Shown piece by piece: positions 1 through 64,000 of a stretch of DNA of 64,000 bases (position 1 is the stretch's first letter; every line of letters starts with the position of its first letter). Origin of the DNA: Limnomonas spitsbergensis (lineage: Eukaryota > Chlorophyta > Chlorophyceae > Chlamydomonadales); the NCBI GenBank assembly GCA_037349105.1, contig JAYJMM010000116.1, positions 1,488,001 to 1,552,000 of the forward strand, in the 5' to 3' direction. The position numbers were made by a program, and so were the translations under genes. The notes below the pieces were generated by a model. It ran no database searches. It saw only the letters and a program-made list of their open reading frames with translations, and was not told where the DNA came from.

Positions 1-1508
1 CTCACTAGCCTCACTCACTCGTCGCAACTCCGATGTCCACAATGTCACCGATAGAGCAAGGACTTAGGTAAGGTTAAGGTCAAGCTGCCGATCCTTGCCA
101 CCCGCCTCTCTCACCCGTCACCACTCTACCCATCTTCAGTGTTACGGATGAAGCTGAGCCCCACCCTCAGTTCCCCCCACTTTGTACCTAGCCTCACTCA
201 CTCAACGGTCACGGCTCCTGCATCCGCCATGTCTCGGCTAGATCTGGGCCCCCAGTAAGCCTCCCACAAAACCCTAAAACCTAGACCCTTAAATCCAGTA
301 AGCCTCCCACAAAACCCTAAAACCTAGACCCTAAACCCCATAAGCCTCCCACTTACAACTTGCCACCAGCCTCTCTCACCCGCCGCAGCTCACATCGGCA
401 TTACGGATAGAGCTGTGCCCTTAGTAAGTCTCCCACAACACGACACCAGCCTCTCTCATTTGTCTCCCCAACTCCCTTGCCCACAATATCGCGGACAGAG
501 CTAGGCTCCAAAGTGAGTATCCCACACAACTAGGAACAGGACTTAAACCAAAGGGGTACTTATGTTGGGAGATGGACTCTCCTGTCATCATATGATCCGC
601 ACTTTTCTTGCGGCTCTCTACCCGCCTCAGAAGACGCATGCCTAGTGAGCTTACTGCTCACTTCTGGCAGATCCTTATTACCGGCGCCTCTGCTGCCAGC
701 CCTGACATCACGCTGCTCATTGTTCATGAGGGTTTTAGCGGGATCGTCTTGTGAAGAGTCTACCCCGTCACACAAATTTTGAACATTCAAACCTAGGCCG
801 GCTCACCGGTCGCAGCTCCAACGTCCACGATGTCATGGATAGAGCTAGGCTCCTTCCCCAACAGGCTCAGGCACTCCATCATGCACCGGCTGTAGTTACC
901 GCGCATCACCAGGTCTCCACTGCAAGCAGAGGTAAAGAGTGAAGGGTGAAGAGTGAAGGGTGAAGGATGAAGAGAGAAGGGTGTCAGGGTGAAGGGTGGA
1001 AGGTTTAGAGCTGAGGGTCCTGTTCGCTGGTGGTCCGTCCCCAGCGGAGGTGGTGCTGAATCAAGCCCGGGCAGTAGGCCGGTAAGGTGTGACTAGGCCA
1101 GTAAGGCCCCGCACATCTAAGTGCGACAGCACGTCAGACCTCAAAGCCAAATAGGAAGCAGCGCAGCTTGAAATCTGAGAGGCATTCCCTGACAAGGCAG
1201 ATCAATGAGATTAAGAAGCATACCGGTACCAAACACGATTGCTTCTCGCGACCTTCAGCTACACTTCAACTACACTTCAGCTACACTTCAGCTACATCGT
1301 GGCCTGCATCGGAGACGGCCGAGCGCAGAAAGCCCTGCCACTCAGTCCATCGGCCGAAGGCCAGTCCAGGTTTGGAGACTCATTCCACCCTGGGATGGCC
1401 GCCCAGCAGCACCGCAAAAGTGGTCTGGAGCGCACTAAAATAACTCATGATGACCTGCAAAGATCGAGGTGGTTGAGGATCTCAGCCGACCTAGACCTCT
1501 ACTTGCCT
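1..1508. repeat. Gene-poor region with diverged tandem units
   Basis: No convincing gene. A diverged unit recurs near 1-60, 188-250, 370-435, 449-512 and 797-860; its shared core is a CTCAC-rich start, then a 'cgcagctcc'-like block and 'gatagagctaggctcc'. Two copies of a block with 'cccacaaaaccctaaaac' lie near 250-345. A short GAAGGGTGAAGAGTGAAGG-type satellite occupies about 935-1005. At 1255-1300 'cttcagctacact' is repeated several times. Short open frames here look accidental. Confidence 0.5.
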
Positions 1509-1675
1509 GGCAATGCAATCAGTGCTGTGCCGATAACGGACCTCACAGTAGCTGAATTTCAGAAACTATTTCAAAGCAAATTCAGCTACTAGTACCCTCA
1601 AGGGACCGTTATTACTTACACGATTTCTGAATTACGACGCAATTTCACGGCACTGATTGCAATCCATGCCAAGCA
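1509..1675. mobile_element. MITE-like element with terminal inverted repeats
   Basis: The left end (about 1509-1533, ggcaatgcaatcagtgctg...) and the right end (about 1648-1673, ...cactgattgcaatccatgcc) are imperfect inverted repeats of about 24 bases around a short AT-rich core holding 'gaatttcagaaa' and 'ttacacgatttctgaatta'. The core is shared, in either orientation, with sequences near 23075-23165, 47725-47850 and 49785-49920, so this is an interspersed family. It encodes no protein and is about 165 bp. Target-site duplications were not resolved. Confidence 0.5.
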
Positions 1676-2977
1676 CATACGGAGGGCTGACCAACACATC
1701 ATGAAAATTTGGTTATGATGGACGTACCTCGCTCCTGGCACCAAATGCGTCAGCCTTTCACAGACACAAGTAGACAACACAAATCATCAACGGATGACAC
1801 TGCTGGGTAGAATCAATTCCACGCCTCTCACTCTGCGTCTAGCTTCTTGCCATCAGGGTCCATGACTTGTGCGTGGACGGACTTTGCGGCCAGGGACACT
1901 TCAAGAGCGGCTTCCCAGCAGAGGTTGCCCTGAATCCATGCAGGGAAGACGTTGGGGCGGCGACCAGGCTGGCTGGGCAAGGAAGAGTCAAGGGCGGCAT
2001 TGCCTTCAGAAGCCGTGCCTCTCTAACCTAAGCAAAAGTATTGCCTCCACAACCTGTGCCTCTCTAAACTAAGCAAAAGTTAGCTATAGTGGCTTTGTTA
2101 ACTTAACCTGTTCAAAACTAGAGGCTCGTAACAATAAGTTAGGTAAAAACACTAACAAGGCCAGCTGGGCAAGGGAGACTAATGAGAGGAGACGAGGCCA
2201 GCTGGGCAAGGTCAACACACTATGCAGGCGGATTGGAAAGGCGGCAGGGCATCTTAACTGCTTATAAACCTTGGGGTTTAGGGTTTAGGGTACAGACAGG
2301 GCGTCTCACCCAGTTGTAAGCGTCGGGGTTAAAAGTTTAGGGTTGTGAGTATAAACAGGGCGCCTCACCTGCTTGTTATCGTTAGGTTAAAGGGTTACGG
2401 GTGTAAGCAGGACATCTCACCTGCTTGTAGGCGTAAGGGTTGAGGGTTTAGGGTGTAGGGTATAAGCAGGGCATCTCACCTGCTTATAAGCGTGGAATGG
2501 CTTTCTGTAGTAGTCCGGGTACCGCAGATCCGGGTTCACCACTTCCTACTATCCAGCAGAGAGAGCATGGACATGCTGGGATTTACAGCAGCGGATTTGA
2601 CACAGGTTCAGGGGGGATTTAATCATGCATTTTCTGGTTGAAGGTTAGGGTTTATCTGGGCATACTGTTAGGCTGGTATGAGTATGGACGGAAACGCAAG
2701 GGGCCGGAGCATGGCAAGGGTTAACGATGCAGACATGGACGGTCTGGACTCTCTGGTACATGATCTAATATCTAGACTGTTAGTACTGTCTTGTCAACTG
2801 AAGGAGCCCTGCAAGAAGTACTAGCTCCTAAGCGGCTGCAGGCCATGGTGAGGCAGTCCATCCATAGTGCTGAAATGTCTCGCAAGAGAAAGATTAAGCT
2901 GACAAGTTTTCAGTGGATCAAGCTTGCTGCATGCATGCAACTTGGGCATGTGACCGTTCAGCTCCCTGCGAGCTTGC
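1676..2977. other. Non-coding region with TTTAGGG-containing repeat
   Basis: No gene is supported. About 2255-2495 holds roughly four diverged copies of a unit of about 60 bp containing 'catctcacctgcttataag' and 'ggtttagggtttaggg', that is, plant-type telomere-like motifs inside a longer minisatellite unit. A short duplication with 'gcctctctaa(a/c)ctaagcaaaag' lies at 2015-2080, and 'ggccagctgggcaagg' recurs near 2160-2210. Confidence 0.5.
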
Positions 2978-3389
2978 CTGCATGCGCCCTTCCCAGTCCA
3001 CCGACTGCATCTCCTGCATGGCACTGCCCCAGTCATAGCCGAGCGACTCGGCCCTCTGGATGATCTTGTTGCGGGCTCCCTTGCTCGCGGCTGCGAAAAA
3101 GGGCTCAAAGCTGAACAGCGCCTCAACAGCGGCCATAAGGATTGGGTTGCCAGGAGCAGGTGGCGTGAGGTTGCCCGTGGCTCTGTCGGAGTGTGCATTG
3201 ATTCCAGTTTGGATATAATGCTGACTCAGACTGGCTGGGGTAGTCATGAAGTGACGTACCGCAATGCTGTCGGAGAGTGTTGCATGGAGGAGCTGTGGGG
3301 ACAAGGGCTGAAAGATCTCCATGTCGGGGAAACAGAGGCGGTCGATGTCGATTTGATATTCAAATGGGCCTTGTGTCCGATCATTTTGC
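2978..3389 (-). CDS. Isolated coding exon, unknown protein
   Basis: A reading frame of about 137 codons on the minus strand with protein-like composition, including segments PFEYQIDIDRLCFPDMEIF, MAAVEALFSFEPFF and NKIIQRAESLGYDWGSAM. It appears to begin at an acceptor after a (TTTC)n pyrimidine tract (about 3390) and to end near 2978 at a possible GC donor (CAG|GCAAGC), beyond which the frame becomes low-complexity. An internal ATG at 3322 is a possible start. The LINE lies immediately upstream in the same orientation, so the rest of the gene may lie beyond the insertion or may be lost. I do not recognise the family. The exon could be a relic. Confidence 0.4.
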
Positions 3390-3486
3390 CTTCCAAAGAA
3401 AGAAAGAAAGAAAGAAAACGCCTGAGCGTGGCTTGAGGAATACGGGATTTGAAATGCCGTACACCGGGAGACAAAAAACTTTGTGG

Positions 3487-5382
3487 TTAAGGAGGATCGT
3501 CATGGGGTACCGGACAATAATGGGCAGGGGAGTTTTCCAGATGGCGACGCTGACGAAGGATGTTTATATGGCAGCGTATGGTATGCTTCGTGAGACGGCT
3601 GAGGACGGAGGAGATGTCGTGTTTGGAGATACCGAGCATGCTGAGGATTTTATCGGCAGGACGAAAGAGGAAGCCTGCGGTGCCCAGAAGGATGATATGT
3701 GTATGAGAAGAAGGCGGGGAAGGATGAGGGGGGGGGATGGGCACGGTCGGCGAAGGATCAGGTGGAAGGGCAGGATGGAGAACGGGTGCCAAGGAAACTG
3801 TCCAACCATTATGTTTGAGGAGAAGGATAACTTGTAAATGTTGTTCTGATTTACGGGCACGACACTGTTCGAAAGAAAATTCGGAGGTGTAACCGACTTC
3901 AACAACGTGTACAGTGCAAGTCCTCTGGAGCCGAGACATAGTTTGTGAGCTAGAGAGTTGACCAGCGCGGGAAAGACGAAGGAATTCGGAATGTGGAAGA
4001 CCTTGGACAATAAGCAAATCCGGTCGCAGTTTGTCACAGTAATCAAAGGTGTCTGGGAAAGTGGGGGGTCGTCGGGGTACTAGCCAGCGTGGAAGACGGG
4101 TGTCATAGACCCCGAAGGGGAGGTTAGCACGGGAAGTGGCATCCATGATAGTAAAAGAGGAGCCTAGGGAGCCATTAGCAATAGCAGTTTGGATGATGCA
4201 TACAGCTCGGTTGTGTCGAGCAATGTACGAGGCGGACATGGAGGAATGAGCACAACCGCCTAAAAGATGGCCAGGGGTATCATTGGGATGGGAGCATATG
4301 GGACAGTGGGGGGTGGTGCGAGTGCCTACAGCTGTTTTGTAAGGGCGGTTCATATGCATGGCTGTAGATGCAGTCCACAGGGTATTGGTGCGCGATTTGA
4401 GGATGTTGCGAATACCACTAAAGGGCAGACCCATGTGCCATAAGATGGGGAGGTAGGAGGCAAGGGCAGAGGCAACGAGGACTTGCATGCGGACGTAGCG
4501 CAAGGGCAGAGGGGGAGAAGTAGGACCATCTGTGAGAAGGGGGCAGGTGCGGTACATGTGTTCCTTCAAAGAATGGGTAAGGTCTGATGCAAACCACGGT
4601 TCGTCCGTGTCATGGGGGGGAGGGAGGCATGGCCATGCAGGTAGGTGTGCGAAGTGTTGGACATCTGAGGTGCATGTGTAGTCGCAATGTTCGGGGGATT
4701 GGAGGGCGAGTGCAGCACCCTTATCTGCGAGTTCATTGCCAATGATGCCGATGTGAGATTTGACCTTGTACAGGTGAAAATGGTGGCGGAGGCGTAGCCT
4801 GGTAAGGATGAGAGCACGAATGTCGAGGAGAAGGGGGGCGTGCTTACATTCAAGCAGAGTGTGTGGGTAGCGAAGGGCCTTCTGCGTATCATAGAGAGAA
4901 ACCAAGGAGTCGGAGAAAATGGTAAGATCACCGGTGTGGTGTATGGCTGCATGAGTGAGGGCAGCATGGATGCCAGCAAGCTCAGCCCGTGTAATAGTGT
5001 TGGTTTCAGCCCGGCCATCGGGGTGGACTGTGTAGGTAGTGGTGTCTTGAGTACAATAGAAGGCTGCACCCGTGGCTGTGCCTGTGCCAGGTGTAGATAG
5101 GGCCGAGCCATCGGTGTAATATGCCGGTATATCGTGCCAACGGAGGGGGTAGGAGGGGGCGTAGGGAGGAGGGGTTGTCGGGCTTGGCTGGGCTGAGGGT
5201 GGAGGTGCAAGGAATGTGGTGGGCTGAGGAAGGAGATTTGCCTGGCCAAAACCGGGAGGGAGCAAGTAGCGAGAAGGGTGGGAGGAGCCCGGGGCCAAAG
5301 TGGGAGCAATATATGGGAAAGTACGGGTTGTGTCCCCAAGAGTGTTGGAGATGAGGAGGAGGAGAAGGTCAAATTTCGGCAT
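3487..5382 (-). CDS. LINE polyprotein part 3: RNase H, CCHC, restriction-like endonuclease
   Basis: The frame is open upstream of its first ATG (5382), joining the end of the methyltransferase. After a Pro-rich linker, residues 85-230 are RNase H with all four acidic residues: D91 (YTDGSA), E134 (RAELAGI), D158 (FSDSL) and D220 (GNELAD), with H210 before the last. Residues 360-377 are a C-x2-C-x8-H-x4-C knuckle. Residues 453-535 are the restriction-like endonuclease: RPD (453-455), VHVVEVGY with E495 in the second acidic position, a downstream R/K cluster (508-511) and GWTVSLAPV. The C-terminus, with a GTAGFLF strand, a helical part and an RRHLE-like end, is typical of RLE-bearing LINEs. The second-position Glu instead of Asp also occurs in other RLE lineages. 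Stop at 3487-3489. Confidence 0.85.
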   Translation of the reverse strand: MPKFDLLLLLISNTLGDTTRTFPYIAPTLAPGSSHPSRYLLPPGFGQANLLPQPTTFLAPPPSAQPSPTTPPPYAPSYPLRWHDIPAYYTDGSALSTPGTGTATGAAFYCTQDTTTYTVHPDGRAETNTITRAELAGIHAALTHAAIHHTGDLTIFSDSLVSLYDTQKALRYPHTLLECKHAPLLLDIRALILTRLRLRHHFHLYKVKSHIGIIGNELADKGAALALQSPEHCDYTCTSDVQHFAHLPAWPCLPPPHDTDEPWFASDLTHSLKEHMYRTCPLLTDGPTSPPLPLRYVRMQVLVASALASYLPILWHMGLPFSGIRNILKSRTNTLWTASTAMHMNRPYKTAVGTRTTPHCPICSHPNDTPGHLLGGCAHSSMSASYIARHNRAVCIIQTAIANGSLGSSFTIMDATSRANLPFGVYDTRLPRWLVPRRPPTFPDTFDYCDKLRPDLLIVQGLPHSEFLRLSRAGQLSSSQTMSRLQRTCTVHVVEVGYTSEFSFEQCRARKSEQHLQVILLLKHNGWTVSLAPVLHPALPPDPSPTVPIPPPHPSPPSSHTHIILLGTAGFLFRPADKILSMLGISKHDISSVLSRLTKHTIRCHINILRQRRHLENSPAHYCPVPHDDPP

Positions 5383-5389
5383 GCCTGCG

Positions 5390-6847
5390 TTAGCAATATC
5401 GGCCGGAGTGAGATGGTCGGGGGGAAGAAAAGGTAAAATGGGTGTGGTGGAGGTTGGTGTAAGAGATATGGCGATGGCCTGAGTTAAGGAGGGTCATGAA
5501 TTTGGCCTGTTTCCAATTGGGAACGACGATGAAGGTCGATGTAGGTATGTGGGGTTGTTTTTGAAGTGATGCCAACGACCATCGGATAGCCTTGAGTAGT
5601 GCAGGACCAGAAAAAGGAGGCTCAACCAAGGAGGTGCCTGTCCAAGGGGTGGAATAAGGTTGATAGTGAGCCCCAAATAAGCAGTCTTTCTCACGAAGTG
5701 AGGAATATTGGAGGGCGGAAAACGGGACAGAAAGGGGTGAAGAGAAACGGTGGACCGTGAGAGGCATGATAGCAGAGATATCAGTGTGGAGGCTGGCAGG
5801 AGTGACCCAGTTGGCATTGATGGCAGGGGGGGGGAGTAGTGGTGAATGTTTGCCGGTGCGTGAGGTAATGTTGGGGCGTTGGGGAGAGGTATTGGAGAGG
5901 CGGTAACGGAGGAGTAAGGAGGCAAGATCGTGTGCGAAGGACCCGCCAGTGAGGCGTGCGAAGTCAATTGGGTGTGTGGTACGGATGCGGTCATAGCACG
6001 CGCGTAGCCAGAGTAGGCGGCGGACAGGAATGTGACCAACGTAGGTGCCATTGGGTCGGTAGACAAATGCCCTATCGAGATGAGTCTGGGCCATAGAGGT
6101 GGAGAGGGTCGGCATAGGGAAGGGTGTGTGTGTGGTAGGATAACGGAGTCCAATTTGGATTGTGAAGGAGAGGGGTGGGAGGATGTCGTAATCGGGGTGA
6201 ACTGGTGAGGTATGGATGACGAGGTGGGAATCGATGAGTGATTGGTCAAGTAGATAAATGGGGTCTTCGCCCGGAGGCGGGGGGAAAGGGGTGACCGAGG
6301 GAAAGGGATCCCTAGACCAAGTGCCTTGTTGTTGGAGATTGGTGAGATGTGTGTCGAGGGGATGAACCGGTTCAAGCGCAGTGTCAAGCATGTGGAGGAC
6401 ATTGAGCGTGGCTGGAGGATGCAGCGTGTTGATCTGGGAGGTTGGTGGAGGAGGAAGGGGAGGGAGAGTTGTGTTATGTCGTGGTAAAAGTGTTGGTATG
6501 GGTAAGGAGAGGGGTGGGGGAGGCAAGGATTGGAACGTGTGTGCCAGGAGTGAGCGTGTGAAAGCAGGCATAATAAGTGGCCGTAGGATGGGCGGGAGGG
6601 AGGTAGACATACGAGTCATAGTGCATGCTAGACCAAGCAGTGTTGGAAGTGGACGAGGAAGTGTGGCATGGGACGGACTGGGAGCGACTCGGGTACGGCG
6701 GGGGGGGACAGGTGGTGGGACGGGGGGGGGGGGGTATACGAGTAGGAGGTGGTGCATGGGTGGGTGCGGTAGGGTCCGTGTAAAGTAAAGATGATGCAAT
6801 TTGCTGAAGGGAATGATGTGTACCCTGCGGAATATGGGCGAAGTCAT
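5390..6847 (-). CDS. LINE polyprotein part 2: PCIF1-like methyltransferase domain
   Basis: This frame takes over after the G run at 6722-6734; the part upstream of it is shadow. Residues from about 255 to 485 resemble the core of PCIF1/CAPAM, the cap-specific m6Am RNA methyltransferase: a helical stretch ending LLLRYR, then HRFSSPLSV (366-374), LFGAHYQPY (390-398), the catalytic-loop position EPPF (409-412) and the strand TFIVVPNW (438-445). In PCIF1 these correspond to a FxSPLN segment, a FG loop, NPPF and a FIVFIPEW strand, in the same order and similar spacing. The key Asn of NPPF is Glu here (codon GAG), so catalysis is doubtful. Sense continues into the third frame near 5420-5470, where ILPFLPPDHLTPADIA then KFDLLLLLISN looks like the final strand of the fold. 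The domain sits between RT and RNase H. Confidence 0.7.
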   Translation of the reverse strand: MTSPIFRRVHIIPFSKLHHLYFTRTLPHPPMHHLLLVYPPPPVPPPVPPRRTRVAPSPSHATLPRPLPTLLGLACTMTRMSTSLPPILRPLIMPAFTRSLLAHTFQSLPPPPLSLPIPTLLPRHNTTLPPLPPPPTSQINTLHPPATLNVLHMLDTALEPVHPLDTHLTNLQQQGTWSRDPFPSVTPFPPPPGEDPIYLLDQSLIDSHLVIHTSPVHPDYDILPPLSFTIQIGLRYPTTHTPFPMPTLSTSMAQTHLDRAFVYRPNGTYVGHIPVRRLLWLRACYDRIRTTHPIDFARLTGGSFAHDLASLLLRYRLSNTSPQRPNITSRTGKHSPLLPPPAINANWVTPASLHTDISAIMPLTVHRFSSPLSVPFSALQYSSLREKDCLFGAHYQPYSTPWTGTSLVEPPFSGPALLKAIRWSLASLQKQPHIPTSTFIVVPNWKQAKFMTLLNSGHRHISYTNLHHTHFTFSSPRPSHSGRYC

Positions 6848-9800
6848 GAGCTACAGTAACCCGACGGGTATCTTCTGGGAGGGGTGAGGTGAGGGTGTGT
6901 TGTTTGGCAAGTGGCAGAGCAATGCCGTGGAGAAGGAGGGTCAGCTGATTGAGGGCCCGTTGTGCTTTGGCAAGATCCTCTGTCCGGGCGTTGTGTAAGA
7001 AAGCGTCACGAAGAGTGTTTGCCGGGATAAGGTAAGGGTGGCCACTTATGGTGGTGACAAGAGAGGCAAGGGAGACAATGCCGACATGCCAAAGGGGGGA
7101 AAGGAAAGTATAGTCACTGATAGAGACGGGCATGGTATTGCCGCCAGGATTTGTTGGATGTAGGATGAGGATGAGTTGTTGAAGGAGATCGTTGCCGAGG
7201 AGGGGTATGATGCCGGAGGTGCTTTGATGTAGAGTGATGTCGGCTTTGTGTAAGAGGGAGAGTTGGCGCATGGGGAGGGGGTGAATATAGAAACTACGAG
7301 GGGTGCGTTGCAAGGGGATGGGGAGTGAGCCATGGAAGTGAAGTTGAGAGTGCAACACGCCTCGAGTTAAAGGTCCGAGGTCACCGCTGTCATTGAGAGC
7401 GCGGGTGAGGGAGAGGGCAGAGATCTGAATGTAATCGACAAGTAAGGAGGTGAGTCCAACCCCTCCACGATCGAGGGGTGTGTGGATGAGGGTTGTGGGG
7501 AAAGAGGGACCAAGGTTCATGCAGAGCCGAGCAATTTGGGCAAGTTGTTGATCAAGGGTAGCAATGTCGGCCAACGAGAAAGGGGCGATTGGGAAGCAAT
7601 ACGTGATCTTGGGTTTAAGGACATGTTCAAGAATGTTGAGAGCTTGTTGGGGTGGTAGATTGGCATTGATGAGTTGTCGGCCTTTAGTATAAATAGAGGA
7701 GCTGAGATGTTGGAGATGGTGGCGGAAATCGAGCGTCATGGTGATGTAAACACCAAGATATTTGTATGGTTTGTCAGGTGGATAGTATGGCACGGGCTGG
7801 CCATTGACATGAAACTGGTCTTTTAATTGTTGCCGCAGACGGGTGTTATGACGGTCAAATGTATCTACAAGGCGGGTGAAACGATCTTTATGTAGGGCAC
7901 CCGTGACCGCGCATTTAGAGGGGTTCAGGGTGAGTCCTGACCAGGAGCAGTAAGCGTCAACTTTACTGAGTTGTACCTGGAGGCGGTTGCGGCTGTGTGA
8001 GAGGAGGGCTATGTCGTCAGCAAATGCTGGGCAAGTGAGGGTAAATTTGCAGGGGTGAGATAGACCTTGACGTTGTGCACAAGAGGGTGTATAGCCGTGG
8101 CCTCCAACCTGTAGCCATCGAAGGAGGGGTTCGAGATAGATGAGAAAGATTAGGGGGGAAAGGGTATCGCCTTGGATGGTGCCCCTACCGACATGAACAT
8201 CACGGGTGGCAAGACAAGGGTGTTTTTGGAGAACGATGCGAGAGGTGGCATTGGTATAAATGTCTTGAATGACTGATATTGCGTCCGGTGGGAACCCGAG
8301 GTCGTCCATGATGCGTAGAAGTTGGGCATGGTTGATGGTGTTGAAGGCACTAGAGAAGTCAATGTACAAGGCATATATATTGCGGTTATGAGCACGAGCG
8401 TCTTCAAGGGCATGGACATAACGTTGGAGGTGCCGCATGGTGTGGTGCCCTGCACGAAAGCCCTCTTGAGATTGGCTAAGGATACCAAAATCTTCGGAGT
8501 AATCGGTAAGAACGGCAGTGACGAACCGTGTCCAAAGTTTGTAGATAGTGTTGTGCATGCCAATTGGACGTTTGTTTGTTAACCGACTGACATCCCCCCG
8601 TTTGTGGAGGAGGGTAGTAGTGGAAGACTTCCATGAGGTGGGAGTGGTGCCTAAGATCCACATGAGGATAAACAGATTGTGCAAGGATGAGTGGAAAGAA
8701 TGTGGCATGATTCGGAGAAGTTCATTGGGGATGCCGTCAGGGCCAAAAGCTTTTTTATTTTTCAGGGATTTGATGGCTTGATTAAATGTACTGGGCCGAA
8801 GGACGTAAGGAATAAGGGTGGTCGAAGTGGTGCGAGCGGATTTGGCCCTTGTATCGAGTTGGAAATTGTCAAGGTTTGGTATGGATTCATGCGGGTAGGG
8901 TTGTGTGGGAAGAACGTGGGGGTCAGCCGACCATTCCTTGCTGAAATGGGCATGTGTCACATTGGTCAAGCCCGTAGGGTCCGTGACAAGAAGGGAGGTG
9001 GTGGGGTCCCATAAAGAGGTAATATGAGAGGAGGAGGCAGAATGGGCTGAGGAGGTATCAATGGGAAGGAGGGGGTCGGTGTCGGGTTCGTCCTGGAAAA
9101 TACGTTGGTGCGCCTTGCAAGCGTTAGTGTAAAGTAGCTTGATAATTTTTTTGCGGTTTTTTGTGGTTACGGAATGTTTGCGAAAAGTTTTTCGAATGTC
9201 AACTCGGATGAGCCGAAGTTTTTGGTCGCAGAGTGAGAGCCATTGGATCCATGGTGGAGAAAGGGTGGGGGGCAAAGCAACTGGAAAGGGAGGAAGGAGG
9301 AGTAGTAGTGCGGAAGTAGGAGGGCATAGGGTGTTAGGATCATGGGAGACAGAGTGTGGTGGAGATAGGAGGTGGTGAGAGGCGAGAGCGGAGAGAAGGG
9401 AGTCCAAGATCGGAGAAAAGGGTAAAAGGGGAGTGGCGTTAGGGGGGGGGGCGGAAGTGAGGTGTTTAATGAAGTTGCGGGCAAAGTGGAGGATAGCACG
9501 TTCCTGGGTTTTTACCGTGATGTGTTGCTGTGCCACACGAGGGAGGAAGCATGGTTTACCAGAAGGGTGGGGAGCGATAGTGTCTCGATGGGACGAGGTG
9601 GGGCAGTGTAGTTTCATGATGGTGAGGGCAGACGTACATATGTCGGAGTGGCGGGAGACTATGGTGGGAATGTCGATATGGAGGGACACAAGGTGTTCAC
9701 GGAAAGTTGTCCATTCTGGAGGGGGGGCATGTGGTGAGGAGTGTGGTTGATAGTGGTGTTGGACGCCCGAGTCGTTGATGAGGGCGGAAGTGTGGGCGAG

Positions 9801-12800
9801 CAAGGCATCGGAGGCAGTGGAGAGGTCAGAGAAAATAGCCTCCCGTGTAAGCTGTAAGGTGTGGGAGGGTATAGGCTGTTTGATGGTGGTTGGGGGGGGA
9901 GGTGTAGCGTTGGAAGGGCGAGGAGGTGTGTTGCGGAGGCGTGACGAGGTGAGGGGTTGCAAGGGAGGACGGGGGTGCATGGGTAGTTGAAAGAGGTTTG
10001 GAGGGCACTTGAAGGTGAGGGGCAGGTGGTCAGGAGCGTAGAGGGATTGAAGAGGGACAGAGCACTCAACTGCGGTGGGGAGTAGGCCAGAGAGGTGAAA
10101 AGCATTATCAGAGATGAGGATATCATCCAACATGGAGGCTTGCATTGTAGAGGAGTGCGGCATGTGTGTGAGATGTTTGGATGTGGTAGCATTAATGGGG
10201 ATAAGTCTGTTGGAGGCAAGGAAGGAGAGGAACGTGCGATCAGGTCGAGTAGATTGGAGGTGGTGGTTGAAGTCCCCACCAACGAGGAAGATGTCACTAG
10301 CGGGGTCACTGTCATGGATAGTATCTGCCATGTATTTTTGACAAGCAGGTGAAATGAGGTTAGAGCCCGGAGGGAGGTAAACACTAAGGACATGAAGGGT
10401 GCGGCCAGCGACCATGGGAAGTTGGAGATGGATGCAATATCCTTCGATAAGAGGGGGTACCGGATGGCGGATGAAGGTATGTGGGTGGGCGTCATTGTGG
10501 ATGGCGAGGAAGACACCCCCGGGTGCACAGATATTTGGCCGGGCGTAAGCAAGAGTAGGGGGTGTAGGCACGCTGCTCAGGTAGACATGATAGTGAGGAA
10601 AGGCTTGGCGGATTTCAGGAAGGAAAGTGGATTGTTGGGAGGCAAAGAGGTGAGTTTCTTGGCCAAAGAAAATTTTTGGGCGGTGTGTGTTGATGAAGGT
10701 GCTGACATCGGCAGTGTTGGCACGGAGGCCAGCGATATTGAAAGTGGAGATGATATCGAGAGGGTGGGGGACATGTCGGGGTGGGGAGGGGAGTGGGGGG
10801 GGAGGTAAAGAGGGGTATAGGGGTGTGGGCTGGGCAACGGGGGGAGCCGAAGAGACGTGGGGGCGAGGGGTATAGACAGGGGGTGGAGGCGCGAGCGGGG
10901 CACGGTCTGGGAAAGTGTGGTCGATGGAAGTGTGGTAGGGGTGAGTGAGGAGGGAAGGGGGGATGGGGTGTGGCGGGGGAGAATCAGGAATGGTGATGTG
11001 GCTGTTTGGCTGAGGGAGGGTAAAGGGGAAAGCAAGGCAAGCGGTAAGGGAAGAGGCAGGGACGAGAGCAAAGGCATGCCTGCCGAGTTGGCGGAGGAGT
11101 TGGAGGTTGTGATCAGAAGTAAGGTCCATGCGGGATGGGGAGTCGGAGTCGACCCAGAGCCAAGGTTTGCCAACGCCGGGTTTTAAGAGCACGGAGGCAT
11201 GGAAGTAGTCACCAGGTTCATGTGTGTGAAGGATGAAACCGGGATAGGCATATGTGGGGTCTTGTAGTTGGAGGGAAGTAAGGGCATGATCCAGATCTTG
11301 AAGGGTGATGGAGGCGAGATTGGCCAAATGTGTGGGGGAGAGAGGGAGATTGGTGCGATCCATGATGTCGAGTTTGTGGAGTTGGTGAGTATCAAAAAGC
11401 CATAAAGCAAAGAGGGCATCAGTGAAGTTACCCCGAGAACTGTGGAATTGTGGATGAGGCACTGATGGGTTGAGGAGTTGGGCATGGTGTGGTAGAATGG
11501 GATTGGTGGACCGGTAGCGACACCATGCCAAGACATCGGGGGGGGTCGTGATGGCACGACCACTAAGGTTATTAAGAGCGTGGATTTGGCAGAATCCAAG
11601 AGATTGGCGCTCATAGAAAGCGAGGCCGTGTGGTAGTGGGTCATGTGTTGGCGTGAGAGGCGGGTGGTTTGCTGAAACGTCCCCACCCCGTGGTGGAGGT
11701 CGGGGGTGTTGTGAACGATGCTTGGGGGAGGTGTGAGAGGAGGTGTGGCGGGCTTTTTGGATGCGTGAGATGGCCTGGATGAGTGGGAAGTGGAGGTGGT
11801 GCGTGTGGGGGAAACGTCTCTGGTTGCGTGTGAGGAGACGTCGTAAATGGCCGAGGAAATATTGGCCGCGATGACGTTGAATGGGTGTTAGTTTTGAGAT
11901 TTTTTTGATGTGAAGGAAACGGTGCCATGTGGCAGCAGTGGCTTTAAGGTTAGGAATGGATGGTGTAGCTGTGGGGATGGATGGTGGTGGGGGCGGGGTG
12001 CTGGATGGAGTAGTAGTGGTAGGGAGAGAAGACGAGAGATATGTTGAGATTCGAGTGAAATGGAGGAGCAGGATTACAGCAATGAAGGCTGCTAGGATGG
12101 AACATACATGTGTAATAGAGAGCAAGTCATGAGAAATCGCAGAGAACTGCATGGTAACAGAAAACTGCATGGTAAAAAGCCGTATATATGTGTCCGTACT
12201 ATTGGAACTAAGAATGAGCCTGGATACTGGATGAAGATCAGGAAAGATGCTGTCATGATTTGGGCTAAGCGAAGAGGCTGGACTAAGTGGTGGTGAGTCT
12301 GTCAACGGGTCTGATGTAGAAGTGGAGCGTGAACCAGGGGTACTAGGCGGTGTCCACGTTGTCCACGTCCATAGCCAGGGACTGTGATTGGAGATTGGAG
12401 ATGGGGGGAGGGTGACGTGAGTTGAAGAAGGGGGGGAGGAGGTAAGGTAAGTTATGGATGATAGTGGTATGAGCATGGGTATGAGCATGGGAAAAAGCAA
12501 GGAAGGTATGGGTAAGGGAGGGAGTAGACTGGATACCTTGCGTTTCTTGCTGTTGGAGTTGGCGAGGGCTTGGCGCATGAGGTTGCAATTGTCTTTGTGG
12601 CCGAGGGGGAGGGTACCAAACAGCCCCAGGCAGGCCCGCCCCCCAGGGCCGATGATGAGCGTGGGGAACAGGGTCGGGATCAGCCGAAGAGTACCAGAGT
12701 GAAGAGTGGCGTTGATGACCTGGTCAAAGTCAGGGACCGGTAGCAGGAATGTTTGTCCTCGAATCGATCTTTGCTCATGTTGTCCGTAAATGTACCGGCA

Positions 12801-12830
12801 GCGTTTGTGTGAACGGTCATTGAGGTCCAT
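6474..12830 (-). CDS. LINE polyprotein part 1: protease, APE endonuclease, RT
   Basis: The first in-frame ATG is at 12830; the frame is open from about 12914. Residues below count from 12866. About 415-605 is a Josephin-type peptidase: Q421 five residues before C426 (FCQIHALNNL), GN at 479-480, H556 and D573 (WLWVDSD), matching the Q, C, H, N/D order of ataxin-3. Residues 702-955 are an exonuclease III-like APE domain: N710, E737 (GQETH), D865/N867 (GGDFNHH), D914/D915, and D946/H947 (APDH). Residues 1355-1780 are the RT: GPDGIP 1375-1380, D1503 (YIDFSSAF), GTIQGD 1562-1567, FADD 1615-1618, LNPSKC 1647-1652, YLGV 1703-1706. All expected catalytic residues are visible. A hydrophobic segment lies at 252-270, and Pro-rich linkers separate the domains. 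The frame loses sense at a 13-G run (6722-6734), where coding moves to the next frame. Confidence 0.88.
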   Translation of the reverse strand: MDLNDRSHKRCRYIYGQHEQRSIRGQTFLLPVPDFDQVINATLHSGTLRLIPTLFPTLIIGPGGRACLGLFGTLPLGHKDNCNLMRQALANSNSKKRKVSSLLPPLPIPSLLFPMLIPMLIPLSSITYLTSSPPSSTHVTLPPSPISNHSPWLWTWTTWTPPSTPGSRSTSTSDPLTDSPPLSPASSLSPNHDSIFPDLHPVSRLILSSNSTDTYIRLFTMQFSVTMQFSAISHDLLSITHVCSILAAFIAVILLLHFTRISTYLSSSLPTTTTPSSTPPPPPSIPTATPSIPNLKATAATWHRFLHIKKISKLTPIQRHRGQYFLGHLRRLLTRNQRRFPHTHHLHFPLIQAISRIQKARHTSSHTSPKHRSQHPRPPPRGGDVSANHPPLTPTHDPLPHGLAFYERQSLGFCQIHALNNLSGRAITTPPDVLAWCRYRSTNPILPHHAQLLNPSVPHPQFHSSRGNFTDALFALWLFDTHQLHKLDIMDRTNLPLSPTHLANLASITLQDLDHALTSLQLQDPTYAYPGFILHTHEPGDYFHASVLLKPGVGKPWLWVDSDSPSRMDLTSDHNLQLLRQLGRHAFALVPASSLTACLAFPFTLPQPNSHITIPDSPPPHPIPPSLLTHPYHTSIDHTFPDRAPLAPPPPVYTPRPHVSSAPPVAQPTPLYPSLPPPPLPSPPRHVPHPLDIISTFNIAGLRANTADVSTFINTHRPKIFFGQETHLFASQQSTFLPEIRQAFPHYHVYLSSVPTPPTLAYARPNICAPGGVFLAIHNDAHPHTFIRHPVPPLIEGYCIHLQLPMVAGRTLHVLSVYLPPGSNLISPACQKYMADTIHDSDPASDIFLVGGDFNHHLQSTRPDRTFLSFLASNRLIPINATTSKHLTHMPHSSTMQASMLDDILISDNAFHLSGLLPTAVECSVPLQSLYAPDHLPLTFKCPPNLFQLPMHPRPPLQPLTSSRLRNTPPRPSNATPPPPTTIKQPIPSHTLQLTREAIFSDLSTASDALLAHTSALINDSGVQHHYQPHSSPHAPPPEWTTFREHLVSLHIDIPTIVSRHSDICTSALTIMKLHCPTSSHRDTIAPHPSGKPCFLPRVAQQHITVKTQERAILHFARNFIKHLTSAPPPNATPLLPFSPILDSLLSALASHHLLSPPHSVSHDPNTLCPPTSALLLLLPPFPVALPPTLSPPWIQWLSLCDQKLRLIRVDIRKTFRKHSVTTKNRKKIIKLLYTNACKAHQRIFQDEPDTDPLLPIDTSSAHSASSSHITSLWDPTTSLLVTDPTGLTNVTHAHFSKEWSADPHVLPTQPYPHESIPNLDNFQLDTRAKSARTTSTTLIPYVLRPSTFNQAIKSLKNKKAFGPDGIPNELLRIMPHSFHSSLHNLFILMWILGTTPTSWKSSTTTLLHKRGDVSRLTNKRPIGMHNTIYKLWTRFVTAVLTDYSEDFGILSQSQEGFRAGHHTMRHLQRYVHALEDARAHNRNIYALYIDFSSAFNTINHAQLLRIMDDLGFPPDAISVIQDIYTNATSRIVLQKHPCLATRDVHVGRGTIQGDTLSPLIFLIYLEPLLRWLQVGGHGYTPSCAQRQGLSHPCKFTLTCPAFADDIALLSHSRNRLQVQLSKVDAYCSWSGLTLNPSKCAVTGALHKDRFTRLVDTFDRHNTRLRQQLKDQFHVNGQPVPYYPPDKPYKYLGVYITMTLDFRHHLQHLSSSIYTKGRQLINANLPPQQALNILEHVLKPKITYCFPIAPFSLADIATLDQQLAQIARLCMNLGPSFPTTLIHTPLDRGGVGLTSLLVDYIQISALSLTRALNDSGDLGPLTRGVLHSQLHFHGSLPIPLQRTPRSFYIHPLPMRQLSLLHKADITLHQSTSGIIPLLGNDLLQQLILILHPTNPGGNTMPVSISDYTFLSPLWHVGIVSLASLVTTISGHPYLIPANTLRDAFLHNARTEDLAKAQRALNQLTLLLHGIALPLAKQHTLTSPLPEDTRRVTVAHDFAHIPQGTHHSLQQIASSLLYTDPTAPTHAPPPTRIPPPPRPTTCPPPPYPSRSQSVPCHTSSSTSNTAWSSMHYDSYVYLPPAHPTATYYACFHTLTPGTHVPILASPTPLLTHTNTFTTT
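6722..6734. other. 13-G homopolymer at a LINE frameshift
   Basis: A run of 13 G (C on the element's strand) lies exactly where the first long frame must hand over to the second. The shift is +1 (or -2) in the sense of the element. The second hand-over near 5420-5470, by a shorter G run at about 5418-5424, goes the same way. Homopolymer indel (mutation or assembly error) is the simplest reading. Confidence 0.6.
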
Positions 12831-12950
12831 CGAGGTGGACTTCTCGCTTCGCACTCCTCGAGCCACGCTACCACGTTTTGTTTCTTCCCCGATTTTTATT
12901 TTTTCTTTTATTTTTTATTCACGTTCGATACTTGGTGAAGTCTCTGCGTG

Positions 12951-13109
12951 ATGTTTCTTGCCGTCGCGTGTTTCATCGGCTCTGCCGCAGCGATCAGGAA
13001 AATGCGGAAACGGAAAGCCAAAAAGAACCAAAAAGATGAACCAGGAAAGGGATCAGAGCTCGTCAAGCAAGGCGCTAAATCCCTGATCGGCCTGAAGCAA
13101 GTCCAGCAG
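12951..13109 (+). CDS. LRR kinase exon 1
   Basis: ATG at 12951 opens a 53-codon exon: a hydrophobic start (MFLAVACFIGSAAA) followed by a basic stretch (RKMRKRKAKKN) and SLIGLKQVQQ, ending at CAG|GTGCGC in phase 0. It lies only about 120 bases from the first LINE ATG on the other strand. An exon further upstream, cut off by the LINE, cannot be ruled out. Confidence 0.6.
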
Positions 13110-16100
13110 GTGCGCTCCGCCTGCGTCGCTTTCTCAGCAGCATGCAGCTATGACCAACATGCTGCATGTCGTATGGTCAGGTCTTGAAGGATGAAATCAC
13201 AGCCATGCGACCATGCCTGCCATGCTGCATGTTGCATGGACAGGTCTTGAAGGATGACAACACAGCCATGCAACCATGTCTAACATGCTGCATGTCGCAT
13301 GGGCAGGTCTCGATTGATGACAACACAGCCATGCAACCATGTCTAACATGCTGCATGTCGCATGGGCAGGTCTTGCAGGACGACAACACAGCCATGCAAC
13401 CATGTCTAACATGCTGCATGCCGCATGGGCAGGTCTTGAAAGATGACAACACAGCCATGCAGCCATGTCTAACATGCTGCATGTCGCATGGGCTGGTCTT
13501 GAAGGATGACAACACAGCCATGCAACCATGTCTAACATGCTGCATGTTGCATGGGCAGGTCTTGAAGGACGACAATACAGCCATGCAACCATGCCTGACA
13601 TGCTGCATGTTGCATGGGCTGGTCTTGAAGGATGACAACACAGTCATGCAACCATGTCTAACATGCTGCATGTTGCATGGGCAGGTCTTGAAGGATGACA
13701 ACACAGCCATGCAACCATGTCCAACATGCTGCATGTTGCATGGGCACGTCTTGAAGGACGACAACACAGCCATGCAAACATGACCAACATGCTGCATGTT
13801 GCATGGGCAGGTCTTGAAGGACGACAACACAGCCATGCAACCATGCCTGCCATGCTGCATGTTGCATGGGCTGGTCTTGAAGGATGACAACACAGCCATG
13901 CAACCATGCCTAACTTGCTGCATGTTGCATGGACAGGTCTTGAAGGACAACATCACAGCCATGCAACCATGTCTATCATGCTGCATGTCGCATGGGCAGG
14001 TCTTGCAGGACGACAACACAGCCATGCAACCATGCTTTGCATGCTGCATGTTGCATGGGCAGGTCTTGCAGGACGACAACACAGCCATGCAACCATGTCT
14101 AACATGCTGCATGTTGCATGGACAGGTCTTGAAGGATGACAACACAGCCATGCAATTATGCCTAACATGCTGCATGTTGCATGGACAGGGTTTGCAGGAT
14201 GGCCTCACGGCCATGCAGCTGGCTGTAACCGTCGAGACCGTGGAGGTCAACTGCGCTGCCCTTACCTGCTTCCCTCCGCTCCTTACGAGCCTTGTCAACC
14301 TCAAGACGCTGGACCTGTCAAGGTCAGTGGCAGCGGTCCATGATTTCCACAAATAGTAACTGCTCGTTCATTTACGCGCACACACACGCAAATGCACAAG
14401 CAGTGTCATGTAACCTGTTCCACTAGGGCATACGTGACAGCCAGCGTGGCCCTGACTGTCATATGTGGTGGCATCGCGATCGTCACTCAACTGCATTTGA
14501 ATTTCTGTCCAGCCAGAGAGGCCTTGACGGGCCTGCTTGGGCCTGCCTGGGCCTTGACGGGCCTACCTGGGCCTGCCCGAGTGCTGGTGCTGAAATTTGA
14601 ATTGTTTCCGTTCATTGGAAACAGCATTTGAGTGTGTGTTTCCGTTGCCAGGAAAGCGTGCGTCATGCTTTCTTTTTGCCCATAACGATGGTCTGAGTGC
14701 TTGATGCCCTCTTGGTGGATGCCTTGTCCTTGATTGCCTGGCTTCAGTGTCTCCTTGACCACATAGCTGCACTGATTCCTTGACCACATAGCTGAACTGA
14801 TTCCTTGACCTCATAGCTGAACTGATTCCTTGACCTCATAGCTGAACTGATTCCTTGACCACATAGCTGAACTGATTCCTTGACCTCATAGCTGAACTGA
14901 TTCCTTGACCACATGGCTGAACTGATTCCTTGACCACATAGCTGAACTGATTCCTTGACCTCATAGCTGAACTGATTCCTTGACCTCATAGCTGAACTGA
15001 TTCCTTGACCTCATAGCTGAACTGATTCCTTGACCTCATAGCTGAACTGATTCCTTGACCTCATAGCTGAACTGATTCCTTGACCTCATAGCTGAACTGA
15101 TTCCTTGACCACATAGCTGAACTGATTCCTTGACCACATAGCTGAACTGATTCCTTGACCACATAGCTGAACTGATTCCTTGACCTCATAGCTGAACTGA
15201 TTCCTTGACCACATAGCTGAACTGATTCCTTGACCTCATAGCTGAACTGATTCCTTGACCTCATAGCTGAACTGATTCCTTGACCACATAGCTGAACTGA
15301 TTCCTTGACCACATAGCTGAACTGATTCCTTGACCTCATAGCTGAACTGATTCCTTGACCACATAGCTGAACTGATTCCTTGACCACATAGCTGAACTGA
15401 TTCCTTGACCACATAGCTGAACTGATTCCTTGACCTCATAGCTGAACTGATTCCTTGACCACATAGCTGAACTGATTCCTTGACCTCACAGCTGAACTGA
15501 TTCCTTGACCTCATAGCTGAACTGATTCCTTGACCACATAGCTGAACTGATTCCTTGACCACATAGCTGAACTGATTCCTTGACCACATAGCTGAACTGA
15601 TTCCTTGACCACATAGCTGAACTGATTCCTTGACCACATAGCTGAACTGATTCCTTGACCACATAGCTGAACTGATTCCTTGACCTCATAGCTGAACTGA
15701 TTCCTTGACCACATAGCTGAACTGATTCCTTGACCTCATAGCTGAACTGATTCCTTGACCACATAGCTGAACTGATTCCTTGACCACATAGCTGAACTGA
15801 TTCCTTGACCACATAGCTGAACTGATTCCTTGACCTCATAGCTGAACTGATTCCTTGACCACATAGCTGAACTGATTCCTTGACCACATAGCTGAACTGA
15901 TTCCTTGACCTCATAGCTGAACTGATTCCTTGACCTCATAGCTGAACTGATTCCTTGACCTCATAGCTGAACTGATTCCTTGACCACATAGCTGAACTGA
16001 TTCCTTGACCACATAGCTGAACTGATTCCTTGACCTCATAGCTGAACTGATTCCTTGACCTCATAGCTGAACTGATTCCTTGACCTCATAGCTGAACTGA

Positions 16101-19100
16101 TTCCTTGACCACATAGCTGAACTGATTCCTTGACCACATAGCTGAACTGATTCCTTGACCACATAGCTGAACTGATTCCTTGACCACATAGCTGAACTGA
16201 TTCCTTGACCACATAGCTGAACTGATTCCTTGACCACATAGCTGAACTGATTCCTTGACCTCATAGCTGAACTGATTCCTTGACCACATAGCTGAACTGA
16301 TTCCTTGACCACATAGCTGAACTGATTCCTTGACCACATAGCTGAACTGATTCCTTGACCACATAGCTGAACTGATTCCTTGACCACATAGCTGAACTGA
16401 TTCCTTGACCTCATAGCTGAACTGATTCCTTGACCACATAGCTGAACTGATTCCTTGACCACATAGCTGAACTGATTCCTTGACCACATAGCTGAACTGA
16501 TTCCTTGACCACATAGCTGAACTGATTCCTTGACCACATAGCTGAACTGATTCCTTGACCACATAGCTGAACTGATTCCTTGACCTCATAGCTGAACTGA
16601 TTCCTTGACCTCATAGCTGCACTGATTCCTTGACCTCATAGCTGAACTGATTCCTTGACCTCATAGCTGAACTGATTCCTTGACCTCATAGCTGAACTGA
16701 TTCCTTGACCTCATAGCTGAACTGATTCCTTGACCTCATAGCTGAACTGATTCCTTGACCTCATAGCTGAACTGATTCCTTGACCACATAGCTGAACTGA
16801 TTCCTTGACCACATAGCTGAACTGATTCCTTGACCACATAGCTGAACTGATTCCTTGACCTCATAGCTGAACTGATTCCTTGACCACATGGCTGAACTGA
16901 TTCCTTGACCACATAGCTGAACTGATTCCTTGACCACATAGCTGAACTGATTCCTTGACCACATAGCTGAACTGATTCCTTGACCTCATAGCTGAACTGA
17001 TTCCTTGACCTCATAGCTGAACTGATTCCTTGACCACATAGCTGAACTGATTCCTTGACCACATAGCTGAACTGATTCCTTGACCACATAGCTGAACTGA
17101 TTCATTGACCACATAGCTGAACTGATTCCTTGACCTCATAGCTGAACTGATTCCTTGACCTCATAGCTGAACTGATTCCTTGACCTCATAGCTGAACTGA
17201 TTCCTTGACCACATAGCTGAACTGATTCCTTGACCACATAGCTGAACTGATTCCTTGACCTCATAGCTGAACTGATTCCTTGACCTCATAGCTGAACTGA
17301 TTCCTTGACCTCATAGCTGAACTGATTCCTTGACCACATAGCTGAACTGATTCCTTGACCACATAGCTGAACTGATTCCTTGACCACATAGCTGAACTGA
17401 TTCCTTGACCACATAGCTGAACTGATTCCTTGACCACATAGCTGAACTGATTCCTTGACCACATAGCTGAACTGATTCCTTGACCTCATAGCTGAACTGA
17501 TTCCTTGACCACATAGCTGAACTGATTCCTTGACCACATAGCTGAACTGATTCCTTGACCACATAGCTGAACTGATTCCTTGACCACATAGCTGAACTGA
17601 TTCCTTGACCACATAGCTGAACTGATTCCTTGACCACATAGCTGAACTGATTCCTTGACCACATAGCTGAACTGATTCCTTGACCACATAGCTGAACTGA
17701 TTCCTTGACCACATAGCTGAACTGATTCCTTGACCACATAGCTGAACTGATTCCTTGACCACATAGCTGAACTGATTCCTTGACCACATAGCTGAACTGA
17801 TTCCTTGACCTCATAGCTGAACTGATTCCTTGACATCATAGCTGCACTGATTCCTTGACCTCATAGCTGAACTGATTCCTTGACCTCATAGCTGAACTGA
17901 TTCCTTGACCTCATAGCTGAACTGATTCCTTGACCTCATAGCTGAACTGATTCCTTGACCTCATAGCTGAACTGATTCCTTGACCACATAGCTGAACTGA
18001 TTCCTTGACCACATAGCTGAACTGATTCCTTGACCACATAGCTGAACTGATTCCTTGACCACATAGCTGAACTGATTCCTTGACCTCATAGCTGAACTGA
18101 TTCCTTGACCACATGGCTGAACTGATTCCTTGACCACATAGCTGAACTGATTCCTTGACCACATAGCTGAACTGATTCCTTGACCACATAGCTGAACTGA
18201 TTCCTTGACCTCATAGCTGAACTGATTCCTTGACCTCATAGCTGAACTGATTCCTTGACCACATAGCTGAACTGATTCCTTGACCACATAGCTGAACTGA
18301 TTCCTTGACCACATAGCTGAACTGATTCCTTGACCACATAGCTGAACTGATTCCTTGACCACATAGCTGAACTGATTCCTTGACCACATAGCTGAACTGA
18401 TTCCTTGACCTCATAGCTGAACTGATTCCTTGACCACATAGCTGAACTGATTCCTTGACCACATAGCTGAACTGATTCCTTGACCACATAGCTGAACTGA
18501 TTCCTTGACCTCATAGCTGAACTGATTCCTTGACCACATAGCTGAACTGATTCCTTGACCACATAGCTGAACTGATTCCTTGACCTCATAGCTGAACTGA
18601 TTCCTTGACCACATAGCTGAACTGATTCCTTGACCACATAGCTGAACTGATTCCTTGACCTCATAGCTGAACTGATTCCTTGACCTCATAGCTGAACTGA
18701 TTCCTTGACCTCATAGCTGAACTGATTCCTTGACCACATAGCTGAACTGATTCCTTGACCACATAGCTGAACTGATTCCTTGACCACATAGCTGAACTGA
18801 TTCCTTGACCACATAGCTGAACTGATTCCTTGACCTCATAGCTGAACTGATTCCTTGACCACATGGCTGAACTGATTCCTTGACCACATAGCTGAACTGA
18901 TTCCTTGACCACATAGCTGAACTGATTCCTTGACCACATAGCTGAACTGATTCCTTGACCTCATAGCTGAACTGATTCCTTGACCTCATAGCTGAACTGA
19001 TTCCTTGACCACATAGCTGAACTGATTCCTTGACCACATAGCTGAACTGATTCCTTGACCACATAGCTGAACTGATTCCTTGACCACATAGCTGAACTGA

Positions 19101-22100
19101 TTCCTTGACCACATAGCTGAACTGATTCCTTGACCACATAGCTGAACTGATTCCTTGACCTCATAGCTGAACTGATTCCTTGACCACATAGCTGAACTGA
19201 TTCCTTGACCACATAGCTGAACTGATTCCTTGACCACATAGCTGAACTGATTCCTTGACCTCATAGCTGAACTGATTCCTTGACCACATAGCTGAACTGA
19301 TTCCTTGACCACATAGCTGAACTGATTCCTTGACCTCATAGCTGAACTGATTCCTTGACCACATAGCTGAACTGATTCCTTGACCACATAGCTGAACTGA
19401 TTCCTTGACCACATAGCTGAACTGATTCCTTGACCACATAGCTGAACTGATTCCTTGACCACATAGCTGAACTGATTCCTTGACCACATAGCTGAACTGA
19501 TTCCTTGACCACATAGCTGAACTGATTCCTTGACCACATAGCTGAACTGATTCCTTGACCACATAGCTGAACTGATTCCTTGACATCATAGCTGAACTGA
19601 TTCCTTGACCACATAGCTGAACTGATTCCTTGACCACATAGCTGAACTGATTCCTTGACCACATAGCTGAACTGATTCCTTGACCACATAGCTGAACTGA
19701 TTCCTTGACCACATAGCTGAACTGATTCCTTGACCACATAGCTGAACTGATTCCTTGACCACATAGCTGAACTGATTCCTTGACCACATAGCTGAACTGA
19801 TTCCTTGACCACATAGCTGAACTGATTCCTTGACCACATAGCTGAACTGATTCCTTGACCACATAGCTGAACTGATTCCTTGACCACATAGCTGAACTGA
19901 TTCCTTGACCACATAGCTGAACTGATTCCTTGACCTCATAGCTGAACTGATTCTTTGACCTAATAGCTTAATCATCGCCTTGATCTCATAACAGCGTAAC
20001 TTTATCCCTGGCCATGTCTCAGGTGCTCCTTAACAACGCTCGCTTTCAGCATGTCGAGCCTCATCAAGCTCCAGGTGCGTTGACCGCCACTGAAAACATT
20101 CAGGCTGATTCAGCCACAATCCAGCTACAACTGAACACCACTGATAAATATAGGTTGATTCAGCCACAATTCAGGTACATCACGGCCCAAGCGATTGGCC
20201 CTGTGGTGGCCACCCGGCGGCCCCTGAAAGGCCTGACCCCTCCCCTTTTTGCTGGACCCGCCGCTGCCCTCCCCCCCTGTGTTCGACACGTCACGGATCT
20301 CAACATCCCCCCTTTTTATCTGACCCGCGGCTGCTCCCCATTTTCATTTGACTCGCCACCGCCGCCGCTGCCCCCCCCCTTTAAGTTGACTCGCCGCCGC
20401 CGCCGCTGCCCTCCCCCCCCCCTCCAGGTGCTATATTCCTGCAGGTCCTGACTGTCGCCTACAACCAGCTGACCTACCTATGCCGCTGCCCTCCCCCCCC
20501 TCCACGTGCTATATTCCTGCAGATCTTGACTGTCGCCCACAACCAGCTGACCTGCCTATGCCGCTGCCCTCCCCCCCCTCCACGTGCTATACTCCTGCAG
20601 ATCTTGACTGTCGCCCACAACCAGCTGACCTGCCTATGCCGCTGCCCTCCCCCCCCACACTTGCTATACTCCTGCAGATCTTGACTGTCGCCCACAACCA
20701 GCTGACCTGCCTATGCCGCTGCCCTCCCCCCCCACACTTGCTATACTCCTGCAGGTCTTGACTGTCGCCCACAACCAGCTGACCTGCCTATGCCGCTGCC
20801 CTCCCCCACCTCCACGTGCTATATTCCTGCAGGTCCTGACTGTCGCCCACAACCAGCTGACCTACCTATGCCGCTGCCCTCCCCCCCCTCCACGTGCCAT
20901 ATTCCTGCAGGTCCTGACTGTCGCCCACAACCAGCTGACCTACCTCCGCTGCTGCCCTCCCCCCCCTCCACGTGCTATATTCCTGCAGGTCCTGACTGTC
21001 GCCCACAACCAGCTGACCTGCCTATGCCGCTGCCCTCCCCCCCCTCCACGTGCTATATTCCTGCAGGTCCTGACTGTCGCCCACAACCAGCTGACCTGCC
21101 TATGCCGCTGCCCTCCCCCCCCTCCACGTGCTATATTCCTGCAGGTCCTGACTGTCGCCCACAACCAGCTGACCTACCTCCGCTGCTGCCCTCCCCCCAC
21201 ACACTTGCTATACTCCTGCAGATCTTGACTGTCGCCCACAACCAGCTGACCTGCCTATGCCGCTGCCCTCCCCCCCCACACTTGCTATACTCCTGCAGGT
21301 CCTGACTGTCGCCCACAACCAGCTGACCTGCCTCCCGGAAGAGCTCGGGGATCTGACGTGCTTGCGCCGCCTGGACGTCGCCTGCAACCAGTTGAGCTGC
21401 CTCCCATCAAAGCTGTGCGACTTAAGTCAGCTGGAGGTGCTCAATGCCCAGGGGAACCGGCTCACTGGCCTGCCGGAGGACTTTGGGCGCATGGTGCGCT
21501 GGGAGCCCTTGTTGTGCGTTGGGAGCCCTTGTTGTGCGAGGCTGATGTTGTGGGCTAATGTTGTGGGCTGATGTTGTGGGCTAATGCTGTGGGCTGATGT
21601 TGTGGGCTGATGTTGTGGGCTGATGCTGTGGGCTGATGCTGTGGGCTGATGTTGTGGGCTGATGTTGTGGGCTGATGTTGTGGGCTGATGTTGTGGGCTG
21701 ATGCTGTGGGCTGATGTTGTGGGCTGATGTTGTGGGCTGATGCTGTGGGCTGATGTTGTGGGCTGATGTTGTGGGCTGCTGCTGTGGGATGTTGTGGGCT
21801 GATGTTGTGGGCTGATGTTGTGGGCTGATGTTGTGGGCTGATGTTGTGGGCTGATGCTGTGGGCTGATGTTATGGGCTGATGTTGTGGGCTGATGCTGTG
21901 GGCTGATGCTGTGGGCTGATGTTGTGGGCTGATGCTGTGGGCTGATGTTGTGGGCTGATGCTGTGGGCTGATGTTGTGGGCTGATGTTGTGGGCTGATGT
22001 TGTGGGCTGATGCTGTGGGCTGATGTTGTGGGCTGATGTTGTGGGCTGATGCTGTGGGCTGATGTTGTGGGCTGATGTTGTGGGCTGATGTTGTGGGCTG

Positions 22101-25100
22101 ATGTTGTGGGCTGATGCTGTGGGCTGATGTTGTGGGCTGATGTTGTGGGCTGATGTTGTGGGCTGATGCTGTGGGCCAGGGAACTGGGAGCCGATCGGGT
22201 TCCGAGCCCAGAACTGCCGAGGCGAAAAAAACCGGGCTCTGTAAAACCATGGTCTCGGCGCAAGCCGAGGCCAGACGACCCTTTTTAGACACGTGGCTCG
22301 GCAAAGCCGGGTAGATTTTAATGGCAGCTCGGCAACTCGGCTTGTCAGCTTTAGCAACAATGTCGATAAAGCTCGTGCACTCTGAAAGAATGTGGAAAGT
22401 TTCAATATGGGCTATGCATGCGTGTTTTAATTTCATTTCAAGCGCCGCTGTATGCCAGCTCAGCTCGGGTTTTTCCCTCGTCGCTGGACCGATGTCATAT
22501 CCGCATGGCATCCGTCCCGACATAGCAACTCGGTTATATGCGAGTGGGCTGATGCTGTGAGCTGATGTTGTGGGCTGATGCTGTGGGCTGATGTTGTGGG
22601 CTGATGTTGTGGGCTGATGTTGTGGGCTGATGTTGTGGGCTGATGTTGTGGGCTGATGCTGTGGGCTGATGTTGCGGGCTGATGTTGTGGGCTGATGTTG
22701 TGGGCTGATGTTTTGGGCTGATGCTGTGGGCTGATGTTGCGGGCTGATGTTGTGGGCTGATGTTGTGGGCTGATGTTGTGGGCTGATGCTGTGGGCTGAT
22801 GCTGAGGGCTGATGTTGTGGGCTGATGTTGTGGGCTGATGTTGTGGGCTGATGTTGTGGGCTGATGTTGTGGGCTGATGTTGTGGGCTGATGTTGTGGGC
22901 TGATGTTGTGGGCTGATGTTGTGGGCTGATGCTGTGGGCTAATGCTGTGGGCTGATGCTGTGGGCTGATGCTGTGGGCTGATGTTGTGGGCTGAAGGCAT
23001 GATAACAGGATGACCACATTATGTCAAGAAATGACAGGACCCCCTGTGTGTTGTGCGTTATTGGACTTATTTCCAGTGCTGTGCGATTGCGCCGTAATTC
23101 AGAAATCGTTGAAATTGTTACGGTCCCTTGCGGGTAGCTGAAAGTGCCTTGAAATTATGGTGACTGAAACTCAGGGGCACGATCAGCTGCCGTGAAGATC
23201 GTAATCGGCACAGCACTGGTTATCCCCCTGGAAAGCTGTGATCCGTGATCTAATCTTTTAGAATTCTTTTCTTATCGGCACAGCACTGGTTATTCCCCAG
23301 GACAACTGTGAATCGTGATATATTATTGATTTATTTTTCAATTCCTTTTTTCTGCTGGCGCTTCTTTTTTAATTATCATTTACCGAGGGGGTGGCAAAAA
23401 CAAAAAATCGACCCCATCCCCCTTTTTTGCAAAAAGCGTTCCATAGCTGTTTTAAAAATAATTTTTGGCTTAGGGGGGTGGGAGATATGGGGGGGCAAAG
23501 TTGGGGGTGGGTGGGTGGGTGGGTGGTCCCCCAAAAATCCATTTTTTTTCAAACTCCGAATCTTTTTTTCTGGAGGTCTGTTGAGGCTGGCAGCGGCACC
23601 TATGTGTTCTCCTTGCCAACATGAGTCCATTTACATCCTAAAATGTTGCTTGAATTACCACATGACCCCCTGCCCCCCCACACTGAGGGTTTGGCTTCAT
23701 TGGACAACCCCCGAAACCAGCTGAGTCATTCTTAGTTGACTGTTGGCATGTCATCACCTAACGAATTGAAATATACCAGTACAAACGCTTTGACGAGCTG
23801 ATCAAAAAAGACCCCTGACATGCCCTGTAATTTTGAATTTTTGACTGATATTTGAATTTTAATGGGTTCCGGAGGCGGGGTGGGGTGGTGGGGGGGTAGG
23901 CTCGTTGGGTGCTCGTTTTGGGGGGGGGGGATGGGATCCCTGGCTTTTTTTCTTGCCCCCCCCTCGATTTTTTTTCCTTTTTGAATTCTCCAATTATTTT
24001 CTAATTCTTTTTTCCTGCTGGTGCCTTGTCAGACAAGCCTCAAGCTGCTGGGGCTGAAGAGCAACCGGCTGGAGGCGCTGCCGGCCTCCTTCAGCCGGCT
24101 TGTATCCTTAAAGGAGCTCTTCTTGACGGACAACTGTCTCAAAGAGCTGCCGCAAGGTGCGGGTGGTACAAGCCGGCAGGTCATTGGCGGGACAATGGGC
24201 GGTCGAAAAATAGACCGGGGGAAGCTCGACCCTGAAAAATAGACCGGGTCCTCCGGGAAACCGGAGAGAGGAAAAATCGAACCCTTTGAGGTCCTTAACC
24301 CATGTATGATCCTGCGCAAGGTGCGAGATGGGTGCCTAGGGTTCAGGGTTTTACGTGTGCGCCTCCGAATCGGGATAAGCAGGAGGTTGTGATTCCTGAG
24401 TATTGGAATGTGGGGATCGGTTAGAGGTGGTTGGATGTAAATGTTTATGTTTGCGCACTTGAACTGCGCTTGAGCTACGTCAAGGCCTACGGCGGAGGGG
24501 GGCTGATGCCGCAAGGTGCCTGCTGCTCCGGGCCATCGCTTGTAGTCCGGTCCAGGTTTGCTCCCCATCGGCCCAGTGGTGGCAATCCGGAAGCACCCCA
24601 AAGCTGGTATGTTGTTATCTTCAGATTTTGGACTTCCTTTTCTAGGAGCTGGGGGAGTGGGGAAGTGTGAATGTGTGGGGGAAGTGTGGGAATCGGGGCC
24701 AGTGGATCGCTCCCGGCAGGCGAATACTTTTTTTCGAAACGAAAAGATCCTTCATTGAATGAAAAAAGATGCTCCCTGAAAATAAAGATGCTCCAGGGTG
24801 GGAGTGTAGATGCTCCAGGGTGGGAGTGTAGATGCTCCAGGGTGGGAGTGTAGATGCTCCAGGGTGGGAGTGTAGATGCTCCAGGGTGGGAGTGTAGATG
24901 CTCCAGGGTGGGAGTGTAGATGCTCCAGGGTGGGAGTGTAGATGCTCCAGGGTGGGAGTGTAGATGCTCCAGGGTGGGAGTGTAAATGCTCCAGGGTGGG
25001 AGTGTAGATGCTCCAGGGTGGGAGTGTAAATGCTCCAGGGTGGGAGCGTAGATGCTCCAGGGTGGGAGTGTAGATGCTTCAGGGTGGGAGCGTAGATGCT

Positions 25101-28100
25101 TCAGGGTGGGAGCGTAGATGCTTCAGGGTGGGAGTGTAAATGCTCCAGGGTGGGAGTGTAGATGCTCCAGGGTGGGAGTGTAGATGCTCCAGGGTGGGAG
25201 TGTAAATGCTCCAGGGTGGGAGTGTAGATGCTCCAGGGTGGGGGTGTAAATGCTCCAGGGTGGGAGTGTAAATGCTTCAGGGTGGGAGCGTAGATGCTTC
25301 AGGGTGGGAGTGTAAATGCTCCAGGGTGGGAGTGTAGATGCTCCAGGGTGGGAGTGTAGATGCTCCAGGGTGGGAGTGTAAATGCTCCAGGGTGGGAGTG
25401 TAAATGCTTCAGGGTGGGGGTGTAAATGCTCCAGGGTGGGAGTGTAAATGCTTCAGGGTGGGAGCGTAGATGCTTCAGGGTGGGAGTGTAAATGCTCCAG
25501 GGTGGGAGCGTAGATGCTTCAGGGTGGGAGCGTAAATGCTCCAGGGTGGGAGTGTAAATGCTCCAGGGTGGGAGTGTAAATGCTCCAGGGTGGGAGCGTA
25601 GATGCTTCAGGGTGGGAGCGTAAATGCTCCAGGGTGGGAGTGTAAATGCTCCAGGGTGGGAGTGTAAATGCTCCAGGGTGGGAGTGTAGATGCTTCAGGG
25701 TGGGAGTGTAAATGCTCCAGGGTGGGAGCGTAGATGCTCTAGGGTGGGAGCGTAGATGCTCTAGGGTGGGAGCGTAGATGCTTCAGGGTGGGAGTGTAAA
25801 TGCTCCAGGGTGGGAGTGTAGATGCTTCAGGGTGGGAGCGTAGATGCTCCAGGGTGGGAGTGTAAATGCTCCAGGGTGGGAGTGTAAATGCTCCAGGGTG
25901 GGAGCGTAGATGCTTCAGGGTGGGAGCGTAAATGCTCCAGGGTGGGAGTGTAAATGCTCCAGGGTGGGAGTGTAAATGCTCCAGGGTGGGAGTGTAAATG
26001 CTCCAGGGTGGGAGTGTAGATGCTTCAGGGTGGGAGTGTAGATGCTTCAGGGTGGGAGCGTAGATGCTCTAGGGTGGGAGCGTAGATGCTCCAGGGTGGG
26101 AGCGTAGATGCTCCAGGGTGGGAGTGTAAATGCTCCAGGGTGGGAGCGTAGATGCTTCAGGGTGGGAGCGTAGATGCTTCAGGGTGGGAGTGTAAATGCT
26201 CCAGGGTGGGAGCGTAGATGCTCCAGGGTGGGAGCGTAGATGCTTCAGGGTGGGAGTGTAAATGCTCCAGGGTGGGAGCGTAGATGCTTCAGGGTGGGAG
26301 CGTAAATGCTCCAGGGTGGGAGTGTAAATGCTCCAGGGTGGGAGTGTAAATGCTCCAGGGTGGGAGCGTAGATGCTTCAGGGTGGGAGCGTAAATGCTCC
26401 AGGGTGGGAGTGTAAATGCTCCAGGGTGGGAGCGTAGATGCTCCAGGGTGGGAGTGTAAATGGTCCAGGGTGGGAGTGTAAATGCTCCAGGGTGGGAGTG
26501 TAAATGCTCCAGGGTGGGAGCGTAGATGCTCCAGGGTGGGAGTGTAAATGGTCCAGGGTGGGAGTGTAAATGCTCCAGGGTGGGAGTGTAAATGCTCCAG
26601 GGTGGGAGTGTAAATGCTCCAGGGTGGGAGCGTAGATGCTTCAGGGTGGGAGTGTAAATGCTCTAGGGTGGGAGCGTAGATGCTTCAGGGTGGGAGTGTA
26701 AATGCTCCAGGGTGGAAGCGTAAATGCTCCAGGGTGGGAGCGTAGATGCTCCAGGGTGGGAGTGTAAATGCTCCAGGGTGGGAGCGTAGATGCTTCAGGG
26801 TGGGAGTGTAAATGCTCCAGGGTGGGAGCGTAGATGCTCCAGGGTGGGAGTGTAAATGCTCCAGGGTGGGAGCGTAGATGCTCCAGGGTGGGAGTGTAAA
26901 TGCTCTAGGGTGGGAGCGTAGATGCTCCAGGGTGGGAGCGTAGATGCTTCAGGGTGGGAGTGTAAATGCTCTAGGGTGGGAGCGGAGATGCTTCAGGGTG
27001 GAAGCGTAAATGCTCCAGGGTGGGAGCGTAGATGCTCCAGGGTGGGAGTGTAGATGCTCCAGGGTGGGAGTGTAGATGCTTCAGGGTGGGAGTGTAGAAG
27101 CTTCAGGGTGGGAGTGTAGATGCTTCAGGGTGGGAGTGTAGATGCTCCAGGTTGGGAGCGTAGAAGCTTCAGGGTGGGAGTGTAGATGCTCCAGGTTGGG
27201 AGCGTAGATGCTCTAGGGTGGGAGCGTAGATGCTCCAGGGTGGGAGCGTAGATGCTTCAGGGTGGGAGCGTAGAAGCTCCAGGGTGGGAGCGTAGATGCT
27301 CTAGGGTGGGAGCGTAGATGCTCCAGGGTGGGAGCGTAGATGCTTCAGGGTGGGAGCGTAGAAGCTCCAGGTTGGGAGCATAGAAGCTTCAGGGTGGGAG
27401 TGTAAATGCTGCAATAATACGTCCCCCTTAAATGCGTCATAGCTAGCGCGCGGTGCATGGCTGACGGTGTGGATTGGATCGCATGCATTCATACAATGCC
27501 ACACCTATTACCCTGCCTGCCTGTATCAGCGGTGTTAAACATCTGATGCCCCATAAATTACTATTTCGAGTTATAAAAAGTGATGTCCTTTTGCTGTGCG
27601 CATTCAAATATATACACAAAGGAACGGATGGGGGCTCACACGTGCGTAGAAAGCGATGCTGCATGCTGGCGCTATGTCAGGAGATCTCTGACAGCCTCGG
27701 GTCAGAAAAGTTAAAAAGCCAGCCTCTGAGACCAGCAGCCAGAGGACTGGACAAAGCCCAAGCGGGTATGTGTGAGACTAGATTGTTTCGCGTGTCATAG
27801 TTAGGGTTTAGGGTTTCGTTTCCCCCCTCATTGTAATCATTGACCCATGTCTTTCGCGGAGGGTTTGGGGAGCCCGTCCAAGGCCGTCAGCGCTGGCCGC
27901 TGCGTCATGAGTGAACGAGGACTTCTTATGCTTGTCACAGTCAAAGTTAAGGGCTCCGTTTCTGCTCTTCCAGTAATCACGAACCCTTGTTTTACGCGCA
28001 GGGTTGGGGCAGCCTGTGCTCGTCCATCAGTCACTGGCCGCTGTGTCTCATGAGTGAAGGAGGACTTATTTTGCTTGTCACAGTCAGGGTTTAGGGCTCC

Positions 28101-31100
28101 GTTTCTGCTCTTCCAGTTATCATGAACCCATGTCTTGCACGCAGGGTTTGGGCAGCTGCCGGCCTTGGTGAAGCTTCAGGCCTCGTTCAACCACTTGGCG
28201 CAGCTGCCGGAGGAGCTGGGAGACCTGGGTGGCCTAGAGATGATGAGGGTGTGTGGGAGCGGCGGAGAAGGGGAAAGAGGCGTTTGAGGGGGGGGGGTCA
28301 GGGATGTGCGTGTGAGGGGAAAGGAGGGTTGATGCGCGTGGTGTGTGTGGGGGAGGCAGGGATGTGCGTGTGGGGGGAAGGGAGGGAAGGGATGCGCGTG
28401 GTGTGTTGGGGGGGGAGGGATATGCGTGTGAGGGGAAGGGAGGGGTGGGATGCGCGTGGTGTGTTGGGGGGGGAGGAATATGCGTGTGAGGGGAAGGGAG
28501 GGGTGGGATGCGCGTGGTGTGTTGGGGAGGGAGGGATATGCGTGTGAGGGGAAGGGAGGGGTGGGATGCGCGTGGTGTGTTGGGGGGGAAGGGATATGCG
28601 TGTGAGGGGAAGGGAGGGGTGGGATGCGCGTGGTGTGTTGGGGGGGGAGGGATATGCGTGTGAGGGGAAGGGAGGGGTGGGATGCGCGTGGTGTGTTGGG
28701 GGGGGAGGGATATGCGTGTGAGGGGAAGGGAGGGGTGGGATGCGCGTGGTGTGTGGGGGGGGAGGGATATGCGTGTGAGGGGAAGGGAGGGGTGGGATGC
28801 GCGTGGTGTGTTGGGGAGGGAGGGATATGCGTGTGAGGGGAAGGGAGGGGTGGGATGCGCGTGGTGTGTAGGGGGGGAGGGATCTGCGTGTGAGGGGAAG
28901 GGAGGGGTGGGATGCGCGTGGTGTGTTGGGGAGGGAGGGATATGCGTGTGAGGGGAAGGGAGGGGTGGGATGCGCGTGGTGTGTGGGGGGGGAGGGATAT
29001 GCGTGTGAGGGGAAGGGAGGGGTGGGATGCGCGTGGTGTGTTGGGGAGGGAGGGATATGCGTGTGAGGGGAAGGGAGGGGTGGGATGCGCGTGGTGTGTT
29101 GGGGGGGGAGGGATATGCGTGTGAGGGGAAGGGAGGGGTGGGATGCGCGTGGTGTGTTGGGGGGGGAGGGATATGCGTGTGAGGGGAAGGGAGGGGTGGG
29201 ATGCGCGTGGTGTGTTGGGGGGGGAGGGATATGCGTGTGAGGGGAAGGGAGGGGTGGGATGCGCGTGGTGTGTTGGGGGGGGAGGGATATGCGTGTGGGG
29301 GGAAGGGAGGGGTGGGATGCGCGTGGTGTGTTGGGGGGGGAGGGATATGCGTGTGAGGGGAAGGGACGGGTGGGATGCGCGTGGTGTGTTGGGGGGGGAG
29401 GGATATGCGTGTGGGGGGAAGGGAGGGGTGGGATGCGCGTGGTGTGTTGGGGGGGGAGGGATATGCGTGTGAGGGGAAGGGAGGGGTGGGATGCGCGTGG
29501 TGTGTTAGGGGGGGAGGGATATGCGTGTGAGGGGAAGGGAGGGGTGGGATGCGCGTGGTGTGTTGGGGAGGGAGGGATATGCGTGTGAGGGGAAGGGAGG
29601 GGTGGGATGCGCGTGGTGTGTTGGGGGGGGGAGGGATATGCGTGTGAGGGGAAGGGAGGGGTGGGATGCGCGTGGTGTGTTGGGGGGGGGAGGGATATGC
29701 GTGTGAGGGGAAGGGAGGGGTGGGATGCGCGTGGTGTGTTGGGGGGGGGAGGGATATGCGTGTGAGGGGAAGGGAGGGGTGGGATGCGCGTGGTGTGTTG
29801 GGGGGGGGAGGGATATGCGTGTGAGGGGAAGGGAGGGGTGGGATGCGCGTGGTGTGTTGGGGGGGGAGGGATATGCGTGTGAGGGGAAGGGAGGGGTGGG
29901 ATGCGCGTGGTGTGTTGGGGGGGGAGGGATATGCGTGTGAGGGGAAGGGAGGGGTGGGATGCGCGTGGTGTGTTGGGGGGGGAGGGATATGCGTGTGAGG
30001 GGAAGGGAGGGGTGGGATGCGCGTGGTGTGTTGGGGGGGGAGGGATATGCGTGTGATGGGAAGGGAGGGGTGGGATGCGCGTGGTGTGTTGGGGGGGGAG
30101 GGATATGCGTGTGAGGGGAAGGGAGGGGTGGGATGCGCGTGGTGTGTTGGGGGGGGAGGGATGTGCGTGTGGGGGGAAGGGAGGGGTGGGATGCGCGTGG
30201 TGTGTTGGGGGGGGAGGGATATGCGTGTGATGGGAAGGGAGGGGTGGGATGCGCGTGGTGTGTTGGGGGGGGAGGGATATGCGTGTGGGGGGAAGGGAGG
30301 GGTGGGATGCGGTTTAGGGGTATAGGTGGGGGGAGGGATGCGCATATGGGATGGTAGGGTGGGGGGTGATCCGGAACCGTAGTCCGGAAGCAAACAAGGC
30401 CTGTGGGCAGGGAGGTGTCGCTTATGCAATGGTGGTGGGTGGGTATGTAGCCACGTAGGTAGGGGAAGAATGCCCGTAATGGGGTGGGGGGGACTCATTA
30501 TTGTGTGTGTGCGTGTGCACTATGCTTAAGATCCTCACATGCGGCTTAATTGTATTGCATTTTCTGCATAGCTTCCTCATAGCTACCTCACAGCATCCTC
30601 AAGCTTCCTCATTTTTTTGTTCGTAGCTATGAATCTGCGGGAACCGCCCTGCTTCATGGGCAGCATATTTATTTTAGTGCGCACTGCTCCACCTTTGGCA
30701 GGCCACTGGGCGACCAGCTTTTGGCCTGGACCAAACCTCTACCTGCCTACCGCCGGCTGACCATGCAGCAGGGCATGCTGCACCAGGCCTCCTAGGACGC
30801 AGGCCATATCGTAGCTGAATTTCTAAAATTTAGCCCAAGTGCGCAAAAATACGCACTGATACTCAGTTGGCTTTGTGCAACATCTCCAGCAGGCTCTGCT
30901 CGTGTACCCGCCCTAGGCCTGTCAAGGTTTGGTCCCCATCAGCCTAGCAGTGGCTGCCCATCAGCTTGCAGAACATTATCTGGTGCGCACTGAAGTAAAA
31001 GCACCGGCTGCCGCAGGTGGCTGTATGCAACATCTCCAGCCTGCCTGCGAGCATCGTTGGGGGCGAGGCGGAGGGTCAGGACGACACGCCGCCCTCCCCG

Positions 31101-34100
31101 TCCTCCCGGTGGGGCAGCCTCGCCTGGTGCAGCATCAGCGGCAACCCCTCCTGCTGCGACGTGCCAGCTGCTAGGTGGGTGCCATACTGCCATCAGATGG
31201 GTGTATGTAGCAGACCCTCTTGTTGTGACAAGCCAGCTGCTAGGTGGGTGCCACACTGCCATCAGATGGGTATATGTGGAAGACCCTCCTGCTGCGATGT
31301 TCCAGCCGCTAGGTGGGTGCCATCAGATGTGTATACGTGGCAGACCCTCTTGTTGTGACAAGCCAGTCGCCAGGTGTCTGTAGGGTTAGGGTTTAGCCTT
31401 TCACGCCAGGTGTCTGTAGGGTTCAGGGTTTAGCCTTTACGCCAGGTGTCTGTAGGGTTTAGGGTTTAGCCTTTACGCCAGGTGTCTGTAGGGTTTAGGG
31501 TTTAGCCTTTACGCCAGGTGTCTGTAGGGTTTAGGGTTTAGCCTTTCACGCCAGGTGTCTTTAGGGTTTAGGGTAAGCCTTTACGCCAGGTGTCTGTAGG
31601 GTTTAGGGTTTAGCCTTTACGCCAGGTGTCTGTAGGGTTCAGGGTTTAGCCTTTCACGCCAGGTGTCTGTAGGGTTTAGGGTTTAGCCTTTACGCCAGGT
31701 GTCTGTAGGGTTTAGGGTTTAGCCTTTTACGCCAGGTGTCTGTAGGGTTCAGGGTTTAGCCTTTACGCCAGGTGTCTGTAGGGTTCAGGGTTGAGCCTTT
31801 ACGCCAGGTGTCTGTAGGGTTTAGGGTTTAGCCTTTCACGCCAGGTGTCTTTAGGGTTTAGGGTTAGCCTTTACGCCAGGTGTCTGTAGGGTTTAGGGTT
31901 TAGCCTTTACGCCAGGTGTCTGTAGGGTTCAGGGTTTAGCCTTTACGCCAGGTGTCTGTAGGGTTTAGGGTTTAGCCTTTCATGCCAGGTGTCTTTAGGG
32001 TTTAGGGTTTAGCCTTTCACGCCAGGTGTCTTTAGGGTTCCGTGTTTACCCTTCACGCCAGGTGTTTTAAGGGTGTAGGCCTGTAGGGTCAAGCCTTTCA
32101 TGCCAGGTGTATTTTGGTTTCATGGTTTAGCCCTTCATGCCAGGTGTCTTTAGGGTTTAGGGTGTAGCCTTCAAGCCAGTTGTCTTCAGGGTTCAGGGTT
32201 TAGCCTTTTACGCCAGGTGTCTTAAGGGTGTAGGCCTGTAGGGTCAAGCCTTTCACGCCAGGTGTCTGTAGACTTTAGGGTTTAGCTCTTCACGCCAGGT
32301 GTCTGTAGGGTTTAGGGTTTAGCCTTTACGACCGGTGTCTCAAGGGAGTGGGGTCAAGCCTTTCACGCCAGGTGTCTGTAGGGTTTAGGGTGTACCCCTT
32401 CACGCCAGGTGTCTGTAGGGTTTAGGGTGTACCCCTTCACGCCAGGTGTCTGTAGGGTTTAGGGTTAAGCCCTTCACGCCAGGTGTCTTTAGGGTTTAGG
32501 GTGAAACCCTTCACGTCAGGTGTCTTTAGGGTTTAGGGTGAAACCCTTCACGTCAGGTGTCTTTAGGGTTAAGGGTTAAACCCTTCACGTCAGGTGTCTT
32601 TAGGGTTTAGGGTGAAATCCTTCACGCCAGTACACTGCGACTAGCACACATTGTTAAGGCTTTCATCATCACTTTGCAGGCCTGGCTTGAAGGTGGTGAA
32701 GAGGGCGGATCTCACGTTGCGCGACAAGCTGGGGGATGGTGCGTCTGGAGAGGTGATCAGAGGTAAGCTGGTGTATGGTGTGGGGGGGAGGTTGTCACCG
32801 GTAATTAAGATGCCTTATTGAGTTATTGAACCTGTGTCTCTCCAGGTTCCAGCAGGGTGGGGTGGGTTGCGGCTGGCTGTGTGGCCTGAGCACTGGCAAG
32901 CGGATGCGGGCCGGCAGGATGAATGGACTAATGGCATGGAGGACAAGCACGCAATGCTTTGACGCGCCAATCATTTCCAATTGCGCTTTCAATCTTGATG
33001 GGCTTGCGTGGCGAACTGATCTTTGGGGGGTGGTGATGAGCATCTCGCGATGTCAGAGCTGGCCTGTGAAGCTCCGATGACACCTTCCTCTCTTGAGGCT
33101 GGCCCCCTCCCTGTTGTCCCCTCACCCGTCCTTCCAGCCCTGTCTCACGGCGCTGAGGCGGCCCTGGTTCAGAGGCCCATGTTGAGATAGCCTACCTCTG
33201 AAGAAGCAAATAAGCCTCATTATAATCTTATACGTCTCCCCCCCTCTCTACTGCCTCTCACCACTAGCCATGCTCAACGGTGCCTACCTTTCTCACGCCT
33301 GCCCCCCTCTGTCCCTCTACCTTCCCACTAGCCATGCTCAACGGCGCCGAGGTGGCCGTCAAGTTCTTCCGTGCGGACGTCAGTCCAGATGGCAGGTATG
33401 CTATTTCTGACACGTCGATGTTGCTGGTAGGTAGTTTCCTAGATCTGGGAAATTAGGCCGCGGGCAAATGGCGCCCCGGCAGGATAAGGGATTTCTCGCG
33501 CACGCCTTGGGGCCTTAGCATTGCTGTGAAAGTGGGGGCTCTTGTAGCACTGAATGCTGCCGGGAAACCTACACAGTGGGTTTGGAGATAACTCGAAACT
33601 CGTTTGGCAAAGATTTCTATTTATTAAAGATTCACATTACTTGAGCCTGTAGTTGATTCAATCCGTCATTGCTTCAGCCTTCAATTGTGACTGGCAGTTA
33701 TGAGGTTTACCGGGAGTTGTAATAAACAGATGACCCGGACATTGAATAATGTCTGGATAAATGAAGGCAACTTGGTGAGTTGCCATCAGCCCCTCCCATT
33801 TGAACTCCCGTGCAGCTCCAAGCATGCACCGGCACTAGGGAGGGGGTGCATTTCGATCTACCCACTCAGCACCCCTCAGTACCCCTGCCGTCATGCAACA
33901 CGCTAGCTCATGCGGCACAGCCATCGCCCTTGAAATCAGACGGGATGTTGAAAGAGAGAAAGAAAACTACGCCCTGCAGGGGCGTGAGGGTTCAGGAAAC
34001 AGCGCGGCATGTGGGGTGTTGAAGCATGCATGGTCCAGCTCTGATTCCCTTTTTGAGGTTGGACGCATTAGCTGCACAGCTCTGCCGTGCCACCGCCCCC

Positions 34101-37100
34101 TTGTTCATTACGCCCGCACCAGACCACCTTTGGCAGGCCTCTAGGCGGCCACCCCTGGGCCGGCAGTGACAAAACTAACTTGACCGGCCTACGGCTGGTC
34201 AAGTCAGGACCGTAGGTTGTGCGCAGTCTCTCTCCAGAAGCCCACATAGCGACCAGCAGGGTCAATGCAGAAACAGTGGAGGCAGGGCTCGCTGCACGAG
34301 GCTCCTGCCCTTATTTTATTATGCCCTTATTTCGCTGATTTTAGCAGCATCTCCCTGCAGTCAACAGTCCCACCGCGCCCGCTTCCCCCCGCTGCACGCG
34401 GCTCCTGCCCTTATTTTCTTAGGCCCTTATTTTGCTGATTTCTAGCTGGATCGCCCTGCAGTCAACAGTCCCATCGCGCCCGCTTCCCCCCGCTGCAGGA
34501 CTGTCGAGGAGGTGGCCATAGCCTGCGCCGTGGATCACCCGAACATCACTCGAGTCCGGGCGACGATTGCGGGCGACGGCGGCCCAGACTCTGTGGCCAT
34601 CTCGGCGCTGGTCATGGATGTGTGTATGGGGACGCCCATGGCGGCGAAGCCCACATCGGCGCACTTGTTGCGGTGCAAGTGGGTGCGAGATCGCTGCGGG
34701 GGCTGGGCTGCTGGCGCTGCTCTGTTTCTGTCGTGGCAATTCAGTTTTTATCCCTTTTCCTTTCCCATGCTTCCAACAAAGCAAAAGAGTGAACAATTAA
34801 AGCAAAGAATCAAAGCTGCGCATTTTTTATTAATCAAAGCTGCGTGCCGAATTCGTTTTTTTAATTTCGGTAGCCGTTAAATGCAGCGAGTATTGAATTA
34901 AATTAAATTTCATATACCGGTAAATGATTTGTGAACCCTTTAGTTATCGAGTGATTGAAATTAAGTTTTGAAATTATGTTACCGTATTTTATAAGATTAA
35001 GTTAAGAAATTATAAGATTTAGTTAAGAAATGATGTTATGAAAATTTGTTATTTAAATTTAAAATTTTCGCATGTCTTCATTTTTTCAATTCATCGCTTG
35101 TAAAGCCCCAAAGCGTTACAAAAGCATTACAAAATATTAGATCAGTTCCGGTTAAGGGCCTAGCAACATCACAGACCAGCTGACTACACACACATTGGCA
35201 GTACACGACTCTCGTGACAGATCCGAGGTACCATTCAAGTGTTTAGAACCTGAATATAGGCTATCAGGCATGTTCAGCTTCAAATCCTGAATATATTATA
35301 TTTGGCCTCGCGCTTGACAAGCTTGACAGGCCACTCTTTCACCAATTACTCGACGCACGTGCAAGCTTTTGACAACATTTCTTTATGAGGTGAAGGCTTG
35401 CGTCGGGGAGCAAGAGACAGGCTATCTAACTCGGTAGACTTTCCAAGTTTCTTACGCGCGATACAAACTTCCGTCAACACGTTGTACAATCGCTTCAACA
35501 CGAAAAAAGCGACGCTGTGGCCCTGGGGACAGCCAGTAGTGTAATTGGGGGTGTCATGCTTAAAAGATAGCGCGCGTTGTTGTTGACATTTGTGACGGCG
35601 CTTGGACGTTAATGATTCGTTTGATCTTAATTCACGCAATATGAAACAAAGCAGGGATTCGTACCCTTTTAAATGTTGTGGCAAAAACGAAATTGGAGTA
35701 GGAACACCGTTCGGTACTGTTAATGCATCTAAGCTGCAAATTGGAGGCTTTTAGATTTTGTGGAAGGTTTGGTTGCGTTCTTGCCAGGTGCCCAGGCCCA
35801 GGGCGCGCGCGTTGCCGAGGGTGCTACCTCTATGGTCCAAGTAGAGCTCGCCAACGCAGGACATAATCCACTCAATCAAATGTGCTAAATGTCCCGACAC
35901 AGCACCTGAAGCCCAGCAGCTGCACAAACGAAACCCTAACAGAAACCCTCCTCCAACCAGTAAAACATGTTTCTTGAACCCATGCCTGCGTTGCTCGCAG
36001 CTGGGACCCGGCCGCCTCCCTCGGCTGCGCCTGAACCCACCAGGGGGTGCCATTGAACATGATCCTTCCCACCTGTAGCCTCTCGCTCCTTCGCTCCTGT
36101 TTGTCCTCCTTGAATACCCACCGTAATCCCTAGTCCAGATCCATAGGTGTCCGTCAGGTAACCCCTGCCTAAACCCAAACCCTAAACCCTAAACCCTTAG
36201 GTGTCCGTCAGGTAACCCCTGCCTAAACCCAAACCCTAAACCCTAAACCCTTAGGTGTCCGTCAGGTAACCCCCTGCCTGAACTCAAACCCTAAACCCTA
36301 AACCCTTAACCCTTAGGTGTCCGTCAGGTAACCCCCTGCCTGAACTCAAACCCTAAACCCTAAACCCTTAGGTGTCCGTCAGGTAACCCCCTGCCTTAAC
36401 TCAAACCCTAAACCCTAAACCCTTAGGTGTCCCTCAGGTAACCCCTGCCTAAACACAAACCCTAAACCCTAAACCCTTAGGTGTCCGTCAGGTAACCCCC
36501 TGTCTAAACTCAAACCCTAAACCCTAAACCCTAAACCCTTAGGTGTCCGTCAGGTAACCCCCTGCCTAAACCCTTAATCCTGAACCCTAAACCCAAAGGT
36601 GTCCGTCAGGTTACCTATGGGTGTGGAGTAGGGATCGCGGGGGGTGATCAAGGAGGACTATCCCCCTGCTGTTTGTCCTTGAAAGCCACGCTTTTTAGCG
36701 TCTTCTTCCTTTGGTGTAGGGGGAGTTGGTGCGCTCCTGGGGCCTGGTTTCTAAACAATAAATGTAAGCACCCTGGACCATGTGCCTGCGTTTCTTGCAG
36801 GTGGGATCCAGCTGAGACACTCAGCAGCGCCTTTGCCCTTGAGGTGGTGAAGGGGGTGGTCAGTGCGCTCGCATACCTGCACACGCTGTGCATATGCCAT
36901 GGGTGAGTGCGGCGACTGGGGGCTGGCGGGACAGGGCTGCGTGAAATTTCAGAGCTGCTTTACGAGCTGCGACTGGGCTGCGACTGGGCTGGGCTGGGCT
37001 GGGCTGGGACTGGGGGCTGGCGGGACAGGGCTGCGAGAAATTTTTGAGCTGCTTAACGAGCTGCGACTGGGCTGCGACTGGGCTGGGCTGGGCTGGGCTG

Positions 37101-38201
37101 CAACTAGAGGGTGGGCAGGACAGGGCGGTGTGAAGAGCCATAGCTGCTTTACGAGCTGCGACTGGGCTGGGCTGGGCTGGGCTGCGATTGGGGGGCGGGC
37201 AGGACAGGGCGGTGTGAGCTGCTTTACGAGCTGGGACTGGGCTGTAATTGGGCTGGGCTGCCATTGGGGGCTGGGCTGGGCTGGGCTGGGCTGGTTGTAT
37301 GCGGCACTAAGCCACACTGATGCTGCACCTCCCTCTACAGAGATGTGTACGCACACAACATTCTCGTGGATGGGCAAGGGACGGCCACCCTTTGTGACTT
37401 TGGTAAGTACCTGGATCCTTGACTCATAATTCAGAGATCCAGCTGAATTCAGATCCAGCTGTAATCAGATCCAGTTGTATGCAGATCCAGCTCTATGCAG
37501 ATCCAGCTGTATACAAATCCAGCTGTATGCAGATCCAGCAGGATCTGAGGCACCAGCCACTGGTGCTGATCCTGTAAGGCGCCGGGGGCGCAAACGCCCG
37601 GCATGGTCTGCAGATGTGCGAAGGCCCAGTCTTCCGCGATATTGACTGGCACGTGCAGGAGCCCTGGCTGGGGTCCCAGCCTCTTCGCGTATCGCCACGC
37701 TGCCCAGGTTGACTCATTTTTGACAGCTGCTTGCTTTCTACTGCTTTGCTGCCTGCTGCCTACTGCCCAGCTGCCTACTGCCATGCTGCCCAGCTTCGGT
37801 TCCTGCCTGCTGCCTACTGCCTACTGCCCTGCTGTCTACTGCCCTGCTGCCTACTGCCTACTGCCCTGCCGCCCAGTTTCTGCTCCTGCCGCCCCCCCGC
37901 CCCCCCCATACACACAGGCGCATCCTTCTGCTACGACGTGGGACAGCAAGCGTTCTGGCAGGCCATGGAGGTCCGCGCGTGCGGGCTTTTCCTGCAGGAC
38001 GTCTCCAAGCAGGTGGCCCTGACAGACCCCAAGCACGTCCTGCCGGAGGAAGAGGAGGAGGCTGCCTCGGCCATCCTGGAGCAGCTCCGGAGCCTGACCA
38101 AGTGGAGCCTGTGCATAGTGCCGGGGGCCAGGCCGTCGTTTGCTGACCTGGAAGCGGCTTTCCAGCAAGGCGCGTCCCATGGCAGCAGCAGGGGGCGTTG
38201 A
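12951..38201 (+). CDS. Leucine-rich-repeat protein kinase, 13 exons
   Basis: Exons: 12951-13109, 14198-14322, 20023-20074, 21299-21493, 24033-24156, 28145-28248, 31017-31174, 32680-32762, 33332-33395, 34499-34672, 36801-36902, 37341-37402, 37918-38201. All introns are GT-AG and all phases close, giving 561 codons plus stop. Residues 1-53 form a short hydrophobic then Lys/Arg-rich N-terminus; about 60-305 are LRRs of the LxxLxxLxLxxNxLxxLP type; 316-545 are a protein kinase with LGDGASGEV (323-331), K344 (VAVK), E358/E359 in helix C, HGD-x4-N (446-453) and DFG (466-468). The usual activation segment and APE motif are missing: DFG is followed at once by GASFCYD and then MEVRACG, as I recall for LRR kinases of bacterial type with an HGDxYAHN loop. 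It ends with RPSFADLEAAF (539-549). A cytoplasmic signalling role is inferred. The first exon is the least certain. Confidence 0.85.
13110..14197 (+). repeat. 63-bp minisatellite in LRR kinase intron 1
   Basis: About 16-17 copies of a 63-bp unit (gcatgggcaggtcttgaagg... acacagccatgcaaccatg...). Because 63 is divisible by three, both strands stay open for long stretches, with Cys/His-rich 21-residue repeats, but the plus frame carries a TGA at 13781. The unit's 'tcttgcaggacgacaacacagccatgcaac' part is a diverged copy of the exon 2 acceptor and its first coding bases (tttgcag|gatggcctcacggccatgcag), so the array is an amplified intron-exon junction. Confidence 0.85.
14198..14322 (+). CDS. LRR kinase exon 2 (first LRR)
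   Basis: Starts after TTTGCAG and reads DGLTAMQLAVTVETVEVN, then a leucine-rich repeat ending NLKTLDLS. Ends at TCAAG|GTCAGT, leaving two bases of an Arg codon completed by exon 3. Confidence 0.8.
14751..19960. repeat. 25-bp minisatellite, about 208 copies, with higher-order structure
   Basis: Almost perfect tandem copies of tgattccttgaccNcatagctgaac (N mostly A or T) fill most of LRR kinase intron 2. The A/T position alternates irregularly, giving a two-letter code along the array. Rare variants reveal larger duplications: 'catggctga' at about 16887, 18112 and 18862, and 'gctgcactga' at about 16618 and 17843, so blocks of 1225 bp (49 units) and 750 bp (30 units) have been copied. Open frames on the minus strand (MWSRNQFSYVVKESVQL type) are by-products of the 25-bp period, which repeats in frame every 75 bp. 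Confidence 0.97.
20023..20074 (+). CDS. LRR kinase exon 3 (52 bp)
   Basis: Acceptor GTCTCAG, donor CCAG|GTGCGT. With the two bases from exon 2 it reads RCSLTTLAFSMSSLIKLQ, exactly the missing part of the LRR between LDLS and VLTVAHNQL. The fit of both phases and of the LRR period is the evidence. Confidence 0.8.
20425..21298 (+). repeat. 77-78-bp repeats carrying the exon 4 acceptor and LRR start
   Basis: About 11-12 copies of a unit made of a C-rich pyrimidine tract, 'gtgctatattcctgcag' and then the first coding bases of exon 4 (gtcctgactgtcgcccacaa...), before returning to the pyrimidine tract. Each copy therefore has its own apparently usable 3' splice site and encodes VLTVAHNQLT. Only the last copy (acceptor at 21298) runs on into the full LRR exon. 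Confidence 0.9.
21299..21493 (+). CDS. LRR kinase exon 4
   Basis: 65 codons in phase 0: VLTVAHNQLTCLPEELGDL, then CLRRLDVACNQLSCLP and QLEVLNAQGNRLTGLPEDF, three consecutive LRRs with conserved Asn and Leu-Pro positions. Donor ATG|GTGCGC. Confidence 0.85.
21540..22175. repeat. 13-bp minisatellite, left part
   Basis: About 49 copies of ctgatgttgtggg and its variant ctgatgctgtggg in LRR kinase intron 4. The period of 13 lets all three minus-strand frames stay open as the same 13-residue peptide repeat (HNISPQHQPTTSA type), which is an artefact of the unit rather than evidence for a protein. Confidence 0.95.
22176..22547. other. Unique 370-bp block splitting the 13-bp array
   Basis: A non-repetitive stretch rich in CGGCTCGG/CCGAG words interrupts the minisatellite cleanly, with array units on both sides. 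It looks like an insertion or a retained ancestral segment. No terminal inverted repeats or coding frame were recognised. Confidence 0.6.
22548..22994. repeat. 13-bp minisatellite, right part
   Basis: About 34 further copies of the ctgatgttgtggg unit, continuing the array beyond the 370-bp block, with a few single-base variants (gcggg, gaggg, tttgg). Confidence 0.95.
22995..24032. other. Intron 4 remainder with interspersed repeat copy
   Basis: No exon is seen before 24033. About 23075-23165 matches the MITE-like core family. Two copies of a unit starting 'cggcacagcactggttat' follow at about 23206 and 23276. About 23470-23530 and 23870-23960 are G- and T-rich homopolymer tracts. Confidence 0.5.
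24033..24156 (+). CDS. LRR kinase exon 5
   Basis: Acceptor CTTGTCAG. Reads TSLKLLGLKSNRLEALPASF, then SLKELFLTDNCLKELPQ, two LRRs, and ends with one base of a Gly codon at CAAG|GTGCGG. A diverged copy of this donor region (gctgatgccgcaaggtgcc) lies about 345 bases downstream, near 24500. Confidence 0.85.
24785..27408. repeat. 22-bp minisatellite, about 119 copies
   Basis: Unit gatgctccagggtgggagtgta in LRR kinase intron 5. Four positions vary between two bases (c/t in ctc/ttc, t/c in gtg/gcg, a/g in taaa/taga, c/t in cca/cta), giving a mosaic of variant units. No long frame is open through it on either strand. Confidence 0.97.
27409..27840. other. Unique part of intron 5
   Basis: No gene, exon or array is recognised in these 430 bases. 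A single 'agggtttagggtttcg' lies at about 27803. Confidence 0.4.
27841..28144 (+). repeat. Three copies of the exon 6 acceptor region
   Basis: A unit of about 135-145 bp recurs three times and ends with the exon 6 junction: '...cccatgtctttcgcggagggtttgggg' (about 27845), '...cccttgttttacgcgcagggttgggg' (about 27982) and the real '...cccatgtcttgcacgcag|ggtttggg' (28127-28152). Between them 'gagtgaa(c/g)gaggactt' and 'ctccgtttctgctcttccag' are conserved. Confidence 0.85.
28145..28248 (+). CDS. LRR kinase exon 6
   Basis: Acceptor CACGCAG. After completing a Gly codon it reads FGQLPALVKLQASFNHL, then AQLPEELGDLGGLEMMR, one to two LRRs in the correct period after exon 5. Donor AGG|GTGTGT. Confidence 0.85.
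28249..30310. repeat. 58-bp G-rich minisatellite
   Basis: About 35 copies of a 58-bp unit (gggatatgcgtgtgagggga, then agggaggggtgggatgcgcgtggtgtgtt with a run of 6-8 G). It starts within a few bases of the exon 6 donor, whose intron start 'gtgtgtggg' resembles the unit. A frame of over 700 codons on the other strand is Pro/His/Ser low-complexity and depends on the repeat. Runs of G3-8 four or more times per unit suggest G-quadruplex potential on the plus strand. Confidence 0.95.
30311..31016. other. Intron 6 remainder with diverged copy of exon 7 start
   Basis: Mostly unique. Near 30868-30900 'ttggctttgtgcaacatctccagc' is a diverged copy of the exon 7 acceptor region (gtggctgtatgcaacatctccagc, from 31017). 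No complete exon is seen. Confidence 0.5.
31017..31174 (+). CDS. LRR kinase exon 7 (end of LRR domain)
   Basis: Acceptor CTGCCGCAG. Reads VAVCNISSLPASIVGGEAEG, an acidic/Pro/Ser linker, then WCSISGNPSCCDVPAAR; GNPsCC resembles an LRR C-terminal cap. Donor CTAG|GTGGGT with two bases of an Arg codon carried over. Confidence 0.8.
31140..31376 (+). repeat. Four copies of the exon 7 donor junction
   Basis: 'ccagctgctag|gtgggtgccatactgccatcagatgg' and upstream exon-like 'cctcctgctgcgac' recur at about 31165, 31235, 31305 and, diverged, 31370, with a spacing of about 55-70 bp. The first is the real donor. The last copy leads straight into the 36-bp array. Confidence 0.85.
31370..32635. repeat. 36-bp minisatellite with TTTAGGG motifs
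   Basis: About 34 copies of gccaggtgtctgtagggtttagggtttagcctttac in LRR kinase intron 7. Each unit holds one or two plant-type telomere repeats (TTTAGGG). The right half is more diverged (gtgtcttaagggtgtaggcc variants). This is an interstitial repeat, not a chromosome end, since exons continue on both sides. Confidence 0.95.
32680..32762 (+). CDS. LRR kinase exon 8 (glycine-rich loop)
   Basis: Acceptor TTTGCAG, donor AGAG|GTAAGC. Reads PGLKVVKRADLTLRDKLGDG then ASGEVIR: the first strand and glycine-rich loop of a protein kinase, right after the LRR domain. Confidence 0.85.
33255..33331 (+). repeat. Duplicated exon 9 acceptor
   Basis: 'ccactagccatgctcaacggtgcc' at about 33263 duplicates the true exon 9 boundary 'ccactag|ccatgctcaacggcgcc' at 33331 about 65 bp upstream. 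The upstream copy lacks the rest of the exon. Confidence 0.8.
33332..33395 (+). CDS. LRR kinase exon 9 (VAVK lysine)
   Basis: Reads (A)MLNGAEVAVKFFRADVSPDG. The Lys of AVK is the ATP-anchoring kinase residue. Donor GCAG|GTATGC. Confidence 0.85.
33396..34498. other. Intron 9 with duplicated 3' end
   Basis: No exon is seen. The last part is duplicated: a unit of about 110 bp with 'ggctcctgcccttatttt', 'ccctgcagtcaacagtccca' and 'cgcccgcttccccccgctgca' occurs at about 34285-34390 and again at 34390-34498, the second copy ending in the true exon 10 acceptor. Confidence 0.7.
34499..34672 (+). CDS. LRR kinase exon 10 (helix C)
   Basis: Acceptor CGCTGCAG. Reads (R)TVEEVAIACAVDHPNITRVR, then SVAISALVMDVCMGTPMAAK: helix C with its Glu, the HPNI motif and the hinge strand of a kinase. 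Donor TTGCG|GTGCAA. Confidence 0.85.
34673..36800. other. Intron 10 with CCCTAAA repeat
   Basis: 34860-35340 is AT-rich and unique. From about 36145 to 36606 some eight copies of a 54-60-bp unit (aggtgtccgtcaggtaaccc, then ctgcctaaac and two to three CCCTAAA motifs) form an interstitial telomere-like array. No exon is recognised; a minus-strand frame at 35346-35684 has no recognisable domain. Confidence 0.7.
36801..36902 (+). CDS. LRR kinase exon 11 (helix E)
   Basis: Acceptor TTCTTGCAG. Reads (R)WDPAETLSSAFALEVVKGVV then SALAYLHTLCICHG, the helix E that precedes the catalytic loop. Donor CATGG|GTGAGT; the phase places the Gly of HGD across the junction. Confidence 0.88.
36905..37320. repeat. 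GGGCT-rich repeat in intron 11
   Basis: About four diverged copies, about 100 bp apart, of a block with 'gctttacgagctgcgactgggctg' and (gggct)n runs fill LRR kinase intron 11. Confidence 0.8.
37341..37402 (+). CDS. LRR kinase exon 12 (catalytic loop, DFG)
   Basis: Acceptor CTCTACAG, donor TTTG|GTAAGT. With exon 11 it reads HGDVYAHNILVDGQG, then TATLCDFG. Catalytic Asp and Asn are present; Gly replaces Arg of the usual HRD. Confidence 0.9.
37403..37917. other. Intron 12 with two short satellites
   Basis: About 37440-37540 holds repeats of 'agatccagctgtatgc' (16-18 bp), and 37735-37875 repeats of 'ctgcctactgcc'. The intron ends in a C-rich tract before CACACAG. Confidence 0.7.
37918..38201 (+). 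CDS. LRR kinase exon 13 (C-lobe, stop)
   Basis: Reads (G)ASFCYDVGQQAFWQAMEVRAC, FLQDVSKQVAL, an acidic stretch (PEEEEEAA), then RPSFADLEAAF and a stop at 38199-38201. It replaces activation segment, APE motif and F-helix region of a normal kinase in a shortened form. Confidence 0.85.
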
Positions 38202-39135
38202 TCAATGCAGTGTTGCTGTCAATGGCATGCTGGTGCTTGAACGCGGTTTGGGGTTGGCTGTTGTTGCAGACTTTGAAGCGGCTTGTCAGGAAGGCCCATG
38301 GGTGTCAGCATGGGGGCGCTGATCGTTGCTGCTGGGTGTGTCACCCGATGCTGCGAGGCTGTCCTCACAGCACCTGCAACAAGGCCCGTCACATGATGGT
38401 CTTGTAGGGCCTGTCAAACGGCATGGGGTACTGATCGAGGTACCAGCAGCAGCAGCAGTATGGGGTACTGATCCAGGTACCAGCAGCAGCAGCAGCATGG
38501 GGTACTGATCCAGGTACCAGCAGCAGCAACAGCAGGGGGTACTGATCCAGGTACCAGCAGCAGCAGCAGCAGCCGGGGGTACTGATCCAGGTACCAACAG
38601 CAGCAGCAGCAGCAACAGCTGGGGGTACTGATCCAGGTATTAGCAGCAGCAGCAGGGGGTACTGATCCAGGTACCAGCAGCAGCAGCAGCATGGGGTACT
38701 TATCCAGGTACCAGCAGCAGCAGCAGCATGGGGCACTGATCCAGGTACCAGCAGCAGCAGCAGCATGGGGTACTGATCCAGGTACCAGCAGCAGCAGCAG
38801 CATGGGGTACTGATCCAGGTACCAGCAGCAGCATGGGGTACTGGTCCAGGTACCAGCAGCAGCAGCAGCAGGGGGTACTGATCCAGGTACCAGCAGCAGC
38901 AGCAGCAGCAGGGGGTACTGATCCAGGTACCAGCAGCAGCAGCAGCAGCAGGGGGTACTGATCCAGGTACCAGCAGCAGCAGCAGCAGCAGGGGGTACTG
39001 ATCCAGGTACCAGCAGCGGTCGTTGATCAAAATGATGCCTTGCTGCCTAAGGGGCATGATGTTGTCTGCACTAGCACACTTGCTTTCCAGCAAGACCCGT
39101 CACACGGTTCCAGAAAGGAGCATTGATAGATGCGG
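38155..39135 (+). repeat. Degenerate copies of the last exon end plus (CAG)n unit array
   Basis: The exon 13 end (gaagcggctttccagcaaggc... gggggcgttgatcaatgc) is echoed by diverged copies at about 38276-38330 (gaagcggcttgtcaggaaggc... gggggcgctgatc), 38365-38405 and 39085-39130 (ttgctttccagcaagacc... gcattgatagatgc). Between them, 38425-39015 holds about 15 copies of 'ggtactgatccaggtaccag' plus (cag)2-8. Confidence 0.85.
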
Positions 39136-41163
39136 CATCGCTGTTGAACGTGCATGCTGGTGCGTTAGTGATGTGCTTTGGGGAAGGTTTGCCGCTTGGA
39201 ACCATTAACCCGGAATGAGATGCGGTCATTCACTTCGCGATTCCACTAGTCTGTTCTTATGTTCAGTCTGACATATTATAATATCACAGTGACATTTGTT
39301 ATCCTTCCTGATTTTGTGGGAGGTGCTCGTCTGATCTCCTTGTTACCCATGTCATGTTCTGTGATTACGGCGTATTGTCTGCCTTCTTTAGGTTGCATTC
39401 CCATGCTCCACTCCACTGGTTTGTGGTTGTGAATCGGTTGCCTGCTCAGTTTTTTTTGCCCGCTGTCCCTCGCGCTGTTCTAGGTTATTTAGTGCTCAAA
39501 TTGGTTTGTCGGCACCAGTCACATGCATGACATTCTACAAATATAAAGCCCGCTATGTAAGTTAATGACGTTACCGGTACATGATGCTCACTATTTAAGT
39601 ATGTTTCAGCATGCGCCTGGAAGCTGAGTGGTCAGTCGCGAGGCAGCGATGTTTTGAAGCCCATGTGCATGCGCTACCTCTTCAGGCGCCACCGCTTAAA
39701 TGTAGCAGACTGATGGTTCTGCCGTCAACTGAGGTTGGGCTGGCAGTGCTTTTGTGCGAGCATAGGCACCAATGTCAGGGCGCAGCGCCAGAATATAGCA
39801 AGGAATGGCCTTTATAAATGAGGAAGGCTAAGCGAGCGGCGAAAGAAGGAGCCATGACTGCGATTCTGATGTAGGAAATGGTCCAACCTGAATGTACTGT
39901 TATCAGATTGGACACATGATGTCACGACGTATGGGTGCACCGCACGTATGGGTGGCTCTTACATTCTTTTTGGTTTCGGATCCTGATGGTTTGTGGTACT
40001 TAGTGAATGCCTCGTTCGTTCCAGGCATTCTTCTCTTCTTCCTCAAGTATACACGAAGTTGAATCACCCTGTTTTGTAACACTGTTCTGGGACTAATCGT
40101 CTACCTGTGATAGCTCGGCCCTTTATCAAGGCTAGGAAACTACACTGATCGGAGATCTCTAGTTTATTCTACACTGATCCTTTCTCTCATAAGATATGCT
40201 TGTGAAGCAGGCAACATAAGGAGTGCTCTCTGAGTGACTGCTGAGCGCAGTGATACTTCAGGGTCACTGGTACCTGGCTCGTGACAATGATGTTTCCCTT
40301 TACCTGATTTGGGGGGGGGGTATTCAGACTTTCCACCTGTCCCGGGGTGGGTCCCTCAGCCCTACAAGAGAAAAACTGGCGCACTCATACATGTTTATGA
40401 CGGTGCATACCGGTAACCGCTCGGCACTCATGAGGACGTTATATACTCTTGTAAAATCTTCGATTTTGCAGACCATACAGGGGGGGCAATCTAGCAAAAA
40501 GAGGGTAAATGAAAGCCTTACAGAATCTTATCAAAAAAAAGTCTTTAAGACTTCTCCAAGGCGCCATCATGCTGCGCTATTTTGGGGGGGCTTTTAAGTA
40601 GGGCTTGTTGATGAAATGTTAGTCACACTTTCTGACATGTATTACCGTTCTATCACATGACATGGAGCTGTCACATGTGCAAATGTTGATTGAGATTACC
40701 GATAATTGATGTGGCATTGCTCTGATCTTCGCAAATGACACTCCTTCTTATAGAAATTTTGATTGCAATATGTGGGCAACAGAGAGCAGGCCTGATCCAT
40801 CATCTTGTTCACACTCTGGATCGATACCAAATAATTTGAAACTCGCCAGTTTGTCACAGACGGTAACGAGACCAATGTCACAGTCTTAACTGCATCGGTA
40901 TTCCCTACATTCCATTCCGTATCTTAGCTATGAACAGCTGGAAAACCCTAGTCCTGATCTGGGAAATAAATATATAAACGTATTACCGGAAACCGCTCAC
41001 AAGATGAAGAGGGCAATACAAATACATATTTGAGGTTGCGTCAAAAGCATCGAATGGCATGCCATGGGCCAGCATTCAATCACAGCATGCAAGGAACAAG
41101 CTTGCAGCGTCCGTGCAATCACTCTGCGTAGGAGGCGGGAAGCACTGCAGAGGCCCAGCTGTA
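39136..41163. other. Intergenic, no gene supported
   Basis: Convergent intergenic space between the LRR kinase and the INPP4-like gene. It is AT-richer than its surroundings and has no array and no frame with recognisable domains. A small gene cannot be excluded. Confidence 0.5.
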
Positions 41164-41835
41164 TTACGTCTCCACCTTGCCGCAGAGCTTCCAGTCTGGC
41201 GCCCAACCACTGGGCATGGTCACAAGCTCAAACTCGTTGAAGGCATATGCGCAAGGCTGTCCGTTGTTCTGAGACGTCAGCTCGTACGAAAGCCCCCCCA
41301 TGATGGCCTGGCATAAGGCATGCTGCTGTGTCTGCGTGAGCGCATGCTGCCGGGCCGCCTCCTGCGTGAACGACAGCGCAATCTCCATGGCGGTACGGTC
41401 CTTCCCGCTCTTGCAGTTCACGGCGCGGGTGCCGCCCAGCTCCCTCGTCGTGTCGCGCACCAGCCAGACCGAGTCCACGTCCTTCGGGGCACGCACGCAG
41501 CCCGGGCTGTAGTGCTGGCACAGCGCCCGGAGCGCCGCCGAGGAGGCGTGGCCCGCCTGCACCGCATACTCACTGATTCGCTCCATCGCCTGCCGGTTGA
41601 ACACCTCCTCCGTCGTCGGTCGATCGTTGCCTTGCATAAAGAAGCCGAGGCTCTGGAGCACATTCACGCCGCACGAGAACACCACCGCCGTCACGCCGTA
41701 CGTCCGCGACAGCAAGTCCTCCCGTGAGACGCCGGCCGGCAGCGCAGAGTCAGGCACTGAGTCGCGGTCCAGTGTGAGCACGATGCGGCGGCCCTGTACC
41801 TCGAGAAGGCGCGTGGGCTTGAACAGGTAGCGCAC
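41164..41835 (-). CDS. INPP4-like exon 2 (catalytic)
   Basis: Begins VRYLFKPTRLLEVQGRRIVL after CCGCTGCAG, carries the CKSGKDRT loop and ends GKVET-stop. Confidence 0.85.
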   Translation of the reverse strand: MRYLFKPTRLLEVQGRRIVLTLDRDSVPDSALPAGVSREDLLSRTYGVTAVVFSCGVNVLQSLGFFMQGNDRPTTEEVFNRQAMERISEYAVQAGHASSAALRALCQHYSPGCVRAPKDVDSVWLVRDTTRELGGTRAVNCKSGKDRTAMEIALSFTQEAARQHALTQTQQHALCQAIMGGLSYELTSQNNGQPCAYAFNEFELVTMPSGWAPDWKLCGKVET

Positions 41836-44517
41836 CTGCAGCGGTGTCAATTTCGGCACGCTTCTGCTTTAGTTCAGCTAGGAGCAGCTATAGTCCAGCT
41901 AGGAGCAGCTATAGTTCAGCTAGGAGCAGCTATAGTTCAGCCAGGAGCAGCAATTGTTCAGCCAGGAGCAGCTATAGTTCAGCTAGGAGCAGCTAAGTCC
42001 AGCTAGGAGCAGCTATAGTACAGCTAGGAGCAGCTATAGTTCAGCTAGGAGCAGCTATAGTTCAGCTAGGAGCAGCTTTAGTCCAGCTAGGAGCAGCTAT
42101 AGTTCAGCTGGGAGCAGCTATAGTTCAGCTAGGAGCAGCTATAGTTCAGCTAGGAGCAGCTATAGTCCAGCTAGGAGCAGCTATAGTTCAGCTAGGAGCA
42201 GCTATAGTTCAGCTAGGAGCAGCTATAGTTCAGCTAGGAGCAGCTATAGTTCAGCTAGGAGCAGCTATAGTCCAGCTAGGAGCAGCTATAGTCCAGCTAG
42301 GAGCAGCTATAGTTCAGCTAGGAGCAGCTATAGTCCAGCTAGGAGCAGCTATAGTTCAGCTAGGAGCAGCTATAGTTCAGCTAGGAGCAGCTATAGTTCA
42401 GCTAGGAGCAGCTATAGTTCAGCTAGGAGCAGCTATAGTTCAGCTAGGAGCAGCTATAGTTCAGCTAGGAGCAGCTATAGTTCAGCTAGGAGCAGCTATA
42501 GTTCAGCTAGGAGCAGCTATAGTTCAGCTAGGAGCAGCTATAGTCCAGCTAGGAGCAGCTATAGTTCAGCTAGGAGCAGCTATAGTTCAGCTAGGAGCAG
42601 CTATAGTTCAGCTAGGAGCAGCTATAGTTCAGCTAGGAGCAGCTATAGTCCAGCTAGGAGCAGCTATAGTCCAGCTAGGAGCAGCTATAGTTCAGCTAGG
42701 AGCAGCTATAGTCCAGCTAGGAGCAGCTATAGTTCAGCTAGGAGCAGCTATAGTTCAGCTAGGAGCAGCTATAGTTCAGCTAGGAGCAGCTATAGTTCAG
42801 CTAGGAGCAGCTATAGTTCAGCTAGGAGCAGCTTTAGTTCAGCTAGGAGCAGCTATAGTTCAGCCCTGTTGCTTGTGCCTCCGGGCACTGGCCAATCATG
42901 GTTTGTTTTCAACCGACTTGGAAGTGGCTGTCTTAGCAACAACTGCCTTCAGTTGACCTGTTTTGCACTAAAGACAACACTGACCTGCATGCTGCTGGAG
43001 ACTTCGTCGAGCGCCCCGCGCATGTCTTGCAAGTAGGCGCCTTCTCGGTCATTGAGGTCGCTGAGCAGGCTCTGCTGCACGTACAGGAAGCTGCCGCTGC
43101 GCATGGCACTTTCCATGGACCCCTGCTTGGTGCACATGGCTGTGATGGCCTTGATCACGAGCGGAAGTGCCTGGCTCACGCAGCACACGCGCCGCGTCTC
43201 AATCTCCTCGTGCACTTGCTCGAGCACGGACAGGCCCATCTGGGACAGCGCGGCCTGCCGCACCGGGGCCGCGGCCTGCTGGCAGGAGTTGGCAAGGTTG
43301 ATGAGGCCCCACAGCCCCATGCCCCGCGGCTTCCTGCCATGCGTGGCAAAGCCGCCGCTGCGCAGGTACGATGCGACCTCGGTCACTGAGCCGTCCTTGT
43401 GCCGCAGCTGCAGGCTGTGCACCCGTGCGTTGATGGTCATGGCTTGCACCTCATCCATCTTCTTGGCGTCGCTGGGCCTCAGGTGCGGGAACTGTGTCAT
43501 GAAAGCAATGTGCTTGCTGAAGGCTGGGCCCTGTGCCCGCAGGTACTCAATCGCGTTGTTGAGCGGCACGATGCTGCAGACCTCCTCTAGCTCGCCGCCG
43601 TCCTCTAGCAGCAGCAGCGGCTGCCGCGAGATTGGGGGTAGCGACCTGGTGGACTGCATGAGCAGGTCAAAGGCAAAGTGCCGAGCAGCTGGGCCAGCCG
43701 GAACTGCGCGGGTGCTCCTGCTGCTGGTCAGCTTGGCCAAGTGCTGCACTGCGTGCTTGCCAGCGCGCCGCAGGGACTTCAGGACATCGAGGGCGTCCAC
43801 TTTGTCTCTGGCCGTGTATGACTCCAACACGTTCGCGAGACTCTGAAAGATGGCCTGCTGCTCGACGTCGTCGTACGGCAGGGAGTAGAAAGTGGAGGTG
43901 GAATCCAGCGCTGTGGTCACCGAGCTGAGGTGCGCAAGCATGCGGAGTCCCGGCCGGGTGTCTGTGCCAGAGGCTACAGCAGTGACAGCCAGCTTCAGTG
44001 TCTGATCGGGCAGCCGATTGGCCTTCAAGACTAGGATCACGTCTTGCAGCTGATCACGCTCCTGCTTGGACAGCGGCAGGTCCTTCCTCGCGCCCTTCCA
44101 TCGATGTTCTGTCACGCCCACCCAGCTCAAAATGTATCGAGCTGTCCGCAGCACCACGAACGGGAGCGCTATCAATATGATCATAGCCACGTCCTTGATG
44201 CCTTGCCCTAGCTTTCCGCGGCAGCGCGTGTCGAACTGGTTGAGGAGGCCCATGCGCTGCATGTCGCTTCCCGCTGAGTCCTTGGCCTGATCATCCTGGG
44301 AGCCGTCTGGGACGAAGGAGGAGGAATTTACGTCTATCGCTCCTTCCTCAGCAGCAGATCCTACCAGGGCCTTATCAGAAAGTCGCCGAGTTGGCATCAG
44401 CATTGGGCAGGACCTTGACTGCAAACTGACGTGACACACCGCGTCTCTGCAGCGTTCGGGAGGCGGAAATATTAGGTGTGGCCTGGTTGACCATCGGCGT
44501 ATAAATTCAATGGACAT
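41164..44517 (-). CDS. Inositol polyphosphate 4-phosphatase-like protein, 2 exons
   Basis: Exon 1 is 44517-42985 (511 codons from ATG 44517) and exon 2 is 41835-41164 (223 codons plus stop), joined in phase 0 at ATGCAG|GTCAGT and CTGCAG|GTGCGC; predicted 734 aa. Residues 652-659 are CKSGKDRT, the CX5R phosphatase signature (CKSAKDRT in animal INPP4; CKSGKDRT in bacterial SopB/IpgD). The C-terminus YAFNEFEL...GKVET closely follows the INPP4 ending (YAFN...GKVET), and GVNVLQSLGFF and MERISEYAVQ fit the catalytic domain. A hydrophobic segment lies at about 110-132 (MIILIALPFVVL), so the protein may be membrane-anchored. It should remove the 4-phosphate of PI(3,4)P2 or related inositides. No C2 domain was recognised. 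Upstream exons are possible. Confidence 0.85.
41868..42865. repeat. 21-bp minisatellite filling the INPP4-like intron
   Basis: About 47 copies of agttcagctaggagcagctat (variants tcc/ttc, ttt/tat, gcc/gct). The intron (41836-42984) consists almost only of this array. Confidence 0.97.
42985..44517 (-). CDS. INPP4-like exon 1
   Basis: 511 codons from ATG 44517 to SSSMQ at the donor. It includes the hydrophobic segment (110-132), helical regions, and GFATHGRKPRGMGLWGLINL near the end. The stretch after the donor soon reaches a stop, supporting splicing. Confidence 0.8.
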
Positions 44518-46679
44518 GGGAAGGAATTAGGAAGGTGAGCTATTTTTCAGGTTGGCCATACCTCGGTGTTTTGCTAAACTCGTCCACTCTCTCTCTTGAT
44601 GTGCCTCATAAATGGCTGGCCCCGCACGCCTAATGGCGAAACCGCACACCTTGAACCGCCTGCCTTTAACCACCCATATGTCACGCAAATGTACGACAAG
44701 TGTGAACTTAGAGGGTCGGGTCATTGATTTCTTGACATGGGAACGAATCACCCCCCACACACACACACCTCCCCCCCCCATCTAGAACAAATTCCCTCAT
44801 ACAGTCATGAAGGTGGCATGGCTGCATCATGGTCCTAGGCTCCTGACAGTGTATGGTAGCTGGAGTTGAGCTTGCTCAATCCCTAGTCCCTACCAGCCCA
44901 CTCGAAGTAATAACGACGCTACACTTCTGGGCCCGCTTAATGCTCAGCCACGTCGGCAAACACAAAGTCAGCTAGGAAAGTGAAGGGAGAAGGCACAAGC
45001 AGAAAGAGAGGAAAGCAAGTTCATGTTCCTAAAACAAGAACTACAAAAGTCCAGGCAAAGCGTATCCCATGCCCCTGAAAAGACAAGGCAGCAAAAAAAT
45101 CCAGCTACAAGTTCCACCAGCCCACTCGAGTGTAAAGCAGAGGCCAGCAATTTGTCACCATCATGAGCTGGTTCATCAGAATTAGATCACTGGTGTGTGC
45201 AGAAGGGACAGGCTGGCGAACATCACTTGTTGTCAGGTCCAGCTGTATCAAATTCCAGTATTTCTTTAGGGCTGATACCGAATTATCGACTGTTCTGATT
45301 GCTTTGCCATATAGTATGATACCGTTTAACCGTATAGGTTTAACCGTATAGACAGCCATGAAAACAGTTGTTGTCAAGCATCTTTCAAGAGGCATCCATA
45401 TGGGACAAGGCATGTTCAGAAGAGCTGAAGTACCGATACTGTCATGCCTTGTTCTATGTTAGCATGTTTCAGCTAAAAGCTACACTATGGTCTCAGTTGT
45501 GGGCGGCAGGTTTGGCAAGCCTTGCTGCTCGACCTCGGCCATGGCAGGTTTGGTTCCAGTGGGTTCCAGTGGCAGTCCCCCGAAGGTGGTTTGGCTCACA
45601 CAAAGATTTAACAGATTCATGCCCAAGGACATAACTGACTAGCCGATTTAAAATGAGACCCACACTTTCACTCATGCCAACGAAATCGTCATATTTTCCT
45701 CTCTCGCCAGTCATCCAGCAGCCTAAACATATAATATCGATCGGCAAGGTCGATCAACTGTGCAAGAGTGCAAAACCAACGACGCAAATGCTCGTGAAAC
45801 TCTTTTAAATAAATACTCTTATTTGTAAATGCTTTTAGTCCACATAGTTTTATTCATTCACTCTGATGTAATAACCGGCCTCTACTGACACTACCCACAG
45901 TCCAGCATACCGAGGAGGAGCCTTTTTGAGCAGGGCCCAGAGGTGTCCCGTCATTGACCCACAGTCCAGCATACCCAGTTAGGTTTCCATAACAGAATTT
46001 TCGGCGCGGTGAGGAGTCTGCTCCCAAGACATACAGATTTCAGACTTAACGTAGCTTCCAGGCAGCTTCCAGGTAGCCACTGAACAAAATTGACGGTCAA
46101 GTCACCGTCCTCCTAGAGAGGGTGGCAGATCTAATAGAGTTCAGCACCACTGGAGAACCTTACCACTTGTCCTCCTTCTGGCCCCATTTCATGCCAGGTG
46201 CCATCCGCATCCTGCGTCCTCGTTGTTGCCTGTTGATCACCTGCAGAGCGAATCAATGTCGCGTCAATACAAGAGGAGCAATCCAACTGTCCAAGATCTG
46301 TCCTAGCTGAACTCCGAAGGTGGGCCGTATGCCAGCCTCAACAAGATTATTTTAACTACCAACCACCTTCAGCACTTCACGGGTATGTCGACCGTGGAAT
46401 ACAAAACAAGACTGACTCCTCCTCTTAAGGAAACCATGACGGTGGTTGCGGGCAGGAACGTCGTTCACACCATGGTATTAGGTGCTAATGACGCTCATCG
46501 CAAGGTGCACAAGAAAACGACGCCCCATTCCAGAAATATCAGGATCCAGACTGACAGAAAGACTGACTGACACAGGGTGACTCCAGGGGCTTCGCCCCCA
46601 CAGCGACCTTCCGCCGCCCGGGGAGGCTCTGCCGAAAACAGACACCCTGTTCCCCCACTCTGCCCGAGGCTCCACTCAC
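44518..46679. other. Intergenic with partial SINE-like repeats
   Basis: No gene recognised. About 44905-44990 (inverted) and 45910-45950 (direct, 'gagcctttttgagcagggcc' then 'cagaggtgt') are partial copies of the interspersed family seen complete near 56-57 kb. A short (ac)n tract lies at about 44755-44768. Confidence 0.5.
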
Positions 46680-46832
46680 AGGTACTCCCAAGAGGGAGGG
46701 CGGGGCTTCTCTCTGGTTTCTTTCTCTATCCGCAAGCTCAGCGGCGCCGTCAGCGGCATCATGGAAGGCCTCATCCACGTCCACCATGGAGTGGGGGCAA
46801 GGAATCAGGCCCAGCTGCTTGAGAGTCATGAC
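46680..46832 (-). CDS. Probable last exon of membrane protein gene
   Basis: 51 codons: VMTLKQLGLIPCPHSMVDVD, EAFHDAADGAAELADRE, up to LLGVP at a good donor (CCT|GTGAGT). Acceptor GCTTGCAG. Phase 0 matches the preceding exon if that one ends at 47126. Reading through the donor reaches a stop at 46539. Whether it belongs to this gene is inferred. Confidence 0.5.
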
Positions 46833-49800
46833 CTGCAAGCAGCGTGCAGCAAAATGGTAGGCATGGTAGGCATGCTTGCACCACGCAACACAAGGGAGGC
46901 ATGCGTGCAATCCCTCTTTCTTGATTAAATGTTCATATACCCTTCATCCCTGTTCCTCGGGTTATCCGTTCATGTCTCATATTTATTCGCGACTTCAGCG
47001 AAAGCACCCACACTCTCAGGTTAAGCGTTCCAACATACCATTGTCTGCCTCGTTCATGCAGGAAAAAACAGTCTGGCTGAAGAGATCTAGGCTGGAGCTT
47101 CCACCAAGTCCAAAGAGTTACCCACTGAGCTAGGGATGTGTTGCTCAGGCTTCTTCTCCAGCTCAAACAGCAGGGACGTAAGGAAGGCGACGCGATCGTC
47201 CAGGGAGCCTCTGAATGCGTACAGGCCGCTGACGGGGCAGTCCAAGTCCTGGAGAACATACACAATTGATATTCAAAACGACACATCGGGATGCCCTCCG
47301 TCAAAGCTAGCCCAATACCAGCAGCAAGGATTGGGCAGAAGGATGCATGCTATTGACCTGTCTATAATTGGTACCAAACACAGCCCTAACTTGCGCCGGC
47401 AGCGCCTGCACTGGTGTATGTGGGTAACATGTACAGAGGAGCGAGGCGGAGCAGCCTTGGATACGTTCACGAGTCTCATCCCAGCACGTGGATCTTTCAC
47501 CTTGAGCACTAGCGTGTTGAGCGACAGCAGGCCGAACAGGGCCCCGAAGAAGAGACTTCTTTCCACGGGTACTTGAAGGGGTGCATTCCATACCGAAGCG
47601 TCCACCTCAGATGCGTCGAAGACCAGGAAGCAAGCCACGAAGATGACTTCCATGCCGTGCATGAAAACCTGACATCAGCATCAGGGAGGCAGGGTTGACA
47701 CCAGTGTTAAGCCAGTGCGGTCCTTCCGGTAACTTAATTACGTAGTTGAGTTTCAGTCACTGTAATTTCATGGCAAATTCAGCTATGTTACCAGGACGGG
47801 GCTGTAATTACTTACACAATTTCTGAATGACAGCGCAATTGCACAGCATTGGTTGTCACAGGGGCAGACAGAGAGGGGCGGTAGGTGACTGAAATTAAGG
47901 AGTAGCAGACGTAAGGGAGGCAGGGTTGAATCAGGGGCGGGCCGAGGAGGCGGTAGGTGACTGAAATTAAGGAGTAGCAGACGTAAGGGAGGCAGGGTTG
48001 AATCAGGGGCGGGCCGAGGAGGCGGTAGGGGACTGGAATTAAGACCTAGCAGACATAAGGGAGGCAGGGTTGAATCAGGGGCGGGCCGAGGAGGCGGTAG
48101 GGGACTGGAATTAAGACCTAGCAGACGTAAGGGAGGCAGGGTTGAATCAGGGGCGGGCCGAGGGGGCGGTAGGGGACTGGAATTAAGACCTAGCAGACGT
48201 AAGGGAGGCAGGGTTGAATCAGGGGCGGGCCGAGGAGGCGGTAGGGGACTGGAATTAAGACCTAGCAGACGTAAGGGAGGCAGGGTTGAATCAGGGGCGG
48301 GCCGAGGAGGCGGTAGGGGACTGGAATTAAGACCTAGCAGACGGAAGGGAGGCAGGGTTGAATCAGGGGCGGGCCGAGGAGGCGGTAGGGGACTGGAATT
48401 AAGACCTAGCAGACGTAAGGGAGGCAGGGTTGAATCAGGGGCGGGCCGAGGGGGCGGTAGGGGACTGGAATTAAGACCTAGCAGACGTAAGGGAGGCAGG
48501 GTTGAATCAGGGGCGGGCCGAGGAGGCGGTAGGGGACTGGAATTAAGACCTAGCAGACGTAAGGGAGGCAGGGTTGAATCAGGGGCGGGCCGAGGAGGCG
48601 GTAGGGGACTGGAATTAAGACCTAGCAGACGTAAGGGAGGCAGGGTTGAATCAGGGGCGGGCCGAGGAGGCGGTAGGGGACTGGAATTAAGACCTAGCAG
48701 ACGTAAGGGAGGCAGGGTTGAATCAGGGGCGGGCCGAGGAGGCGGTAGGGGACTGGAATTAAGACCTAGCAGACGTAAGGGAGGCAGGGTTGAATCAGGG
48801 GCGGGCCGAGGAGGCGGTAGGGGACTGAAATTAAGACCTAGCAGACGTAAGAAGGGGACGTAAGTACGACAGGGTTGAAACAGGACCAGGGCGGAGGACC
48901 GAGGGGGGCGGCAGGGAACTGGGATGAAGAGGTGGAAGCAGGAGACTTTAGCAGGTTGAGAGGCGGATAGCAGATGTGCAGAAGTTCAGCGTCGACAACA
49001 AATCTATACCAAGTTGTTACCATCTAGTCTGAACGCCAACGCAGGTCAACTCACGGCATGGACACAAAACTGCACTACAAAAAAGTCGTTCTCATACTAA
49101 GAAACACACGCATTCAAGCGTAAGTCATCAGCCATTGCAAAGTCCCAGGCTCCCAGCCTACACGATCTTACCATCGATTGGCTGGGCACCTCTTTGGTGG
49201 CTCTATGTCACCTCCTTTCATTCATTTGGATCAGTAAAAACCCCAGCGCACGTTCATGGGGAGAACCATGGCCTGGGTTTTTGTGTCCTCTTTATTTTCA
49301 GGACTAACTCGCGTGTGAGTCCTATGGCCCCTAAGCACTCCAAACACTGCACAAATCTGAATTCTGACAAAACAAACGGCCTTCGAAATAACATCTGGAT
49401 ACAAAGGCTGAGGTTGAGCTCAAAAATGCTGTACCAGGGCTTCAATAAGGCAGAGCCGGAGTTGTCAAGATGCGGCCACCATAAAGGAACTTGTTTTCTA
49501 TTAATAGCGGCCATTTGCATAGTAAACCAGAGGCTGAACCTGAGTTAATAGCAAGGCTGAACCAGAGCTCTCCAGACTTGAACTCACCCAATGCAAAACC
49601 GGCAAGATGGACGCCGCCACTGCCGATCTTCGACTCTGGGCGTCTGCTAGCTGCTTGCATGCGTCCACCAGGCCTGACACGGGCACGCCCTGACTCTAAT
49701 GATGCGGAAGTGGTCCAGGGGAGGGTGGGCATTCAGTACACGCTTGTATCATGTATTCGTGTGAGGACGCGTATTCAGCAGTGCTGTGCCATTGCACCGT

Positions 49801-52800
49801 AAGTCAGAAATAGTGTTAGTAATTACGGTCCCTTACCAATTACCAGGAAAACTAGCTGAATCTGCCTTGAAGCTATGGTGACTGAAACTCAGCTACGTAA
49901 TTCAGCCACGGTAAGGTCCGTGATTGGACCTTACCTGAGATTTGAAGGGTGCATCGCATTATATAAATACAGTGCATGCCTGACCCCTAACTCTAACCCA
50001 TTGACCCTAACACACATACCTGCATGCCTAAACCTCAACCCCTGAACACATACCTGCATGCCTAAACCTCAACCCCTAAACACATACCTGCATGCCAACC
50101 AGCAAGCTCAAGATGTTCATGTAAGTGCCGCCGCAGGTGAAGGGGCTTTGCTGCATTGGGCAAGGGCATGCAGACACACGGGGTTCACATGCCAGTCACA
50201 AAACACAGGTTCGTAGAGTAGATGTGCTTCGAATACTTTCGACTGCAGATTCAGGCACACTTGCACGGGCAACATGCCCCACCGACCCATACCAACATAT
50301 AGGAACAGGGCTCCATGTGACCGAAGGGTGATGCATCAGGATGTACGCCAACGTAATATCATAGACGTTTTGACAATTTAAAACTTGCAGCCGCAAAACT
50401 ATCCTCCTTTCTTTTGATGCAGCATGCCCTTCCTACCCACCCGCTCGCCCCAGCGCCTAGGAACCCGCCTCACCATGTCCGACGGGTTGTAAACCTCCTC
50501 CTTCATATATAGCCTGCGGAAGAAAACAACCAGATGTTTACGAGAAAAAGTGTATGCGCCAGCAGAGCTCAGGTGCACTGCCTGCGCATCTGCACTTACA
50601 TCAGCACTAGTTAGTTCAGCGCACAGCCCACATTCTAAACCAACAATTTCCCTATTTTTTTACCTTAATATTTTTGGCCAGTAAGCTATGCGGGAAAATA
50701 ATGGCATTGATACCTGGCCCCTGCAACGACCCACCACAGCCATTCCTGACCATCTGGGCATGGAGCCATCAGCCCTCCATCTTCCCTGTTGGTGTCGGGA
50801 CCCTTGGAGTGCTCCCCTAACAGTATAATTACAGCATCAGGGCCCTCCCCCCCCATGCTGGCCGTCAAACTCCCGCGTCCTAAACCATACAGGCCCCAGT
50901 ATGCCTCGCATGCCAAACGATGGCGGCTATTAGCTCGAGCTGAACCCTGATACCCTGCTGGTTGCTAGTCCCCTGCGTTTTGAACCAAAAAAGCTCCAGT
51001 ACTTCACTCATCGTATACTCGAGGCCATCAGGGCTCAGGACCCTGACCCCCTGCAGGCCGGACATGCCCTCAAGGCTGAACCCTTTAACCCCAGCCTGTC
51101 TCATTCACCCTTCACCCATGGCCATCGGGGCATTAAACCCTGACGCCTTCGCTGGCAGATAACACCCTCGCATTTCTACATTTCAGCCCAGTGTGTGTTC
51201 ACTCGCCCTTAACTGATGGCCATCAGGGTCCTGAACTCTTAACCCCCCCGCTGGCCCACCCCCCTGCTGGCCAAAAGGACCTTACAAAGGAAACCCTGAA
51301 GCCCTATTGTGCCTCACTCACCGTACACTCATGGCCATCAGGGCCCTGTACTCCTGGTCTTGGCAGCTGACAAACATCTGCTGCACCAGCAGCTCCAAGG
51401 CAAACACCTCGCCATATGTCTCTTGCACAATGTTCATTTGACGCTGCTCGGATACACATGACCAACAGTGAGCAGGGGTGGGACGAGATATACTTGGGGG
51501 CATGAAAAAAATTGCAAAAATCCACGGCAGGGTCTGGAGTGAGGTAACCATGACAGAGCATAATCCCAGCAGCAATGAGGTGCCATGGAAAGAGGAAGGT
51601 GTGGGATGCTCTGCAACCCGAGGCACAATAAGCATCAGCGATGAGGATCCATGAAAGATGGCATGGGGAGCTCTGCCACTTGCGTCATCATCAGGCGTCG
51701 GAAAAAAAACCCTAGGTTGCTTCAATTACCTCGTACAAGAACAGGAATGTCTGGCCTGAAGGCAAAACAGGAGAAACATACACTTGTTAGGACACACATT
51801 ACGGGCAGGACGACAACACTTCACAAATTCAAAATCTGGGCATGGAAATGCATCTTAGGGTTCAACTACACTTACAGCTTCCGCAACTTACTGCGCGCGT
51901 CACCATGCTGAAAATTGAAGGGATCAGAGCTCCAAACTCACCGGTAAACACGCTGTACACTATTGATAGAAGACCAAAGAAACTGCGGACACAAGTAGGG
52001 GACAGAGTCAGGGACTGCATTGCATAATGAAAGCAATGTCCTAACCTTTGCTCACATCCCCTTCCCCTAGGCTACAAAGTTTGACCTTGGATGAGGGACC
52101 TCCGTGCAGCCAGCTCAGCTACTCTGACCCCTGGCCGTGGGCTACTAGGGCTTCCTTCCAATTGGCTCAGTGCTGACCACTCAGCAGCCACACAAGTGGT
52201 CTGGCGCGTATAATTAAGCACTGACACTGGTACCCAGAATATGCCCTTGAGTTCGCATCCGCAATATCCTCATGGAACATGCGGTATCCAAAGCACCAGC
52301 ATTTGAGGCTTTGACTGACGAGACTGAGGAATCCAGTGCCAATTGTAGCGTGATTCAGCTTGATTTCGGCCTTTGGACAGGGAGGCCGGGGGCAGCAAGC
52401 GCTCCTGCTGATGCCACAAGGCTGATCAAGGTTTGATCCTGAATGGCTCAGTGGCGGCGACCGGACGCACTAAATAAAAACTGGGAATAACCAGGGTGAA
52501 ACATCACCGCCTTACACAGCTGCACCTCTTGACCAAGCACACCTTGTCTCAAAATTTGAATCCTGCAATGAAAGCAGGTAAAATATTTAAGTGGGAATTT
52601 TGCCATGGAGACAGGGGGGAGAACTTGAGAATTTGCCTCAAAAAATGCTTCATGCTGGCTTGGGATAAGTCAACGTCCATCAGGTGCTCAACCCTCATCC
52701 CCCATACACAGGACAGTTGGATCAAAGGTGTACAAGTATGGATTTTTAAATCTAAACGGCACCAGCCAAGAAGGTGGCAATTCACAGATACAGGCAACAT

Positions 52801-53775
52801 ATCCACTCAGGGATGGTAGCAGTCTATTTGATGATCCTCAACATTTAAATTGCGTCAACCTTGTCAGCTTATAAGAGGTCTTTCAGGGAAAGGTTTCATC
52901 AGGGGTTTCATGCATGATCTTGAACCATTAGACTGTACACATCCTAACCCCAATTATGTTATACATATCTACTCACCGATGGCTTCCCAACCTCAATTTG
53001 TTTTAAACAACTAACCCCACTATTGTTTAGCACACCCTAACCCCAATTTTGTTCTACACATTCACCCACCGATGGCTTGAGACCTGTGAAAACTGCCGTC
53101 ATCTTGAGCAGCATGGGATGAGCCGCAAAGCCAATGATCATGGACATGGCGGACAGGCCAAGGTACTGGACCAGGGTCTTGAAGCTGCCCTTCTCTCGCA
53201 CCTCCTTCAGCTTTTCTGTTTGGTCCTCCGGGCACCTGACGCATGCCAAGCGACACAACTGTATCGTCATCCAGCCTCAGGTGGGGGGGGGCCATGTGCA
53301 TTGACCACACTTCTTCAAGAGCCTAATTTGTAAATTTCTATACATCGATATTACCCAGCCACTTGCGGTTCCGATTGATATTGACCTCTCCAGTTCCATG
53401 CACTCTGTGCAACGCGATGGTGCCATACTGCCATGCTTCTGCTCTTTCCGGCAGCATGAGCCGGGCCTCAGCATGTCCCATCATGGGAGGGGAAGGGCTG
53501 GGGGCATCCAAGTAGAATGGCCGCTCTACGAGGCGGTATGCTGCGTCGAGATCTACTCACCCGATTCCTGCCTCTATGTCTGGCCGTCTAGCCTCGCTGA
53601 ACAGGGTGAACATATCATCCTTCACCGTCGACTTCCGCTCGGAGGTGCTGGCCGCTCTGCATCTCAGCAGCGAACGAACTAGCCTCGTGTGCTGCAAACT
53701 ATATCTTCGGGAAAAGCCGCACTCTCTCCTAAATCCCGACGCCTGCGCACCGCGCATTCGCAACTGACTCTGCAT
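46680..53775 (-). CDS. Multi-exon membrane protein, unknown family
   Basis: Minus-strand exons: 53775-53355 (in-frame TGA at about 53554), about 53215-53070, 51982-51942, 51755-51730, 51443-51322, 50513-50474, 50150-50088, 47668-47501, 47248-47126 (or to a stop at 47087) and probably 46832-46680. From 51982 to 47126 all phases join exactly. The N-terminus is rich in Arg and Ser without acids (MQSQLRMRGAQASGFRRE), like a mitochondrial or plastid transit peptide. Later come hydrophobic segments YLGLSAMSMIIGFA, FFGLLSIVYSVF, MNILSLLVGMQ, EVIFVACFLVF and FFGALFGLLSL, so four or more membrane spans. One junction between 53070 and 51982 does not phase, so a small exon is missing. No family is recognised. 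Confidence 0.6.
47087..47248 (-). CDS. Membrane protein exon near the 3' end
   Basis: Acceptor TCTCCAG. Reads DLDCPVSGLYAFRGSLDDRV, then AFLTSLLFELEKKPEQHIPS. It either stops at 47087-47089 after 53 codons or is spliced at 47126 (TCA|GTGGGT) in phase 0 to the exon at 46832. Confidence 0.65.
   Translation of the reverse strand, partial: DLDCPVSGLYAFRGSLDDRVAFLTSLLFELEKKPEQHIPSSVGNSLDLVEAPA
47501..47668 (-). CDS. Membrane protein exon with two hydrophobic segments
   Basis: Acceptor GATGTCAG, donor CAAG|GTGAAA, 56 codons in phase 0: VFMHGMEVIFVACFLVFDAS and RSLFFGALFGLLSLNTLVLK are candidate membrane helices. Confidence 0.7.
47669..50087. other. Intron with 72-bp array and MITE-like copy
   Basis: 47720-47855 holds an inverted copy of the MITE-like core; 49785-49925 holds another. 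Between them are the 72-bp array (listed separately) and about 930 bases without recognised content. Confidence 0.6.
47878..48848. repeat. 72-bp minisatellite, about 13 copies
   Basis: Unit gtaagggaggcagggttgaa, tcaggggcgggccgaggagg, cggtaggggactggaattaa, gacctagcagac. The first two copies carry 'ggtgactgaaattaaggag', which links the unit to the flanking MITE-like core ('gtgactgaaa'). Confidence 0.95.
50010..50092 (-). repeat. Donor-junction repeats beside a 63-bp exon
   Basis: Three tandem copies, about 31-33 bp apart, of 'acacatacctgcatgcc' plus 'taaacctcaacccct'. On the minus strand each reads (g)gcatgcag|gtatgtgt, that is, the exon end and donor at 50088 followed by two more copies inside the intron. 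Confidence 0.85.
50088..50150 (-). CDS. Membrane protein exon (21 codons)
   Basis: QSPFTCGGTYMNILSLLVGM then Q, phase 0 at both ends, acceptor AATGCAG, donor CAG|GTATGT. Confidence 0.7.
50474..50513 (-). CDS. Membrane protein exon (40 bp)
   Basis: Completes an Arg codon and reads LYMKEEVYNPSDM. Acceptor TCCGCAG, donor ATG|GTGAGG. Confidence 0.65.
51000..51321 (-). repeat. Diverged copies of an exon's donor end
   Basis: The end of the 51443-51322 exon (ccatgagtgtacg|gtgagt; plus strand 'ctcaccgtacactcatggccatcagggccctg') recurs, diverged, at about 51006-51045, 51105-51145 and 51190-51235, each time as 'cact(c/t)(a/g)cc... ggccatc(a/g)ggg'. Spacing is about 90-120 bp. Confidence 0.7.
51322..51443 (-). 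CDS. Membrane protein exon (122 bp)
   Basis: Acceptor GAGCAG. Reads RQMNIVQETYGEVFALELLV, QQMFVSCQDQEYRALMAMSV, leaving CG of an Arg codon at a GTGAGT donor. Confidence 0.72.
51730..51755 (-). CDS. Membrane protein micro-exon (26 bp)
   Basis: Completes a Gly codon and reads QTFLFLYE. Acceptor CCTTCAG, donor GAG|GTAATT. Both phases fit the neighbouring exons. Confidence 0.6.
51942..51982 (-). CDS. Membrane protein exon (41 bp)
   Basis: Reads FFGLLSIVYSVFT plus one base of Gly, a hydrophobic segment. Acceptor TCCGCAG, donor ACCG|GTGAGT. Confidence 0.6.
51983..53069. other. Intron region, small exon probably missed
   Basis: Phases on either side do not match, so at least one short exon should lie here. 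A candidate is near 52975-52990, where 'aagccatcg|gtgagt' on the minus strand echoes the donor at 53070 (aagccatcg|gtgggt). Nothing else was recognised. Confidence 0.4.
53070..53215 (-). CDS. Membrane protein exon with first clear hydrophobic segment
   Basis: Clearly coding frame KLKEVREKGSFKTLVQYLGL, SAMSMIIGFAAHPMLLKMTA, VFTGLKPS. The 5' limit at ACAAACAG (53215) matches the phase of exon 1; another acceptor at about 53243 (GCGTCAG) would not. Donor TCG|GTGGGT. Confidence 0.6.
53355..53775 (-). CDS. Membrane protein exon 1, with in-frame TGA
   Basis: ATG 53775 starts an Arg-rich, transit-peptide-like N-terminus followed by KDDMFTLFSEARRPDIEAGI. A TGA at about 53554 interrupts the frame, after which the same frame continues as VDLDAAYRLVERPFYLDAPS and MMGHAEARLMLPERAEAWQY up to NRNRKWL at donor CTGG|GTAATA. 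GT...AG bases around the TGA are only 20 apart and removing them breaks the frame. A sequence error, nonsense mutation or recoded TGA are the choices. Confidence 0.6.
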
Positions 53776-56049
53776 GATTCGCGTGTTCCTAATACGGTTT
53801 GGTGGCAAAATATCTGCAATGCAACTGTTTTGATTTGAGTCTGCAGCTCAAAATTGTATCTTTTTGAGGCTCACATGATCCTAACCAGGGATCCAAGCGT
53901 TAGGTTCTCGAGACTTGAACACACTTGCGGTACTGCTGGTTCACGCTTTCAGGCCTCAGATCTCCGCCTCAAGAGAAGCTGCACAGATGCTTCATCATAT
54001 GTTCCTCACGTACGCGTACATGTCCGAGCGCAAGTGTCGGGTACTAACTAATGATGGATATTATGTATGCAGTGCTTTTTCGACCCTAGTCAAATACACA
54101 CCAGCGCAAAAGCTGCCATGCGACTCCACGGGCCCGCAGACCGGTCCCGCCTGAACCTCCTACTGAGCACTGCTACCGAGTCCTACACCGTTCCCACCCA
54201 CCAGTTCCCACCAACGCAATCGGACCGTTCCCACAAATGCAACCTACTTACCTACGACCACCATCTGCCACCCATACGGTAATGCACTCACATACCCAGA
54301 CCAGAAGAAATTTATAAATAAAACACCCATTTGGCTTGGATTGTGGGAAGCACCAAACCTGGGAGCTTCCGGTGGGGAGCTCCAAAATATCCACCTGGCT
54401 GCACCGGTAATAAAACCGGTATCCAGCCGGTATCCAACCGAATGCTTTTATTTCTGAAAGCGGCTTTCACGCGTCATTTTCGCTGCTTGAGCAAGGATAA
54501 ACACCATTGGATTCACCTGACTAATAGGAAGTCATTGACATTACACCCGGTGAGGCTCTCACTCTCTGAGCCCAATTTCCGACTCAATTTCTCAAAAAGA
54601 CTCAGCAGTCTTGATCCCAGTCTATGGCATCATACCCTGTGCCTTGCACGTAAAAAAAAACGCAGGCGCCTAACTGTCTCGCTCTACGTGTGGTACTGTG
54701 CTACCGGTACTTAGGTATGTACCGGTATGTCTGTATACGGTACCGTAGTCGTCGTTAGCCTTTGCGCACCCCCTAAAAACATTTTGTTTTTTTGCACTGT
54801 CAATTTGCATGGCAAACAATAAAATCATTATCGCGCAAGTCACAATTAGCACAAATGGCTAAAATTGCAATTGTCCGCACAATGCAACAACTGCCAAGCA
54901 TCACCATCAAAAGCCATTGTTTGAGGCATGGGAAGTTTTCCGGAAGTTGTCTGTCATCAGGCATTCCAGCAACCAAAGCAATGCAACAAACAACCAGTCC
55001 TCCAGATCCTCCTCCAGATCCTGTCTGTCAAGATCAGAACTCCATGCAGGCAGATTTCCTGAGGAACTACATGCCCACTAGGAAGAGATAGGCTTGGTTC
55101 TGTCTAGCCTGTGTCGTTGTCACTTGAGGACATTTGTACTGGCCATTCTGAGAGATTCTTTTGTAACAATCTGACGCAAAGACGATCATGCTTTGCTGAG
55201 AGGACACGGAACCTAGCGTATCAGTAAAATTTGCATACCCAGACTGCGAAATTGGCGCGCATGCTCGACTTTGGAATTATTATAAACGCGCAGCAGGTTC
55301 ACACAATCCGTTTGATTAGTACTTTTGCGCGAAGGCTACCGGTAATGCATACCGTGTTATGGTATGGTAGGGCCTTTGGAGATTTAAAATTGAAAACCTC
55401 ACCACATTGGGGCAAGAGGGTACCAGCAGAACGCACCGAGCGATGAACACCTTCCCTCCGTAGCCGTCCTTGAGGGCCTGAGGCAGCCCATGACAGTTGG
55501 ACGTTCGGGGCAGTTCACTTGGGCCGGGCCGGATGCTAAATCGGATTACCACTAGGAAAACTTGCTGAATATGTTCATCTCATGGATGACAACATTTGTT
55601 TTTATCGCACCTCAGCTACACTTCCAGTACATCCGTGCTGCATGTGGGGGCGCCTGGTGCTACCTTACTTTAGTCCCGCTTGCGACATCTCTAGGCCTAT
55701 TTTGACCAACCTTAATGAAAAAGGCTCAGATGTGTCGCCGAAGGTGGTCTGACATGCATTAGATAAAATAAACACAGGATGCATGGACCACGGGCTTTCC
55801 TGTTCCCAACCGAAAATTCAGATCGTAGCCATCCTTCGAGGTCTTGCATGGAATGCATGCAAGCATGTAACTAAATAAAGTTGTACATGTGGGCACTGAT
55901 GAGACACTCTCCGACCGCCGTTTCGTGAGTGTCTGAGCAGTCAATGAAGTGGTCACATACCACCCAGTCCCTTTTGGTCCTCTGTTGTTATTGTTGTTGT
56001 TGTTGCTTGCCCCCCTTTTAGTTTCTTCTCTTCTCCCTTCTGATCAGTG

Positions 56050-56330
56050 GGGCGCCCTCGCGGCCAAGCAGGGGTGGGATACGCTTGCTTTTGTGGACTA
56101 GTCTTTTGACTCTTTTCTTAGAGGCTTTGTTAAGGGCTAGTCTCTAGTAGAACTCAGGTGTTGGACTTGGTCTTCTTTGCCTTCCCGGCCTCTCCTTTTG
56201 TTCCTTTCCCCCTCTCTTCCTTTTAGTTCCTTCTTTACTCTCTTCTGAACAGTTGGGCGCCCATGCGGCCGAGCTTTGAGAGGGCCCAGAGGTGTAACGT
56301 TATTGACATACCACCCAGTCCAAGCATTCC
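56050..56330 (+). mobile_element. SINE-like interspersed repeat, copy 1
   Basis: About 280 bp: a 5' part 'caggggtgggatacgcttgc' with 'ttttgtggactag', a pyrimidine-rich middle (tctcccttctg-like) and a 3' part 'gttgggcgcccatgcggccg' with 'agagggcccagaggtgtaac'. The same order occurs at 56795-57070. The 3' motif is also found just 5' of it (about 56030-56070), suggesting a partial tandem copy. No coding frame. Confidence 0.55.
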
Positions 56331-56794
56331 TATAATTTCTAGTATGCGTCACGTAACTTAAGAAGGCACGTAGACGTACCACATTCCCAAGCCCAAGACC
56401 TTGCCAATTGCCATGTTCAGCCTTGAAGGAGCCTTCAATAGATGCTCAATATGACTCGTTGCTAGATCTCGGGAAGTCTAAGTAAATATTAATACATCAG
56501 GCTCAATACCTGACCATCCCATAAACACTGCTAGCTCCGTTTATTCCGCCTTTATCGTCAGACTATCACTCTATCAGAGCACCTCTAACCTCGCCTACGT
56601 CCTAGCCAAATGCACTATACATTTCTGTACCCTACAAGACCCCTCATAAGTCCCCCCATCCCAAGCTCCGAGCCTCAGCCCTTCCGGCCACTAATTCCAG
56701 TGAGTCCTTGGGTAGCACTGCACCCCCTCCAAGGGTCCTAGCACATGTGCAGTTCACATGATGAGTAGTGTCGGTGCTAGAGACTTTTTATAAT

Positions 56795-57070
56795 TGTACC
56801 GGGGCAGGCTTGGGTGGGATGCCCTGGCCTTTGTGGAAGACGTGGTAGATATTGTTGAGGCGTAGACGTTTTCAGAGGTTGGAACTTCCTTTGTATTTAT
56901 TTCCAGCCTTCTGTTTTGTCCCTCCACTTTATTTCCCACTTTTTTCTCGTTTGTTTTGTCCTGCCCCCTTGTGTTTGTTTCCATCTTTCCTCCCATCTCT
57001 TTAGTTAGGCGCCCACGCCCCACGCGACCGAGCCTTTTTGAGCAGGGCCCAGAGGTGAAACGTCATTGGC
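56795..57070 (+). mobile_element. SINE-like interspersed repeat, copy 2
   Basis: Second copy of the family: 'ttgggtgggatgccctggcc' with 'tttgtggaagacg', a T/C-rich middle, then 'ttaggcgcccacgcc', 'gcgaccgagcctttttgagc' and 'agggcccagaggtgaaacgt'. Ends match copy 1 within a few bases. Confidence 0.55.
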
Positions 57071-57224
57071 ATGATGAGTAGTGCCATGCTGCCCTCACCA
57101 GCCTTTTTGCCCTATTGAGCTTTGGATTTTCTGGGCAACACCATGAACGTGATGAAGCTGTACTGTAGATGACTCTGACCGCAGTCCTTGCAAGTCAGGC
57201 CGGGCACACTGTTCTGTGTCCAAA

Positions 57225-57330
57225 ACGTTACACTTCTGGCCCCGCTCAAAGCTCGGCCGCGTGGGCGCCCAACTGTTCAGAAGGGAGAACAGAATAAACT
57301 AAAAGGAAGAGGGGGGGAAGGAACACACTG
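57225..57330 (-). mobile_element. SINE-like interspersed repeat, 3' fragment, inverted
   Basis: Reverse complement of the family 3' end: 'gttacacttctggccccgct' then 'gcggccgcgtgggcgcccaa'-like sequence and a purine-rich tract (gaataaactaaaaggaagag), facing copy 2 across about 155 bp. Confidence 0.5.
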
Positions 57331-58238
57331 TTCTGTGTGTACTTGCTACCGTGCTGTGTAACACAGCTCTGTGGTACTGTAAAAGAGAGATGCCCATCTA
57401 TCGCACAAAGCATGGCGTGAGGAAACTAACGTGTATGAGCCACGAACCCACAATGCCTGGATTTTCGGGTTACATGGCTTCGAAGACCAATTACCGAGGG
57501 AATCAGAAAACACTCGAGAGATGCTACGTATGCTTCCGGCCTATTTGCTACACCATGAGGAAATATGGCAAGTTGCCGTATTCTCCGGAATATTCACCTT
57601 ATCTTTTGAAGCCGCAGCTCGTGTGCTGACGTTGCAGGCACGTTCATGGTCACCCGCGCCCGTCTGTCGCCCGAGGTTGAGAGGCGTCCAGCTCCCACCA
57701 TCCAGTGCCAGCACCTAAGGACCCCGTACTTCCACACATTTGGCCGACCAGTCCGTCCTTGTGTGGGTGCCACGGAGTCATTTGCCCTTACGTTAATTCC
57801 ATGTCAGGCAAGCAGAGCTACGCTAATATATCATTGTGCCTCGTGAGGTCTTGCAGGGGATAGGATGCACTCACCTAACTTCCAGCTGACCCACCCGCGC
57901 TCGTCGCATCGGTGAGATAAGCAATAAGCCACACTAGAAGTTTCCCTCGCATTGCATGCACAAAACTTACTGTCGGTGATACGAGGTTTTATTACGAATT
58001 GTTGCAGGCTTGGAACGACCCGTGCTAGGAACCAATTGAATTGTATTAACCCACCTCTGCAATGGAGGAGTGTCAGAAGCGATGCGGGTCAAGAGAGGTA
58101 AGTTGGCCACACACAACTAAACCGAGCTGGCAAACTTCGCAAGAAGATACGAGCGTCCCAGTGACATTCACATGCCTAATTAGGCATGCTCAGTCGTTGT
58201 TATCGTAATATCCCCACGGATAAAGCCAAGTAAAAGTG

Positions 58239-58665
58239 ATGAGGACGAGTATGGGACTCACCCAGCAACATTTTCCGTCCCACAGGGCCATCGATTCTCT
58301 CAACAAGCAAGAGCAGACCATGCACATGCAGGCCACGCAGCAGGGCAGCACTCATCTTGTGTCAGGCATGCAGCAATCCCCGCCAGAGTTCGCATCCACA
58401 CTCGAGCATGCGCAAAGCACGAGGGACGGCGCTGAGGCCTCTGCCAGCGACCTCTCTTCTGCAGCGGCATCTGCACTATCATCCTCCACCAGCCCTGAGT
58501 CTCAGCTTGGCATGCACTCGATTCAGCGTTCAGTTGTCATGCTTTCGGACTGGGTCAGGTCCAGTCTGGCGTGGTTGGAGGAGGCAGAACCAGGAGCCCT
58601 GGGCAAACTACCTGGGGCGCTCGGGAAGCTCAATCAAGCCACCAGCTTGATGGCGGCTGTCCCAG
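58239..58665 (+). CDS. ABC1 kinase exon 1
   Basis: ATG 58239; Ser/Ala/Gln-rich, 142 codons plus one base, ending SLMAAVP at CCCAG|GTGGGG. It joins exon 2 to give an Ala codon. The frame is open slightly further upstream, so the start is tentative. Confidence 0.65.
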
Positions 58666-61600
58666 GTGGGGCTTAAGAGCATGGAGGAAGTCTTGCATGC
58701 ATGGAAGGCGCACACAGATGGAAGTTGGAAGGCTTGCGGGGCGGCTGTACGCCCTTCTTTTCCCGATAGGCCAGGGTGTGCTCAGCCGGATTTTTTGTGC
58801 AGTGTCCTTGTATCCACCCAGAAGTTTCTTCCGAAAGGGCCAGGTACTGCCAGCAGAAAAGCCTGAGATAAAACGGACGCAAGCTAGAAAAGGGGTGTCA
58901 ACCAATTTGTCAACCTTGAGTTTCGGTACCCTGGGCCTATGCACACTTGCTCGGGTAGGGTAAGGCAACTGATGCCACCACACAGAAAGGTCAACAAGAG
59001 CTGAATAGTGTTTGCTGGGGCGTCGCCTCCGCCTTGACCCGTCTGCCCATCCCGGCTGCGATACATCCTAACACTGAACCAGCTTTGCTTGGTCGAAAAT
59101 AACGACATTTGTTCCGCGAACCGTCTGCAGCTGCACTGAGCCTGAACCGACTTTTTGCTGCATCCCCACCATCCCTCGCAGCCGCCCCGGGCATAGACTA
59201 CTCCCACCTGGGCGCTATGGCTATCACCACCACTGCTGCCGTGAAGGCCCTGTTGCAGCAACAGCTGCAACAACACGGCAAGTCCAGCGCAACGGACGGT
59301 GCGTCGGCCACTGCGATGGGTGTGCTCGGGCAGCTGTCCGACGCCCTGGGCGCTTTGCAGGCCGGAGCTCTGGGGAGCCATGTGCTGGTACTGCTCACGC
59401 TAATAATCTCGGTCATCATGGCATCCGTCGTGGCTTCAGCACACAGCAAGGAGTACCTGAGCTACTCCGAGCGCTCGCAGTCGAGCGACGCAGGGAAGCT
59501 GGGGTACGATTACTCGGTTCAGGACTCAGCAGAGTACTGGCAGCGGCGGCCGCTGGCCGTGGCGCGGCGCGCCGCGGCAGTGCTCGCCGAGGCCGCCAGC
59601 TTTGGCGCCGCGCTTCTGATGGATGTGTGGACGGGGCGTCTCAAGGTCAACGAGGCCAAACGGGCGGCGCAGCTGCGGGGTGTCATTGAGCGCCTTGGCC
59701 CGGCTTTCGTCAAAGTGGCGCAGGCGGTCAGCACGCGCTCGGACCTGCTGTCCCCGCTGTACTTCGAGCAGATCCAAAGGCTGCAGGTTTGCTTTAGATC
59801 CAAATCCAGATCCAGAGGCTGCAGATGTGCTGGAAATGCAGGTCCAGAGTCAGAGGCTGCAAGTACCATCTGGATCTTGTGTGTTGATTGATGTGGTAAA
59901 GCACCTCCGCGCTTAAGGCTGCCTAACTTCCATTCACGCGTGCAACATGGTTGGACCCCCTCCCTGTACCCCCCTTACTGTCTCTGAATGCGTGCAGCAC
60001 GGCCAGACCCCCTTCCCCTGCCCTGCTCAACCTCAATGCGTGCAAAATGGCCGAACCCCTCCCTCCACCCTGCTTATGTTTTACTGCTTGAAGCACCGCT
60101 GCAGGCCCCCCTCCCCATGCCCTGCCGAACTTCCCTTTTTGCGTGCAACAGGGCCAGACCCCGTTCCACTACCCTTCGTAACCTCCCGTGCCGCATGCAT
60201 CCCGGCCGGACCCCCTCCCCCTGCCCTGCTGCACCTCAATGCAAGCGAAATGGCCAACCCCCCCCCTCAACCGAAACCGATATTGCCGCCCCCCTTCCTC
60301 AACCAAAATGGCTGAGCCCGTCCCTCATCCTGCTTAACTCTATGCGTGCATCACGGCTGCAGGACCGCGTTCCGCCCTTCCCTTGTGTGCTGGCCAAGTC
60401 TGCTATGAAGCAGGCTTTCAAGCGGCCGGTCAGCGAAGTGTTTGCCTCTGTGTCCGACAAGCCGGTGGCTGCGGCCAGCCTGGGGCAGGTATACCGTGCG
60501 ACACTGAAGCCTGAGCTGGGGGGCTTTGAGGTCGCGGTCAAGGTGCTGCGGCCAGGCGTGCTGGAGCAGGTGCGGGAGGGGCTGCTGGGAGGCCGAAGGA
60601 GGTGTAGGGGAAGGGGGAGGTGCAAGGGAGGGGGGGAGCAGAGGGAGGTGAAGGGGAGGGGGAGGTGCTAGAGGGGGGGGGCAGAGGAGAATCAAATCAA
60701 GGTGATGAGGTCAGGTGTGCAGGAACTGAAGCGTGTGGGCGTTGCATCCTGGTCATGGGGAGTCAGGGTATTATCATAGGGGGCATTTTAGCAGGGGAGT
60801 CTTTTCAGGGGTGAAGCCTTTTCCTGCCTAATCTTGGAAAAGGCTTTGGCCCAAGAACCCCCCCTTACTGCCTAATCTTGGAAAAGGCTTTGGCCCAAGA
60901 ACCCCACCTTACTGCCTAATCTTGGAAAAGGCTTTGGCCCAATAACCCCCCCTTACTGCTTAATCTTGGAAAAGGCTTTGGCCCAAGAACCCCACCTTAC
61001 TGCCTAATCTTGGAAAAGGCTTTGGCCCAAGAACCCCCCCTTACTGCTTAATCTTGGAAAAGGCTTTGGCCCAAGAACCCCCCCTTACTGCCTAATCTTG
61101 GAAAAGGCTTTGGCCCAAGAACCCACCTTACTGCTTAATCTTGGAAAAGGCTTTGGCCCAATAACCCCCCCTTACTGCTTAATCTTGGAAAAGGCTTTGG
61201 CCCAAGAACCCCACCTTACTGCTTAATCTTGGAAAAGGCTTTGGCCCAAGAACCCCCCCTTACTGCCTTATCTTGGAAAAGGCTTTGGCCCAAGAACCCC
61301 ACCTTACTGCTTAATCTTGGAAAAGGCTTTGGCCCAAGAACCCCACCTTACTGCCTAATCTTGGAAAAGGCTTTGGCCCAAGAACCCCCCCTTACTGCCT
61401 AATCTTGGAAAAGGCTTTGGCCCAAGAACCCCACCTTACTGCCTAATCTTGGAAAAGGCTTTGGCCCAAGAACCCCCCCTTACTGCTTAATCTTGGGGGG
61501 CCCTGCAGATTTTCTTGTCGGGGCCGATCATGCAGGAAAGCCCAATAACCCCCCCTTCGGGGGTGCCCCAAGCAGAGGGGGGGACCCTAAGAACAAGGGG

Positions 61601-63328
61601 ACGGGGTGGTGGGTATAGGAAGCCTGGTCGTCAGGGGGGGCGGGGAGACAGGGTTCTGGCAGTTGAACCATCCGCCGTGCCCCGGAGTTGAGTGCGCCTG
61701 AGCCCATAGCCCCCAACTGGTAGAGGGGGGTGACTGTGTGGATGCACTGCATGGATCACTGTGCAGGAACTGATGCGTGCGGGCGTTGTATCCTGGTTGG
61801 TCATGGGGAGTCAGGGTCTCGATGGGGTGGAGGGTAAGAGGAAGCCGAGCCTGGTCAGGGGGGTGGGGAAACAGGGTTGGGGGAGTTGAATAATCTGCCG
61901 TGCGCCCGTGCCCCGCAGTTGAGTGCGCCTGAGCCCGTTGCCCCCAACCGGTAGACGGGTGGTGACTGATTGGATGCACTGTATGGATCACTGTTGGGGT
62001 GTACCGTACTGCATGCTTGTTCCTGGAATCCGCAATGGTTCGATCTTTCGGCCTTTCTCGATCAGCTGTATTCCTGCTGAGGGCCGAAAGCAGGTCTCAC
62101 TAATGACCCGTCAGCTGCCCCCTGAGGTCCTGGGCATTGCCTGTTGCCTAATTGATGTGTCCTCTTCATCAAATCATGCCTACCCGCCCGCCTGCCTGCC
62201 TACGCCTGCCAGCCTGCATGCTCGCCCGCCGCCTGCCTGCCTACCTGCCTGCCTACCTGCCTGCCAGCCTGCCTACCTACCTGCCTGCCTGCTTGCCTGT
62301 CTACCTGCCTGTCTGTTGATAGTGGCCAGATTGCCTGTCTACCTACCTGCCGCCTGCCTGACTGCTTGCCTGCCGGCATCCCTGCCTGCCTGCCTGTCTG
62401 CCCACCTGTCTGTTGATAGTGGCCTGATTGCCTGCCCGCCTGCCTGCCTACCTGCCCACCTGTCTGTTGATAGTGGTCTGCCTGCCTGCCTGCCCGCCTG
62501 CCTACCTGCCCACCTGTCTGTTGATGGTTGCCTGATTGCCGGCCTGCCTGCCCTGCCTGTCTGTTGATAGTGGCCTGATTGCCTGCCTGCCTGCCTGCCC
62601 TCCCACCTGTCTGTTGATAGTGGTCTGCCTGCCTGCCTGCCCGCCTGCCTACCTGCCCACCTGTCTGTTGATGGTTGCCTGATTGCCGGCCTGCCTGCCC
62701 TGCCTGTCTGTTGATAGTGGCCTGATTGCCTGCCTGCCTGCCTGCCCTCCCACCTGCCCGCCTACCTGCCTGCCTGCCTGTCCGTTGATAGTGGCCTGAT
62801 TGCCTGCCTGATTGCCTGCCTGCCTGCCTGCCTGCCTGCCCGCCTGCCTGCCTGCCTGTCTGTTGATAGTGGCCTGATTGCCTGCCTGTCTGCCTGCCTG
62901 CCTGCCTGCCCTCCCACCTGCCTACCTGCCTGCCTGCCTGCCTGTCCGTTGATAGTGGCCTGATTGCCTGCCTGATTGCCTGCCTGCCTGCCTGCCTGCC
63001 TGCCTGCCCGCCCACCTGCCTACCTGCCTGCCTGCCCGCCTGTCTGTTGACATTGCCTGCCTGCCTGCCTGCCTGCCTGTCCGTTGATAGTGGCCTGATT
63101 GCCTGCCTGTCTGCCTGCCTGCCTGCCTGCCTGCCTGCCCGCCCACCTGCCTACCTGCCTGCCTGCCCGCCTGTCTGTTGACATTGCCTGCCTGCCTGCC
63201 TGCTAATGGTGGATCAGGTATCCCTAGACCTGTACGTGATGAGGGAGGCGGCGCTCATCTTCAACAGCACAGGGACGATGGCTTGCGACTGGGCAGCAGT
63301 GGTGGACGAGTGGGCGGCGCGATTCATG
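58239..63328 (+). CDS. ABC1/UbiB-family atypical kinase, 5' part (4 exons)
   Basis: Exons 58239-58665, 59182-59786, 60363-60569 and 63218-63328, all GT-AG and in phase; 450 residues so far, and the gene continues beyond the window. Exon 2 carries YWQRRPLAVARRAAAVLAEA, GPAFVKVAQAVSTRSDLLSP (the ABC1 KxGQ helix as KVAQ); exon 3 VAAASLGQVYRATL (the Ala-rich loop that replaces the glycine loop) and FEVAVKVLRPGV (ATP Lys); exon 4 VSLDLYVMREAALIF and VVDEWAARFM. ABC1K proteins act in mitochondria or plastids, where they affect quinone and prenyl-lipid metabolism. A hydrophobic stretch VLVLLTLIISVIMASVV lies before the ABC1 core. The N-terminal exon has no recognised domain. The C-lobe is missing. 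Confidence 0.88.
59182..59786 (+). CDS. ABC1 kinase exon 2
   Basis: Good pyrimidine tract and CTCGCAG acceptor. Reads from APGIDYSHLGAMAITTTAAV through a hydrophobic helix to YFEQIQRLQ at CTGCAG|GTTTGC. Contains the KVAQ motif. Confidence 0.85.
59770..59885 (+). repeat. Repeats of the exon 2 donor
   Basis: 'gatccaaaggctgcag|gt' (the real end at 59786) is followed by 'gatccagaggctgcagatgt' (about 59808) and 'agtcagaggctgcaagta' (about 59848): diverged tandem copies of the exon end inside the intron. Confidence 0.75.
59940..60362 (+). repeat. Repeats related to the exon 3 acceptor
   Basis: About six to seven diverged copies, 50-90 bp apart, of 'tgcgtgcancacggcc-agacccc' followed by C-rich tract and 'ctgct(c/t)aa'. 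The last copy, 'tgcgtgcatcacggctgcag|gacc', is the true acceptor of exon 3. Confidence 0.75.
60363..60569 (+). CDS. ABC1 kinase exon 3
   Basis: 69 codons in phase 0, DRVPPFPCVLAKSAMKQAFK to VAVKVLRPGVLEQ. Donor GAGCAG|GTGCGG. Followed by a G-rich purine tract. Confidence 0.88.
60822..61494. repeat. 44-bp minisatellite, about 15 copies
   Basis: Unit ttactgcctaatcttggaaa plus aggctttggcccaagaaccc and a C run of variable length (3-6), in ABC1 intron 3. Confidence 0.95.
61495..62160. repeat. About 240-bp diverged tandem duplication
   Basis: 'catggatcactgtgcaggaact' with 'gggcgttgtatcctggt', 'catggggagtcaggg', 'agttgaa' and 'gttgagtgcgcctgagccc' recurs across 61495-61760 and 61740-61995; the first part also occurs at about 60715-60780. 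No exon is seen. Confidence 0.75.
62165..63207. repeat. CCTG-rich compound minisatellite
   Basis: (cctg)n interrupted by 'tctgttgatagtggcctgat' and 'tctgttgatggttgcctgat' spacers, which recur about 14 times. The last stretch runs up to about ten bases before the exon 4 acceptor (63217). The long frames on both strands come from the repeat. Confidence 0.95.
63218..63328 (+). CDS. ABC1 kinase exon 4
   Basis: Acceptor GGATCAG, 37 codons: VSLDLYVMREAALIFNSTGT and VVDEWAARFM, donor ATG|GTGGGG. Matches the ABC1 segment that precedes the conserved ELxY motif, expected in the next exon. Confidence 0.85.
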
Positions 63329-64000
63329 GTGGGGCGCAGCATCCCTCTGTCTCCCCCCCCCCCCCCCCCTGTGGCAATCAAGAGGTCACAATGTCATCAG
63401 GAGGAGATGATGGTGGTGCTTTGATGCGAGGACGCGGCATGCATGCGTTTTGGGGCGTAGTCCTGCATGCGTTTTAGAGATGTGGCATCCATGCATATTA
63501 TGATCTAACTAATAGTCTATTAAAGACGCGACATGCATACCATGTTACTAATATTAGGGATGCTGCGTGTGTGCATATTAGAGCGTGGTCCTGTGCATGA
63601 GATGAGGCACGCTAACGTGATCAGACGGATGATCTGCTGCCATCTGAATGCAGGTCGTGAGGATGGGATACGGTGGCTTTTAAAGGATGGCCAAAGTATT
63701 TGTTCCTGCAAATTTTGTTGTGGTTTTGTGTTGAGGTTTTAAATTTTCACGTTTGAAAACCCTGAACACTGAAACCTCGCCTGGTCCTGCAGGTCTTTAG
63801 TTATTCTTGGCACAGCCCATGCGTGCCATGCATGCATGCAAAGGCATGCCTGTTGTTCAACAAACCTAGGGCTGTTGAACAACAGGCATGCCTTAGCATG
63901 CACAGCCCCTGCTCAAAGACCCGTCCTGCAACCTCCCCTCTCCCAGGCTGACTCCCCTGCGCTCTGCCACCGGAAGCCACTGCTGGCCGCTTATAGCCCA
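63329..64000. other. Intron 4 of the ABC1 gene (partial), with hairpin
   Basis: No further exon found. 'gacgcggcatgcatgcgttt'-like units recur between 63425 and 63550. A perfect 22-bp inverted repeat lies at 63841-63894. Confidence 0.5.
63841..63894. repeat. Perfect 22-bp inverted repeat, 10-base loop
   Basis: Arms aaggcatgcctgttgttcaa(ca) at 63841-63862 and its exact complement at 63873-63894 flank aacctagggc. The match extends outward about seven more bases with one mismatch. Confidence 0.9.

What the first reader, a model, noticed from the sequence alone, without database searches (positions are those of the whole stretch)
13110..63217. Intron repeats built from splice junctions in three genes
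Tandem units span exon-intron boundaries at many places: kinase exons 2, 4, 6, 9, 10 (acceptors) and 7 (donor), with echoes for 5, 7 and the last exon; ABC1 exon 2 donor and exon 3 acceptor; membrane-protein donors at 51322 and 50088. Copy number ranges from 2 to about 17. This suggests a general process in this genome: local duplication begins at a splice junction and expands into the intron, leaving decoy splice sites. I know of no named phenomenon that fits.
Basis: seen in the sequence. Interest (0 to 1): 0.9.

Follow-up and report, generated by a model that had tools for sequence, protein, structure and literature searches.

The report
Splice-junction copies inside algal introns
In this green alga about one sampled splice junction in five has been copied by short local duplications into the neighbouring intron, and ordinary repeat growth throughout introns, rather than a process that starts at the junction, mostly accounts for it.

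Summary
The core observation is real. In four gene models (54 junctions) 11 junctions have a copy, crossing exon and intron, in the adjoining intron, each above the best of 100 shuffles. Five listed cases fail in my numbering; one donor (53070) was missed. It recurs elsewhere in this 260-Mb genome of a Chlamydomonas eustigma relative: 24 of 134 junctions of 67 inferred introns.

A start at the junction is not supported. Copy frequency climbs from exon through junction into intron without a peak (19% at junctions, 28% inside introns). Exon overlap varies, unit length ignores reading frame, three tested arrays are locus-specific. Best explanation: short tandem duplications arise along introns; one that crosses a junction is tolerated because the exon-proximal copy still splices.

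Against this: ABC1 introns alone show 8 of 24 junctions against 19% inside (p = 0.13), and counted as events junction crossings exceed uniform placement 1.65-fold (26 of 97 families, 15.8 expected, p = 0.002; young ones 12 of 54 against 8.6, p = 0.11). Survivorship may explain that; a real bias is not excluded. Precedents are in print.

The parts
12951..38201 (+). Leucine-rich-repeat protein kinase gene, 13 exons, 12 introns
   Evidence: Spliced model open; Pfam LRR and Pkinase; best match P0009 of C. eustigma, 55% identity, colinear
13141..14217 (+). 63-bp array, 17 copies; the last copy is the real acceptor of exon 2 (exon starts 14189)
   Evidence: 12 of 16 decoys keep AG; a 251-bp piece matches only this array in the genome
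20402..21333 (+). 77-78-bp array, 12 copies; the last copy is the real acceptor of exon 4 (exon starts 21299); 35 nt of exon in each unit
   Evidence: 11 of 11 decoys keep AG and use of any of them gives a stop; a 310-bp piece matches only this array in the genome
27843..28156 (+). Unit of about 143 bp, 2.2 copies, across the exon 6 acceptor (exon starts 28145), 12 nt of exon
31146..31376 (+). 69-bp unit, 3-4 copies, across the exon 7 donor (exon ends 31174); 61-bp last step
   Evidence: a 192-bp piece matches only itself in the genome
31368..32630 (+). 37-bp array, about 34 copies, whose first unit overlaps the last, weak exon 7 donor copy; 32 CAGGTGT donor-like sites
   Evidence: that it was seeded by the junction copy is inference
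33261..33348 (+). Exon 9 acceptor (exon starts 33332) and one copy 64 bp upstream
34290..34497 (+). 101-bp array that abuts but does not cross the exon 10 acceptor (exon starts 34499)
   Evidence: spanning score 3
35983..36832 (+). Exon 11 acceptor (exon starts 36801) and one diverged copy 800 bp upstream
46160..53775 (-). Bestrophin-like membrane protein gene, 13 exons
   Evidence: Pfam PF14023, just over its cut-off; colinear with relatives
52938..53078 (-). Exon 2 donor (exon ends 53070) and one copy 93 bp into the intron; not in the finding
51004..51353 (-). Exon 6 donor (exon ends 51322) and three diverged copies 97-115 bp apart, 32 nt of exon
50004..50096 (-). 34-bp array, 3 copies, across the exon 8 donor (exon ends 50088), 9 nt of exon
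59217..63328 (+). ABC1 kinase gene, first three exons (the gene goes on beyond the window)
   Evidence: a further exon matched at G000:C116:1552076
59769..59861 (+). 38-bp unit, 2.4 copies, across the ABC1 exon 1 donor (exon ends 59786), 18 nt of exon
60530..60740 (+). ABC1 exon 2 donor (exon ends 60569) and a weak diverged copy 159 bp into the intron
   Evidence: Score 31, best of 100 shuffles 25

Best explanation
Short stretches of DNA (about 30-150 bp) are tandemly duplicated all along the introns of this alga and some grow into arrays. A duplicated stretch that happens to cross a splice junction is harmless if it carries a whole splice signal: the exon-proximal copy (last for an acceptor, first for a donor) keeps joining the exons, and the spare copy, exon piece included, simply lengthens the intron. 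The spare copy is then free to decay or to be amplified by unequal exchange or slippage, which leaves rows of decoy splice sites. Junctions are not where the process starts; they are places it may pass through. Shown: the copies, the profile without a peak, indifference to reading frame, locus specificity of three arrays. Inferred: neutrality, which copy is spliced, and the mechanism of duplication and amplification.
For: No peak at junctions: over 94 introns the share of points with a copy is 3% at 60 nt inside the exon, 16% at 20 nt, 19% at the junction, 24% at 50 nt and 31% at 100 nt into the intron. The exon part differs from case to case, 9 to 70 nt. Offsets of the best copies have remainders 0, 1, 2 modulo 3 in 13, 12 and 10 cases, so no sign of a coding role. 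No duplicate family of 97 lies wholly in the exon flanks searched (up to 100 nt). Best copies keep GT or AG in 24 of 35, against 20.5 expected from their identity: neither preserved nor removed. In the window introns are 60% tandem repeat, exons 2.6%, intergenic DNA 6.5%. Related proteins lack an insert where decoys would add one, and all 11 exon 4 decoys would give a stop. Pieces of three arrays match nothing else in 260 Mb at the sensitivity of that search.
Against: By events, junction-spanning families exceed uniform placement: 26 of 97 against 15.8, p = 0.002; off-window 17 of 57 against 10.0, p = 0.009; window 9 of 40 against 5.75, p = 0.07; window TRF arrays 6 of 27 against 3.55, p = 0.11. 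Survivorship (the exon copy is held by selection, so old pairs stay recognisable) fits the strata (under 90% identity 14 of 43 against 7.2; 90% or more 12 of 54 against 8.6), but the off-window young set alone is 8 of 29 against 4.2 (p = 0.035), and spanning and other families do not differ significantly in identity (median 0.888 against 0.914, p = 0.14). ABC1 introns alone: 8 of 24 junctions, 0.33 against 0.19 inside, p = 0.13; off-window introns together: 0.18 against 0.23, p = 0.15. The expected number depends on ancestral intron length: for the window's 9 of 40, from 10.9 (150 nt, p = 0.83) through 7.9 (229 nt), 5.6 (343 nt) and 4.0 (500 nt, p = 0.013) to 2.6 (800 nt, p = 0.0006). 13 of 97 families have a member in an exon flank without crossing the junction by 8 nt, which this model allows only if exon pieces can be copied on their own.
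Confidence: 0.72

Rival explanations
1. One reading: duplication is mutationally biased to splice junctions, for example because transcription, R-loops or splicing itself expose or mark them, and then grows into the intron.
For: Event-level excess 26 of 97 against 15.8 expected (p = 0.002), and 8 of 29 against 4.2 among young off-window families (p = 0.035); ABC1 introns, 8 of 24 junctions. In print: tandem repeats are denser near intron ends in two green algae (PMC3887541, abstract and passages).
Against: No peak at junctions in the point profile, junctions below interiors over all introns; young families over all introns 12 of 54 against 8.6, p = 0.11; 95% identity or more 5 of 27 against 4.2, p = 0.41; exon overlap not fixed.
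Confidence: 0.17
2. The arrays are alternative coding sequence: in-frame units (63, 78, 69 bp) are included in some transcripts and vary the protein.
For: The 63-bp units are in frame, and from 6 of 16 decoys of the exon 2 array the reading frame stays open into the exon.
Against: Frame remainders 13/12/10 over 35 junctions; 11 of 11 exon 4 decoys give a stop; six related proteins have no insert there.
Confidence: 0.05
3. Introner-like mobile elements carrying splice sites were inserted at junctions.
For: Introners are known to spread into many genes (PMC9860276, search listing with start of abstract only).
Against: Pieces of three arrays match only themselves in the genome (simple and very common words are skipped by that search); the copied exon piece is that gene's own exon at each place shown.
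Confidence: 0.03
4. Intron birth by tandem duplication of an AGGT exon segment (Rogers model).
For: Same mutational event; well supported in other organisms (PMC3443670, passages).
Against: In that model donor and acceptor of the intron are copies of each other; in none of the 11 window cases is the partner junction the best copy.
Confidence: 0.03

Closest known systems
[quoted passage not shown] 2007 as cited in PMC5941971; one passage seen)
   Same: A tandem array that spans a splice junction; said there to affect alternative splicing
   Different: One human locus; here about one junction in five of a genome sample
Tandem duplication of an intron-exon segment in potato RdRp (PMC4974935; passages)
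   Same: The duplicated unit carries a putative branch site, polypyrimidine tract, 3' splice site and exon start
   Different: There the copy was spliced as a new intron with inserted exon; here the spare copy stays inside the old intron (inferred)
Tandem repeats crowding intron ends in Chlamydomonas reinhardtii and Volvox carteri (PMC3887541; abstract and passages)
   Same: Green algae with their highest repeat density in introns, more near intron-exon junctions
   Different: Units of 1-50 bp; whether units include exon sequence is not stated in the passages seen
Tandem array of dual-specific splice sites in polyubiquitin UBC (PMC10809524; abstract)
   Same: Repeat units bounded by splice-site motifs, a choice among many near-identical sites
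   Different: Units are coding and variably included; here they are intronic and show no frame preference
[quoted passage not shown] passages)
   Same: Short tandem duplication duplicates splice-site sequence without changing the protein
   Different: Creates an intron from exon; here existing introns lengthen (inferred)

Membership tests
Junction-spanning minisatellite (VNTR) | Head-to-tail units of tens of bases | tested here: met
   34-143 bp, 2-17 copies in the window; the exon 11 and ABC1 exon 2 cases are single diverged copies at a distance, not arrays
Junction-spanning minisatellite (VNTR) | Unit crosses a splice junction | tested here: met
   35 of 188 junctions have a copy that crosses them
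Junction-spanning minisatellite (VNTR) | Copy number varies between individuals | not testable with these tools
   One genome only
Junction-spanning minisatellite (VNTR) | Affects splicing | not testable with these tools
   No transcripts of this alga at hand
Intron gain by tandem duplication (Rogers) | Donor and acceptor are copies of one AGGT segment | tested here: not met
   the partner junction is not the best copy in any of the 11 cases with score 30 or more
Intron gain by tandem duplication (Rogers) | Intron absent from relatives | not tested
   No gene structures of relatives fetched
Introner-like elements | Similar element at many loci | tested here: not met
   Pieces of three arrays match only themselves; the others were not searched
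Coding repeat / dual-specific splice array (UBC type) | Unit length a multiple of 3 and open frame | tested here: not met
   Remainders 13/12/10; exon 4 decoys 11 of 11 with stop; exon 2 decoys 10 of 16 with stop, 6 open

The most novel reading that the evidence does not exclude
Short tandem duplication in this alga is truly biased to splice junctions (about 1.5-fold, tied to transcription or splicing), so that introns grow largely by copying their own ends, and the genome keeps a large stock of near-identical decoy splice sites that the spliceosome must pass over.
Probability: 0.17. Interest if true: 0.75.

Novelty: new member of a known kind. Interest (0 to 1): 0.4.

Why it matters
About a fifth of the sampled junctions carry a nearby copy of themselves, and kinase exon 4 has 12 near-identical acceptors in a row of which only the last gives an open frame. 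That is a ready natural test of how a spliceosome picks among equal sites (first site, branch-point distance, or nearness to the next donor), and a simple neutral route by which introns lengthen. It also warns gene annotators: aligners can place such junctions in the wrong copy (inference).

Tried and rejected
Rejected: coding repeats (frame remainders, stops); introners (locus specificity of three arrays); a junction start point (no peak, variable exon overlap). The strong form of the survivorship argument was weakened by my own larger sample: with 66 introns the young families showed no excess (7 of 41 against 6.1), with 94 introns 12 of 54 against 8.6.

Limits. Off-window junctions are inferred from adjacent family matches, splice-site weight matrices from the window's introns and reading-frame continuity, not from transcripts. 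Copies were sought only in the adjoining intron plus 60 nt of exon on each side (100 nt for the family counts), so the finding that best copies lie on the intron side (34 of 35) is partly built into the search. Dropped: 15 match pairs for which no joint was found (5 ABC1; 8 chaperonin; 2 kinesin). Matches used: 46 of 56 ABC1 rows, 70 of 72 chaperonin rows; of 139 kinesin rows 93 were typed and 65 lay in the 20 stretches fetched of 39 planned. Low-complexity duplicate pairs were left out of the family counts. An earlier family count of the window with another unit-length rule gave 9 of 40 against 5.0, p = 0.03, and of the first 39 off-window introns 11 of 35 against 4.7, p = 0.003. One intron of the 94 had no interior points (93 in the paired test).

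Literature. The listing for Chlamydomonas eustigma with introns and repeats (8 papers) and that for 'duplicated splice site', 'intron expansion' and related terms (1 paper) showed nothing on this pattern by title and start of abstract; I opened none of them. The searches gave the precedents cited.
Full report
WHAT THE WINDOW IS. The window is bases 1488001-1552000 of contig C116 of a 260-Mb, 124-contig assembly. The closest named relative of three of its proteins is Chlamydomonas eustigma (70, 55 and 73% identity), so it is most likely a chlamydomonadalean green alga. It holds ORFs with RNase H and reverse transcriptase domains on the left, an LRR protein kinase gene (13 exons, +), an inositol 4-phosphatase-like gene (2 exons, -; so named after a hit), a bestrophin-like gene (13 exons, -) and the start of an ABC1 gene (+). 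All four spliced models are open with GT-AG introns. The kinase and bestrophin models align with relatives without gaps at the junctions in question, save one: the bestrophin exon 8/9 joint was two residues short, and the exon 9 acceptor was moved by 6 nt to mend the model.

THE OBSERVATION. I scored each of 54 junctions for an ungapped copy crossing it (8 nt or more on each side) inside its own intron. 11 of 54 score 30 or more, each above the best of 100 dinucleotide shuffles of that intron; alignments are. The exon 2 acceptor of the kinase is the last of 17 units of 63 bp, the exon 4 acceptor the last of 12 units of 77-78 bp. One was missed (bestrophin donor at 53070).

IS IT SPECIAL TO JUNCTIONS? 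In the window copies are found at 2102 of 3323 intron points, 11 of 54 junctions and 31 of 1056 exon-interior points. I then took further introns from the same genome: 12 from ABC1 genes, 27 from chaperonin genes and 28 from kinesin genes. Junction copies: ABC1 8 of 24, chaperonin 7 of 54, kinesin 9 of 56. Mean share of junctions against interior points per intron: window 0.20 against 0.41 (p = 0.02), ABC1 0.33 against 0.19 (p = 0.13), chaperonin 0.13 against 0.21 (p = 0.10), kinesin 0.16 against 0.27 (p = 0.047), off-window together 0.18 against 0.23 (p = 0.15), all 0.19 against 0.28 (p = 0.012; 93 introns). So over all introns junctions are copied less than interiors; outside the window the difference is not significant, and ABC1 leans the other way. 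The order over all introns holds at thresholds 26, 30, 36 and 44. The profile over all introns is 3, 8, 16, 19, 21, 22, 27, 31% at -60, -40, -20, 0, +20, +40, +60 and +100 nt: a slope, not a peak. In the first 39 off-window introns it was nearly flat from -30 to +50.

EVENTS RATHER THAN BASES. Large arrays inflate point counts, so I also counted each duplicate family once and asked how many should cross a junction if a unit of its length fell anywhere in the collapsed intron. TRF arrays of the window: 6 of 27, 3.55 expected, p = 0.11. All duplicate families: window 9 of 40 against 5.75; off-window 17 of 57 against 10.0; all 26 of 97 against 15.8, p = 0.002. So there is a 1.65-fold excess. Among pairs at least 90% identical it is 12 of 54 against 8.6 (p = 0.11), at least 95% 5 of 27 against 4.2 (p = 0.41), below 90% 14 of 43 against 7.2 (p = 0.005). 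This is what survivorship would give: at a junction one member of the pair is coding and splice-site sequence held by selection, so the pair should stay recognisable longer (up to about twice, by my reasoning) than a pair inside an intron. Two results go the other way: the off-window young set alone is 8 of 29 against 4.2 (p = 0.035), and the identities of spanning and other families do not differ significantly (p = 0.14). A further 13 of 97 families have a member in an exon flank without crossing the junction by 8 nt. I therefore leave a junction bias open at about one in six. The window's expectation depends on ancestral intron length: 7.9 against 9 found at 229 nt (a median in Table 2 of PMC8226300, passage, which I take to be that of C. 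reinhardtii), but 10.9 at 150 nt and 2.6 at 800 nt.

HOW IT WORKS. Best copies go to the intron side in 34 of 35 cases, though only 60 nt of exon were searched on each side; offsets modulo 3 are 13/12/10, so there is no sign of coding selection; GT or AG is kept in 24 of 35 copies against 20.5 expected, so decoys are neither purged nor kept. No family lies wholly in the exon flanks searched. Tandem window units carry 9-35 nt of exon and at least about 20 nt of intron, enough for a whole splice signal; that selection demands this is inference. In the exon 4 array the exon part of the real copy differs from decoys by as little as 0 of 35 nt, and the units show higher-order order (lag 7 most alike), so exchange has probably run across the junction; in the exon 2 array the real exon differs from every decoy by at least 7 of 29 nt. 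Use of any exon 4 decoy gives a stop, as does that of 10 of the 16 exon 2 decoys. Which site is really spliced cannot be seen here. Pieces of the arrays of exons 2, 4 and 7 match nothing else in the genome (that search skips simple repeats and very common words), which speaks against a dispersed element for these three.

WHAT IS KNOWN. Two green algae have their highest repeat density in introns and more repeats near intron-exon junctions (PMC3887541, abstract and passages). [quoted passage not shown] A tandem duplication carrying a whole 3' splice site and exon start is known in potato (PMC4974935, passages), and tandem duplication as a source of introns is established (PMC3443670, passages). 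The kind is known; the prevalence in this genome is what my searches did not find in print. The window's kinase is an extreme gene: its introns are 70% tandem repeat, while five arbitrary 10-kb stretches of the genome have 1.4 to 18%.

VERDICT. Real and recurrent in this genome, mostly explained by intron-wide tandem duplication tolerated at junctions, with a modest event-level excess that survivorship may or may not cover, and a useful natural experiment in splice-site choice.

Noticed in passing
3487-12866 (-): Two long ORFs with RNase H and reverse transcriptase domains, perhaps a non-LTR retrotransposon (type not checked), ending just upstream of the kinase gene.
   Followed up: no
31368-32630 and 36144-36615: Intronic arrays that contain plant-type telomere motifs; TTTAGGG/CCCTAAA occurs 50 times in 34.2 kb of introns of the window against 2 in 10.7 kb of intergenic DNA and 7 in the left 12.95 kb.
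   Followed up: partly
22178-22548: The 13-bp array of kinase intron 4 is interrupted by about 370 bp of unrelated DNA, perhaps an insertion.
   Followed up: no
12951-63328: Introns are 60% tandem repeat by TRF but intergenic stretches of the same window only 6.5%.
   Followed up: partly
21494-21538: A 20-bp duplication starts exactly at the GT of the kinase exon 4 donor, so donor-like GTGCG recurs at +20 and +40.
   Followed up: no
window exon flanks and L009-L062: 13 of 97 duplicate families have a member in an exon flank without crossing the junction by 8 nt, so pieces of exon alone may also be copied into introns.
   Followed up: no
G000:C124:7568786-7572002 and 7584138-7586493: Two neighbouring kinesin genes with matching exon patterns, probably a tandem gene duplication; sequence not fetched.
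   Followed up: no
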